Shown: positions 1-64,000 of the stretch, piece after piece
Numbering within the stretch: the first letter of the stretch is position 1
Layout of the letters: each line of letters starts with the position of its first letter
Notes under the pieces: model-generated
What the model was told of the DNA's origin: nothing
Databases searched by the model: none
Seen by the model: only the letters and a program-made list of their open reading frames with translations
From: Mimachlamys varia
Lineage: Eukaryota > Mollusca > Bivalvia > Pectinida > Pectinidae
Assembly: GCA_947623455.1 (NCBI GenBank)
Contig: OX392527.1
Span: 3,530,001-3,594,000 of the forward strand
Direction of reading: 5' to 3'
Length of the DNA: 64,000 nt
Translations under genes and position numbers: made by a program

Positions 1-188
1 CATGATACAAGCGATCTGGCAAGTTATTAAGTCCCAGGATATCGATATACACTTCAATCTGGTCACCAGAATTTTTTCTTTGCTAGAATTTCATCGTTCC
101 GGGCTCTAGTCCAGAAAATTGCTTCAAATTTTTTGTATTTTGTTCAATTGTTGCTCTTCTGGTTATTCCTACAATTTTATCTTTTCAG

Positions 189-1557
189 GTACTTTATCTT
201 CACCTCTTTCTGGGCCTACAAAATATACTACGTCTACGGTTTCATGTTGTTGGTGTTTCTAATTCTGACTGTTGTGACAGTGTGTGTGACTATTGTTTGT
301 ACTTACTTTTTACTGAATGCAGAGGATTACCGCTGGTACGTAACTACAGTTAATGTGAACTTTTCAAACACATTGTAAAATACAATATAACTTTAAAAGT
401 GTTAGATTAAAATTGAGGCACTTTGAGACATTTTAATTTTGAAATGATATGTTTGATAACCATTTTTCTAAAACAACTATTTTAAAATCTGTTCCACCAA
501 AAAGCATCCAATATTTTGTTCCAATGATGTTGCTTATCTTTAAACAGATGATATTGACTTGTATTGTAGGCAGTGGACAAGTTTCCTTGCTGCAGCATCA
601 ACATCAGGATATGTGTATCTCTACTCCTTTTATTACTTTTTCTTTAAAACTAAGTAAGTACCTCTCTTTGCCTTCAATGCATTTTAGAAAAATCATATTT
701 CTGACTCTAACATTTTCCTTCGGATAAGCTCTGAATAGCTGAATGATGGCATGTAATGGGATTATAGCAAAAATTAAAGGTATTGCTCTCATTCTTTAAC
801 CCTATGAAGTAAATACCATATTTATACTATTGTAAAATAAATTCTGACAAATTATTGTGCCAATAATAAACTGAAAAATTATAAGTCTTGATCTGCCAGG
901 TATTCCCCAAAACGGTTGATTGATGAGATATTCTTTGGCTTATTCAGAATTCTGGTAGATCAATTTTAACTTAATGTTACAGCTGACTGAAAACTTGCTG
1001 CAATAATTTCAGAAATGTTATTTTTATTGTTTGACTTTTTCAGCTCGAATTGTTACATATATCTGTTTTGCAAGAATATTTTCATATCAATTACAGAATG
1101 TATGGCTTGTTTCAAACAACGTTTTACTTTGGATATATGGCCCTGTTTAGTTTAGCTCTTGGAGTTATGTGTGGTAAGTTGATATTACCGGTAACAAGTA
1201 ATGCAGAAGGTTTCATATTTATTTTGTTGGAACTGATGTAACATTTCTTTAATTTCTTGATCAAGTTGGTAGTACCGTGAAAAATAAAAAGCTTTTTATG
1301 GGAATATATCTTTGATGAAAAGTAAAAACAAGTTGTATGTATTTGATAACAACTATTGACTATATATTCAGCCTCATTGTTTATGCGAGTCTATAGACAT
1401 GTTTTAAGTCATTCTGGGATCTTCTCCTTAATGTTTGAAGCTTCACTCGTAACCTGTGAATGACAACCACTATTTTTAACCTGTTCCAGGTACTTTTGGA
1501 TACATTGGAACCAGCTTCTTTGTGAGGAAAATCTACTCAACTGTGAAGATAGACTAA
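189..1557 (+). CDS. TM9SF3: TM9SF3-like nonaspanin, last four exons (5' part outside window)
   Basis: Exons 189-335, 570-653, 1097-1173 and 1490-1557 join in phase, all with AG acceptors and GT donors (donors GTACGT, GTAAGTA, GTAAGT). They encode about the last 124 residues of a TM9 superfamily protein and end in TAA at 1555-1557. Visible family features are [20 protein letters not shown], an AEDYRWQW motif, [19 protein letters not shown] and the C-terminus [10 protein letters not shown]. The final KxD-type tail is the Golgi/COPI retention signal typical of nonaspanins. Four hydrophobic membrane segments are present. Wording around AEDYRWQW and MYGLFQ fits TM9SF3 better than TM9SF1, 2 or 4; this rests on remembered family sequences. 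The family acts in endosome/Golgi membrane-protein sorting. The gene runs towards the convergent tolloid gene, about 20 kb away. Confidence 0.93.
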
Positions 1558-3226
1558 CGTCACCGTGGTGTTGGATCTCGCTGAAGTTATAAGTCTGGTC
1601 GCTGGACCTCTCAAACAGCTGATGTGATAAGGTGTATGACTGATTAGTATGTATGACTTAGATGGCTGTGAATAATGATGAGGATCTGACCAACTGCTTA
1701 AGTTGCAGAATAGAAAAGTTGACAAGTGTTACAAATCTGAGTTTTGACGGGACAGTGTTATATGTGCAGATAAGAGTGATTTGGTAAATCCATGGATGGT
1801 ATTGGTGTGACTGTTTTTGTTATGATTTACATAAGCATATGTATCTGACAGATGAAGCTGTTCTTTTGAAATGGTTACTTGAAATGCATTTATAATAAAT
1901 GTCTAGTTTGGGACGAGTGTTTAGAAATTATGCTGTGTTTTCAAAAATATTTAATTTCTGCTAACATACCAAAAGAAAAAAAAAGAAAATCCAGAAACGA
2001 AGTTAAGGTCAAAATACATCTGAAGTTTTTGTATTACTATTATAGAAGGATATAAGTTTTTACAAGTCCCTTTTAAGTAGTGTAGAAAGCACCAATTTAT
2101 TTAGCCAAATTTTGATCCTGACCAGAGTGTAACAAACTGCATTACAAATGATGTGACAAAACGTTAAAATTATGAAGAATTAGTTTGAAAGCTGATGCAT
2201 TTATAAAGCTGCATTGGTGTTGTAAAAAAAGAACATGTGAGACTGCTTCATAAGTGTTTTATTCATGTCTATATTATCATGGGGAGAGATTTGTATTTAA
2301 CTTGTTGCTAAGATAATGGTGAGACCATATGACCTGTTGCTAAATATTTAACATATTTATATCTTTATATAGCAAAATGTCTAGTTTGCTGTATAGTAGC
2401 ATTTTAGTTGTTTGTTGGTTTTAACCAGCCTGATCTAGTTACTAATATTGTAGAGAAATTCGTCTTTGTTAACAGTGATCATGGGCGAGTGTGATGTTTG
2501 TTTTGTGCTGGAGTGCTGGAAGCTTGATGGATGATACTGTTGTTGTCAAATGTTAAATTATTTCTCCAAAGTTTATGTTTTGTATGTTTGAGCTTGTGAT
2601 GGTTGCATGATGATTGAATGAAGATATTCCGTAGATATGACTGGTGTACGAGTAACTATAACATTTCCAGTGTGTTCTGTGTTGTATATGGGGATATTTG
2701 TGATACAGTATAGAAGACATAACTTTATAAAAGTTCCATAGAGTGCTGTACATATTGCAGGATGCTTCTGTTTGCAAACACAGAGGATACCATTTTATAA
2801 AACATTTTATTCACTTGTTCGTTGCTGGAGCTGCAAGTTCAGTATCGACACGAAATGTACTGACAGAACTACACAGGTACGAGGCAGGTTGTTCACAACT
2901 TCCCTCGTTGTGTGTGATGTGATGGGAGTAGTATATTACACAGTAGATGGCTCTTCAGAGATTAAGGCTATTTGACATTGGGTTTGTATAATATATGGGG
3001 TCATTTCTTCATATTCAATCATGATTTTATCACTTAAGTGTCATTAATTTCATGTTTCATGTCGTTTCCGGTTTAAATTCTATTTGGTGGTAAAAATCAA
3101 TTTGTATATATGTAATATAAAACCATGAATGTGAAGTAAAAACCATGAAAGGAAGACAATCTCATTTTGTTGTGTTCTAATGTTTTTGGTGTTTTTCTTG
3201 GGTGTTAATTTCCCTTGAAAAATAAA
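1558..3226 (+). other. 3'UTR and downstream flank of the TM9SF3-like gene
   Basis: No coding potential is seen after the stop codon. Canonical AATAAA signals lie at 1894-1899 and 3221-3226, so the 3'UTR is either about 0.35 kb or about 1.7 kb. Short ORFs here look random. The choice between poly(A) sites is inference. Confidence 0.55.
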
Positions 3227-3354
3227 TTGAGATATAGCAGAAGTATCTGGTATGTACAGCTACATTAAACAACAGACCTTGAATGCAGCAAACTTCCCCC
3301 AGTTTTAGTATTTGTCAACTATTTTCCACATTACTGCATTTCCACCTGTTCAAA

Positions 3355-3379
3355 TTTAGTGTGCTATTAGCACACTAAA
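3355..3379. repeat. Perfect 25-bp palindrome
   Basis: Arms TTTAGTGTGCTA (3355-3366) and TAGCACACTAAA (3368-3379) are perfect reverse complements around a single T. The flanks 3227-3800 hold no gene. Near 3496-3524 there is a dispersed motif (tttttacgtcctattaacggc-like) that I associate with interspersed repeats of bivalves. Confidence 0.8.
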
Positions 3380-3799
3380 AAATTGTTTCTTTCACTTCCC
3401 CCACCAGTTCTGGCATCGAAGAACTGAAAGCTATCGCAGAATCAAAGAGAAAGAATCTAGAAAGTTGGAAATCCACGAGACACTACTCCTAATGGTTTGA
3501 TGTTTTTACGTCCTATTAACGGCTAAGTTCATTTAAAGATGCAATTTAGTGAATCCGCGTTTTCATAAATAGAATGAAAAAAACCTTTTATTCAGACGAA
3601 GGAATCCGTACTTGATAATTAGATACCTTGCAGCCGAGGTCCGATGTGGTCAGTTTAATTATTGGGAAAGCTCCCGCCAAATATAACTACATCAAATTAT
3701 AGCCCGAAATAACCGCGCCACCTTAACACATGTATGTGTTGTAAACAATTGAACAAGAGGAGTTTGATTTCACACCTACTTTTATCAAAGTATGTTCGA

Positions 3800-4300
3800 T
3801 TAACGAAAATACATTGGAGAATACCGAAACGTTAACAAAATCATAATTCGAACTCAAAATCGATTAAACATTAACATTGTTAAAAATATGAACAAAGGAA
3901 ATATTTACATTGATACCCTTGTAAAAGTACAAGAGAATAAGACCAGGTGTTCCGGAACAGTAAGCGTCTTCTGCTTCACTGACGACACCAACCATGTTAA
4001 TCTTTGTCACATCCAAGTAAACATCAAGTTCTCAAAATGAGAACCGAGTAACATTGTCAATCACAGCAAGTAAACACATTAATGAGCATACTCAAAAAAC
4101 GCCCATCTTCATTTCACTCAAAGATACAATCAATGAGACACAGATGGGGACCATAACACTTGCCCATAGTTCTGATCTGAAATACTTTGTCAATAATTAT
4201 GATATAATGACCAACGGACCCGATTTAAGAAAATTGTACAAATTATTTTGTAGATCATACTATGCAAAGTAAACGAACTACATCATCAGTACATATTTAA
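3800..4300 (-). mobile_element. Penelope-like element tail, decayed
   Basis: The block from about 3815 (gagaataccgaa...) through the 'accaggtgttccgga' motif (3951) and 'cgacaccaaccatgttaatc' recurs at 5.63, 28.93, 47.34, 55.99, 56.49, 57.65 and 58.92 kb, and inverted at 32.2 and 59.3 kb. Read on the minus strand, the longest copies encode the C-terminus of a Penelope-type reverse transcriptase ORF followed by this conserved tail. This copy has no intact frame. Confidence 0.6.
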
Positions 4301-4519
4301 TGGCAAAATATGCAGAACGAGGGGGGCTATTACTTACAAACATCTTTATTGGGACAACCTAGTCCTAATGTTCTAGATACCATTGTGAATGGTAAAAATT
4401 TTAACATGTACTTAACACTTCGTTTATACAAAGTAATAATCATTTGCGTTTAGATCAATATACTGGTTCTAGTGCAAAACTAACAATTATCTTTACCAAG
4501 AAAGAGAAAGCGACACTTC

Positions 4520-4725
4520 CCTAGATGGTCATGTCACCAGACATGAATCCAATTGAGTTGGGCTAACTCAGACAAAACGTCAATGCACAGAATCGAAAAT
4601 ATCCAACGATTCAAGAGTAGCAGAACAAACTTCGGTGCCTGGCCACTGATAAGAGACAAATGTGTAACAGAAGCGTGGTGGTTATACCCGATATTTACAT
4701 GTTCATTGCCGTTATAACTATTGGA
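4520..4725 (+). pseudogene. Tc1/mariner transposase C-terminal remnant
   Basis: The plus strand shows SPDMNPIE (Tc1 families have SPDLNPIE, just before the last acidic catalytic residue) at about 4535. After a frame change, near 4695, comes RGGYTRY, matching the typical Tc1 ending RGGHTRY. In-frame stops and shifts lie between. It is a dead fragment; terminal inverted repeats were not found. The interval 4300-4520 upstream may be the rest of the same element, too decayed to read. Confidence 0.6.
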
Positions 4726-4859
4726 TTAGATGTTGTCCTTGATTAAATAACATGCTTTGGTGATTTGGTAACCTATCGAAGAGACCGTTGTCTCGCCTTC
4801 GACGATAGGCGAGAAGAAGCTATTTTTCCGGTGGTGGCGACCGCGTCAAAAGTCCACAT

Positions 4860-5330
4860 TTCACCTTGTTATAATTATTTAATTGAATTGAAACTTGGTT
4901 TCGATATTTTGGGACAAAAACATGTAAATTTTGAGAATTTGCGTTAAAGTCCACTTTTTATAGTGTTACTGATATCCGATTGAATTGAAACTTTAAGTAG
5001 TTACTAATATCATGATACTGAACACCTTACTGAAATTTGGAGGGAATTTATTTGTAGGTTCTACTGTTTGAGCAAAAACATGGGAATTTTGAGAATGTGC
5101 GTCACAGTTCACTTTTTATAGTGTCAGTGGTATCGGATTCAATTGAAACTTAGGGTTCATCATACTGAACACCTTACTGAAACTTGGAGGGGATCTATTT
5201 GCAGGTTCTGCTGATTTGGGGCAAAAACATGTTAATTTTTGGAGTTTACGTTAGCGTCCACTTTGTATAGTGTTTTTGATATGTAATTAAATTGAAACTT
5301 GGCCAAGTTATTGATATCATCTTGCTCTAT
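4860..5330. repeat. Degenerate tandem repeat, about 160-bp unit, three copies
   Basis: Three copies share 'caaaaacatg.taattttgagaa', 'gtccactttttatagtgtt' and 'gaattgaaactt', starting near 4915, 5085 and 5222. Divergence between copies is high. No coding function is visible. Confidence 0.6.
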
Positions 5331-5619
5331 GTATTTTGCCGCACTTTCTTTTCCGTTATGACTTAAACCTTATCGACAAAGCGGGAAAGGCGAGATATAT
5401 AATCACACGTAATTCTTGTTTCTTTCGGGTTCCGGAATGCCATTTTGAACACGTATTTTAAAAATGACGCAGCACTTGTGGTTCTGTAAAATTTCGTTAG
5501 ATGCCTGATGTATATTTTTCTTAAATGTACCAAATAAAATGATGAACAATCTAAGATTTCGCCAAGTGTATACATGTAAATGGCTATTAATTATTTATTG
5601 GGCTATATTTGTAACACGA

Positions 5620-6240
5620 ATAAAACAAATCGGTAAATACCAAAGCGTCAACAAAACCATAAGCGGAACTCAAAATCGATTAAACCAGGAGAAAAATATG
5701 AATAAAGAAAATATTTATACGGAGACTTTGAAGAATTACAAGATAATAAGACCTGGTGTTCCGGAGGAGTAAGCGTCTTCTGCATCATTGACGACACCCG
5801 CCATGTAAATCAAGGTCAGATTCAAGTACATGTTATGGCCTCAAAGTGAGAATTGAGACAATTCTTTAACAAAAAGTAGACATACTAAGGGGCATATTAA
5901 AAAAACGTCCATCTTCATACCATACAAGGATGTAGAATATTTATCAATGATATCAAAATGACGACCATAACATTTGCTTATCTCTCGAATCTCTGCCGTA
6001 AGTTTGAGTAAGCAGGTGCCATCTATGTAAACATCCTAGGATGAAAAAAAGGGATGTTCCTATCAAGAAAGGGAACGTTTACGATCGGAAAAATCGAAAT
6101 CGCCATGTTTATCGTACAGCTTAGTGGTAAGCTGCACGTGTTGGTCATAGTTTAAGTAAAAATCGAGGTAAGAAGCTGATGTAGAAGCCTACCTGACCCT
6201 TCTGCTTCTACAATATATTAAAAACTGAAGAGTCCTAGGA
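5620..6240 (-). mobile_element. Penelope-like element fragment (C-terminus and tail)
   Basis: This is closely similar, in the same order, to the better preserved minus-strand copy at 56.49-57.15 kb: tail motif (5755), 'gggatgttcctatcaagaaagggaa' (6050) and 'agcttagtggtaagctgcacgtgttggtcat' (6119). The C-terminal segment is partly deleted and no frame is intact. The flank 6240-6540 has no recognisable content. Confidence 0.6.
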
Positions 6241-6539
6241 GGACGAAACAGCCGTATGGTGCAGTTTAATTAATTTTTTCGGCATACCTATCTATTACTA
6301 AGTTTAAAAGGTGCAGCATATGTGTTACGTCATCCCTGTTGTGCTCTTTATAATATGTATATTTTTGAAAACTTTTGTTTTTGGCTGATGAAAGTGACAT
6401 GGTACATATCGTACTAGTTATCGAAACGCCACATTAAACATTAATTAACATTCCAATATAAAAGTTCCCCTATCATTTCCTACAGTTATTCGGTACGTAT
6501 TGCACCTAAACCATTTAAGTATAAGCAAGCACTGCAACA

Positions 6540-7338
6540 ATTTAATATGGATGACCTTGTTCTTTATCTCCATACTGCTACGGTCCACCAGCTGGACACA
6601 TAGTAACTGGTGAGCTGAATAGTATCCCCAACGTAAAGCTACGGAAGCTTTTCACGAAAAGTATTGAGAGACTTCATACATGAAATGGAATGTGAATTTC
6701 ACTATACTTCTGAACTCTGTCGAAGATTATGCTAGAAAATGGGTTATACGTTAACATACTGAATTCGATACACTTTTGGAGTGGTGAAGTTTATCAGGTC
6801 CTCTATCAAGGATAGAATATATGCAGTTTCCAATATAGAACGAAAACTGTTGATATTTCTTTACCTCGATGTTTGAACAACAGTCAACGATCCAATAATA
6901 AAATTGTGTTGGTGTCTGCAGACAAGGCATCTAATAACTTGATACTTGTTTGCAAACACTATCACATTTATTGTTAGCAGAACTACAGGCCTGCTTCATA
7001 AACAAGGCAACACTAGTTTCAAGATATCAGTTAATGGGAAAGAAGCTGACATACCTTGGCTAGATTGGATACCTAAACTGCACAGAGTCCTTATAAGCAA
7101 CGTTTATCGCTGGCGCTGCTCATTTGTTAACCAAACCATTATCAAAACTTCTTACTACCTTTAAATCAGGGCTTCAGTCTTATTGTGACACTTTGTACTC
7201 CAGGAGTACCATTAACGGGATGTGGATTTTGAAAACATCGAAAGATTTTCTGACTAATCTTGATCATCCCCTCCTCAAAAATTATTAGCCTATCCAAACA
7301 TTTGCTGTTCCACATTTTACACTACCATGCCTTATACC
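6540..7338 (+). pseudogene. Penelope-like reverse transcriptase, N-terminal half, interrupted by an LTR element
   Basis: Frame-broken plus-strand coding shows the PLE-type block ADKASNNLILVCKH (about 6920), then IPWLDWIPKLHR (about 7050-7083), then QSYCDTLYSRS and a GMWILKTSKD-like block, then a degraded FSTLYTTMPY-like motif (about 7295-7335). Order and motifs fit the RT domain of Penelope elements. Multiple stops and frameshifts make it dead. It stops exactly at the 5' LTR (7339) and the C-terminal part resumes at 17805. The RT catalytic blocks that should lie between are missing from both halves, so a deletion came before or with the LTR insertion. Confidence 0.7.
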
Positions 7339-7699
7339 TGTGGTATAGACGGTTTTTCTGTCGTACGTGACTTGGCCAGTAATGCGGTAATACTATCGTG
7401 TTGGGTATTGACAGGCGACCCTGTAGTGGTTTTGGCTCTTACTAGGTGTACGTACCCTTAGTCGCAAGTTAGCAGTACTCTGGGGGGTTCAGCCTAGGGT
7501 TTACGAGGGGACATCGTGTCGGTATTGACTTTTGTCTGCTTCGGGTTGTTTATATCGGCCATCTTGTGAGGTGAGCCGATGGCAGTCGTTATACGCGCTG
7601 TGATTGGTCGAAGACTTCAGTGGCGGAGCCAGTCACTGAGTCTTTTAGTTACTCTCGGATTCAATCCGGGTGGGTTCACTGGGGTCATGAGGTTAGGGC

Positions 7700-7729
7700 T
7701 ATATAAGTCGCGTACACGTGCGTTTCAGT
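7700..7729 (+). promoter_or_regulatory. LTR core promoter: TATA box plus initiator-like site
   Basis: TATATAAG (7700-7707) is followed about 20 bp later by TCAGT (7725-7729), a pol II TATA/initiator arrangement. The predicted start is near 7727. The same sites recur in the 3' LTR at 16514-16521 and 16539-16543. Confidence 0.6.
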
Positions 7730-7798
7730 GCCTTTCCTTTGCCGGAGATTTGGTGAGTTTCAGGGGTCGTTAGACGGGTGAATTAACTTAGGCATTTA

Positions 7799-8272
7799 CG
7801 CTTCGAAAACGAGGTGTTAGCGATATGTTAGTTTAAGATTGTTAGCGTTAGGGGACGTTCTGAAAACAGGATGACTTAGAAATAGTTAGGAATAGTTACG
7901 TTCTGAAAACAGAGCGACTATGCATGGTTAGGAATAGTTACGTTCTGAAAACAGAGCGACTATGCATGGTTAGGTGTAGCTGACACTCTGAAAACAGAGC
8001 TGCTTATGCATGGTTAGGGGTATTAGATAGCTTACACTCTGAAAACAGAGCGGCGCTTTGCATGTTTACGTCTATTTAGATAGCTTTGCGCTCTGAAAAC
8101 AGAGCGGCTTATATGCATGTTTAAGATCTGTTAGGGTACACTTTGAAACCAGAGTGGCTTTAGAATGAAGGGGCTATCGTAGACACGTGCGCTTCGGAAA
8201 CGAGGCTGCGGCGGTAATGCATGCTTAGGCCAACATAGGGAGTGTAGTATTGAAGCTCTGAAAACGGAAGCT
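7799..8272 (+). other. Array of ten AAAA-loop hairpins in the LTR R region
   Basis: Ten inverted repeats share the form stem-AAAA-stem, mostly CTCTG-AAAA-CAGAG: 7799-7816, 7858-7871, 7899-7916, 7941-7958, 7985-7998, 8037-8050, 8089-8106, 8139-8156, 8191-8206 and 8254-8272. Several have 7-bp stems. Stem sequence varies but pairing is kept: CG at the stem base becomes CA/TG at 8139, and the CTTCG/CGAGG stems at 7799 and 8191 replace CTCTG/CAGAG. Spacers repeat 'tatgcatggttagg'-like sequence, so the array also behaves as a degenerate tandem repeat. The same array is in the 3' LTR at 16613-17086. Confidence 0.8.
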
Positions 8273-8775
8273 GTCTGTTATTTATAATCATGTAATAAGT
8301 CCAATGCTGTAGTTTTAGAGAGCACAGAGTGGGGATTTTACTTGCTATACCAGTGACTAGCTATATCCTGAGGTGTGTTATGTTTAGTTTATCAAGATAA
8401 TATGGACCCCATAGGTAATGTTTAATATGTAGGTTTCTGTGGGAAGGGGTTGGAAGTTTCGCCCATCTCGGAGGCTGAAAGTTAAGTCTATCTGTAGTGT
8501 TTAATAGTTAGGCGAGACCGATATGAGTATCTGGTCAGTTTGCTAGGCATTAATTAACCTGGACATAGGGTCACAGGAGTTATATAGGGAACAGTTAAAC
8601 AATGTCTTTCATCTAGTCATTCACAGTCATGTAGGCATTCGGTTTTGGTTCGGTTCATCTTCAGTTTACCTTTGTTATCCGTTATATTTAGTTAGATTTT
8701 TCTACTGGCTTTACACCGTATGATATTGTTTTCCTTTGTTAAATTATTATTCGTTAACCAATGATCTCGTTGTTG

Positions 8776-8781
8776 AATAAA
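8776..8781 (+). terminator. LTR polyadenylation signal AATAAA
   Basis: AATAAA is followed by 'ttctggtgttgttgtggg', a GT-rich downstream element. In the 3' LTR the signal is at 17590-17595 and would end the genomic transcript near 17610. Confidence 0.6.
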
Positions 8782-8994
8782 TTAGAGAAACTTTATTCTG
8801 GTGTTGTTGTGGGTCTTTCCTAACACTTCGACTAATCTAAGGGAAAAGAACTGGCAGGTGGGTTTGGGAGTTGACTGTTGGCCACTGTTTTTCATGTCAC
8901 GGGTCTGGTACATTTGTACCCAATTTAAAAGTACACAACGCGAAGTCAATTGTGGTGGCAAACTCTCATCTCCTGACCCCTCCTACTACATAAA

Positions 8995-9012
8995 TGGTGC
9001 CTGGTGACCAGG
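8995..9012 (+). other. Candidate primer-binding site
   Basis: Four bases after the 5' LTR comes TGGTGCCTGGTGACCAGG, starting with the TGG that would pair with a tRNA CCA end. I could not assign a tRNA. Its last 13 bases (9000-9012) form a perfect palindrome, CCTGGT-G-ACCAGG, which is odd for a primer site. Confidence 0.5.
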
Positions 9013-9067
9013 ATTAGTCGTATTAGTGAGGAAAGATTCCAAGGTTTAACAACACAGAACAATAAAA

Positions 9068-10528
9068 ATGAGTCTAGGTATGGATAACGATATGGAACAT
9101 TTTTATTCTGACATAGCTTCTGATGTAGATGAATATCGTATGAGTAGGGAAGGTCGTAGGGAATTAGGGTTGCTTAGTTACAGCGAGGAAAGCCTTGCTG
9201 GGGTCTCTTATTCCCAAGATCAAGGGGATGTCTTTTCTGATACTCATAGTTATGATCAGGAAATGTCTCCAGTATATACAGGACAGCACTCTAGATTACA
9301 ACAGAGTAGTTCAAGTTATGTAACTCCTAGACGTTCTAACCGTAGTGTAAGATTTGAGGCTCCTTTAGAGAGTACTCCTGTCAATAGGGGAAGCATTTAT
9401 GTTGCTGAAACCCCAGGTTACAGTTCGGGAAGATTTGGCCAAACTTCCTCTGAACGCCTGGGGAATGACAATTCCTCATATCATACAGGAAGGAGTAGAC
9501 CTTCTTGGAGTCATGTGTCAGAAACAGAAACAGATGATAGCTATGAGGGTGATACCGAGGACGAGTCGAGATATAGGACACCCAGAGCTAGGGCTAGACA
9601 GAGGGTTGCTGGGGGTAGGTCTCAGGCAGAGTCACCTTTGCCGGATAGAGGGTTTATGTACAGGCCCCGGGAACGGCAGGATATAGGTCAGAGGCAGATA
9701 TCACCCCGTGTAACTAGGAAGGAGAAATCCCCAGACACTTTTGATGGGAAATCAAGTGATTGGCAGGATTATCTTATCCACTTTGAGCAAGTTGCAGCCT
9801 GGAATGGCTGGACTGACTCTGAGAAGGCTCAGCAGCTGAGCATGAGTTTGAGAGGGGTAGCCCAAAAACTGTTAAGTAACCTCACTGTGGGTCAGCTTAG
9901 CGATTATCAAGCTATTAGAAATGTTTTGACACAGCGGTTTAATCCAAAAGAGCGTAGTGTAGCTTATCGGTGTGAGTTCCGGAATAGACGTCAAGGGAAA
10001 GATGAATCAGCATCAGATTATGGTTATAGCTTACGCAGGTTAGCGTTGTTAGCGTATCCTGAGGTTCCATATAGCTCCCTAGAGTTGCAGGTAGTGGACC
10101 AGTTTGTGACAGGTCTAAATTGTTTTGCTTTAAGAAAGAAGGTCACATTTGGTCACCCTCAAACTTTAGAGGAAGCGATCTCCTCTGCTGTAGAGTATGA
10201 GGCAGTAGTTGGGAACAAAAGTAAGAAACCATCAGATGGTACTAATCAGGTCTGTGCTGTAAACACCCAGGGGAGGAGTTCAAATAGGAAACATAAAGAC
10301 AAAACTAGTACCGAGTTCAAAGGGGAGATAACCATGGACAGCATTGCAAAAATGCTGGATGAGAAATTAGCTAGTATTTCTTTGCCCCAAAGGAGAACTT
10401 GGACTGCAGGTCCTTATGAGTGTTTCCATTGTAGACAGGAAGGTCATTTTAGGAGAAACTGTCCCGTTCTAGCTGCTAGGTTGAATGATACACAGACCGG
10501 AAATGCACAAGAGGAGTCGGGAAAATAG
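9068..10528 (+). CDS. gag: Retrotransposon Gag polyprotein
   Basis: Intact 486-residue ORF starting at an ATG in an A-rich context (aaaaATGagt) and ending in TAG 10526-10528. Residues 1-220 are polar and Ser/Arg/Glu-rich. About 222-395 is a Retrotrans_gag-type capsid domain (FDGKSSDWQDYLIHFEQVA, SLRG.AQKLL and YAYR-like blocks). At the C-terminus, residues 452-465, is one CCHC zinc knuckle (CFHCRQEGHFRRNC) for RNA binding. Gag forms the particle that packages the element RNA. The last sense codons overlap a GGGAAAA heptamer directly before the stop, the likely frameshift site into pol. Confidence 0.93.
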   Translation: MSLGMDNDMEHFYSDIASDVDEYRMSREGRRELGLLSYSEESLAGVSYSQDQGDVFSDTHSYDQEMSPVYTGQHSRLQQSSSSYVTPRRSNRSVRFEAPLESTPVNRGSIYVAETPGYSSGRFGQTSSERLGNDNSSYHTGRSRPSWSHVSETETDDSYEGDTEDESRYRTPRARARQRVAGGRSQAESPLPDRGFMYRPRERQDIGQRQISPRVTRKEKSPDTFDGKSSDWQDYLIHFEQVAAWNGWTDSEKAQQLSMSLRGVAQKLLSNLTVGQLSDYQAIRNVLTQRFNPKERSVAYRCEFRNRRQGKDESASDYGYSLRRLALLAYPEVPYSSLELQVVDQFVTGLNCFALRKKVTFGHPQTLEEAISSAVEYEAVVGNKSKKPSDGTNQVCAVNTQGRSSNRKHKDKTSTEFKGEITMDSIAKMLDEKLASISLPQRRTWTAGPYECFHCRQEGHFRRNCPVLAARLNDTQTGNAQEESGK

Positions 10529-10556
10529 GTGGGGTTGAGGTTAAGCCCAAAACTTC
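10519..10556 (+). promoter_or_regulatory. Candidate -1 ribosomal frameshift signal between gag and pol
   Basis: The heptamer GGGAAAA (10519-10525) reads G GGA AAA in the gag frame and fits X XXY YYZ. The gag stop TAG follows at once. After a -1 slip the next codon starts at 10525, which is exactly the pol frame (open from 10489). About 4 nt downstream, TGGG (10530-10533) can pair with CCCA (10546-10549), and GAGGTT (10537-10542) with AACTTC (10551-10556). That is an H-type pseudoknot layout. The structure is by-eye inference. Confidence 0.65.
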
Positions 10557-13500
10557 AGCCCAGGTACTTGGAACTGCAGTAGAGCAGGGGCAACAGAGTA
10601 TAGTGGATAAAGATGTTGAAACATCTGTTGGTAAAACTTCGATTAGACTAGGCAGTGTACAATCTGTAGAAACCTGTCTGTACGTCAAGTTAAGAACCCA
10701 GGAAGGTGGTTGTAATGTCTTAGTGGATACAGGGTCGCCAGTCTCAATTATGTCCCAGGTCAAATTTGGTGAATTAGGGTTTAGTTCTGCGGTGTTGACA
10801 AAGTATGATGTAAATCTTGTGTCAGCAGACGGAAAAAGGTTGACGGTAAAGGGTCAGGCCACCATAGAGTTTCAGGTGGGGCATTTGTCCTTTCAACAAA
10901 CCTTTGTTGTAGCAGAGTTAGAGGGTTTGGATGGGATATTGGGTATAGACTTCCTTAATAAGTATGATGGTAGTATCCAGGTTAGAAGACAGACTTTGAA
11001 AACCAGCCAAGGGAAAGTTAAGTTAATCAAGCTTAAAACCTACAGTTGTTCTCATATCCGGATTGGAGGTAGAGTTAAGGTCCCTGCACAGTCAGAAAAA
11101 TTTCTAGTATGTCAAGCCGACCGTCCGTTGTTAAGTAATGAAGGTCTTGTGGAACCAACAAAGCAGAGTAGAAATAAAGGTATTTTGGTTGCCAAATGTT
11201 TAGTGAAACCCCAGTCACCTAGCATAATAGTTTCAGTAGTAAATCTGGGAGAGAAAGATGTCTATCTAGAATCAAGAACAGTTGTGGGTAGGATACAGGC
11301 AGTAACCAACGTCTTGGAAGTAGATGTTAAGGACACCAAGGGAGGGACGGAAAGTGAGCTTTCTGAGATAAGCGGGTTGGCCAATAAAAAGTTAGGTAGC
11401 AGGTCTGCTGAGGTCATTTCCGGTAACAGCAGTGACGGGGAGGGGCTTCCAGAGCATTTACAACCCCTGTTAGATAATTGTTCTGACCAACTCACCAGTA
11501 CTCAGAGAGGGAAAGTATCAAATCTGTTAAAAGAATTTACAGATGTGTTTGTTAATGAGAAAGGTGTTTTTGGTCAAACTAACCGTGTTACCCATAGAAT
11601 AGACACAGGCACTGCACATCCAGTAAAAATACCTGCCCGTAGAGTGAACCCTGCTAGGAAACAGCTTATAGAGCAGGAGGTAGAGAAAATGCTTGAACAA
11701 AATGTCATAGAAGCAAGTGAGAGTAGTTGGTCTTCTCCTGTATGTCTAGTAACAAAACGAGACGGGTCCTGTCGATTTTGTGTAGATTTTCGTCGTCTTA
11801 ACACCCTCACTCGTAAGGATGCATATCCTCTTCCTAGAACCGATGATGTTCTGGAGAGTTTAAATGGGGCTAAGTGGTTCAGTACATTAGATCTTGCTAG
11901 CGGTTATTGGCAGGTAAAAATGGATAAAGCAGACAAGGAAAAAACAGCTTTTTCAACTCATTTAGGCTTATACCATTTTAACGTAATGCCATTCGGGCTA
12001 TGTAATGCCCCTGCTACGTTTGAAAGATTAATGGATAAGGTGCTAGGAGGTCCACTTAAATGGAAGAAATGTCTATGCTATCTAGATGATGTAGTCTGTT
12101 TTGGCGATGATTTTGACAGTGCTTTAGCAAGTCTCAAGTTAGTTTTCACCCAGTTTAGGTCAGCTAATCTTAAACTTAAACCCAAAAAGTGTGTACTATT
12201 CCGTACAGAGGTGACATTTCTGGGGCATAGAGTTTCGCAAAACGGGGTGAGTTGTGATCCAGAGAAAACCAAGGTTATAGAGTGTTGGCCCCGTCCGGAG
12301 AGTAAAGGTGAAGTTCGAAGTTTCCTAGGTTTGATAGGTTACTATCGTAGGTTTGTCCCTGATTTTTCTGAAATAGCTGCTCCTTTGACAAGGCTTACTA
12401 GGAAAAGGGTAGAATTTACATGGGACGAAAGTTGTGAGACCTCATTTAAAACTCTGAAGCAGAAGTTAATAGAGGCACCTGTTCTCGCATTCCCAGACAG
12501 TAAAGGATCATTTATCCTTGACTGTGATGCAAGCTCGTTTGGAATAGGGGGTGTGTTGAGTCAGGAAATAGCTGGAGAAGAAAAAGTAATCGCTTATGCC
12601 AGTAAAACTTTAAACCAAGCCCAACAAAATTATTGTACCACCAAACGTGAACTTCTGGCAGTTGTAACATTTATGCGGCAATTTCAGCATTACTTGTATG
12701 GCCAAAAGTTTGTCATTCGAACTGATCATGCCCCGTTAATTTGGCTGAAAAATTTCAAAAATGCAGAGGGTATGTTAGCACGCTGGCTAAGTGTGATCGA
12801 AACTTATGACTATGAAATCCAATATCGAGCAGGTACAAAGCACAGAAATGCTGACGCATTGTCAAGGCGTCCGTCCAGAAAGTGCGGGCGATCAGATTGT
12901 CCAGATTGTCATGAAATCATGGATTGTGAGCAATCTGATATAGAGCAGGGGAGACAACTCCTCGAATCCCAAGCAAACAGTGACTGTGAGCAGTCTACAC
13001 AGCCAGTATGCCCGATAGTGCAAGCCCCTGAAAATCAATGTAATTGGTTACCAGTATGGACTAGGGATGAAATGTTAGAGTTACAAACTAAGGATAGTGG
13101 AATAGGACCTATTTTAGAGTTAAAGAAAATATCAGACTCTGTACCAGAGGAAAGGGAGATTAGTCATCTTAATAGTGATGCAAAGAGTCTGTGGGCTCAG
13201 TGGGAAATGCTAGAGATAGAAAATGGGTTACTGTACCGTCAGAAAAAGTTGAGTGACCATGAGTTTCTGTTTCAATTAGTAGCTCCTCTAGAGATTAGGG
13301 ATACAATTTTTGAGCATTTGCATACAAATCGCACTGCAGGCCATTTTGGGCGAGATAGAACTGTAGAAAGTGTAAGCCGTAGATTCTACTGGCCGGGTAT
13401 GACAGACACTATAGCTAGATGGTGTAAATCATGCGACCTCTGTGCTAGGTGTAAACCAGGTCCTGGTCGGGGTAGATCTGCGTTGAGACAGTTTAAGGTT

Positions 13501-14556
13501 CGAAGTACCATGCAGTGTGCCGCTGTAGACATTGTGGGTCCCTTACCTAGGAGTAGAAATGGGAATGAGTACATCATTGTATTTGGTGAATACTATACAA
13601 AGTGGAAAGAAGCATTTGCAGTCCCAAACCATCAAGCCCTCACTGTTGCCGATAAATTGGTAACAGAAGTGTTTTCTAGACTAGGTTGTCCATTACAACT
13701 TCATAGTGACATGGGTCGCGAGTTTGAAAGCGACTTGTTTTCTGAGGTGTGTAGATTGTTAGACATCAAAAAGAGTCGAACAACCCCATATAGGCCATGT
13801 TCAAACGGTTTAGTTGAAAGATTCAACCGTACTCTAAAACAAATGTTGTCAATGTATGCACAGGAAGAAAAGTTAGATTGGGATGATCATCTTCCCTACA
13901 TTTTGATGGCATACAGGGCCAGTGAGCACAAAAGTACTGGTTGTACACCCAATCTAATGATGTTGGGTCGTGAGGTAGATTGCCCATTAGATCTCATGGT
14001 AGGTGGGGCGCCAGGGTCACAAACAGACTTGTGTACACTAGAGTACGTTGAATGGTTGCGAACAACCATGCAAGAGACTTTTGTGTATGCTAACAAACAC
14101 CTAGATACAGCTGCCAAATCCCAGAAACAAACATATGACCGAAAATTAAAATCAAGGGAGTTTGTAATAGGCACATGGGTGTGGCGCTGGTATCCTCCAA
14201 AGGCAGGTCAGAAACTAGAGTTAGGTTGGACGGGTCCATTCTTAGTTGTAGGGAAACTCTCCGCTTTGACCTACAAAATACAGAAAGATAGTCGTACAGC
14301 AGCTATAAGTGTACATGTGGACCATTTGAAGCCTTATGAAGGCTCAAACCCCCCACATAACTGGTTGGAGCCACATGTGGTGGATCCGGTTCCTCTGGAG
14401 ACGTCTGAAGGCCATCACTCTAGTGAGGGGGAAGACAACCCCTTGAGTGATTCGTCTTCAGACGAACCGGATATAATCCCACCTCAGTTGTTCAAATCAC
14501 CTGTAAAAACTAGAACAGGGAGAATAATAAAACCTCGAGAAAGGTTCTCCCCATAG
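10525..14556 (+). CDS. pol: Pol polyprotein: protease, reverse transcriptase, RNase H, integrase
   Basis: The open frame runs from the frameshift site to TAG 14554-14556 and has no natural ATG near its start, which fits Gag-Pol fusion by -1 slippage. Domains in order: aspartic protease VDTGSPVS (about 10722) with ILGIDFL; RT with FSTLDLASGYWQV, MPFGLCNAPATF and the catalytic YLDD at 12078-12089; RNase H with DCDASSFGIGGVLSQ and HRNADALSRRP; integrase HHCC zinc finger (about 13315-13450) and a D,D35E triad at codons 13528, 13708 and 13816; then a GPF module (14233). All catalytic residues are present and no stop interrupts the frame. The C-terminal 80 residues are acidic and Ser-rich; no chromodomain was recognised. 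Confidence 0.95.
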   Translation: MGGVEVKPKTSAQVLGTAVEQGQQSIVDKDVETSVGKTSIRLGSVQSVETCLYVKLRTQEGGCNVLVDTGSPVSIMSQVKFGELGFSSAVLTKYDVNLVSADGKRLTVKGQATIEFQVGHLSFQQTFVVAELEGLDGILGIDFLNKYDGSIQVRRQTLKTSQGKVKLIKLKTYSCSHIRIGGRVKVPAQSEKFLVCQADRPLLSNEGLVEPTKQSRNKGILVAKCLVKPQSPSIIVSVVNLGEKDVYLESRTVVGRIQAVTNVLEVDVKDTKGGTESELSEISGLANKKLGSRSAEVISGNSSDGEGLPEHLQPLLDNCSDQLTSTQRGKVSNLLKEFTDVFVNEKGVFGQTNRVTHRIDTGTAHPVKIPARRVNPARKQLIEQEVEKMLEQNVIEASESSWSSPVCLVTKRDGSCRFCVDFRRLNTLTRKDAYPLPRTDDVLESLNGAKWFSTLDLASGYWQVKMDKADKEKTAFSTHLGLYHFNVMPFGLCNAPATFERLMDKVLGGPLKWKKCLCYLDDVVCFGDDFDSALASLKLVFTQFRSANLKLKPKKCVLFRTEVTFLGHRVSQNGVSCDPEKTKVIECWPRPESKGEVRSFLGLIGYYRRFVPDFSEIAAPLTRLTRKRVEFTWDESCETSFKTLKQKLIEAPVLAFPDSKGSFILDCDASSFGIGGVLSQEIAGEEKVIAYASKTLNQAQQNYCTTKRELLAVVTFMRQFQHYLYGQKFVIRTDHAPLIWLKNFKNAEGMLARWLSVIETYDYEIQYRAGTKHRNADALSRRPSRKCGRSDCPDCHEIMDCEQSDIEQGRQLLESQANSDCEQSTQPVCPIVQAPENQCNWLPVWTRDEMLELQTKDSGIGPILELKKISDSVPEEREISHLNSDAKSLWAQWEMLEIENGLLYRQKKLSDHEFLFQLVAPLEIRDTIFEHLHTNRTAGHFGRDRTVESVSRRFYWPGMTDTIARWCKSCDLCARCKPGPGRGRSALRQFKVRSTMQCAAVDIVGPLPRSRNGNEYIIVFGEYYTKWKEAFAVPNHQALTVADKLVTEVFSRLGCPLQLHSDMGREFESDLFSEVCRLLDIKKSRTTPYRPCSNGLVERFNRTLKQMLSMYAQEEKLDWDDHLPYILMAYRASEHKSTGCTPNLMMLGREVDCPLDLMVGGAPGSQTDLCTLEYVEWLRTTMQETFVYANKHLDTAAKSQKQTYDRKLKSREFVIGTWVWRWYPPKAGQKLELGWTGPFLVVGKLSALTYKIQKDSRTAAISVHVDHLKPYEGSNPPHNWLEPHVVDPVPLETSEGHHSSEGEDNPLSDSSSDEPDIIPPQLFKSPVKTRTGRIIKPRERFSP

Positions 14557-15357
14557 TTTTATGAAAATAAGCATGTCAATAGGTGCATGACCTGTATTTT
14601 TTACATTTTATACTTCTTTTAAGTAGGTTTTAGATATTCTATAATGGTGAGATTTTGTCACAAAATAGAGGCAAATATTCTATTCAAGAATGAAAGTAAC
14701 CTTGACCCTGAAACCACCATTTCTTCGGCCGAAGTCTCGTGTATATATAATAAAGGTTAGTACCGTTTTCCGTGTTTGGCTGATGAAAATCTGCCTTGTT
14801 TTTGTGTATAATTCATTCAATAATTGGAAAAGTTCCACTTGTTGCATGTAGATAGTAATGTGTGAATATTTTATTTTTGAGCTCAATTATTTTTCTTGGG
14901 AAAAATTATTCTAAAGCTTGAAAGAATTTGCAGGTTGAGGGAAAACAAAATAAAAAAAAAAAAAGATATAAAAATATTTGTAACTGGTATAGCCTTGAAA
15001 ATTATACTTCAAGAGGAAATTCAGTTGTTTTTTTTAATTTTTAATTTATTTTGATTTGTTGTAAAGCCAGAATTTTAGTTTAGAAAATGTAGATTTTTTT
15101 TTTAGGGGGAAGGAGGTATTTAAGTGGTCAGTGTAAATAGGGTTATTGGGCACTTACAGTACTTGAGTGTAGGGGAATAATATTTTTTTTAATAAGTAGT
15201 GGGGTATATTTAGTGGTTATGTATTGAGATCAATACAGGCTATGCTAGTGAGGGTTGGGTATAGATGAATAGGATGTGGAGGAACTATGATTAGTTTCTT
15301 GTTTTTTTTTTTGTTTCAGAAATTTATTTAGAAAGAAAGTTATCTAGCCATCTAACC
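14557..15357 (+). other. AT-rich spacer between pol and ORF3 with splice acceptor
   Basis: No gene is seen. It contains long A and T runs (about 14948-14964 and 15091-15103). A textbook 3' splice site ends at AG 15318-15319, with a tract of some 14 T before it, 38 nt before the ORF3 ATG. Confidence 0.6.
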
Positions 15358-15789
15358 ATGTCAGACCCAGATTTCCTGAGTCTGGTGGCAGACGCGAAAG
15401 AGTTGGAAGAGTTTAGGACTCTGGAGAGGCCCCTTTGGCCGGCGGCTGGGATGGTGTGCCCGGTGGAGGGGTGTGGGCCCCAACACTACCGCCGGCTGGG
15501 GGGGTACCTCCGGCACTGGAGCCGCCTGCACTCGCCCTCCGTAAGGCTGCATGAATGCAGCCGCTGCGGAGAGCGAGCCCGGAATCACCAGAGGGGGATG
15601 AGGCACCTGGCCACCCATCACCAGGGGATGGGAGGGTTGAGGGTGGTGGTGGTCCCCAACCGGGAGTATCGTTCCCCCGGGGACACCCTGCCACCCCGCC
15701 CTGGGAACTTGGCTGAGCGGGGGGAACAGGAGGCCCGGAACCAGGTGGTGGAGGAGGCGGCCAAGGACCTCGACACCTTGGACTTGTGA
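15358..15789 (+). CDS. ORF3: two-finger C2H2 zinc-finger protein carried by the LTR element
   Basis: 143-residue ORF with a good start context (aaccATGtc), inside the element between pol and the 3' LTR. The first finger is CPVEGC, 13 residues, then H-WSRL-H (about residues 34-58). The second is CSRC, 12 residues, then H-LAT-H (about 67-86). Then come a basic/Pro-rich stretch and an acidic Glu/Asp C-terminus. It is strikingly GC-rich next to its AT-rich flanks, which suggests a separate origin. There is no signal peptide or membrane segment, so it is not an envelope protein. A strong acceptor upstream (15318-15319) and a GTGAGT in the LTR leader (7753) suggest a spliced subgenomic mRNA. Function unknown; nucleic-acid binding, perhaps regulatory or nucleocapsid-like, is inference. 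Confidence 0.75.
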   Translation: MSDPDFLSLVADAKELEEFRTLERPLWPAAGMVCPVEGCGPQHYRRLGGYLRHWSRLHSPSVRLHECSRCGERARNHQRGMRHLATHHQGMGGLRVVVVPNREYRSPGDTLPPRPGNLAERGEQEARNQVVEEAAKDLDTLDL

Positions 15790-16152
15790 GGGGTGTGCGC
15801 CCCTAGCCTATCATACTGTTGTGAGACATTGGACAATTTTTTTTTATTTTAGGTTCGCGTTCGCGCAAATAATATAATTTTATTTTATTCTCATTTATGT
15901 ATCTTTTCGTTTGCAGGTAACGCGTTCGCGGTTTTAAATAGTATAAGAAAAAAAATACTCTGTCCATTATTAGGCAAAATATTTGTATTGATTGGAATAT
16001 GTACTTTGTTGACATATATAACTTTCCTAGGTAAGGTGTAATACCTTAGCCAGTATTGTTTGATAGGAGATAGTAGTAAGGAAACTTATTGGCAGGAATT
16101 GGACAAAGTGAATTGTTAGAAGAAAATTACTTTGATCTTCTGGTGGGAGGTA
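15790..16152 (+). other. 3' untranslated spacer with purine-rich tract before 3' LTR
   Basis: AT-rich and without a gene. GGTGGGAGG (16142-16150) sits two bases before the 3' LTR and is the likely polypurine tract priming plus-strand DNA. A short GC-rich motif pair (ggttcgcgttcgcgc near 15852 and aacgcgttcgcgg near 15919) flanks an AT-rich segment. Confidence 0.6.
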
Positions 16153-17804
16153 TGTGGTATAGACGGTTTTTCTGTCGTACGTGACTTGGCCAGTAATGCG
16201 GTAATACTATCGTGTTGGGTATTGACAGGCGACCCTGTAGTGGTTTTGGCTCTTACTAGGTGTACGTACCCTTAGTCGCAAGTTAGCAGTACTCTGGGGG
16301 GTTCAGCCTAGGGTTTACGAGGGGACATCGTGTCGGTATTGACTTTTGTCTGCTTCGGGTTGTTTATATCGGCCATCTTGTGAGGTGAGCCGATGGCAGT
16401 CGTTATACGCGCTGTGATTGGTCGAAGACTTCAGTGGCGGAGCCAGTCACTGAGTCTTTTAGTTACTCTCGGATTCAATCCGGGTGGGTTCACTGGGGTC
16501 ATGAGGTTAGGGCTATATAAGTCGCGTACACGTGCGTTTCAGTGCCTTTCCTTTGCCGGAGATTTGGTGAGTTTCAGGGGTCGTTAGACGGGTGAATTAA
16601 CTTAGGCATTTACGCTTCGAAAACGAGGTGTTAGCGATATGTTAGTTTAAGATTGTTAGCGTTAGGGGACGTTCTGAAAACAGGATGACTTAGAAATAGT
16701 TAGGAATAGTTACGTTCTGAAAACAGAGCGACTATGCATGGTTAGGAATAGTTACGTTCTGAAAACAGAGCGACTATGCATGGTTAGGTGTAGCTGACAC
16801 TCTGAAAACAGAGCTGCTTATGCATGGTTAGGGGTATTAGATAGCTTACACTCTGAAAACAGAGCGGCGCTTTGCATGTTTACGTCTATTTAGATAGCTT
16901 TGCGCTCTGAAAACAGAGCGGCTTATATGCATGTTTAAGATCTGTTAGGGTACACTTTGAAACCAGAGTGGCTTTAGAATGAAGGGGCTATCGTAGACAC
17001 GTGCGCTTCGGAAACGAGGCTGCGGCGGTAATGCATGCTTAGGCCAACATAGGGAGTGTAGTATTGAAGCTCTGAAAACGGAAGCTGTCTGTTATTTATA
17101 ATCATGTAATAAGTCCAATGCTGTAGTTTTAGAGAGCACAGAGTGGGGATTTTACTTGCTATACCAGTGACTAGCTATATCCTGAGGTGTGTTATGTTTA
17201 GTTTATCAAGATAATATGGACCCCATAGGTAATGTTTAATATGTAGGTTTCTGTGGGAAGGGGTTGGAAGTTTCGCCCATCTCGGAGGCTGAAAGTTAAG
17301 TCTATCTGTAGTGTTTAATAGTTAGGCGAGACCGATATGAGTATCTGGTCAGTTTGCTAGGCATTAATTAACCTGGACATAGGGTCACAGGAGTTATATA
17401 GGGAACAGTTAAACAATGTCTTTCATCTAGTCATTCACAGTCATGTAGGCATTCGGTTTTGGTTCGGTTCATCTTCAGTTTACCTTTGTTATCCGTTATA
17501 TTTAGTTAGATTTTTCTACTGGCTTTACACCGTATGATATTGTTTTCCTTTGTTAAATTATTATTCGTTAACCAATGATCTCGTTGTTGAATAAATTAGA
17601 GAAACTTTATTCTGGTGTTGTTGTGGGTCTTTCCTAACACTTCGACTAATCTAAGGGAAAAGAACTGGCAGGTGGGTTTGGGAGTTGACTGTTGGCCACT
17701 GTTTTTCATGTCACGGGTCTGGTACATTTGTACCCAATTTAAAAGTACACAACGCGAAGTCAATTGTGGTGGCAAACTCTCATCTCCTGACCCCTCCTAC
17801 TACA
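16153..17804 (+). repeat. 3' LTR (1652 bp)
   Basis: Same length as the 5' LTR at a constant offset of 8814, and no differences were noticed. It ends in TACTACA followed by the duplicated host TACC. It carries the same promoter, hairpin array and poly(A) signal. Confidence 0.95.
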
Positions 17805-18300
17805 TACCAAACTGCTTACCTCGATAATTACTTAAATTATGACCATCACTGGCAGTTTATTCCTAAGCTATACGATAAACGTGACGATTTTTATCCTTCC
17901 CCTTTCTTGATAGTAACATGTCGCAGTTGATCAGTCAATCTAGGTTTGCTCAGAATATCAATATTTTCGTGATAGATGTCTGCTGCTAACGAACAAAATC
18001 TTCCGGTGCAGGGATTTGAGAAATGCAGGTTGACTAAGAATATGAACAAGTTGTATGCTCACCATCTTGGTCTCATTGAAAAAATATTCTGTATCCTTGT
18101 TTGATGTGAGGATGGGCATTTCTGAATTTGATCATTAGTTTGTCTACTTGTTGTGATTGAGAATGATGCCTCTGTTTTAACTTTGAGGCTATGGAATTCT
18201 TTAAAATGTGACCTAGATTTAGACGCTTACTCTTCCAGAAAACCCTTGTTTGAGTTATGCAATACTGCGAAGCGAAAGTTGATTTTCTCATAAAAATGTG
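17805..18300 (+). pseudogene. Penelope-like element, C-terminal half downstream of the LTR insertion
   Basis: Immediately after the target duplication the PLE coding resumes: AYLDN, then [10 protein letters not shown] (about 17860), a SQLISQSRFAQ block (about 17922, matching the family's SQLI.YARAC), then GFEKCRLTKNMNKLY (about 18013) and HLGLIEK. Stops and frameshifts are present. The order matches the copies at 56.75-57.03 and 57.89-58.10 kb. Confidence 0.7.
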
Positions 18301-19555
18301 TAAATGTATTATTAGTTTGCTATTGCATTTGCAAATTTAGTCACAAACAAAATTTACCAGCTTAAATTATAGCTGTGCGCCTTAATGAGGTAGCACATTT
18401 TATGTTGTAGGTGCTACCATATAGGTAAATAAATGTACATCAGTGACATTGTGACAGCTTGGTGATATACATGTATGGTATTGTCTCTGAATATAAATAG
18501 CACCCCCCCTCCCCACCTCCATGCTTATTTAGAAAAAAAACATATGTTGCTCTGGGTTATGTACACTCCTATTCTCGATTTGATTCATGATTTTTGCCCC
18601 ATTTTCTCTGTTTTTTATTTCATAATTTGATTCAACTTCGATACACCTACAATATATATGTATATCACCACAAAACATTCTATCTTAGTTGATTTTTATT
18701 CCAATACATTTATTTAAGTTTGACAAATTTGAAGAAATGAATCGAACAGTGTGTAGCTCCCTTCAGGTAAATGTATACTTTTGAGGCTTATCTGAAAAAA
18801 CCCCTCTGAATTCGTCTGTTAGAGAAGCTTGTATGTTAATATTAGGTAAATGAAGTTTTACAATTGCAAAATGAAAGTTTAAGTTTGGTATCAGGTGACC
18901 ATAGTTGTTTTGAGATGGATGACCAGATTGAAATCAGTGAATACTTGAGATACAATTAGATTAATGAGACATGTACCGTAAACAGCTTAAATTATATTGG
19001 TATACTTATTCCTACCTTAGCGTATAAAATAAGTACATTACTTAATCGATTATTTTGTTATTCAGAGGCAATACATTTTCAATGTCTACCTGTCATGGCC
19101 GATTAAACCATCAAGGATGTACAAACATATATGTACGTGTATGGTCGCTTGTGCAATTACTGTGCTGTTTGCGTATATCATGCCCATACTCCACCATGAC
19201 AAAAAAAAATTCAACTACATTATCAGGTAGATAATAATGTGGCGAGAGGCTGGGGGCCCACTGCTGCCTTTCAGCGACTATACTTAGCCTGGCTAGCCAA
19301 ACTGTGATAAAATACTCCACACATTCAACACTTACAAACTGATATCTCTTAAAAATGACATTTATTTCTCAAAATAATTTACAATATTTAAAATATTAAA
19401 GAATATTAGCATGAAAACGTTAAAAGCTGAAAGTATATCTGATAATGTTAAAACCCATGAATATTTAATCAAAGAAAACATAATGACATCAATATATTAT
19501 TCCCTCGAATAACATTAAATATTACTTAGTACAAGATTAGCATGTTCGCCTGAAT
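18301..19555. other. Intergenic, no feature recognised
   Basis: AT-rich single-copy-looking DNA without coding potential. A C-rich run (about 18505) and A-runs are the only local oddities. Confidence 0.4.
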
Positions 19556-20760
19556 GTTACCTTGAACAATATGTACCTGTAATGTTAACTTGTATATCAT
19601 GAAAAATGTAATATTACCTTGTACAACATGTATTCATATAAAGTTACCTTCTACAGCATGCGTACATGTAACGTTGCACTGTATTATAACATGTATAAAT
19701 GTAATGCTACATTGTGGAACATGTTTAGATGTAATGCTACATTGTACAGCATGAATAGATGTAATGCTACATTGTGTAACATGTATAAATGTAATGATAC
19801 ATTGTGTAACATGTTTAGATGTAATGATACATTGTAAAACATGTATAAATGTAATGCTACATTGTACAACATGTATAAATATAATGATACATTGTGTAAC
19901 ATGTTTAGATGTAATGCTACATTGTAAAACATGTATAAATGTAATGCTACATTGTATAACAAGTATAAATGTAATGCTACATTATGAACATGTATAAATG
20001 TAATGCTACTTTGTACAACATGTATAAATGTAATGGTACATTGTTTAACATGTTTAAATGTAATGCTACATTGTACAACATGCATAACATGTAATGCTAC
20101 ATTGTATTACATGTAAAAATGTAATGCTACATTGTGAACATGTATACATGAAATGCTACACTGTACAACATGTATAAATGCAATGCTACATTGCATAACA
20201 TGTATAAATGTAATGCTACATTATACAACAAGTATAAATGTAATGCTACATTATAACGTGTATAAATGTAATGCTACATTGCACAACATGTATAAATGTA
20301 AAGCTACATTGTGAACATGTATAAATGTAATGCTACATTGTACAACATGTATAAATGTAATGCTACATTGTACAACATGTATCAATGTAATGCTTCATTG
20401 TGTTACATTCTATTAATGTAATGGTACATTGTTTAACATGTATAAATGTAATGCTACATTGTGTAACATGTATAAATGTAATGCTACATTGTGCAACATG
20501 TATCAATGTAATGTTACATTGTTCAACATGTATACATGTAATGCTACATTGTACAACATGTTTAGATGTAATGCTACATTGTACAACATGTATCCATGCA
20601 ATGCCACCTTATACGAATATACATATAATACTTACGTGTACGAAAATAATGTAACTTTACCTTGTACAAATATCCATGTAATGTTACCTTGTACAAAAAT
20701 AATGTAATGTTACCTTGTACAACACGTATAAGTATTGTTATCTTGTACATCTGTACACTA
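19556..20760. repeat. Minisatellite, about 30-bp unit, roughly 35 copies
   Basis: The unit is like 'aacatgtataaatgtaatg' plus 'ctacattgtac', with variants (tttagatg for tataaatg; gtgtaac, gtaaaac or gtacaac). It is most regular at 19680-20590 and decays at both ends. Each unit holds ATGTA-ATGC-TACAT, a 5-bp-arm inverted repeat. Long ORFs on both strands are by-products of the period and are not genes. It may lie within a long tolloid 3'UTR; the nearest TTTATT (minus-strand AATAAA) is about 19361. Confidence 0.9.
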
Positions 20761-21834
20761 TTTAAATATGCTAAATAAGTATCAAACAGAAACAACTTAT
20801 ACCAATGTGATTACAGTACAAGAAATATTCATGGACTGTGATAGTTAATGCTAATATACTTGTACGTTTACTTGGTTTTGATAGATATATCCCAAAGTAT
20901 CGATAAACATGTTGTTGGTTCACACCAATAAGACCAGCCTGTAATGGCTGACTCAAGGTTCGTAACATTATTATTCTACGTCCTGTGTAACATAAACAGG
21001 AATACTAACAAAGCGTATATCATGTTCACTGGACTATGATATAAAGTAGAAGAAATGTTGTTTTGACATTCCATTTAAACAAAATACCAGTTAATAGATG
21101 AGTACAAAACCCCATACAGTGGTGTTCACTGAGATATATGGTAATAACTGAAATTGTCTGGGTATGCTACAAACAAAGCATTATCGTGACATCACCACAC
21201 ATACAAACAAAACATTAGTTTGATTGCAAAAAAAGTTAAATCGTGATCACTTCTAGCTCTAATATGATACAATAATTAATTTACATGAATATATGTTCCA
21301 GAAAATGTCGAGCGTTATGATACATCTAGTTTGATCTCCTACCCTTACACACTATAGAACACAACCATCACTGAAATACCAAGAATATATACAACTTATA
21401 AACAACGACACATTCAACAATACACTTTTTGATTATTGCATTTTTCTTTTCCATTTCTCCCTACGACACACAGACTATACAGAGATATGACTTCTTTAGC
21501 TCGCTTTATATCGAGGTAGAGAAGTGTTCTAGTGGTGGTGCTGAGCTTACACAAATCCCCTACTCTCTCCCTTCAATTTGTACACTTTCACCCACATTTT
21601 CTACATCTTAATTATTGCTTTGGACCCTGCTAACATAATGTTCTGCACACGAGGCGTTCAGTACCCTGTGGACGATTTGACAGTCTAGACTGGAGGAGGA
21701 CTGGCCAAACATCAGACAGAACCACGACTGAAGGAAGGTAGAGGGTGTGGGTGTCCCTTGTCTTAAACCTGCTGTGGACTGGCTCGGATCAGGTGGAACT
21801 CTATAGAATCCCTGGATACAAAGGCTGGGCCAGA
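20761..21834 (-). other. Flank or 3'UTR of the tolloid gene
   Basis: This directly follows the tolloid stop on the minus strand. No coding or repeat signal was recognised. No clear minus-strand AATAAA was seen close to the stop, so the 3'UTR end is not defined. Confidence 0.4.
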
Positions 21835-21990
21835 CTAGCGGAGGCTGGGTAGTTGCTTCATCCCTCCTACTCCCTCCTGTTCTGGACTGGTCTGGAGATA
21901 TATTCCAGAAAACCCTTTCCAGTTGATGGTGTCGTCAGATTTGAAGCGAATCAGTAGGTATTCTCCTGACGAAATTATCTCCGAGGGCAC
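21835..21990 (-). CDS. BMP1: Tolloid last exon: CUB5 end and stop
   Basis: Encodes [32 protein letters not shown], then a short non-conserved tail rich in Glu/Gly, ending TAG. FKSDDTI..KGF matches BMP1 FHSDDTITKKGF. Confidence 0.93.
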   Translation of the reverse strand: MPSEIISSGEYLLIRFKSDDTINWKGFSGIYLQTSPEQEGVGGMKQLPSLR

Positions 21991-24900
21991 CTACACAATA
22001 CAAAGCACTATCGTATATATTCTGTAATGCATGTAGCACATCAGCTCTATCCGCTGTCTGAAATAACCGACCACAAAATGACATGATTTAAAGACAACGT
22101 CTTATTTTGATTCAGATTCATATTTGGTGGGGAAATATAACTATTTTACATACAGTGGAAAAGGTAGCACATATGTGCTATTATTCTGAAAACATCATCG
22201 TCATGTCACTACGTTATATATTTTATAGTGAGACTCATGTCTAACGTTATATATTAGCATTAACGCAGGGTTTTACTGTCTTCGCCAATTAAGTTCTGTA
22301 CTGAACACAAACCGACTCCGTCCATGAATATACCAACCTTGCTTCCACAGTATCGGTCCACCAAGGGATCGGTGTCGTGCATTCCGTCATATATCTCCAC
22401 GTTGTCGTACCTGTCCATAGAACATTCACGTAGTGCAATTAACATGACAAAAATGACAAACAATTACAGGTAGATTCTATTGATTTTCCAGGCCACCAGA
22501 GAGACAGAAAAGAAAAAAAATGTTTGCTTCAAAAAATTTGATAGATATAACGGTATGGGATGTTATTTTACAAAACAAAGACAAAAGATTGTTTTCAATT
22601 CACTCACAAGAATCTAAATAAATGTCATGATCAACCATTTTGTTAAAGTCTGCAGCTCTTTAAAAGCAAATATTTGGCCAAATATGGTACATGAACGTGA
22701 AGATTCTCGATAAATTTTGGCCTATGAACTTGGCTATGCGTTACTTTCTATTTATTTGTAGTGATCGTTGAAAATAAGCTTAAGGTAAATAATGGTTAGG
22801 TATCATGATTTTAGGGTTTACAGACGAAGATAAATAAACTTGTTTAAAACACATATCACTGTAAACTTGGACAAGCATCAAGTCAAATTGTTTTTGTTTT
22901 CAACTCACCCGCATTCGCTCTCGTCTTCTATTTCAAACGTGACAAAGTAGAACTTAATACGCTTGTTGCTTTTGGCCTCAATCACCCACTCGCATTCCAT
23001 CTTGTTGTCGTAGTTTTGGTCGCCATACTTGGAGTGTGAGTACAATCTCTGCTGGCCATCCTTAGCTGTCAGGTGCCCACCGCATTCTTCAAACATCAAC
23101 ATCAAACAGATTTAGTAAAGAACGATTTATTTCCCCTTCTCCTCGTGTTACTTTCGATATGACAGAAGTTATTAATATTTCATATATCCTCTCTTTTTAT
23201 TACATATATTCAAATATATGTATAGAGTTATTTACATAATTTAATTTTAATAGATAAATGGGGTTTTGATTTTAAACAGTTAAAGCCTGCTTGTTTTTAA
23301 GCAGTAATGTATAGTAGTGTACACGTCTGACACGTTTGGTGGTACTTACCCGTTTTGTGGATGGCGTGGAAGCCTTTGCGCTGTACCGACGCGTCCGAGT
23401 AGAACACCATATACATGACGTTGCTACTGGAGCTGATTGGACGAGGGATACTACTGCCACAGAACCGGCCCAGGCTGCGGGCATTCGAGTCCTTGCCGTC
23501 GAATATTTCAATGTGGTCGTAAGTACACTCCTGGTGGGGCTCCAACTCAAAGTGCTGGAACACAAGCTTGATCCTGTGTCCCTCAGTGGTAGTGAACTGC
23601 CACACACAATCCTTTCGACTCGGGTAGTAGTCTGGCCAGTTCGGGCTGCTTATCTCCCCTTGGGGGTCACTGTTGGTGTGTTGGCAGCCACCTAGTACAA
23701 CATATGTATGGGGTGTCCATAACTGTGTCGGTTAACTTATGACAGGTACGAAATATAGTTCATACCTTACAGTGTGCCACAGTTACTGACAATGCTATAA
23801 GGATGTGTAGAAATGCATTAACGTATGTTGAGTCAGTGTTCACATCAATCTTATTAATAATCTTCGATCTTGCATTTAATCTTCATGATTGCCATAACTT
23901 ATAATCACTTAACAAATCGTTTTATTGACGCGTCATGCAGCTATTAAAGTTCCAGCTAAAGAAGATGTGAGCATGTCTTTGACCTTTTATTGGTGTCGCC
24001 GATGATCTTACCTTCCTTACAGTCATGTTTGTTTTCGTGTAAGGTGAATCCATTGTGGCAGGCACACTCATAGCTACCAACCGTGTTCTTACAAATATGT
24101 TGACAGCCTCCATTGTTTACAGCACATTCATCCATGTCTGCAAGAAAAATAGACTGGATCATAACATCAGAGGTAATAAAGAGGCCTTGTTTCATTATCA
24201 TAAGGGACTGTTCATAATGACATCAGGAAGTGTCCTTTACGTCATGTTGAACCGTGTCTATTACGTCATTAGTAAGAGTGTATTTCGTCATGATCAAGTA
24301 TATTACCTGTAAAGAAGACAGCTTGGAAACCTGTTTTCTGCACGGAGTTATCAGAGTTGAACTCGATTCGGAGAGTGTTGCTCTCGGAAGTGATGGGCAT
24401 GGGGAGGTTGGAACCACAGAATATCCCGTGTACGACTGCCTCCGTGCCTACTCCACTGCTCACACGCACCGAGTCGTACTCACAGTCTTGCTGTCAAACA
24501 AACACACATAATCATTATTTCCGGTAGCGGCCATCAATACATTTCATATATATTCTCTCATTAATCAATCAATATTATATTCATCTTGAAGCTTTTATAA
24601 TCGGATAAGTCATATTTTGTGATTTGTTTTATTGAGATAACTTAAAACCAGTTTAGTAAAACCCGCTCACATTGTTGCCTTCCATGTCAAAATGTGTGAA
24701 GTTGAGTGTGATCCTGTACTGGTCCGGGGCTACAATCTCCCACACACACATCTTGTTGGGCGGGTACAGGTCAGGGAAGGAGGGACTCTGAATCGTACCA
24801 TTAGCCAGGTCTATGTAACCTCCACAAGCATCTAAGTATATAGAAACATATATTGTTACATTTCTCTCTCGAATTACAGCCAAAGCAAATATATCATGTA

Positions 24901-27900
24901 TATATCAATTTCTAAAGAAAATATCATAATACATAAAAAAAATATCATGAAAGTTATCAATTTAAATATGAAATTGTTGATTTATACCTAGCATTAATAT
25001 TAAACACTTTTTTCCAAGACTTTGATTGCTGGATTGTGATTAAACTGACTTTATCTCACATTGAAAATCTACCTCAGACACGCTGTGTCGTTACCTTCAC
25101 ACTTTTTGCCGTCTGAGTGGAGCTCGTACCCAATTTTACATTCACACTTGAAGTTGCCGAGTGTGTTGACACAGATATGGTCACAGCCATGGTAGTCTGT
25201 TGCACATTCGTCATACTCTGTAATGCAGCAGAATACAAATTAATGTAACAAATCTGTAAAACAACGTACCACGCATGTGTCTCTCGTCACAATCTGTAAA
25301 ACAACGTACCACGCATGTGTCTCTCGTCACAATCTGTAAAACAACGTACCACGCATGTGTCTCTCGTCACAATCTGTAAAACAACGTACCACGCATGTGT
25401 CTCTCGTCACAATCTGTAAATCAAACACATTGTGTAGCAGTTGTCAGTAACTTATGTAACTCAAATCTGTTCTACAGATATTTTATGCTATAATCTAAAA
25501 CAGAATTTGATTATTTGTTTGTATAACAAACACATATAAATATTTGTATTCGCATATAAGTCATCTGTCCGTACCGCCCCTTCCGAAAGTCGAGGGAATC
25601 TACCTACCCTTTGCGAACGAAACAGCGAACCAAGCTTTCTGTAAAGTCAAAAGAATCTACCTATCCTTTGCAAGCGAAGGGAATAGTCGCGAGAATCTAC
25701 CAACTATTTATAAATTAAGTAGCGAACCCAGCCTTCTGTACAGTCGAGAGAATCTACCTACCCTTTACAAACGAAACAGCGAACTCACCCTTCCGAAAGT
25801 CGAGTGAATCTACCTACCATTTACAAACGAAGCAGCGAACTCACCCTTCTGTAAAGTCGAGGGAATCTACCTACCCTTTACAAACGAAGCAGCGAACTCA
25901 CCCTTCTGTAAAGTCGAGGGAATCTACCTACCCTTTACAAACGAAGCAGCGAACCCAGCCTTCTGTAAAGTCGAGAGAATCTACCTAATATTTACAAACG
26001 AAGCAGCGAACTTACCCTTCTGTAAAGTCGAGAGAATCTGCCTAATATTTACAAACGAAGCAGCGAACTCACCCTTCTGTAAAGTCGAGGGAATCTACCT
26101 ACCCTTTACAAACGAAGCAGCGAACCCAGCCTTCTGTACGGAGCCGTCAGACACAAACTTTACATATAACTTGTTTCCGGTAGATTTGATGTCCTCTGGG
26201 ATTTTATAGCCACAGAATCGACCAATGAGTGGAGAGTTATCCTCGTGTCCATCCCTTATCTCCAGATAGTCATAGACACAGTTGTCATGGTTCTCGATCT
26301 GGTTACAAAAGAGAATATAGACAATTTAGACATTTTGCAGTAGACCACACACACACACCCAATACAAACTCGAGTCCTAAAGAGGCTAGAAAATTAAAAC
26401 AAGACAATCCTACTATTGTGGGACAACAAAAAGTTTTACGAAACTAAGCAGGGTACTTAGGTCAGTACATATCAATAAACATTAGGTGTCAACTATGTAT
26501 ACTATACCGTAGATATTTACCACGTGTTTTACTCATTGTATAGTATATCTCTATCGATAATAAAGGAAGTTTCGTGTGTTTCCAATATCCACTGTTAAGT
26601 AAACAGGAACTACAATATATCATGGAACTTTAATAGGCCGCACGCTGCTGTTAGAACAGAACCCGCGGTAAGAATGAGTTATTTAAGAGAACGGTTAATG
26701 CGTTGATGTTGTTGGCACTAACATCTGAATTTCCAGTGCTTGTTTATGCTGTCAAATAGATTGACGTAAAAGTAAAGAAATAAAAAGTTGTACTTGCTGT
26801 CTTAGTAACGTAATAGCCTGCAGGCCTGGTGTAGTCTGTGGGAGTAACGTAATTACCTGTGACCCAGGTGTGGTCTCCGAGAGCCTCACAGACCTGTAAG
26901 GTGCTGCTAATATTTGGCTCGGCCTGCCATAAACACAATTTCCCCTCGAACAGCGAAATAATTAAATACAAGCCAATATCTGGAACATATCCAACTTTAT
27001 CTTTCTTCCATAATCTTTATGTACGTGTAGTGGACTATAATGAGGGCTACCTGTGACGGATCGCTCAGTTGGTACGAATATTCTCCCGGGGGTTCATATC
27101 TGGGCTGTTGATATTGCGTTTGTCCCCTCATGTTTCAGTTGCACCATTAACTAATCCATGTGTAATATGTGTGTGTTAAGCAACATAAAATCCGAAACAG
27201 GTTTGTAAATAATTTTAAAATATTTCAGGACTAATGTTAAGCTAGTAGCGATATAAACTACAGTATGACAAAATTTTAAATTAGTCAAATGATACAAAAT
27301 GTATCTCGTAATATCCTTTTTATAATACATTTTTCGAGTTACACAGACATCCTTTCTAAACTTTCCGATTAAACACCACTTAGATAAAAACAATACACTA
27401 TCCTGCCATTACCAATCTCCCAACCACCACCAAAATGCATGTCCCACCTCCCAGTCACCAATAGCCCGTTGGTCTCACTTCCCAGCCACCACCAATCTGT
27501 ATGTCATCCCGCCACCATCAATCTGTTTGTCCCACTTCCCAGTCACCAATAATCTGTTGGTCTCTCTTCTCAGCCACCACTAATCTGTTTGTCGAACTAT
27601 CCCGCCACCACTAATCTGTTGGTCTAACTATCCCGCCACCACTAATCTGTTGGTCTAATTATCCCGCCACCACTAATCTGTTTGTCGAACTATCCCGTCA
27701 CCACTAATCTGTTGGTCTAACTATCCCGCCATCACTAATCTGTTGGTCAAACTATCCCGCCACCACTAATCTGTTGGTCTAACTATCCAGCCACCACTAA
27801 TCTGTTGGTCTAACTATCCCGCCACCACTAATCTGTTGGTCTAACTATCCCGCCACCACTAATCTGTTGGTCTAACTATCCCGCCACCACTAATCTGTTT

Positions 27901-30900
27901 GTCTAAGTATCCAGTCACCACTAATCTGTTTGTACCACTATCTAGTCACCACTAATATGTTGGTCCCACTATCCAGTCACCACTAATCTGTTTGTCTAAC
28001 TATCCCGCCACCACTAATATGTTTGCCCCACTACCCAGTCATCGCCTTTGTGGTTGACCAACTATCCAGACACTACAAGCATGGTTGTTCCACTATCTGA
28101 CAACTTTCCAGGAAATAAATTCATATGATGAATAAATCTGTTTTGCCGTACAGGTGTCATTGTTTGTAGAAACAAGACCAGAAGGTGAGTACAAATATCT
28201 AAAAGAAACATACCTAAACACTGGAATCACAAACTACAATGAAAGTGATGCAAATTTCTAAGTTTACAATCATATACTTTAATTTTTTAAAGAAAACAAC
28301 ACACATATAGTATGTACAATGCATGGTTTTGGGTGGAAAGTAAATTGTTCTTACAGATGTATACGGAACTCTAGATTAATGAAAATATTCAAAATATTTC
28401 TCTATCATTCCACTACTTGAGTATAGAGTATCATAATGCAAATTTGTATCACGGAACGTAGAATGATAAGAAATTAGTTACCGGTCTAACGAAGCTAGTG
28501 CAGACAGCGATAAACGTTGCTAACAAGTTTGTTTTTGTGAAGTTTCGAACACCAATAAAAAAACGTCGGATTCGTATCCTTATCATTAATGAGATTTCGA
28601 AAAAAACCGAGATAAGTTTTGTTCCGTCTTTCACTAGATATTGAAGGTGCATAGGAAGATTTTCCTTATTTATCAACCAGTCTAGTTAATGGTACAGACA
28701 CGGACCAGGTCATTAGAGTCTATGTCTGGTGATACAACTACACACATTCCATGCAAAGCGTCAAATGTATGTTGGATATCAGCGCCAAGAAATACTGACG
28801 AGTGTGTTTCATTTTCTTTGTTTTCCATTAAAGCTGCAGTTGTTTTGTGAATGTCAGATCGGATAAACTAAGCCTATTCCCCTAGTACATTCAATTCAGC
28901 GTGCTCTAGTGTTGTCTCTTTTTTCTCGTGAAGTAAAATAAGAGAATACCGAAGCGTCAACATAATCATAATCCAAACTCAAAATCGATTAAACCAGGGG
29001 CAAAATTGAACAAAGGAAAGATTTACATGGAGACCCTTGCAAAAGTACAAGAGAATAAGACCAGGTGTTCCGGAAGAGTAAGCGTCTTATTCTTCATCGA
29101 CGACACCCGCCATGTAAATCTTTGTCACAAGGTGTATAATAGAATCAGGTAAACTTAACGGATCAAGCTCCAATGGAGACATTGAGTCTCTTATTTTTCA
29201 TATTTTTTTTCAAAACAGAGGTAATTTATCTCTGTCGTCACAAACAACAGGAGCTATATTTATTGTTCACGATATTCCTTAATCACTTACCTCAAAAGAC
29301 TGGAACTTCAGCGCCACTGAGAAGTGTTCTTCCACAGAAATTTTCCAGATGCACTCTTTGTTTGGTTTGTAGTCGTCGGGATAGTTGGGACTTGTTAGCT
29401 GTCCATTTTCCTTGTATATTTCACCACCACAGATAGCTGTCCAACAGAACACAGGACCAATCATAGCTTCCCCAGAAAATGTCAGTGTAAACAATGAACA
29501 TTATCGTGGCGTGGACATGTTCACGGCTTTCACACAAGTCAATTAGTGAGAACACATCCATATCAAAACTGAATTGACTACAGGAATTATGATGTCAAAA
29601 CTATTACAAGTAAGCAAAAATTCGACATCGAGATCATTTTAAAATGTCAAAAGGGGATAAACTTTCTTTTTACTGTGATCAATATTAATACGACTGTGAT
29701 ACTTCTGTAAAAAAAAAAAAAACTTTTGTTGAAAAAAAAAGAACTAAACCAAACAATTACATTTCTTTTTTGTATAAACAAGTATAATTGCATATTTTGA
29801 CTTTTGGTGTTACCTTCATACTGGGCACTAAACCCTGACCCCTGACCTCGGCTTGACCTGTACTCCAGCCACATGCGACTGTCAGAGGAGATGAGCGTTG
29901 CTGGGATTCTATCACCACAGTAACGACCTAAAATCGAGAAAGTCATTCTACATGTCATGTCACAGTTCCATTGTGGTAATAATAGCTGTTCCTTTGAATC
30001 CGATATCAACAAAGCCAACTTTTATGAGATGTAGTCGGTACATATTTGATGTCCCTCCTGACTGTAAGCAGGAGAACACAGTGTAGATCTACAAATATGT
30101 ACCGCGCCTTGTCACCTGTACATCATCTTAGTGTGACGTCACTCTGCTTCATCCATGTACACGTAAAATCACCTGCATATAGTCACGTATTTCTGCATTC
30201 ATTTGCTGTTGATATAACAACTTTGGTATAGAAACAACCATGTACTACATGCAATGACTGTGATAGCATGTGTCAAGAATGATAAAAGGTGTGTTTGTAA
30301 ACTTATCTCAGTTGTAATGAATTCATCATTGATCAAAGTGCATTGAAATAGGTTGCCAAATTTGTTTTCATGAAACTTTATATTACAAGTATTTTTTTAA
30401 TGGTTTATACATGTACATGGTTCACACTAGAAACAAGAAACACTGTAAGAACAATACAAATATGACATGTTAAAATTAATAACCAGCGTTTGAACATCTG
30501 ACATAGACTACCACTTATTACCATGACTGTTAGTGATATATTTATATCGTTGTTTGGACTGCATACCGTTTGGTACTACTTTTAGGGATATTTATATCGC
30601 TGTTTGGACTGCACACAGTTTGGTACTACTTTTAGGGATATTTCTATCGCTGTTTGGACTCTATAACACCAAATACCACTGTTAGGGATATTTCTATCGC
30701 TGTTTGGACTCTATAACACTCAATACTACTGTTAGTGATATATTTATATCGCTTTTTGGACTGTATACCGTTTGGTACTACTGTTAGGGACATTTATATA
30801 GCTGTTTGGACTCTATAACACTCAATACTACTGTTAGTGATATATTTATATCGCTGTTTGGACTGTATACCGTTTGGTACTACTGTTAGAGATATTTATA

Positions 30901-33900
30901 TCGCTGTTTGGACTCTATAACACTCAATACTACTGTTAGTGATATATTTATATCGCTTTTTGGACTGTATACCGTTTGGTACCACTGTTAGGGACATTTA
31001 TATCGCTGTTTGGACTCTATAACACTCAATACTACTGTTAGTGATATATTTATATCGCTTTTTGGACTGTATACCGTTTGGTACTACTGTTAGAGATATT
31101 TATATCGCTGTTTGGACTCTATAACACCCAATGCCACTGTTATGGATATTTATATCGCTTTTCGCAGACTACCCCACCTATTACTACTGGTTTGCCACTC
31201 TCTATATGTTATTTATCGCTACTGTTTAAGCTTCATGCCTCATGATATTACATCATTAGTAGGATATTGCTGAATACTCAACATCAGCTTTATCACATTT
31301 ACAAGTAATGACATACCATATCATTGCTAACTGTCACTATAACATCCTACTGTAGAAGTACGGCCATGATTTACCCATCCTCAAGCAATTAAATACCAGT
31401 GAACCGGGATTATACCATGTCACTGAACTTTGTTGTACAAAGAAACGTATGTATGCCACTGGACGGGAGCCAGGCAACTGTTGTAGACATAAAGTGCATC
31501 CATTTTCAGTGCATCCACCACCATAATTTACCCACCAAGAACTGCATCATCGGTGCATCACCAGATGATAAAGTTATATATAGTACACGTCCTATCCGAC
31601 AGATCAGACGTCGGCAGTCCACAGAGGGGCGCTTTACACACACAAGATAGTGTCTAGACGGAACAACATTGTAGCAGCAGGCGAATAGGTCCTCACACCG
31701 GGGAGAACAAATGTTTCAATCTTCCATGAACGTCGTTTTGATGGCATCGATGAAAAATTGTTATAATTGATCGACGACATGTTCAAAACAACAGTAGTTA
31801 ATGGACTCTGTCTTTATCACGTGTGAATTAAGCTTGGCTAGCATACATCGCAACCTCAGCAGCAACTGTCAAATATAATCACTTATATTTAATTCGTATA
31901 ATATATTAAAGATTTCATACATAACAGTGTTTGAATATGCACTTCAATATGCCTACTTGTGTGAGTGACTAAGAATGATGTTCAAATTCTCGGTTTGAGG
32001 ACGCGATGTTTACTTTGATATGACATACATTTACATGGCGGATTACGAATTAAATATAAGTGATTATATTTGACAGTTGCTGCTGAGGTTGCGATGTATG
32101 CTAGCCAAGCTTAATTCACACGTGATAAAGACAGAGTCCATTAACTACTGTTGTTGTTAACTACGGTGTGAGGACCTATGTTTACTTTGATATGACATAC
32201 ATTTACATGGCGGGAGTCGTCGATGAAGCAGATCACGCTTACTCATCCGGGACACCTGGTCTTACTTCTAGTAGTTTTTGAAACTTCGGTATTCTCGTTT
32301 TTTACTGACCTTCGCCACTGAAGGAGCGCCAAGGTCATTTGTCAAACATCGATATTCCCAAGTGACCTTATGACACTTAAGGATAGGTTTTAAGTGTTTT
32401 CGCGAAAGTATTCTATAAAGGAAATTTTCACATTTACCTCAAAATAACGCTAACATTTGACTTCGTAACAAAATGCTAGACTGTATGATGAACTGTATTT
32501 TCATGGTTTGCCTACATCGCCCAGACCCCGTACTTATCCGCCAAACTAGCACGTAACCCCGGCAGTGAGAATCTTCTACATAAACTTGACACTTACATAG
32601 TTAACGTTTTTATCGCCGATCTAGACATTTCATGTTATTTGTCCGATCAGAGAAAAAATGCCTTTGATTACACATGCTACACTTTCTAACCTGTTTTAAT
32701 GTGATTTTATTGATACTTAAAAACGACGAAAAAAGTACGACAGACATAACATCACAATCATCTGTTGGTTTTTATGGTAAGAAGAATCCATGATGACTTA
32801 GTGAGTCAATTTTCTACCTCTGGATCAATACTAGCCTGCCGATGTTACGATGAATACACCCATCAGTGCCAATTACACGTCAAAACCTGTCCATTTAGCA
32901 CGACCTCCAGCCCTCTACCAACCGTTTCCCATTCCTCAGCCTTTACTCTTAACCAAACGTCGGGCAAACACACTCAATAGACCGAAACACAGAGTACTTC
33001 AGGAATATTGAAGAAACTGCAAGTTATAATGGTACTCTTACTTGAATGTTTACTTGTCTCACTAAAGCCATGGTCAATCATATAATCTGTCAATCCTCGG
33101 AAGTAACCGTTGACCTTGAAACTAGACATTGGACTTAAGTAACAAAAAAGGAGTGTACTCTAAATAAGCGGTTTGTGACGAGAGTTCACTCAGATTTTTG
33201 TGTTATAACCCCATAACATAAAAAATAAATTCAAGTTAATACTTATAATGTAATCTATACCCTGCGAAAATTAACTTTATTGATGGACTCTTTTCTCTTA
33301 CAAATCATAACGCTGCTGCATCAGCCAATCAAAAGCGACGTTAAAAACGGCAACGTCATTGTTTACATTATGGGCTGATAACAGTTTTTTAAGTCAATGA
33401 AAATGCTTGTTTCAAACAAGATTAGATTATTTTCGCGTTTTTCTTATTGGTAATTATTCGCGGGTATAACATTTCGGGCACTGCTGGATTTATTTGTTCT
33501 CTCATGGACATCAGTCTTACATGCTGTTATATTTCACTTGGACTTAAACACTATACTCTGTGGATCAAATACAATGCAAAATAGTGTATGTGTGGTATCA
33601 CTTTTACCTACCAAGGAGAGGTGATCGGATATAATGGCCATCACGAATTTCCAGGTAGTCAGTTTCACAACCAACTGTTTCTGGAATGTCAAGTGTGGTG
33701 AGATTGAGTACGATCTTCTCCCCGTGGGTAGCAGATATTCTCCAGTGGCACATCTCCGCTTCGTTGGCCTTGGGTGTGTGGGAAAAGTCAGCTATAGACT
33801 CTTGAAGGGTCCTTCCACATTCTGATAATACAAAAAGTTCGAAAATTTCTGTTAAAGTCAAATTTATAAGACTTAGAAAAAATGGAAGAATGATGTCAGA

Positions 33901-36900
33901 TAAAAAAATCTGCTCGTTGTTTTTGTTGTTTGGTGAATTAGCTGGATATTCAAGACTTTTTCTGTTATTACAGTGTTAGTGGCGATTTTGTCTAAAACAG
34001 TATCAGATGGTAGGACAATATCTGGACAGAATAATACGGCATTGACCATTATCATCCACATCACACGCTCTATCAGTCCAAAATGTCCGATGTGTACCGT
34101 GCTTACTTAAAATGGAAGCCAAATCTCTGAGTTTAACGTAACATACTTGTTCAAGTTTAACCTAACATACTTGTTCAAGTTTAACCTAACATACTTGTTC
34201 AAGTTTAACCTAACATACTTGTTCAAGTTTAACGTAACATACTTGTTCAAGTTTAACCTAACATACTTGTTCAAGTTTAACGTAACATACTTGTTCAAGT
34301 TTAACCTAACATATTTGTTCAAGTTTAACGTAACATACTTGTTCAAGTTTAACCTAACATACTTGTTCAAGTTTAACCTAACATACTTATTCAAGTTTAA
34401 CCTAACATACTTATTCAAGTTTAACCTAACATACTTGTTCAAGTTTAACGCAACATACTTGTTCAAGTTTAACGTAACATATTCCGAGTTTAACGTAACA
34501 TACGTGTTCAAGTTTAACGTAACATACTCCGAGTTTAACGTAACATACGTTGGCATTATTCAAGATTCTTCGCCGGTTAATTTTAATCAACTGGTATCTT
34601 TAATCCAGGTTTATATAAATGCAATGTTTCACATCCCGTTATCTACAATATCTCGTACACGACCACAACACTGATATTTCTTATAACTAACCATACCAAT
34701 AATATATCTAACACATCCATAACAAATTACATACCCACATCATTAACCTTTCTTACATGCGTTTATTAAAAACATCTCTTTTGAAACCATTTCAACAACA
34801 ACTTCATCATAACGATAGGAACACTATCTTTCAAACGGGCATTTCCATAATATCTGTTATAAAACCATCAGATATTGTAAACACAGCCATAGCATTAATT
34901 AATGTAACCACATTTATATAGGTAACATAGCAACGATTACTATAACTACATGTGTATAGGTAACATAGCAACGATTAATATAACTAAATATGTATTGGTA
35001 ACATAGCAACTATTAATATAACTACATTTGTATTGGTAACATAGCAACGATTAATATAACTACATATGCATTGGTAACATAGCAACTATTAATATAACTA
35101 CATTTGTATTGGTAACATAGCAACGATTAATATAACTACATATGTATTGGTAACATAGCAACTATTAATATAACTACATGTGTATAGGTAACATAGCAAC
35201 GATTAATATAACTACATATGTATTGGTAACATAGCAACTATTAATACAAGATAATTCAACGAATTACAGTCCCCCACCGGGTTGTTATCTACAAAGTTAT
35301 AATCCTTAATAGTGTAGGAGATAGAGCCCGGACAAGCTTTTACTTAAATGTAGGTCAGAGGTCAAAATATAGCAAAATAAAGGTCACAGTGACCCAGTTT
35401 TGGTACGTGACACACCGCCTTCCCACAGGGAACTATACTACCAAGTATAAAGTTCTAATCCTTAATAGTGTAGGAGATAGAACCTGGACAAATTTTTCTT
35501 TCTTTAATGTAGGTCAGAGGTCAAAATATAGGTCACAGTGACCCGGTTTTGGTACGCGACACACCGCCTTCTCACGGGGAACCATACTACCAAGTATTAA
35601 GTTCTAGTGCTTTATAGTGTAGGAGATAGAGCCCGGACAAACTTTTACTTTAATGTAGGTCAGAGGTCAAAATATAGCAAAATAAAGGTCACAGTGACCC
35701 GGTTTTGGTACGCGACACACCGCCTTCCCACAAGGAACCATACTACCAAGTATTAAGTTCTAGTCCTTTATAGTGTAGGAGATAGAGCCCGGACAAACTT
35801 TTACTTTCATGTAGGTCAGAGGTCAAAATATAGCAAAATAAAGGTCACAGTGACCCAGTTTTGGTACGCGACACACCGCCTTCCCACAGGGAACTATACT
35901 ACCAAGTATAAAGTTCTAATCCTTAATAGTGTAGGAGATAGAACCTGGACAAATTTTTCTTTCTTTAATGTAGGTCAGAGGTCAAAATATAGGTCACAGT
36001 GACCCGGTTTTGGTACGCGACACACCGCCTTCCCACAGGGAACTATACTACCAAGTATAAAGTTCTAATCCTTAATAGTGTAGGAGATAGAGCCCGGACA
36101 AGCTTTTTCTTTAATGTAGGTCAGAGGTCAAAATATAGGTCACAGTGACCCGGTTTTTGTATGCGACACACCGCCTTCCCACAGGGAACCCACACACTTA
36201 GTATGAAGTTCCAGTGTCTTATAGTATGGGAGATAGAGCCCGGACAAATAGTGTGCGGAAGGACGGACGGACGGACGGACACAACGCAAACCTATAGTCC
36301 CCCCGGATTCCGGTGGGGGGACTAATAACTACATTTGTATTGGTAACATGGCAACGATTAATATAACTACATGTGTATAGGTAACATAGCAACTATTAAT
36401 GTAACTACATTTATATAGGTAACATAGCAACGATTACTATAACTACTTGTGTATAGGTAACATAGCAACGATTACTATAACTACATGTGTATAGGTAACA
36501 TAGCAACTATTAATGTAACTACATTTATATAGGTAACATAGCAACGATTAATATAACTACATTTGTATTGGTAACATAGCAACGATTACTATACCTACAT
36601 TTGTATAGGTAACATAGCAACAATTACTATAACCACATTTGGATAGGTAACATAGCAACGGATAATATAACTACATTTATATAGGTAACATAGCAACGAT
36701 TACTATAACTACTTTTGTATAGGTGACATAGCAACAATTACTCTAACTACATTAAATGTAGTGAATATAACATAGAAAAGGTAGCATCCTATCGATGATA
36801 TATTAAACAGCCAAGTATTATATATCGTACCTAACCATAACAACAATATCTATCAAAAAAGCATAAATCAGTAGTTGTTTCAATTATACAATAATAATTC

Positions 36901-39900
36901 ACACGTTTTCATTTATTCATACTTTTACATATCAATATTTAAATTATTTTTTTTTATAAAATACTACTCTAATGGAAGCACTACTTTTGAGACTGCATAT
37001 AAACTACATCTTTAGCATAACCATAGGGCAATACTCTTTAATACAACCATACCAGAATCTTTGTAGTCTAACCTAGTAATAGTAGTATCGGTAACATCAA
37101 CGCATCAGTAATTTCGGTAACATGACCTTACCAGTAATATCGTTAACATAACCATTCCCTAAAAACTACAACTGATCTACTTGTGCAAAAGTACGGTTTT
37201 TGATAATGAAGCGAAAGCATGTGGTGGAGGAATTACAAATAGGAAACAGGTGAGGTAGGAAGCATGTATTTGATGTCTGGTCTGGTGTAAGGCTCACTGC
37301 AGCAGGTGCCCAGACAACAGGTGCTAATGACGGTACAGAAGCAGTGTTAACGCCAGTCTCCATTACGACTCCCATCTATTCCAGACTCCCTTCCCTATTA
37401 TCTTTTATCCCTGCCCCCCGCCTCATTCCAATTTCTTGCTGACCTCCCCACCACTCCCTGCCTGCCCCTAACCATCCCTAATGGACTATCCATTCAAAAC
37501 GTCTGGTGCACAAGTCAATAACCCCTGTGACATGTGAAATGGCAGCCCATGTATCTCTTCATGAAGAAGGAATGGAAATCGTCAATGCGTTTTTAGGATA
37601 TCACTTTTCATGGAAAAAAGTAGTTTATGCGTCTAGTTTATGTTCAGCCATGATTTTAGTTACTGTTGCTTTTAACACACATTATGATGCAAATCGCCAC
37701 AAAGGATTCTACGTATCAATGACCAATGAAAAAACAAGTCTCATTTTAAAGATGTCTTCTTTTTTATGGATATTAATCATTTATTTCCTCGGTTACGAAT
37801 GTTTGTAGTTTAAGTATGTATTGCTTGAAATTCGTTGCAGTCCGTGGGGTTATCTACAGCCAAAGTGGCATAAAAGTAATGTAAGACACTCTTTTACTAT
37901 TGGTTGCTATTCTAGTTTGAATGATATTTTGGTTTCGGTGAACTTTGACCAGTATCTTTGACTGATGACCACCACAATCTAAGCGTTTGTAGCACGTAAA
38001 CGTATGAAGTAGTATGAAAATGAACTTTTAATCTGAGCAGTGGTTCAGAGATATATTGTTAATTAAATTTTTTTCCTAAAGTGGACAATTACCTTTGACT
38101 TTCCCCCTGACCGATGGTCACAAAAATTGAATAATGTGTAGAATTTGATAGTGAGATGTTTTTGAGTGAATTTGAATCCAATCTGAAGGTTATCACTCAA
38201 GGACGCACGGGCGCACAAAATGACGGGGAAACCACCGCACAATATAGGACGCACAAAAAGACGGGGATACCACCACACAATATAGGACGCACAAAATGAC
38301 GGGGATACCACCATACAATATAGGACGATGGGAATACCACCACACAATATAGGACACACAAATGATGGGGATACCACCACACAATATAGGACGCACAAAA
38401 TTATGGGGATACCACCCACCACACAATATAGATATTTATAACTATAAAACCATACTGATTGAAAAAAATAACTAAGGAATAAAGAGTATTTATTATCAAA
38501 CTATAAAGATATGTATCTACAATTATCAAACCGTGAAGATATTTGTAATTATCAAATCTTTGGGGCATTGGCAAAAATCAAACTACCACCATACAATATA
38601 GGACGCACAAAATGATGGGGATACCACCACACAATATAGGACGCAATAAATGATGGGAATACCACCACACAATATAGGACGCACAAATGATGGGGATACC
38701 ACCACACAATATAGGACGCACAAAATTATGGGGATACCACCCACCACACAACATAGATATTTATAACTATAAAACCATACTGATTGAAAAAAATAAATAA
38801 GGAATAAAGAGCATTTATTATCAAACTATAAAGATATGTATCTACAATTATCAAACCGTGAAGATATTTGTAATTATCAAATCTTTGGGGCATTGGCAAA
38901 AATCAAACTACAGAGATCTCCATATCAATCAAACCATGGGCATATGTACGTAATGAAAAGATAGGGGAAATCAAAACAAAGAGATAATCATATTAATCAA
39001 ACAAAATAAGGCTTTGTTTATCCGAACAAGCCGTGAGTTTACTCCAACAAACTAGTGGGAAATTTACAGCATATAAGCCAGAGGGCACAATTCACGCTCA
39101 AGTCAAAGAAGAGGGTAATCTAAACCAATCAAACTGGAAGAAAATCTTTACCACCCAAACTAAAAGAAATTTACAGAAGTCAAACCAGAGGGAAATTAGC
39201 ATTTATCGAATCATAGGAAATGTACACCAATCAAATCTTGGGCATATTGACATTGATATGACTACTCAAACACCTGGTCCATATACTTCACCACTTCTTT
39301 ATTATAGGGTATATACCATTTGTTTTGATGTAGGTAATGATCATTTAAAACAGATCGTATCCGCCATCAATATATGAGGTGTGTTTGAAATGTTGCACAA
39401 GTTTTGCTGACTCATACCTTTCTTTCCACGTGTCAGCTTGGATCTAGACATACCATGCTTAATAACTGTATCACCATGTTAAACAGGCGGCGTGGCTTGT
39501 ATAGCATCAACTATGTCATACATTAGAAATTCTGACTTATGATCACGTCATCCGGGACACTTCAGTGCTAAACCTCTGACATCATTTCTATTAAGTATCC
39601 AATCTGCACCATGTAGGACTACCGGAATCTCCTCCCACACTAACTTGGCAACTGTGAACAACTGAACGTGTTGCAGACAGACGTGATATGTTTTTTGACT
39701 AGGGAACGACTGGTGTGTTCTGGTGTAGGAGTAGAAGTAATCGGGTGTGACATTGTTTGGAGTAAGCTGTGGATGTCAGATTGTGGCTAGTGTGTAATTA
39801 TAGAGGGGATAGGTAACGGAGGCAGTAATAATGAATGGCTGCTAGTTAACACATGTTAACGCGCTGTAGGATGGGTACGGAGGCAGTAATACTGAATGGC

Positions 39901-42900
39901 TGCTAGTTAATACACGTTAACGCGCTGTAGGATAGGTACGGAGGCAGTAATAATGAATGGCTGCTAGTTAACACATGTTAACGCGCTGTAGGATGGGTAC
40001 GGAGGCAGTAATACTGAATGGCTGCTAGTTAACACACGTTAACGCGCTGTAGTATGGGTACGGAGGCAGTAATAATGAATGGCTGCTAGTTAACACATGT
40101 TAACGCGCTGTAGGATGTGTACGGAGGCAGTAATAATGAATGGCTGCTAGTTAACACATGTTAACGCGCTGTAGGATGGGTACGGAGGCAGTAATACTGA
40201 ATGGCTGCTAGTTAATACACGTTAACGCGCTGTAGGATAGGTACGGAGGCAGTAATAATGAATGGCTGCTAGTTAACACATGTTAACGCGCTGTAGGATG
40301 GGTACGGAGGCAGTAATACTGAATGGCTGCTAGTTAACACACGTTAACGCGCTGTAGTATGGGTACGGAGGCAGTAATAATGAATGGCTGCTAGTTAACA
40401 CATGTTAACGCGCTGTAGGATGGGTACGGAGGCAGTAATAATGAATGGCTGCTAGTTAACACATGTTAACGCGCTGTAGGATGGGTACGGAGGCAGTAAT
40501 ACTGAATGGCTGCTAGTTAATACACGTTAACGCGCTGTGGGATAGGTACGGAGGCAGTAATAATGAATGGCTGCTAGTTAACACATGTTAACGCGCTGTA
40601 GGATGGGTACGGAGGCAGTAATACTGAATGGCTGCTAGTTAACACACGTTAACGCGCTGTAGGATGGGTACGGAGGCAGTAATAATGAATGGCTGCTAGT
40701 TAACACATGTTAACGCGCTGTAGGATGTGTACGGAGGCAGTAATACTGAATGGCTGCTAGTTAACACACGTTAACGCGCTGTGGGATGGGAACGGATGCA
40801 GTAATAATGAATGGCTGCTAGTTAACACACGTTAACGCGCTGTAGGATGGGTACGGAGGCAGTAATACTGAATGGCTGCTAGTTAACACATGTTAACGCG
40901 CTGTAGGATGGGAACGGAGGCAGTAATAATGAATGGCTGCTAGTTAATACATGTTAACGCGCTGTAGGATGGGTCGGAGGCAGTAATAATGAATGGCTGC
41001 TAGTTAACACATGTTAACGCGCTGTAGGATGGGTACGGAGGCAGTAATACTGAATGGCTGCTAGTTAACACATGTTAACGCGCTGTAGGATGGGAACGGA
41101 GGCAGTAACAATGAATGGCTGCTAGTTAGCACATGTTAACGCGCTGTAGGATGGGAACGGAGGCAGTAATAATGAATGGCTGCTAGTTAACACATGTTAA
41201 CGCGCTGTAGGATGGGAACGGAGGCAATTATAATGAATGGCTGCTAGTTAATACATGTTAACGCGCTGTAGGATGGGTACGGAGGCAGTAATACTGAATG
41301 GCTGCTAGTTAATACACGTTAACGCGCTGTAGGATAGGTACGGAGGCAGTAATAATGAATGGCTGCTAGTTAACACATGTTAACGCGCTGTAGGATGGGA
41401 ACGGAGGCAGTAATAATGAATGGCTGCTAGTTAATACATGTTAACGCGCTGTAGGATGGGTACGGAGGCAGTAATAATGAATGGCTGCTAGTTAACACAT
41501 GTTAACGCGCTGTAGGATGGGTACGGAGGCAGTAATAATGAATGGCTGCTAGTTAACACATGTTAACGCGCTGTAGGATGGGTACGGAGGCAGTAATAAT
41601 GAATGGCTGCTAGTTAACACATGTTAACGCGCTGTAGGATTGTCTGGACTCTCAGCTACCCACCGTATACCATATAAAACTCTACGGTAGCCAGGACGTG
41701 CTCACAGGAGGGACTCAAGTCATATCTCATGTAGGACTCTCATAGGATGTTCCTGTAGCACCCTCAGCTCCTTCTATATCCCATACAGTACTCAACATAA
41801 TCAGGACATGTCATAACCCATACAGTACTCAACATAATCAGGACATGTCATAACTCATATAGTACTCCACATAATCAGGACATGTCATAACCCATACAGT
41901 ACTCAACATAATCAGGACATGTCATAACCCATACAGTACTCAACATAATCAGGACATGTCATATCCCATACAATACTCAACATAATCAGGACATGTCATA
42001 ACCCATATGGTACTCAACATAATCAGGACATGTCATAACCCATATAGTACTCAACATAATCAGGACATGTCATAACTCATATAGTACTCAACATAATCAG
42101 GACATGTCATAACCCATAAAGTACTCAACATAATCAGGACAAGTCATATCCCATACAGTACTCAACATAATCAGGACATGTCATATTCCATACAGTACTC
42201 AACATAATCAGGACATGTCATAACTCATATAGTACTCAACATAATCAGGACATGTCATAACCCATACAGTACTCAACATAATCAGGACATGTCATAACCC
42301 ATACAGTACTCAACATAATCAGGACATGTCATTACTCATATAGTACTCCACATAATCAGGACATGTCATAACCCATACAGAACTCAACATAATCAGGACA
42401 TGTCATATCCCATACAGTACTCAACATAATCAGGACATGTCATAACCCATATAGTACTCAACATAATCAGGACATGTCATAACCCATATAGTACTCAACA
42501 TAATCAGGACATGTCATAACCCATATAGTACTCAACATAATCAGGACATGTCATATCCCGTACAGTACTCCACATAATCAGGACATGTCATAACCCATAC
42601 AGTACTCCACATAATCAGGACATGTCATAACCCATAAAGTACTCAACATAATCAGGACATGTCATAACTCATATAGTACTCAACATAATCAGGACATGTC
42701 ATAACCCATAAAGTACTCAACATAATCAGGACAAGTCATATCCCATACAGTACTCAACATAATCAGGACATGTCATATTCCATACAGTACTCAACATAAT
42801 CAGGACATGTCATAACTCATATAGTACTCAACATAATCAGGACATGTCATAACCCATACAGTACTCAACATAATCAGGACATGTCATAACCCATACAGTA

Positions 42901-45900
42901 CTCAACATAATCAGGACATGTCATAACTCATATAGTACTCCACATAATCAGGACATGTCATAACCCATACAGTACTCAACATAATCAGGACATGTCATAT
43001 CCCATACAGTACTCAACATAATCAGGACATGTCATAACCCATATAGTACTCTCACAGAATTAGGACGTTCACCCACTCGCAGCTACCAGCCGTATCCCAA
43101 ACTCAGAACGTGCTGGTCCATTTAGCATAGGAGTGTGTAACCCCAAGAAAAAAAATCGTTTGCAATAAAATCTTACTGGAGGGATGTGTAGCGGACATAG
43201 AGGGCAGTTGACTCGAAAGAAATATATATACAACGAAAATAACTTTCAAATGCCTTTTGATATCTCACCGTACCCTCACACACACATACATATGTTCCCT
43301 TGTACATAAATATATCAAACCAGCTAAAAACCAGTATCGTATATCGTAAATTTTGATTTTGGCAAAGTACCATTTTAAACTATCATCTGTATGTCTATCA
43401 ATCAGCGATTTCTTATAGTGTGTCAGACTGAGAAGTACATGTTTGTTCAGTACAGCAGTACAGTATTTGATAGCAAAACTTATATAACAGTGACCACAAT
43501 ATTCACTTCACTGTACAAAGTTCTCAAAATCACGTTTACGTAACATCACATGCTTGATATTTGACCTGATACCGAGAGGACTAAGGTTATGTATGACGGT
43601 GGTACTTACTTTGACATTTGTATAGTTTGTTGGCTTGCCTTATGTCCCCTGGACTAAGGTTATGAATGACGGTAGTACTTACTTTGACATTTGTATAGTT
43701 TGTTGGCTTGCCTTATGTCCCCTGGTCTAAGGTTATGTATGACGGTGGTACTTACATTGTATTTGACATTTGTATAGTTTGTTGGCTTGCCTTATGTCCC
43801 CTGAACTAAGGTTATGTATGACGGTGGTACTTACTTTGACATTTGTATAGTTTGTTGGCTTGCCTTATGTCCCCTGGTCTAAGGTTATGTATGACGGTGG
43901 TACTTACTTTGACATTTGTATAGTTTGTTGGCTTGCCTTATGTCCCCTGGTCTAAGGTTATGTATGACGGTGGTACTTACTTTGACATTTGTATAGTTTG
44001 TTGGCTTGCCTTATGTCCCCTGGTCTAAGGTTATGTATGACGGTAGTACTTACTTTGACATTTGTATAGTTTGTTGGCTTGCCTTATGTCCCCTGGTCTA
44101 AGGTTATGTATGACGGTGGTACTTACTTTGACATTTGTATAGTTTGTTGGCTTGCCTTATGTCCCCTGGTCTAAGGTTATGTATGACGGTAGTACTTACT
44201 TTGACATTTGTATAGTTTGTTGGCTTGCCTTATGTCCCCTGGTCTAAGGTTATGTATGACGGTGGTACTTACTTTGACATTTGTATAGTTTGTTGGCTTG
44301 CCTTATGTCCCCTGGTCTAAGGTTATGTATGACGGTAGTACTTACTTTGACATTTGTATAGTTTGTTGGCTTGCCTTATGTCCCCTGGACTAAGGTTATG
44401 AATGACGGTAGTACTTACTTTGACATTTGTATAGTTTGTTGGCTTGCCTTATGTCCCCTGGTCTAAGGTTATGTATGACGGTGGTACTTACTTTGACATT
44501 TGTATAGTTTGTTGGCTTGCCTTATGTCCCCTGGTCTAAGGTTATGTATGACGGTGGTACTTACTTTGACATTTGTATAGTTTGTTGGCTTGCCTTATGT
44601 CCCCTGGTCTAAGGTTATGTATGACGGTTGTACTTACTTTGACATTTGTATAGTTTGTTGGCTTGCCTTATGTCCCCTGGACTAAGACGAACTCTCTGTC
44701 CTATCTCCGGGTAAACATCGGTTTTCTTCCTCGGAAGGATAGTATCCACGTAAGTGGCTCTGGCAAATGTGTTCGTGGCATAGTGCATGATACTTCCGTA
44801 ATCATATTCTTCTCCAAGTGAATTCACTTCACTCTCTGTCAACTTGTTGAAATTGTATTCCTGGCCTGGATGTTCCATATGAAAAATAACCAAATTTTGG
44901 TCCACTTATTTTAATGCTATGGACAAGATATTCGAGCTAAAGGAGGGAGGGAAAAATCAACGAATGACAAGATAGAAGTGAACAAAAGACAATACTGATA
45001 CATGAGATTTACACAGAAGAAACAATATTGGTTATGCATAAAACGAATATCGTGTACAATAAAAAGGAACATTTTTATTTTAAAGCGCGTGTTATTGCGA
45101 GAAACATCCTTTTAGCTACTATGACCACTTTTTAATTGACTTTACTCTCGTATTACAAACAAAATCCTCGTTATCCAGGGGTGATGTTCACCTAAGCTAC
45201 TCCCCTAGAAAATGTCACTGCAACATTGAAGGCTCTGTCTGTGCCAAATTGTTGGTGAGGCAAGAACAATAGTTATATCATTGGTGTACATCGAATTCGC
45301 TCCTTTGAAATCTTCAAAGCACAGGTATCAGCCTAGCCAGTTTTTTCACCACGATACCAGTCAAAAACCGATCTTCGTGCCTTCAGTTTTGTCATGCCAT
45401 ATTCTAGGAGTGTAGAGAACGTAGGCTAGCGTAACTCCGGGATATCGAGGATATACAAAACCCAGTCTAAACAATGTGTATTAAACCAAGTAAAACGAAA
45501 CGTTGTGTATATAGAATTTGAAGTGACCCATGTTATAAGATAGTGACTATCCGCTGTCCATGTGACTTCAAGGTTGTGTTCGGACCACTCACCTGGCATA
45601 ATGTTTTTGTATATAATCTGTACATGGTCATCCCGGTCGGGTCGGGTATGCTCGTGCCAAAAACCAATGACATGGCCCAACTCGTGGACAACTATTCCAA
45701 ATTTGTCACAGTTTTTCCCAATCGATATTGCTTGGGCACCGCTTCCCCTCTTGCCAACAAATGAACAACATCTGCAAAAATCAACGAAATTTCTTTCTTC
45801 TAAAAGCTTCAATATTGTATAAATTTTAGTTGTCTTCTAACGATTGAACGGGTCTTAAATACGAACACAGTATTCCGTTGTATATCTATAACATTTGTTC

Positions 45901-48900
45901 TTTCTATCATTTCAACAATTTTCATTAACATTAAATGTACTGTCAAACGGAACGAAAAATAAAGTATATAAAAAATGTACACATAAATTCTTTTCCAATT
46001 CAAGATAAAACAAATATATTCGTAAAATTTGGTTTGCGTGCTCAGTGTACTTTAAGAAACTAGAAACTGTTTTTGACAGGTGTGAATAATGATCAATGAA
46101 AGTATTATAGGGCCGGTGACTTTAATGGCCATTACGTTTGCCCTCGTGACTTTTGTTCTGCATGCTACCAAGTCTAATACATCCCAAAATCAAGATGCCA
46201 TGTGTTACAAATAAAGAAACTGACAGAATTCTTTAGCAGATCATCAAAGTACAATCGAGTAATAACGTAGACGATATAAATAACCTGCCCCTGACAAACA
46301 AGCTAATGTGTTTACAAACCCCGTCCAGCTGGCTTGGTGCCAATCAAACAAGCGTATTACACTCTCAAAACATATATAAAACATTGCCATCGGGATAAAA
46401 TGGTATACCCAGATAAATTTGCAACTAGATCGAGTTATGTTGCCCCCCACGTGTATAGAGCCAGCAGGAAGCTAAGTATCTATCAATAACGACGTCAGTG
46501 AAATCTGTTTAACACGTGTTTATTAAACTGCAGGTGTAACCAACATATATCTTACCTGAACCGGTAGCACTGCATTTCCTTTGTTATTGAAGTAAAAGTA
46601 ACGTACGAATTAGCGTTACAGGGCAATACTCGCTATCACACATTTAATATGTATAGTTTCCTATCTGTAGATACATATTATATTACTAAACTGTAGTTAT
46701 CCATCATAGTTATAGAGCAATATATTACCTGTAGTTACCAATCATTGTTATAGAGTAATGTTTTACCTGTAGATACATATTTTATTACAGATTATACATG
46801 TACTAGGACGCTATAGTACCACCCTAACTATACATTTTGTACATACAATAAGAGGTCCAATGTGCCTATAATGTATCTATAGAGATCTATACTTTTACTT
46901 GGACATTATAGTACCACACTAACTATACATGTTTTACATACAATAAGAGGCCCAATGTGCCTATAATGTATCTATAGAGATCTATACTTTTACTTGGACA
47001 TTATAGTACCACACTAACTATACATGTTTTACATACAATAAGAGGCCCAATGTGTCTACATCGTTCACACGGTATTGTTCTGTAACTTGTTATCGCAAAG
47101 TTACAGCCAAATATCATATCTCCAGGCTTTATCACCATGTCTGTTCTGTCGGCCTTTAATAATTTCAGAAGATATCATTTAAACCTTTCGATATACCAAG
47201 AAACCTTAAAAATAGGTCAAATATTTAATTTGGAAACTTTGCGCGCTACTAGAAAGAAGATGCTGACAGGAAAAAATTACGAACACAGGACGGACAAGGG
47301 ACACTGCATCATGGAATAGACTCAATAATTCAGGTAAGCTGAAAATACCGAAGCAACAACAAAACCGTGATCAGAAAAGAAGCCGATTAAACTAGGGGAG
47401 ATCTTCAAAGGCAAATTAACATGGAGGCCCTTCAAAAAGTTCAAGATAATAAGACCAGGTGTTCCGGAATAGTAAACGTCTTCTGCTTCATCGACGACAC
47501 CGTTATATTAATCCCGGTCACATCCAAGTAATTGTCACGTCTTCAAAGTAAGAACTGAGGCATCATTCTCAATCAGAACAAGCAGGCATACTAACTAGCA
47601 AATTAAAAATATCAACCTTCATGTTATACAAGAAAACAATGTGACTAAGATAGCGACAATAAAACTTACTCATATTTTTCATTAACCACCATCTCTCGAA
47701 TCCCTGTGCCATAAAGTTTGTCAGAAGCCCACATTTATCACAAAAATCCAGAAACTTAGAGCAACGCCAAGAATAACGAACGATCTGCGACATGTTCACA
47801 ATTTAGAATGGAAAAGCTGGGCTATCAATAAAGATCACGTTCGGGAAATCACAATCGACGCGTTTATTGTATAGCTTACTAGTAATCTACCCGTGTTTGT
47901 CAGTGTAGGTAAAGATCGATGTAGAAGAGTCTGTGTGTCCTAAGTTTCAAGTTCAGAAAGGTAAATACGATCGGCGTGTTCAGCAAAACTTCTTGTTATC
48001 TATAGACACCACAACGTCCATATACTTAGTAAAACAGCAAGATTTGATAAACTCATCGACAAATTGAGCCTGACATGAAAACAAAAATATTTCAGCGAAT
48101 AGTGGGGCATAATTGTTCATTCAGGAGTGCCAACAGTTTGCTGGAGATTTTGTCAATCAGGAATTCAATTATTCGTGTAATATCCTTCTCAGTGTATTAC
48201 ATCTAAGCTTTAGTTGTATTTTTCACAAAATACGTTCCAAGATAACTCACAACCATATCATTATATCGTTGTTCTCCTTTCCTTAGAACGAAAGCTCTCA
48301 TAAAGACAGATCGAATGTGTTCTTTCAGTTTGGTATGAGGTATAATAGGGTACCGGGTGGAACTATCAAATCATTGATAGACGAAACAGTTTTTAAAAGG
48401 GAGTTTTCAAGACTGACCTGTACAATACCCTATCTCATACAAAACTGAATGAACGTCTTATATATCTTGTTATGAGAGCTTTCTTTTCCAAAAATGCGGG
48501 CGACGATACAAATATATGGAAGGGAGCTATCTTGGAGTATACCTTTACATCAGCTGCTTATCGCATATATAGTATATATAGTATCTACTTAAATGTAACC
48601 CGCAGCAAAGAACCACTGTCAAAGAGCTGTGAGTACGTGGTCAAGTTTGACCACCTGTAAACCAGGTAATTCCTAGTCAGAGCTGTGAGTACGTGGTCAA
48701 GTTTGACCACCTGTAAACCAGGTAATTCCTAGTCAGAGCTGTGAGTACGTGGTCAAGTTTGACCACCTGTAAACCAGGTAATTCCTAGTCAGAGCTGTGA
48801 GTACGTGGTCAAGTTTGACCACCTGTAAACCAGGTAATTCCTAGTCAGAGCTGTGAGTACGTGGTCAAGTTTGACCACCTGTAAACCAGGTAATTCCTAG

Positions 48901-51900
48901 TCAGAGCTGTGAGTACATGGTCAAGTTTGACCACCTGTAAACCAGGTAATTCCTAGTCGGAGCTGACGTAACACCTCTGCATTATCTGGACCATGTTTAC
49001 GTCAGCTAGTTCTAATTTGGTCAGAACTCATTCAAGTTCGCGGCAACGCTTAGGACACCACATAGGGCTAAAAATACAGCGGCTGTATCCAGAGCTTGAT
49101 TATTCGATTTTTGTAGATAAATTGAATGATAAAATGAGACTTAAGCATTTCAAGGGAAGCCCTATCGCTGTTCTTCATCACCTGCAATGTTCCCTGTGTA
49201 TTTCAGATACCAATAACACGTGTCAAATCACCGTGTGGTCGTGAAATGTCCACTTATCGGACCAATAACTGCTCTCAAGGTCAGAGAGCTGAAAGTCAGA
49301 GATGCAGACGAAGATGGGGATACTATATTTGTTTGTACAAGGTAATTTGTTACAGTGCTGTGTTTTGTTTGGCTCCGGTGATCAGGTGACACTGTCTATA
49401 AATCAGGGGACTGGTCTGTTGAGACAGACCCATTACCGGAGCTGGTCAGTGGCCAGAACTGACCTCATGTTGGGCATTTGTCCTATCCTCCAAAACCCTA
49501 CTCAATCCAAATCAATAAGTGCATGCAGTCACCATCTGCAGCCGATGAACCATAAGCAATTAATAGAAAGTCCGTCTTCGAGTCCTTATTCTCATAAATA
49601 TTACTTTGCTGTAGATAAAATTAAGTCGTCTTATACAAACGAGATATTGAACTGAATCAGTAGAAAGGCCTATATGTAATAACTTAACGAATGTCTATAA
49701 GAGTTTATATTACTGAAGTAAGTTTTGAACCTTAATCAATGTTCATCAAATCATGTGTTTTTTAGTATCATTGGACGTAGTATTTATTGAATACGATAAT
49801 GATTAAACTTAATTTCTACGATCTTTGGATTCCCCACGCACATAAAAAAGCGGTTTAAAAGGGTCTTTGGGAATTTTCATGCAAAGATCACCTTATCTCT
49901 AGGTGTATCTAGACAATTATCAGTTTATCTGCAATCTAGAATGTTTGCTATATATACTGGACTTTAAGGCTTTTCAAGACAAATGTCTGTGTGCTGGTGA
50001 ACCTACCCACAAGGCCGCTCTGTAAACACAATGTAATTACTGTGTGTTGGTTGTACCTACCCACAAGGCCGCTCTTTAAACACAATGTAACTACTGTTTG
50101 CTGGTTGTACCTACCCACAAGGCCGCTCTGTAAACACAATGTAATTACTGTTTGCTGGTGTACCTACCTACAGGGCCGCTCTGTAAACACAATGTAATTA
50201 CTGTGTGCTGGTTGTACCTACCCACAAGGCCGCTCTGTAAACACAATGTTATAACTGTGTGCGGTTGTACCTACCTACAAGGCCGCTCTGTAAACACAAT
50301 GTAATAACTGTGTGCTGGTTGTACCTACCCACAAGGCCGCTCTGTAAACACAATGTAATTACTGTGTGCTGGTGTACCTACCTACAGGGCCGCTCTGTAA
50401 ACACAATGTAATAACTGTATGCTGGTTGTACCTACCTACAGGGCCACTCTGTAAACACAATGTAATTACTGTGTGCTGGTGTACCTACCAACAAGGCCGC
50501 TCTTTAAACACAATGTAATTACTGTGTGCTGGTTGTACCTACCCACAAGGCCGCTCTTTAAACACAATGTAATAACTGTGTGCTGGTTGTACCTACCCAC
50601 AAGGCCGCTCTGTAAACACTATGTAATTACTATGTGCTGGTGAACCTACCCACAAGGCCGCTCTGTAAACACAATGTAATTACTGTGTGCTGGTGTCTTC
50701 TCCACAAACGACACACAGGTATAGTTCTCCCAATGCCGCATGGCCAGCTTGAACAGGGCTTTATGTTGACCTGAAACAAGATTTAGTTCGGGTTATCTTA
50801 GACAGCTGTATAAAACATCAATTTCAATGTTGGTATTATTTATAGGATGCCATGAAATATAAAACTAAATTACCTAGTCTTTAACATTTCATTTTGGATA
50901 TTTCCAGTAAGGTGTAATTCTCTTTGTAAAATAAAAGATACCGGGTGTAACAAATTTGATGAGAGACAGTTGAAGGTTCGGTTATGAGATCTTGTTAAAC
51001 TAATTATCAGGGATAATCCAAATCATATCACGAACATCTACGGTGATTATTGAAGATTTTGGGTACAACCCTGTCATATATTATATTGCTCCACTTCTCA
51101 TATGGCAGGTCTTTGTATTTTAAAAGCAACAACTTTCTATTATCGTTTTCCTCCGACAGATCATAAATCTTAAAATTTCTGAAATAATTTGTGATTGTTA
51201 AGATAGTCACGTAAGCAAAGCAGCAACTTTTCCCGATGCTCTGGCTGTTTTGTGTATGTAGATTACTCAGATCAATAGTTTGCGGCTTATGCTAGCATAA
51301 TATCACTTTATATCTTCTTGATAGGGTCATATTCATTGAATTAATTATTCATTGTTCTTCTTAAACACGGTAGTGTATTGATAAATATATGTTCTCAATG
51401 CCGATCTTCAATGAAATGCCTGCCCTCTCTGTAGTGGTTCGCCTTTCTGTAGTCCTTGTCCTCTCTGTAGTCATTGTCCTCTCTGTAGTTCTTGTCCTCT
51501 CTGTAGTCCTTGTCCTCTATGTAGTCCTTGTTCTCTCTGTAGTCCTTGTCCTCTCTGTAGTCCTTGTCCTCTCTGTAGTCCTTGTCCTCTCTGTAGTCCT
51601 TGTCCTCTATGTAGTTCTTGTCCTCTATGTAGTCCTTGTCCTCTCTGTAGTCATTGTCCTCTCTGTAGTCATTGTCCTCTCTGTAGTTCTTGTCCTCTAT
51701 GTAGTCCTTGTCCTCTATGTAGTCCTTGTCCTTTATGTAGTCCTTGTCCTCTATGTAGTCCTTGTCCTCTATGTAGTCCTTGTCCTCTATGTAGTCATTG
51801 TCCTCTCTGTAGTCCTTGTCCTCTATGTAGTCCTTGTCCTTTATGTAGTCCTTGTCCTCTATGTAGTCCTTGTCCTCTATGTAGTCCTTGTCCTCTATGT

Positions 51901-54900
51901 AGTCATTGTCCTCTCTGTAGTCCTTGTCCTCTCTGTAGTCCTTGTCCTCTCTGTAGTCCTTGTCCTCTCTGTAGTTCTTGTCCTCTATGTAGTCCTTGTC
52001 CTCTCTGTAGTCATTGTCCTCTCTGTAGTCATTGTCCTCTCTGTAGTTCTTGTCCTCTATGTAATCCTTGTCCTCTATGTAGTCCTTGTCCTCTCTGTAG
52101 TGGTTCGCCTCTCTGTGATCCTTGCCCTATCTGTAGTCATTGTCCTTTCTGTAGTCCTTGCCCTTTCTGTAGTCCTTGTCCTCTCTGTAGTCATTGTCCT
52201 CTCTGTAGTGGTTCGCCTCTCTGTGATCCTTGCCCTATCTGTAGTCATTGTCCTTTCTGTAGTCCTTGCCCTTTCTGTAGTCCTTGTCCTCTCTGTAGTC
52301 ATTGTCCTCTATGTAGTCCTTGTCCTTTCTGTAGTCATTGTCCTCTATGTAGTCCTTGTCCTTTCTGTAGTCCTTGCCCTTTCTGTAGTCCTTGCCCTAT
52401 CTGTAGTCATTGTCCTTTCTGTAGTCCTTGTCCTTTCTGTAGTCATTGTCCTCTATGTAGTCCTTGTCCTCTCTGTAGTGGTTCGCCTCTCTGTGATCCT
52501 TGCCCTATCTGTAGTCATTGTCCTTTCTGTAGTCCTTGCCCTTTCTGTAGTCCTTGTCCTCTCTGTAGTCATTGTCCTTTCTGTAGTCCTTGTCCTCTCT
52601 GTAGTCCTTGCTCTCTCTGTAGTCCTTGTCCTCTCTGTAGTTCTTGTCCTCTCTGTAGCCCTTGTCCTCTCTGTAGTCCTTGCCCTCTCTATAGTCCTTG
52701 TCCTTTATGTAGTCCTTGTCCTCTCTGTAGTCCTTGCCCTCTCTGAAGTCCTTGCCCTCTTTGTAGTCCTTGTCCTTTATGTAGTCCTTGCCCTCTCTGT
52801 AGTCCTTGTCATCTCTGTAGTCCTTGCCTTATTTGTAGTCCTTGCCCTCTCTGTAGTCTTTGCCCTCTCTGTAGTCCTTGTCCTCTCTGTAGTCCTTGTC
52901 ATCTCTGTAGTCCTTGCCCTCTCTGTAGTCCTTGTCACTTTTGTAGTTCTTGCCCTCTTTGCAGTCCTTGCCCTCTCTGTAGTCTTTGCCCTCTTTGTAG
53001 TCCTTGTCCTTTCTGTAGTCCTTGTCCTCTCTGTAGTTCTTGTCCTCTCTGTAGCCCTTGTCCTCTCTGTAGTCCTTGTCATCTCTGTAGTCCTTGCCCT
53101 CTCTGTAGTCCTTGTCATCTCTGTAGTCCTTGTCATCTCTGTAGTCCTTGTCATCTCTGTAGTCCTTGTCCTCTATGTAGTCCTTGCTTGCCCTCATTGT
53201 AGTCCTTGTCCTCTCTGTAGTCCTTGCCCTCTCTGTAGTCCTTGTCATCTCTGTAGTCCTTGTCCTCTATGTAGTCTTTGCCCTCTTTGTAGTCCTTGTC
53301 ATCTCTGTAGTCCTTGTCCTCTATGTAGTCCTTGCTTGCCCTCTTTGCAGTCCTTGCCCTCTCTGTATTCTTTGCCCTCTCTGTAGTTCTTGTCCTCTCT
53401 GTAGTCCTTGTCCTCTCTGTAGTCCTTGTCCTCTATGTAGTCCTTGTCCTCTATGTAGTCCTTGCCCTCTCTGTAGTCCTTGCCCTCTCTGTAGTCCTTG
53501 TCCTCTCTGTAGTCCTTGTCCTTTCTGTAGTCCTTGTTTGCCCTCTCTGTAGTCCTTGTCCTCTCTGAAGTCCTTGCCCTCTTTGTAGTCCTTGTCCTCT
53601 CTGTAGTCCTTGCCCTCTCTGTAGTCCTTGCCCTCTCTGTAGTCCTTGTCCTCTCTGTAGTCCTTGCCCTCTCTGTAGTCCTTGTCATCTCTGTAGTTCT
53701 TGCCCTATTTGTAGTCCTTGCCCTCTCTGTAGTCTTTGCCCGCTCTGTAGTCCTTGTCCTCTCTGTAGTCCTTGTCATCTCTGTAGTCCTTGCCCTCTCT
53801 GTAGTCCTTGTCATCTCTGTAGTCTTTGCCCGCTCTGTAGTCCTTGCCTTCTATGAAGTCTTTGCCCTCTTTGTAGTCCTTGCCCTCTCTGTAGTCTTTG
53901 CCCTCTTTGTAGTCCTTGTCCTTTCTGTAGTCCTTGTCCTCTCTGTAGTCCTTGCCTTCTTTATAGTCCTTGCCCTCTTTGTAGTCCTTGTGGTTCCTTT
54001 TGTAAACTCTTTTCCATCCAATGAATGTAGAGTAACACGGAAGACCAAACGAGCGATCGACATTAACATTAAATAGCGTAGCCGGTAAAAGGCTGACAAC
54101 AAGGACAATCGACGCAGCATTATCTAAACACAGCTGACCAGTAGTTTGGATACTCACCACTAAAGTTAGCCTCGATCTCGTACGGTATGACGCCGTAGTC
54201 CCAGAGACGCTCGGGCCGAGCTGTGGCGGCTCTCTTTGATCGCATGTTGGTCGTATTCTCCGTGGTGGACACGCTCATTTTCCTTTTCCTTTTCCTTTCA
54301 AGTTTTCTTTTTAATCTCTGTTCCCTCCTCTTTTTCTTTTCCGCTTTTCTTAGTGATTTGCATTTTTTATCTCTGCAAACATAAAATACATATGTATCTT
54401 TGATTATTCTTCCTATGACAATTACATGCAAATCTGCTCAAAAGGAAATAAAATGGCCAACAACATGACTGAAATTGATATTATACATTTAATAACTTAT
54501 ACTAGGATGACGTTTCGATGGTAAATGCAAGATGCACTTTAATTTTTATCAGACAAATTACCATTGTAACAAAGGTATAGGTGACCTTACTCACATTCTA
54601 AACCGCTTAGAATTAGACAGATCATGTCAGTAAAACACAAATTTAAAGATTCAGGACAATAGGTAGTGGAATATGTAAGGACACCATATCTTAGTGTTGA
54701 AGATGACCTCTATCACCATCACTTTTACACTACTACATACACAGTGTGTCATGACAATCCTGTGTTTCCTGTTTCCTATATAGTGAGAAAAAAACAAGAT
54801 TGCGAGATGTCCTTTTGAGGAGGTCAATCGTTAAATAAAACTTTATTTCAGAAGTAATACTACTAGAAATGTATTCATGTACAAATATATTACAATATCA

Positions 54901-57900
54901 ACATAAAGCTACGGAAGCTTGCCATGAAAGATCCTAAGTATCGAGAGGCTCCACCTATCAAACGGAATGTGGATTTCAGGATACTTATGTGGAAGATTAT
55001 GGCAGACAATCAACTAAACATGAAAATGCTGAATACGATTCACTTTCAAAGTGGTTGAAGACATGGCATCTAATAACTTTATCCTTGTTTGCAAACGTTA
55101 GTACATTAATTGTTTGCGAAAAGAACTAGGCCTGCTTGATAACCAAGATAACCCTATTTACACAATGACCGGTACTTCGAAAGATGAAATACTATCTAAG
55201 CATGCATCAGTATAACAATTTTTCAAGAAACTTGTTAATGACTTTGTCCTACATTGTCTATATTGGATGCCGAAACTGCACAATGATCTATAAAAACAGT
55301 TTTTATGGCTGGCTCTGCTAATTGCTCAACCAAGCTTTTATCAAAATTTCTTTATACCATTCTGAGTATTATGCAATCATTGTGACACTGTATACCCCAG
55401 AAGTCGAATTAACGGGATGTGCATTCCTGGTGTATATTTAGAAACATTTGAATCCTGATTTGATCTCATTGAATATGTGAAAATTTAATGATCATGTACA
55501 GTACCGTGTAAACAATCAGAACTGCGAACGTTTGGTATTCAAAGTGCTATAACTCTTCTAAATATTGATAATCTTGTTTTTGTAAATAAAGCATGTTTAT
55601 GAAAATTGATGTTTCTATTTCTACAAACAACATATAATTTGCAGAGTAAACTTTTGTTATGTTTTTATAGGTTGATCCGATGACCTGGAACCTCGATCAG
55701 TTGACTTCTTTGCTTCATAACAGAACAACAAACTGTTAACCAGTTAATAAATATAAAATGTGACCTTGGCCTTTAACCCAATGACCTTGACCATTGATCA
55801 ACTGATACCTTGTTTGATTGTCACCAATTTTTCTTCGTAATTTCATAATAAATTGTTTAGCTGTACAAAGATACAAAATTTGACTTGACCTTTGATCAGT
55901 TGACTTCTTGTATTGTCCTTCATAATGTCAAAATGAAATATTTACCAGTTAAGAGCCATACATGATGAATTCAACACTATAAACTTAACAAAAACAAAAG
56001 ATACCGAAGTGTCAATAAAACCGAAATACTAACCAAAAAATGATTGAACTAGGGATAATATATGGACAAAGAAAAGAAATTACATTGAGATATTTGGAAC
56101 CGAGCTATCATTCTCAATCACAACAAGTACATGTAAACACACGGATGAGCATATTCAAAAACGTCCACCTTCATATCACACAAAGATACAAAAAGTTTCT
56201 CAACGAGACAAAGATGGCGACCATAAAACTTACTCATAGTTCTGATCAACCTGTGGGGGGTGGCTCTGATAACGAGAATTCGAAGACGTTATTTCAGTTT
56301 TGTATGAGGAATGGTACTGTACAGGGTGGAAAAAAATCATGTTTGGATCGAAGAATAAAAAAAAAAAAACATTTTTAGGAGGGGGTGCTCAAGATTGATC
56401 AAAATCCACATACCGTTAATTTCACTTTTGGCGTATACAGTGTCACAATACCACTAACGCCCTGATTTAATTTGATAAAGAAAATCAGGGAATACCAAAG
56501 CGTAAAAAAAAAAACCCAACATAATCCGACTTCAAAATTGATTAAACGAGAGGCAAAATAGGAACAAAGGAAAGATTTATATGGAGACCCTCGTAAAAGT
56601 ACGAGAGAATAAGACCAGATGTTCCACAGGAGTAAGTGTCTTCTGCTTCATTGACGACACCCGCCATGTAAATCTTTGTCACATCCAAGAAGGCATCAAT
56701 CCTCAAAATGAGAACCGAGTCATCATTGTCAATCACAACAAGTAAGCACACTAATAAACAAACAAGAAAACGTCCATCTTCATATCACACAAATATACAG
56801 AATATTTCTCGATGAGATTTAGATGGCGACCATAAAACTTGCCAATAGTCTTCATCAGCCTGCATCTCTTGAATCCCTGTGTAGTAAGTTGGTTTGTCAG
56901 CAATTGACATCTATCATAAAATTCTCGATATTCAGAGCAAGCTCTAGAATAATGAATCAACTGAGACATATAAACACCATAGGATGGCGAAACAGGGATG
57001 TTACTATCAAGAAAGGGAAAGTACACGATCAGAAAATCAAAACCGTCACATTTATCATACAGCTTAGTAGTAAGTTGCCCGTGTTGGTCATAGTTTAAAG
57101 TAAAGATCGAAGTAAGAAGCTGATGTAGGAGTCTGTTGTGTCTTTAATCTCAAGTTCAGTAGAGTATATACGATCGACTAGGTCAGCAATTTTCTTGTTG
57201 TTCATAGACAACACATAAAGGTTTGGTTGAGCAATTAGCAGAACCAGCGATAAAACGTGGCTTATAAGGATCCTTGTGTATATTTGGTATCCGATAAAGA
57301 CGGGGTAGGTCAGCGTCTTGCTCATTAACCGGTTTCTTGAAAGATTGGAATACTGAAACGAAAGTATTTCACCTTTGGAACAACCGGTCAGTGTGGAAAT
57401 TGGGTTAATTTGGTTATCAAGCTGGCCTTGTTCTTTTTGCAAATAATAAATGAAATAACACTAGCAAACAATTATCATACTTTGTCTGCAGACACAACCA
57501 CATACTTATCATGTAGATTGTTGAGTATTGTTCAAACCTCAGGATAAGAAATATCGACTTATGTTTATTTTTAATTTTTTGACGCAAAATGCTTATTCCT
57601 TTCTGAATAGAGGAACTGATAGAATTTACCCACTTTGAAAAACAATCACTGAATATCAAAGCGTCAACAAAACCATAATCCAAACTCAAAATCGATTAAA
57701 CTAGAGGCAAAATAGGAACAAATGAAAGATTTACATTGAGACTCTCGTATGTTCCGGAAGAGTAAGAGTCTTCTGCTTCATCGACGACACCCGTCATGTA
57801 AATCTTTGTCACATCCAAGTAAACATCAAGTTCTCAAAACAAGAACCGAGTATCATTGTCAATCATAACAAGTAAACACACTTTCTTTACTCAAAAACGT

Positions 57901-60900
57901 CCATCTTCATATCACTGAAAGATAAAGTATATTTCTCAATGAGACAAAGATGGCGACCATAAAACTTGCCTATAGTTCTGATCAACCGGCATCTCTCTAA
58001 TCCTTGTGTTGTTAGTTTGTTTGTCAGCAGTCGACATCGATCACGAAAATCACGATACATAGAGCAAGCCCTAGAATAACGAGTCGACTGCGACATGTAA
58101 ACACCATAGGTTGAAGAAGCAGGGATGTTAATATCAAGAAAAGTGGAAGTGAATCCTATTCAGCAATTCACGTTTAGCCCATTATCTGGCATAATCGTCC
58201 ATAAGAGTAATAAAATTTACATTCTATAGTGTAATTTAGAAACAGTGATCTTGACATTGACCTTAGGAACATTTAAGATCCTTCATGCACATGACAGTAT
58301 GACATTATGCAGGAAATTTGACACACTGGTTTCTCAGATAATTTTCGGAAAAGAAAGTGCTGACGTACGGACAACGTGATTACTATAAGGCACCCGCATT
58401 TTGCGGGCCCTGAATTCACTGACGAAGATGTAGTACGAATGGATGACTTCCTGTTTGACAATATATAATTGTTGAGTTTGGAGAAAACATTTTCCAGCAA
58501 ACTGTTGGTATTCCCATAGGAACAAACTGTGCCCAACTCTAAGCTGCCTTTTGTTTTCATGCGAGGCTGAATTTCTCAAGGAGCCTATCAGAACAGGTAA
58601 CGAAAACCTTGTCAAACTTTCAGAAATACATGCATCAACGAAGTGCTGTCTATAAATAAAAAAATATTACTAACCTAGTCGATCATCTATATCCTTCTGA
58701 AATTGAAATAAAAAAAACAGACTCTTCTACATCAGCTGCTTACCTCAATATCTGCTTTGACCAACACGGACACCTTACTACTAAGCTATACGATAAACGT
58801 GATGATTTTGGTTTTCCAATCGTGAACCTCCCCTTGATAGCAGCATGCCTGTCTTTTTAACCTATGGTGTTTACAAGTCGCATTTTCGTGATAGATGTCG
58901 GCTGCGGACGAACAATAAGCGTCAACAACCCATAATCCATACTTAAAATCGATTAAAATTATGGGCAAAATATGAACAAAGGGGATAGGTTTACATGGAG
59001 ACCCCTTTAAAAGTACAAGAGAATAAGATCAGGTGTTCCGGAAGAGTAAGCGTATTCTGCTTCATCGACGACACCAGTCATGTAAATCTTAGTCACATTC
59101 TATGACAATCTTATGGCATGGGGATTAAAGAGATGTAGGTTGATGAAGACTTTGAGCGAGATGACATTGGTCATCTTGGTCTCCTTCCAAAATATTTGAC
59201 ATCCTTGTGTGAAGAAGGACATGTTATATTATGCCTACTTGTTGTGATTGAGAAAAATGTCTCAGTTCTCACTTTGAGGACTTGGTATTTACTTGGATGT
59301 GACCTAGATTTACATTGAAGATGTAATCGATGAAGAAAAAACGCTTACTTTTTCGGAACATCTGGTATTATTCTCTTGTATTCAGGGGTATCCATATACA
59401 TTTTTTATTGCTTTTTGCCCCTATAGTCTAATCAATTTTGAGTTCCGATTATGGTTTTGTTGACACCTCAGTTTCCGCTGACATTGTATCAACTGATGAG
59501 TCCGTACTACCCTCAGTTTGTGCCCGTGTCTGTAGGGACAACCAACCTCTAATTCCTACCTATCTCAGTGACCATGTCTCGGGTACCTCTAAGTCCTACC
59601 TATCTCAGTGATGGTGTCTCGGTACCTCTAAGTCCTACCTATCTCAGTGACGGGGTCTCGGTACCTCTAAGACCTACCTATCTCAGTGATGGTGTCTCGG
59701 TACCTCTAAGTCCTACCTATCTCAGTGACGGTGTCTCGGTACCTCTAAGTCCTACCTATCTCAGTGACGGTGTCTCGGTACCTCTAAGTCCTACCTATCT
59801 CAGTGATGGTGTCTCGGTACCTCTAAGACCTACCTATCTCAGTGATGGTGTCTCGGTACCTCTAAGTCCTACCTGTCTCAGTGACGGGGTCTCGGTACCT
59901 CTAAGTCCTACTTATCTCAGTGATAGTGTCTCGGTACCTCTAAGTCCTACTTATCTCAGTGACGGGGTCTCGGTACCTCTATGTCCTACCTATCTCAGTG
60001 ACGGTGTCTCGGTACCTCTATGTCCTACCTGTCTCAGTGACGGGGTCTCGGTACCTCTAAGTCCTACTTATCTCAGTGATGGTGTCTCGGTACCTCTAAG
60101 TCCTACTTATCTCAGTGACGGGGTCTCGGTACCTCTATGTCCTACCTATCTCAGTGACGGTGTCTCGGTACCTCTATGTCCTACCTATCTCAGTGATGGT
60201 GTCTCGGTACCTCTAAGTCCTACCTATCTCAGTGATGGTGTCTCGGTACCTCTAAGTCCTACCTATCTCAGTGACGGTGTCTCGGTACCTCTATGTCCTA
60301 CCTATCTCAGTGATGGTGTCTCGGTACCTCTAAGTCCTACCTATCTCAGTGATGGTGTCTCGGTACCTCTAAGTCCTACCTATCTCAGTGACGGTGTCTC
60401 GGTACCTCTAAGACCTACCTATCTCAGTGACGGTGTCTCGGTACCTCTATGTCCTACCTATCTCAGTGACGGTGTCTCGGTACCTCTAAGTCCTACCTAT
60501 CTCAGTGATGGTGTCTCGGTACCTCTAAGTCCTACCTATCTCAGTGATGGTGTCTCGGTACCTCTTAGTCCTACCTATCTCAGTGACGGTGTCTCGGTAC
60601 CTCTAAGTCCTACCTATCTCAGTGATGGTGTCTCGGTACCTCTAAGTCCTACCTATCTCAGTGACGGTGTCTCGGTACCTCTAAGTCCTACCTATCTCAG
60701 TGACGGTGTCTCGGTACACCTATGTATTAGCCATCCAATTAAACATTACATGTCTGTTACGAATGAGGGCTGATACTTGTTACACACAGTTCTGACCTTT
60801 TTAGAAAACTAAAACACAGTAACGATTACAGAGGCTGGTTGTTCCTTTCAGACAAACTCCAGAAGTTGAGAATTACTACGGTCCAACAACCTACGTTAGA

Positions 60901-63900
60901 ATAGCACATCTGGGCCATATCACTGCACAGGAAATCGGAATAAAAATCAAATTATCGCTAACTCGACATCGGTAATGCGCATATGACAAGAGATCTGGAA
61001 TACGTACGGATGTGTAGCTACTGGTTATGATGATCCCTATCACTAGCTGGGGTGCACTCTTGTTATTCTTCAAACTGATATATGTGATTATCTTATCACA
61101 TTTCCATTTTTTCAGAAATGCATACGGATGCATAGTCATGTTTAGTGTATAAAGACGAACTTTGACGGATACTGTAGGGTTTTCGTGTTGGCGTTATATC
61201 TTTAACTAAAACCTACTTGTAATGGTGCTACATTTATCTGAAGGAAAATAAAATGTAATTATTGTATTAAGTCTGTAACTGGTGTCTATCAACAGGTATA
61301 GAGGTCACAACGAAACATTAAGACCACTTCAAGACGATTTAATGAACGAAAAGTGACTGTTCCCTTTTGGTCGGCTTAGGGACACCACCTACACCATTAC
61401 CGATTAGCTAAAGTTTGAATCACAGATATTGTGTTAGGTTTTTGCTGTTTCTAGACCAACTTAGGCCCTACCGTTATACATTTTACCATGGTAGAAGGTT
61501 GGTCGAGTATTCATGTACAGTCATACACTACCACCAACAGGTTAACTTCCATACAACAAGTTCCTCCGGTAATGCCAGTTCTTTCAAAAGCGAGTACCTT
61601 CTGAACAATACGGCAAATAAACCAAATAGCACCCAATCAATAAAATTAATAATAAGTGTTCATCGATAAAACAAATACCTGCTCGTCAAAAAACCAAATA
61701 CCTGCTCCTCAATAAAACAAAAACCTGCTCATCAATAAAACAAATAATGCTCATCCATAAAACAAACACCTGCTCATCGATCATCGATAAAACAAATACC
61801 TGCTCATCGATAAAACAAATACCTGCTCATCAATAAATCAAATACATGCTCATCGATAAAACAAATACCTGCTCATCGATAAAACAAATACCTGCTCATC
61901 GATAAAACAAATACCTGCTCATCGATAAAACAAATACCTGCTCATCGATAAAACAAATACATGCTAATCGATAAAACAAATACCTACTCATCGATAAAAC
62001 AAATACCTGCTCATCGATAAAACAAATACCTGCTCATCAATAAAACAAATACATGCTAATCGATAAAAACAAATACCTGCTCATCGATAAAACAAATACC
62101 TGCTCATCAATAAAACAAATACCTGCTAATCGATAAAACAAATACATGCTCATCAATAAAACAAATACCTGCTCATCGATAAAACAAATACCTGCTCATC
62201 GATAAAACAAATACCTGCTCATCAATAAAACAAATACATGCTCATCAATAAAACAAATACCTGCTCATCGATAAAACAAATACCTGTTCATCAATAAAAC
62301 AAATACCTGCTCATCGATAAAACAAATACCTGTTCATCAATAAAACAAATACCTGCTCATCAATAAAACAAATACCTGCTCATCGATAAAACAAATCCCT
62401 GCTCATCAATAAATTAAATACATGCTCATCGATAAAACAAATACCTGCTAATCGATAAAACAAATACCTGCTCATCAATAAAACAAATACCTGCTCATCA
62501 ATAAAACAAATACCTGTTCATCAATAAAACAAATACCTGCTCATCGATAAAACAAATCCCTGCTCATCAATAAATTAAATACATGCTCATCGATAAAACA
62601 AATACCTGCTAATCGATAAAACAAATACCTGCTCATCAATAAAACAAATACCTGCTCATCAATAAAACAAATACCTGTTCATCAATAAAACAAATACCTG
62701 TTCATCAATAAAACAAATACATGCTAATCGATAAAACAAATACCTACTCATCAATAAAACAAATACCTGCTCATCAATAAAACAAATACCTGCTCATCAA
62801 TAAAACAAATACCTGCTCATCAATAAAACAAATACATGCTAATCGATAAAACAAATACCTACTCATCAATAAAACAAATACCTGCTCATCAATAAAACAA
62901 ATACCTGCTCATCAATAAAACAAATACCTGCTCATCAATAAAACAAATACCTGCTCATCAATAAAACAAATACATGCTCATCAATAAAACAAATACCTGC
63001 TCGTCAATAAAACAAATACCTGCTCATCAATAAAACAAATACCTGCTCATCAATAAAACAAATACATGCTCATCAATAAAACAAATACATGCTCATCAAT
63101 AAAACAAATAGCTGCTCATCAATAAAACAAATACCTGCTCATCAATAAAACAAATACATGCTCATCAATAAAACAAATACATGCTCATCAATAAAACAAA
63201 TAGCTGCTCATCAATAAAACAAATACCTGCTCATCGATAAAACAAATCCCTGCTCATCAATAAATTAAATACATGCTCATCGATAAAACAAATACCTGCT
63301 AATCGATAAAACAAATAGCTGCTCATCAATAAAACAAATACATGCTAATCGATAAAAAAATACCTGCTCATCGATAAAACAAATACATGCTCATCGATAA
63401 AACAAATACATGCTAATCGATAAAACAAATACCTGCTCATCAATAAAACAAATACATGCTAATCGATAAAAACAAATACCTGCTCATCGATAAAAACAAA
63501 TACCTGCTCATCGATAAAACAAATACCTGATCATCAATAAAACCAAATACCTGCTCATCAATAAAAACAAATAATATCCAAACAATAAAATAAATAACTT
63601 CCAATTTATAAGCAAATGCCTTCCAATAAATCAAGTGAATGCCTGCTCCTCGATCAATCGGGTACTTTCTCATCAATAAAGCGAATACAGGCTCATCAAT
63701 ATAATGGATATGTTCTCATTAATAATCGGTTTAGTTGGGTTTATTTAGGGTTTTAAGTCCTATTGCAAATTGTAACAGCTACATTAAAATGTATAAGTAT
63801 AAGTTTAAGGGCGGGTCAGTTCCCGGGAAAAAAAATCCACCAATCAGGGACCAGTACCTAATCATATTACAAATAATGAAAACTCACCCTCTTGCACACT

Positions 63901-64000
63901 TTCTAAGTGGTGTCCTATTTTTCTTGTTTTTCTTCTGTTTTTTCTGCTTCCTTTGCTTTTTATGTTTTTTAGATTTTCTACCACTTATTTTTTCCAATCT
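21835..64000 (-). CDS. BMP1: BMP1/tolloid-like procollagen C-proteinase, 17 exons (5' end outside window)
   Basis: Minus-strand exons: <64000-63888, 54372-54158, 50770-50650, 45771-45593, 44865-44638, 33821-33612, 29927-29814, 29436-29291, 26298-26103, 25217-25095, 24831-24671, 24490-24307, 24137-24012, 23691-23350, 23086-22909, 22410-22338, 21990-21835. Every exon has AG/GT borders and all phases agree, giving 954 residues to the TAG at 21837-21835. Order: Lys/Arg-rich prodomain, furin site RSKR, astacin domain with [13 protein letters not shown] and SIMHYA, CUB1, CUB2, EGF1, CUB3, EGF2, CUB4, CUB5, as in vertebrate BMP1/TLL and fly tolloid. The family is secreted, cuts chordin and procollagens, and patterns BMP signalling and matrix. 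The mature part (about 870 residues) has the usual length. Missing: signal peptide and start. BMP1 versus TLL naming is not resolvable in an invertebrate. Confidence 0.95.
22338..22410 (-). CDS. BMP1: Tolloid exon: CUB5, middle part
   Basis: 73 nt encoding [20 protein letters not shown] and CGSK. Phases fit both neighbours. Donor GTTGGT is non-consensus at +3, so this splice is less certain than the others. Confidence 0.88.
22909..23086 (-). CDS. BMP1: Tolloid exon: CUB5, first part
   Basis: Encodes [37 protein letters not shown] and [13 protein letters not shown], matching the BMP1 CUB5 pattern (LYSHAQFGDxNYPxxxxCEWVI). Donor GTGAGT. Confidence 0.95.
23350..23691 (-). CDS. BMP1: Tolloid exon: complete CUB4
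   Basis: A single 342-nt exon holds the whole domain, unlike the split CUB1, 2, 3 and 5. It encodes [49 protein letters not shown] and [16 protein letters not shown]. Donor GTAAGT. Confidence 0.96.
24012..24137 (-). CDS. BMP1: Tolloid exon: EGF2 (calcium-binding type)
   Basis: Encodes [40 protein letters not shown]. It has a DxDEC calcium-binding start, six Cys, and HDNKHDCKE-like wording as in BMP1 EGF2. Confidence 0.96.
24307..24490 (-). CDS. BMP1: Tolloid exon: CUB3, second part
   Basis: Encodes [51 protein letters not shown]. Donor GTAATA is weaker than at the other exons. Confidence 0.95.
24671..24831 (-). CDS. BMP1: Tolloid exon: CUB3, first part
   Basis: Encodes [40 protein letters not shown] and HFDMEGNN, close to the BMP1 CUB3 wording (PPNKxCxWxxVAPxQYRI). 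Donor GTGAGC. Confidence 0.95.
25095..25217 (-). CDS. BMP1: Tolloid exon: EGF1 (calcium-binding type)
   Basis: Encodes [39 protein letters not shown]. It has six Cys in EGF order with a DEC start and the CxNTxGxFxC consensus for Asn/Asp hydroxylation. Confidence 0.95.
25258..25420. repeat. 40-bp tandem repeat, four copies
   Basis: The unit begins 'aatctgtaaaacaacgtacc' and ends 'acgcatgtgtctctcgtcac'; copies are nearly identical. It lies 40 bp from the EGF1 exon in the intron. No exon similarity. Confidence 0.9.
25560..26135 (-). repeat. 57-bp minisatellite built from an exon end plus its 5' splice site
   Basis: About ten copies. On the minus strand each unit holds 36 nt identical or close to the CUB2 exon end (encoding [11 protein letters not shown]), then the donor GTAGGT, then about 15 nt of intron. 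The copy joined to the full exon is 26097-26138. Outer copies are more diverged (25597-25750), inner copies nearly identical. Confidence 0.92.
26103..26298 (-). CDS. BMP1: Tolloid exon: CUB2, second part
   Basis: Encodes [54 protein letters not shown], with donor GTAGGT (26097-26102). The final 36 nt plus the donor are repeated about ten times in the following intron. Confidence 0.95.
26340..27400. other. Intron, mostly unrecognised; possible decayed tRNA-derived SINE
   Basis: No exon or array was found. At 27053-27105 'ggatcgctcagttggtac' and 'gggggttcatatct' resemble the A and B boxes of a tRNA-derived SINE, at shortened spacing. Weak. Confidence 0.3.
27400..28070. repeat. 31-bp minisatellite, about 20 copies
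   Basis: The unit reads 'cactaatctgttggtctaac' then 'tatcccgccac'. The centre (27600-27900) is regular and both ends are diverged. Confidence 0.9.
28930..29165 (-). mobile_element. Penelope-like element tail fragment
   Basis: Contains 'gagaataccgaagcgtcaac' (28943), the 'aatcgattaaaccagg' motif, 'agaccaggtgttccggaaga' (29058) and 'cgacgacacccgccatgtaa' (29098). It is in the same orientation as the 3.8-kb copy and lies in an intron. Confidence 0.7.
29291..29436 (-). CDS. BMP1: Tolloid exon: CUB2, first part
   Basis: Encodes [33 protein letters not shown] and ALKFQSFE, with the canonical SPNYP of CUB domains. Donor GTAAGT. Confidence 0.96.
29814..29927 (-). CDS. BMP1: Tolloid exon: CUB1, second part
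   Basis: Encodes [39 protein letters not shown]. This is the typical CUB C-half, with FCG-type Cys, a hydrophobic strand and a GF ending. The next exon begins AICGG, joining CUB1 to CUB2 as in BMP1. Confidence 0.95.
30500..31165. repeat. Compound tandem repeat, about 60-bp half units
   Basis: Repeats of 'gatatttatatcgctgtttg' plus 'gactctataacactcaatac' alternate with a 'gtataccgtttggtactac' variant, giving a higher-order period of about 120 bp. Confidence 0.85.
31788..32154. repeat. Long perfect inverted repeat (111-bp arms)
   Basis: Arms 31788-31898 and 32044-32154 are reverse complements by eye over the full 111 nt. The 145-nt centre contains a PLE-tail piece ('atgtttactttgatatgaca'), which appears again just outside the right arm (32177 onward) and continues there into the PLE tail. 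No transposase. Confidence 0.85.
32177..32310 (+). mobile_element. Penelope-like element tail fragment (opposite orientation)
   Basis: Reverse complement of the common tail: 'tttacatggcgggagtcgtc', 'gatgaagcagatcacgctta', 'ggacacctggtctta' and 'cttcggtattctc'. Confidence 0.7.
32311..33600. other. Intron without recognised features
   Basis: No exon, array or transposon ORF was recognised. Confidence 0.3.
33612..33821 (-). CDS. BMP1: Tolloid exon: CUB1, first part
   Basis: Encodes [25 protein letters not shown] and [20 protein letters not shown]. It has the CUB hallmarks: CG start, CxWxI, and the acidic calcium-site residues of DYLEIRDG. Confidence 0.95.
34138..34552. repeat. 24-bp minisatellite, about 17 copies
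   Basis: The unit reads 'aacatacttgttcaagttta' then 'acct' (or acgt). Because 24 is a multiple of three, both strands show long open frames, which are artefacts. Confidence 0.93.
34885..36760. repeat. 34-35-bp minisatellite split by an inserted element
   Basis: The unit is like 'taatataactacatttgta' plus 'ttggtaacatagcaacga'. It covers about 34885-35246 and 36323-36760. The centre (35247-36322) is a different element. Confidence 0.9.
35247..36322. mobile_element. Non-autonomous element with short inverted ends and internal tandem repeats
   Basis: It interrupts the minisatellite. TAATA flanks both sides (35242-35246 and 36323-36327) as a possible target duplication. GTCCCCCACCGG near the left end (35269-35280) and CCGGTGGGGGGAC at the right end are inverted matches. 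The centre has six to seven copies of a 100-150 bp unit ('aatagtgtaggagatagagc', 'taggtcagaggtcaaaatat', 'cacagtgaccc'). A GGAC run (36263-36279) and 'cccccggattccggtggggg' close the element. No ORF; mobilisation in trans is inferred. Confidence 0.75.
36761..38195. other. Intron, no recognised feature
   Basis: A 100-codon open frame at 37506-37808 (+) has two hydrophobic segments but no family resemblance and no splice context; I do not call it. A pyrimidine-rich stretch lies at 37385-37490. Confidence 0.3.
38200..38760. repeat. About 38-bp minisatellite plus 318-bp segmental duplication
   Basis: The unit is like 'aggacgcacaaaatgacggg' plus 'gataccaccacacaatat'. The block 38392-38585, including non-repeat flank, recurs at about 38709-38905, so a larger segment was duplicated after the array formed. 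The following 38910-39250 holds degenerate 'atcaaac' repeats. Confidence 0.85.
39820..41640. repeat. 61-bp minisatellite, about 30 copies, with higher-order structure
   Basis: The unit reads 'cggaggcagtaataatgaat', 'ggctgctagttaacacatgt', 'taacgcgctgtaggatgggt', a. Variants (aata/atac; acacatg/atacacg/acacacg; gatggg/gatagg/gtatgg) recur in blocks of five units (305 bp), three blocks in succession from the left. Each unit carries GTTAAC-ACAT-GTTAAC, a 6-bp-arm inverted repeat. Confidence 0.95.
41775..43055. repeat. 37-bp minisatellite, about 34 copies
   Basis: The unit reads 'cataacccatacagtactca' then 'acataatcaggacatgt'. Variant strings (aaagtactc, attccat, ccacataat) recur in the same order about 600 bp apart, so a large block was duplicated. 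Confidence 0.95.
43575..44686 (-). repeat. 73-bp minisatellite built from an astacin exon end plus its 5' splice site
   Basis: Fifteen units begin with ctaag at 43581, 43654, 43727, 43806, then every 73 bp to 44609. On the minus strand each holds the last 49 nt of the astacin exon ([15 protein letters not shown]), the donor GTAAGT, and about 18 nt of intron. The copy at 44632-44686 is the real exon end. Most copies are nearly identical; one has a 6-bp insertion beside the donor. Confidence 0.95.
44638..44865 (-). CDS. BMP1: Tolloid exon: end of astacin domain
   Basis: Encodes [24 protein letters not shown] (Met-turn, with the zinc-liganding Tyr), [27 protein letters not shown]. It ends at donor GTAAGT (44632-44637). 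Its last 49 nt plus the donor seed the 73-bp array on its intron side. Confidence 0.97.
44940..45592. other. Intron between astacin exons, no feature recognised
   Basis: Bounded by exons at 44865 and 45593. No repeat period or transposon ORF was recognised. Confidence 0.35.
45593..45771 (-). CDS. BMP1: Tolloid exon: catalytic zinc site
   Basis: Encodes [24 protein letters not shown] and [19 protein letters not shown]. The three His and the catalytic Glu of HExxHxxGxxH are all present, so an active protease is expected. Donor GTGAGT. Confidence 0.97.
45780..46790. other. Intron, no feature recognised
   Basis: AT-rich. A strong-looking minus-strand donor (CAG|GTAAGA near 46555) has no supporting exon, since neighbouring tolloid exons already join in frame. 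Confidence 0.35.
46795..47060. repeat. 95-bp tandem repeat, about 2.7 copies
   Basis: Repeats 'tgtgcctataatgtatctat', 'agagatctatacttttactt', 'ggacattatagtaccacact' at 46861 and 46956. Confidence 0.85.
47330..48360 (-). pseudogene. Penelope-like element, minus-strand copy with RT C-terminal domain
   Basis: Common tail at 47345-47530. Minus-strand coding at 47569-47799 includes [31 protein letters not shown] and NMKVDIF. Farther on, the strand encodes a degraded [17 protein letters not shown] block (about 48270-48345). Many stops. Confidence 0.7.
48375..48560 (+). pseudogene. Penelope-like RT piece, head-to-head with the previous copy
   Basis: The plus strand encodes [34 protein letters not shown]. 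It is the same RT region as 48270-48345 on the other strand, so the two pieces form an imperfect inverted pair with a short centre. Confidence 0.65.
48625..48962. repeat. 56-bp tandem repeat, six copies, with palindromic cores
   Basis: The unit includes GTGGTCAA-GT-TTGACCAC (perfect 8-bp arms) and ACCTG-TAAAC-CAGGT (5-bp arms). Copies are nearly identical. Confidence 0.93.
48963..49980. other. Intron, no recognised feature
   Basis: Small plus-strand ORFs at 48993-49244 and 49302-49655 lack any recognisable motif or splice context. Confidence 0.3.
49985..50697 (-). repeat. 54-bp minisatellite built from an astacin exon end plus its 5' splice site
   Basis: Thirteen donor copies (acctac on the plus strand) from about 49998 to 50644. 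On the minus strand each unit holds about the last 46 nt of the exon ([14 protein letters not shown]) followed by GTAGGT and one or two intron bases. The copy at 50644-50697 is the real exon end. Variation is mostly single substitutions and 1-bp length changes. Confidence 0.95.
50650..50770 (-). CDS. BMP1: Tolloid exon: astacin domain, N-terminal part
   Basis: Encodes [18 protein letters not shown], then [19 protein letters not shown], and splices at GTAGGT (50644-50649). Human BMP1 has the same block order. The last about 46 nt of this exon plus the donor are the unit of the adjacent 54-bp minisatellite. Confidence 0.95.
50771..51388. other. Intron, no recognised feature
   Basis: AT-rich; nothing assignable. 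Confidence 0.3.
51410..54000. repeat. 18-bp minisatellite, about 2.6 kb
   Basis: The unit is 'ctctctgtagtccttgtc' with many variants (tatgtag, attgtc, ttgccc, atctctg), about 140 copies. It is strongly strand-asymmetric (C+T rich on plus). The period of 18 keeps long frames open on both strands; these are not proteins. It lies in the intron next to the furin-site exon. Confidence 0.95.
54158..54372 (-). CDS. BMP1: Tolloid exon: prodomain end, furin site, start of astacin domain
   Basis: Acceptor tttgcAG and donor GTGAGT. The first part is Lys/Arg-rich, followed by RSKR and [19 protein letters not shown], the conserved start of the mature protease. It ends in NFSG. Activation would need cleavage after RSKR by a furin-type convertase. 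Confidence 0.95.
54430..54885. other. Intron, no recognised feature
   Basis: Nothing assignable. Confidence 0.3.
54890..55450 (+). pseudogene. Penelope-like element, RT N-terminal part
   Basis: The plus strand shows [20 protein letters not shown], then degraded blocks including [11 protein letters not shown] (about 55255) and a [19 protein letters not shown] stretch, parallel to 6620-7260. Frames are broken. The flank 55450-55980 holds divergent 'tgaccttgacctttgatca' repeats. Confidence 0.6.
55985..56265 (-). mobile_element. Penelope-like element tail, minus strand
   Basis: 'aagataccgaagtgtcaata' then 'attctcaatcacaacaagta' and 'aaacgtccaccttcatatca', as in the other tails, but with the middle of the tail deleted. 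Confidence 0.65.
56480..57445 (-). pseudogene. Penelope-like element, best preserved RT C-terminus
   Basis: Read on the minus strand: 57190-57100 encodes [15 protein letters not shown]; 57020-56760 encodes [54 protein letters not shown] and [13 protein letters not shown]; then the tail with [11 protein letters not shown] (about 56690). This is the connection and C-terminal region downstream of the RT in Penelope-type elements. Frame breaks occur near 57030-57095. Confidence 0.75.
57640..58140 (-). pseudogene. Penelope-like element, second minus-strand C-terminal copy
   Basis: Tail from about 57655, then minus-strand coding 58096-57887 with [40 protein letters not shown]. It follows the previous copy in direct orientation. 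Confidence 0.72.
58290..58916 (+). pseudogene. Penelope-like element, RT catalytic part, plus strand
   Basis: The plus strand encodes [16 protein letters not shown] (about 58490), then [20 protein letters not shown] (about 58690), then [20 protein letters not shown] (about 58760). Stops and deletions interrupt it. It ends near FRDRCRL and joins a tail in the opposite orientation. Confidence 0.72.
58917..59100 (-). mobile_element. Penelope-like element tail, minus strand
   Basis: Starts 'aagcgtcaacaacccataat', includes 'agatcaggtgttccggaaga' (59027) and 'cgacgacaccagtcatgtaa' (59064). Confidence 0.7.
59105..59485 (+). mobile_element. Penelope-like element C-terminus and tail, plus strand
   Basis: [15 protein letters not shown] coding (about 59120) is followed by the complete tail in plus orientation ('gatgtaatcgatgaagaaaa', 'cggaacatctggtattattc', 'gattatggttttgttgacac'). 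Confidence 0.68.
59560..60725. repeat. 39-bp minisatellite, about 30 copies
   Basis: The unit reads 'gtgtctcggtacctctaagt' then 'cctacctatctcagtgatg'. Variants are few. The 39-bp period leaves a 401-codon frame open with a 13-residue repeat ([13 protein letters not shown]). It has no promoter, splice sites or non-repeat coding, so I treat it as non-coding. Confidence 0.93.
60780..61665. other. Intron, no recognised feature
   Basis: Nothing assignable; short ORFs look random. Confidence 0.3.
61670..63590. repeat. 23-bp minisatellite, about 80 copies
   Basis: The unit 'aaaacaaatacctgctcatc' plus 'aat' or 'gat' alternates between ATCAAT and ATCGAT forms. The string ccctgctcatcaataaatta recurs at 62397, 62569 and 63248, showing block duplication. 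Confidence 0.95.
63591..63887. other. Short intron stretch beside the prodomain exon
   Basis: Array remnants fade out by about 63720. A 'ggttttaagtcctattgcaa' motif near 63750 resembles the dispersed repeat noted at 3.5 kb. Confidence 0.3.
63888..64000 (-). CDS. BMP1: Tolloid prodomain exon (partial at window edge)
   Basis: Open on the minus strand for 37 codons to a GTGAGT donor (63882-63887). Phase (two bases over) matches the next exon at 54372. It is extremely basic, with repeated KKQ/KKN runs, then [10 protein letters not shown]. No other gene explains it. Coding assignment rests on phase and composition, as prodomains are poorly conserved. Confidence 0.65.

Follow-up and report, generated by a model that had tools for sequence, protein, structure and literature searches.

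Tandem repeats across exon borders of a tolloid-like gene and other genes of a probably molluscan genome may act like amphioxus mirages

A stretch of 64,000 nucleotides (the window) contains a tolloid/BMP1-like gene in which three minisatellite arrays with different units each cover a donor splice site. The locus raises the question of whether such arrays are born at donors or arise at any position and persist where splicing tolerates them.

Three arrays over donors of one gene

The gene lies at 21835..54372 on the minus strand, with 16 exons fully in the window and 15 GT-AG introns. Joining the exons gave one open frame ending at a stop codon. The closest protein to the model was the tolloid-like protein P0001 of the scallop Ylistrum balloti (96%), and the 916-aa model aligned over its full length with a 1067-aa Y. 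balloti tolloid-like protein (96%). The solved structures of BMP1 and TLL1 matched it as well. Exon mapping with tblastn placed two further 5' exons, one at about 63888-64176 across the window end and one near window-relative positions 104600-104779. The "about sixteen" borders of the earlier note thus correspond to 15 introns in 21835-54372 and to 17 in the whole gene. Codon-bias ab initio exon finding in the 264 kb around the gene recovered 6 of the 16 known exons and little elsewhere, and homology was used instead.

All three arrays are on the minus strand. Exon 2 (50650..50770, minus strand, astacin domain) ends at the donor TGG|GTAGGT (50650|50649). The 54-bp array (53/54 bp; TRF units of 107 and 161 bp) covers this donor and runs into intron 2 (49987..50696). 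Its unit consists of about 47 nt of exon 2 and 7 nt of intron, with the donor within, and is present in 13 copies and a partial one of 13 nt. Exon 4 (44638..44865, minus strand, end of the astacin domain) has the donor AAA|GTAAGT at 44638|44637. Here the 73-bp array (43581..44686; TRF, 15.1 copies) extends into intron 4, with 15 copies and a partial copy of a unit made of 49 nt of exon and 24 nt of intron around the donor. Exon 8 (26103..26298, minus strand, CUB domain) has the donor AGG|GTAGGT at 26103|26102. The 57-bp array (25685..26138; TRF, 8.0 copies) extends into intron 8, and degenerate copies continue to about 25570. Each unit joins 36 nt of exon 8 to 21 nt of intron, again with the donor inside. 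TRF and the gene model together bore out the earlier description of arrays that start 36-49 nt inside an exon, include the donor and extend only intron-ward.

Two of these arrays have direct repeats at both edges. In the 54-bp array, the 13-nt sequence CACCAGCACACAG lies in exon 2 at the proximal edge (50683..50695, minus strand), and its mate is at the distal end (49987-49999). In the 73-bp array, the 8-nt sequence CTTAGTCC lies at the proximal edge, inside exon 4 (44679..44686, minus strand), with its mate at the distal edge (43578-43585).

Arrays covered 3 of the 17 donors and 0 of the 17 acceptors of the gene. An array with a 40-bp unit lies on the acceptor side of intron 8 (25251..25424, minus strand; TRF) and falls short of the splice site, ending 34 nt before the exon 9 acceptor (25217). 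Apart from the three donor arrays, the gene has 16 arrays that touch no exon. That they are decayed exon copies was considered and rejected; none matched the exons above its own best shuffle.

Past the first donor, a stop codon occurs within 23 nt in all three exons (ORF ends at 26095, 44615 and 50646), and the Ylistrum protein is continuous through all three array junctions without insertion. Therefore, it is splicing at the first donor that yields the protein. The arrays leave the frame of the gene unaltered.

Donors and acceptors across the genome

Within the same 975-Mb genome, donors and acceptors were compared at 166 exons from genes for myosin, kinesin and dynein (64 of 79, 74 of 134 and 28 of 89 matches used, respectively). 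Mostly clean internal matches were selected; matches at domain ends were mostly omitted, as were single-exon copies and most C10 look-alikes. One sample match had no covering sequence piece. The flank of each piece was limited to about 200 nt; long-unit arrays and those that start deep in the flank were therefore missed, equally on both sides. Splice-site calling relied on simple scores, and the caller favours strong sites where copies are abundant. An array was counted if it took in 5 nt or more of the exon. Results were viewed between batches and the stopping point was not chosen by result; the P values are nominal. The tolloid gene (3 vs 0), as the discovery case, was kept out of the count.

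Of the 166 donors, 19 carried an array, as did 6 of the 166 acceptors (binomial P = 0.015), which makes 25 of the 332 sampled borders. Arrays occurred at donors in 16 of 68 gene clusters and at acceptors in 6 of 68. With at least 15 nt of exon in the array, the counts were 15 donors and 3 acceptors (P = 0.0075), or 14 and 3 once a miscalled donor is corrected. Two donors had been called one unit too far downstream: the exon share is about 27 rather than 61 nt at C3:5401007 and about 6 rather than 28 nt at C5:11520959. An alignment test without TRF gave 14 donors vs 4 acceptors at a score of at least 20 (P = 0.03) and 13 vs 4 at 22 (P = 0.049). The donor at C5:11520959 scored exactly 20 and should drop out, which likewise leaves 13 vs 4 (P = 0.049). 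Shuffled sequences reached a maximum score of 16 in 3320 trials. The interim donor and acceptor counts of this test were 7 vs 2 of 96 exons, 12 vs 2 of 118, 13 vs 2 of 138 and finally 14 vs 4 of 166. The 28 dynein exons were unbiased (2 donors vs 2 acceptors); because of them, the true donor-to-acceptor ratio may lie closer to 2:1 than to 5:1.

The array units in the sample were unrelated in sequence and about 20-88 bp long. Acceptor arrays included one of 45 bp × 5 (C14:17929023), two with units of 66 and 68 bp (C19:476181 and C5:11520959) and three more with 6-9 nt of exon. At the acceptor C5:52109608, the alignment alone detected one older partial copy. Intron-side array edges 15-60 nt off the border were found 7 times at acceptors and 2 times at donors, and the acceptor-side arrays look as if stopped short of the border.

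The intronic array-start rate predicted 8.3-11.8 donor arrays, compared with the 19 observed (P 0.001-0.03, depending on the baseline). The comparison of donors with acceptors and intron positions that the earlier note had proposed thus favoured donors in this 166-exon sample, with a modest excess over the intron rate. Border arrays are a genome-wide class that leans toward donors and is not confined to them.

Relation to amphioxus mirages and other repeats

The earlier note knew of no described class of such arrays. Two papers describe one in amphioxus under the name mirages: border-spanning tandem repeats in the Adh3, troponin C, globin (BflGb6 and BflGb9) and PGBD5 genes (PMC3087553; PGBD5 and troponin C in PMC3902484). 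According to these papers, the units are 10-160 bp, many copies carry AG/GT signals, either border can be affected and the mRNA is undisturbed as far as tested there (PMC3087553, PMC3902484).

Similar to the case of mirages, tandem repeats span borders here, both in the tolloid gene and in the sample; the units are of minisatellite size (54, 57 and 73 bp in the tolloid gene); splice signals are kept in the copies; and both borders are affected in the sample, the tolloid gene having donor arrays only. The differences are that the host is likely a mollusc, that arrays were counted over 166 exons, that they lean toward donors and that they are known here from the DNA of one genome. The best protein matches from named species were molluscan, Y. 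balloti being the first (96%), which points away from the cephalochordates, for which the term mirage was introduced. The arrays likely work like a mirage, and the name can probably be extended to a mollusc; occurrence in cephalochordates is not part of the structural definition. The phenomenon, which only two papers in the open-access literature searched name for amphioxus minisatellites, would then likely extend to a distant phylum.

In the Rogers model of intron gain, which reportedly has potato RdRp as a case, a genomic segment holding a splice motif is tandemly duplicated. The arrays share the duplicated splice motif with this model; the difference is that the model creates a new intron, whereas here many copies accumulate in an intron that already exists.

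Human internal tandem repeats at exon–intron boundaries in segmental duplications are also minisatellites at exon borders, described as able to create new introns; unlike the arrays here, which leave the tolloid frame unchanged, they alter transcripts of young primate paralogs (PMC2812944). Intronic minisatellites are reported in papers on earthworm metallothionein and abalone TSSK1, with none across a border noted in the passages concerned (PMC12783039, PMC6905558). The open-access literature searched yielded no molluscan border array and no border-array case with counted donors.

Probable splicing tolerance and alternative origins

GT was retained in 75 of 81 later copies (16 arrays). Among 91 decoy donors in 19 arrays (3 tolloid and 16 sampled), 68 had a score no lower than that of the first donor, and 53 had a 9-mer identical to it. 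With most decoys that strong, the choice of donor is likely set by position rather than strength.

We favour, with a probability of about 0.6, the reading that these arrays act like amphioxus mirages: tandem duplication occurs genome-wide, and a splicing sieve spares arrays at donors more than those at acceptors. The arrays were likely born from slippage or unequal exchange, as were other minisatellites of this genome. Short direct repeats flanking the unit, as in two tolloid arrays (8 and 13 nt), could have seeded the first duplication, and unequal exchange would then raise the copy number. After a duplication over a donor, the real donor stays first; splicing is predicted to take it, the later copies would leave with the intron, and the change should be nearly neutral. 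After a duplication over an acceptor, intact decoys would precede the real acceptor, and such arrays should be removed more often. Because acceptor arrays exist, the duplicating process is not donor-specific. Splicing tolerance would account for most of the donor/acceptor asymmetry without a special process.

Splicing likely takes the first copy and passes over the others, and such arrays would then be tolerated. Should the lean toward donors extend to the whole genome, the arrays would provide many natural experiments on how a splice site is chosen: the donors, identical or nearly so, lie 20-90 nt apart, and only the first is expected in use. Such donors would allow first-come models of 5' splice-site selection to be tested against strength models, and the arrays would show intron growth from exon ends.

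Array-bearing donors had a higher consensus score (median 10.7, n = 16) than the others (8.1, n = 150; P = 0.001). This could speak against the sieve by pointing to a donor-linked origin; a strong first donor may, however, itself render decoys harmless, and bias of the site caller is also possible.

A donor-centred birth, in which transcription- or splicing-linked damage at 5' splice sites (e.g. R-loops or polymerase paused at U1-bound donors) raises tandem duplication, is an unlikely alternative with several observations in its favour. Pure tolerance predicts the same rate at donors as in introns, and the donor arrays were 1.6-2.3 times the intronic expectation; at the 166 donors, 19 arrays begin within the exon, against 2 that begin 15-60 nt inside the intron; and the array-bearing donors have the stronger consensus. 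However, arrays occur at acceptors too, the dynein exons showed no lean, the margin above background is small and baseline-dependent, and 16 other arrays of the tolloid gene lie off exons and lack exon similarity above shuffles. The donor-centred nucleation proposed in the earlier note is therefore weakly supported. Correspondingly doubtful is a broader proposal for scallops, that about 1 in 9 5' splice sites are array-multiplied with the exon end copied into the intron, and that donor-linked duplication above background turns exon ends into a major source of intron growth and a reservoir of ready-made splice sites from which new exons could draw.

That chance alone, in a genome saturated with repeats, placed arrays on borders and that the donor lead is sampling noise is improbable. 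In its favour, arrays make up 54% of the surrounding 264 kb, the 25 overlaps at donors and acceptors together come close to the 16.6-23.6 expected from background, the donor vs acceptor P is only 0.015 and dynein gave 2 vs 2; the overall lead of 19 to 6 and that of 15 to 3 at 15 or more exon nt argue against it. Within the tolloid gene, arrays occupy 12,972 of 32,538 bp in 19 merged blocks. Fully random placement covered at least three donors in 83% of trials, whole exons engulfed included, and at least three donors with zero acceptors in 0.06%. With placement limited to at most 60 exon bases per array, at least three donors were covered in 0.6% of trials and at least three borders of either kind in 5%. 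At the sampled rate of 19/166, 3 of 17 donors is unremarkable (about 0.3 by our own binomial arithmetic).

Selection for donor copies, in which extra 5' splice sites would help (e.g. by U1 recruitment shielding long introns from premature polyadenylation), is very improbable: the retained GT, the equal strength of most decoys and the lower variation of exon-derived parts, donor included, fit it, but the donor core is no better conserved than the remaining exon-derived sequence (8.9% vs 8.9% pairwise among later copies; 5.9% vs 6.2% from copy 1), two copies of the 57-bp array have lost GT and array homogenisation alone keeps copies similar. Selection on decoy donors, also suggested in the earlier note, was rejected, as the donor core itself gave no sign of it. 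With copy boundaries placed roughly and nothing built on the comparison, exon-derived parts of later copies diverged pairwise by 8.9% and intron-derived parts by 15.0%, a difference that speaks against the sieve in that a neutral model does not predict it.

Donor arrays in the tolloid gene

The minus-strand gene at 21835..54372 of the window, which belongs to a 975-Mb genome, encodes a tolloid/BMP1-like astacin protease that also contains CUB and EGF domains. GT-AG joining of its 16 window exons gave a single open frame, and its closest protein was a tolloid-like one from the scallop Ylistrum balloti, with 96% identity across the whole model. With two extra 5' exons found by tblastn at about 64180-63887 and 104779-104600 (window-relative), the gene has 18 exons and 17 introns.

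The earlier note had described arrays of 57, 73 and 54 bp that start 36-49 nt inside exons, include the donor (5' splice site) and run only intronward. TRF and the exon overlaps bore this out. On the minus strand, the 57-bp array (25685-26138) covered 36 exon bases, the 73-bp array (43581-44686) 49 and the 54-bp array (49987-50696) 47, with the remainder of each in the following intron. When the copies were written out singly, every unit consisted of an exon tail, the donor and a short intron piece (36+21, 49+24 and 47+7 nt of exon and intron, respectively). The 57-bp array had about 8 copies, two of which had lost the GT. The 73-bp array had 15 copies, with the donor 9-mer intact in 13 of the 14 later ones, and the 54-bp array had 13. 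The exon-side start of the 73-bp array, CTTAGTCC, recurred as the identical 8 bases at its end, and the 54-bp array had identical 13 bases at its start and end. We infer that these matching edges are as expected from duplication between short direct repeats.

All three exons ran into an in-frame stop at most 23 nt beyond the first donor, and the Ylistrum protein alignment contained no insertion at the three junctions, indicating that the protein results from use of the first donor.

The note had also considered three donors unlikely by chance. Arrays covered 12,972 of the gene's 32,538 bp in 19 merged blocks. Fully random placement of the arrays overlapped at least three donors in 83% of trials, by swallowing whole exons, but when exon overlap was limited to at most 60 bases per array, the figure fell to 0.6% (5% for at least three borders of either kind). 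A single gene was not decisive. In the 264 kb around the gene (C1:3430001-3694000), tandem arrays with a period of at least 15 bp made up 54% of the sequence, a very high share.

Donors and acceptors across the genome

Arrays at donors were compared with those at acceptors (3' splice sites) and intron positions in a sample of exons, along the lines of the genome-wide check that the note had proposed. Exons of myosin heads, kinesins and dynein heavy chains were found by profile, and about 200 bases were fetched on either side. From 302 matches listed, 166 exons in 68 gene clusters were scored; P values from this sample are nominal because of interim looks between batches. TRF arrays that started 5 nt or more within the exon and covered 15 nt or more of the intron were present at 19 donors and 6 acceptors (binomial P = 0.015). 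Requiring 15 or more exon nt left 15 and 3 (P = 0.0075); one donor had been placed one unit too far along, and correcting it made this 14 and 3. Alignment of exon ends with the adjoining 200 intron bases (shuffled maximum 16 in 3320 trials) gave 14 donors versus 4 acceptors at a score of at least 20 (P = 0.03) and 13 versus 4 at 22 or more (P = 0.049).

Per unique base, the density of array starts came to 0.00094 for the introns of the tolloid gene, 0.00087 for sequence beyond the gene and 0.00067 for the sampled flanks (15-60 nt). Applied to 75 nt at each of 166 exon ends, the three rates predicted 11.8, 10.8 and 8.3 arrays, respectively. Compared with these expectations, P was 0.03, 0.015 and 0.001 for the 19 donors and 0.05, 0.09 and 0.28 for the 6 acceptors, indicating in part a donor excess and in part an acceptor deficit, both modest. 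On the donor side, only two arrays started 15-60 nt into the intron; on the acceptor side, seven stopped 15-60 nt from the border.

By family, donors and acceptors numbered 6 and 2 in myosin (64 exons), 11 and 2 in kinesin (74 exons) and 2 and 2 in dynein (28 exons). The dynein result speaks against a strong donor bias. The note's interpretation was supported in part: donors lean above the intron rate, but acceptors also carry arrays and the excess is small.

One dynein exon (C5:11520759-11521380) had a 68-bp array across its acceptor and a 22-bp array across its donor. Several kinesin copies with equal scores, apparently near-identical, lay within 1 Mb (C10:7990792-8949226). The myosin-head search output contained open frames of 744-1573 aa crossing introns (C18:5787428-5789635, C3:42120585-42125189 and C9:3912317-3914980), probably stop-free intronic arrays.

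Decoy donors and splice-site choice

In 19 arrays (3 tolloid, 16 sampled), 68 of the 91 later donors equalled or exceeded the score of the first, whose nine bases recurred in 53. Among the 16 donor arrays, GT was kept in 75 of 81 later copies. The donor core and the remaining exon-derived sequence varied equally among these copies (8.9% each). No clear sign of selection keeping or killing decoys was seen. The intron-derived part varied by 15.0% versus 8.9% for the exon-derived part, for which rough copy borders or alignment may account. Array-bearing donors had a higher consensus score than other sampled donors (median 10.7 versus 8.1, P = 0.001), to which the site-caller possibly contributes.

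If a segment were duplicated across a donor, the real donor would stay first and all later copies would be spliced out with the intron; duplication across an acceptor would leave decoys upstream of the real acceptor. As the decoys look real and are under no clear selection for or against them, splice sites are likely chosen by position.

Known arrays and other repeats

The note's author knew of no described class of such arrays. Published reports counter this: amphioxus Adh3 contains tandem repeats across exon-intron borders for which the name 'mirages' was introduced, and globin genes have them too, with both borders involved (PMC3087553); PGBD5 and troponin C are additional cases (PMC3902484). 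According to the authors, RT-PCR suggests that mirages leave regular splicing undisturbed; length instability was also reported (PMC3087553). Exon-border minisatellites are known in human as well (PMC2812944). No comparable donor/acceptor count was found in the open-access literature searched, which does not prove its absence. Overall, the observation is confirmed and carried to the genome, its interpretation is supported in part, and the class was already described; the additions here are that such arrays occur in a mollusc and that, when counted, they lean to donors. The donor-acceptor asymmetry is measurable and testable.

Upstream in the gene, a 23-bp array of 83 copies (61660-63604) stopped about 280 nt from the second exon's donor (about 63888), without contact. 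Elsewhere in the window, two 100% identical direct repeats of 1,654 bp (7339-8992 and 16153-17806) lay about 7.2 kb apart, each containing tandem repeats of 42 and 51 bp. The element at 7339-17806 resembles an LTR retrotransposon of very recent origin, with these repeats as its LTRs.
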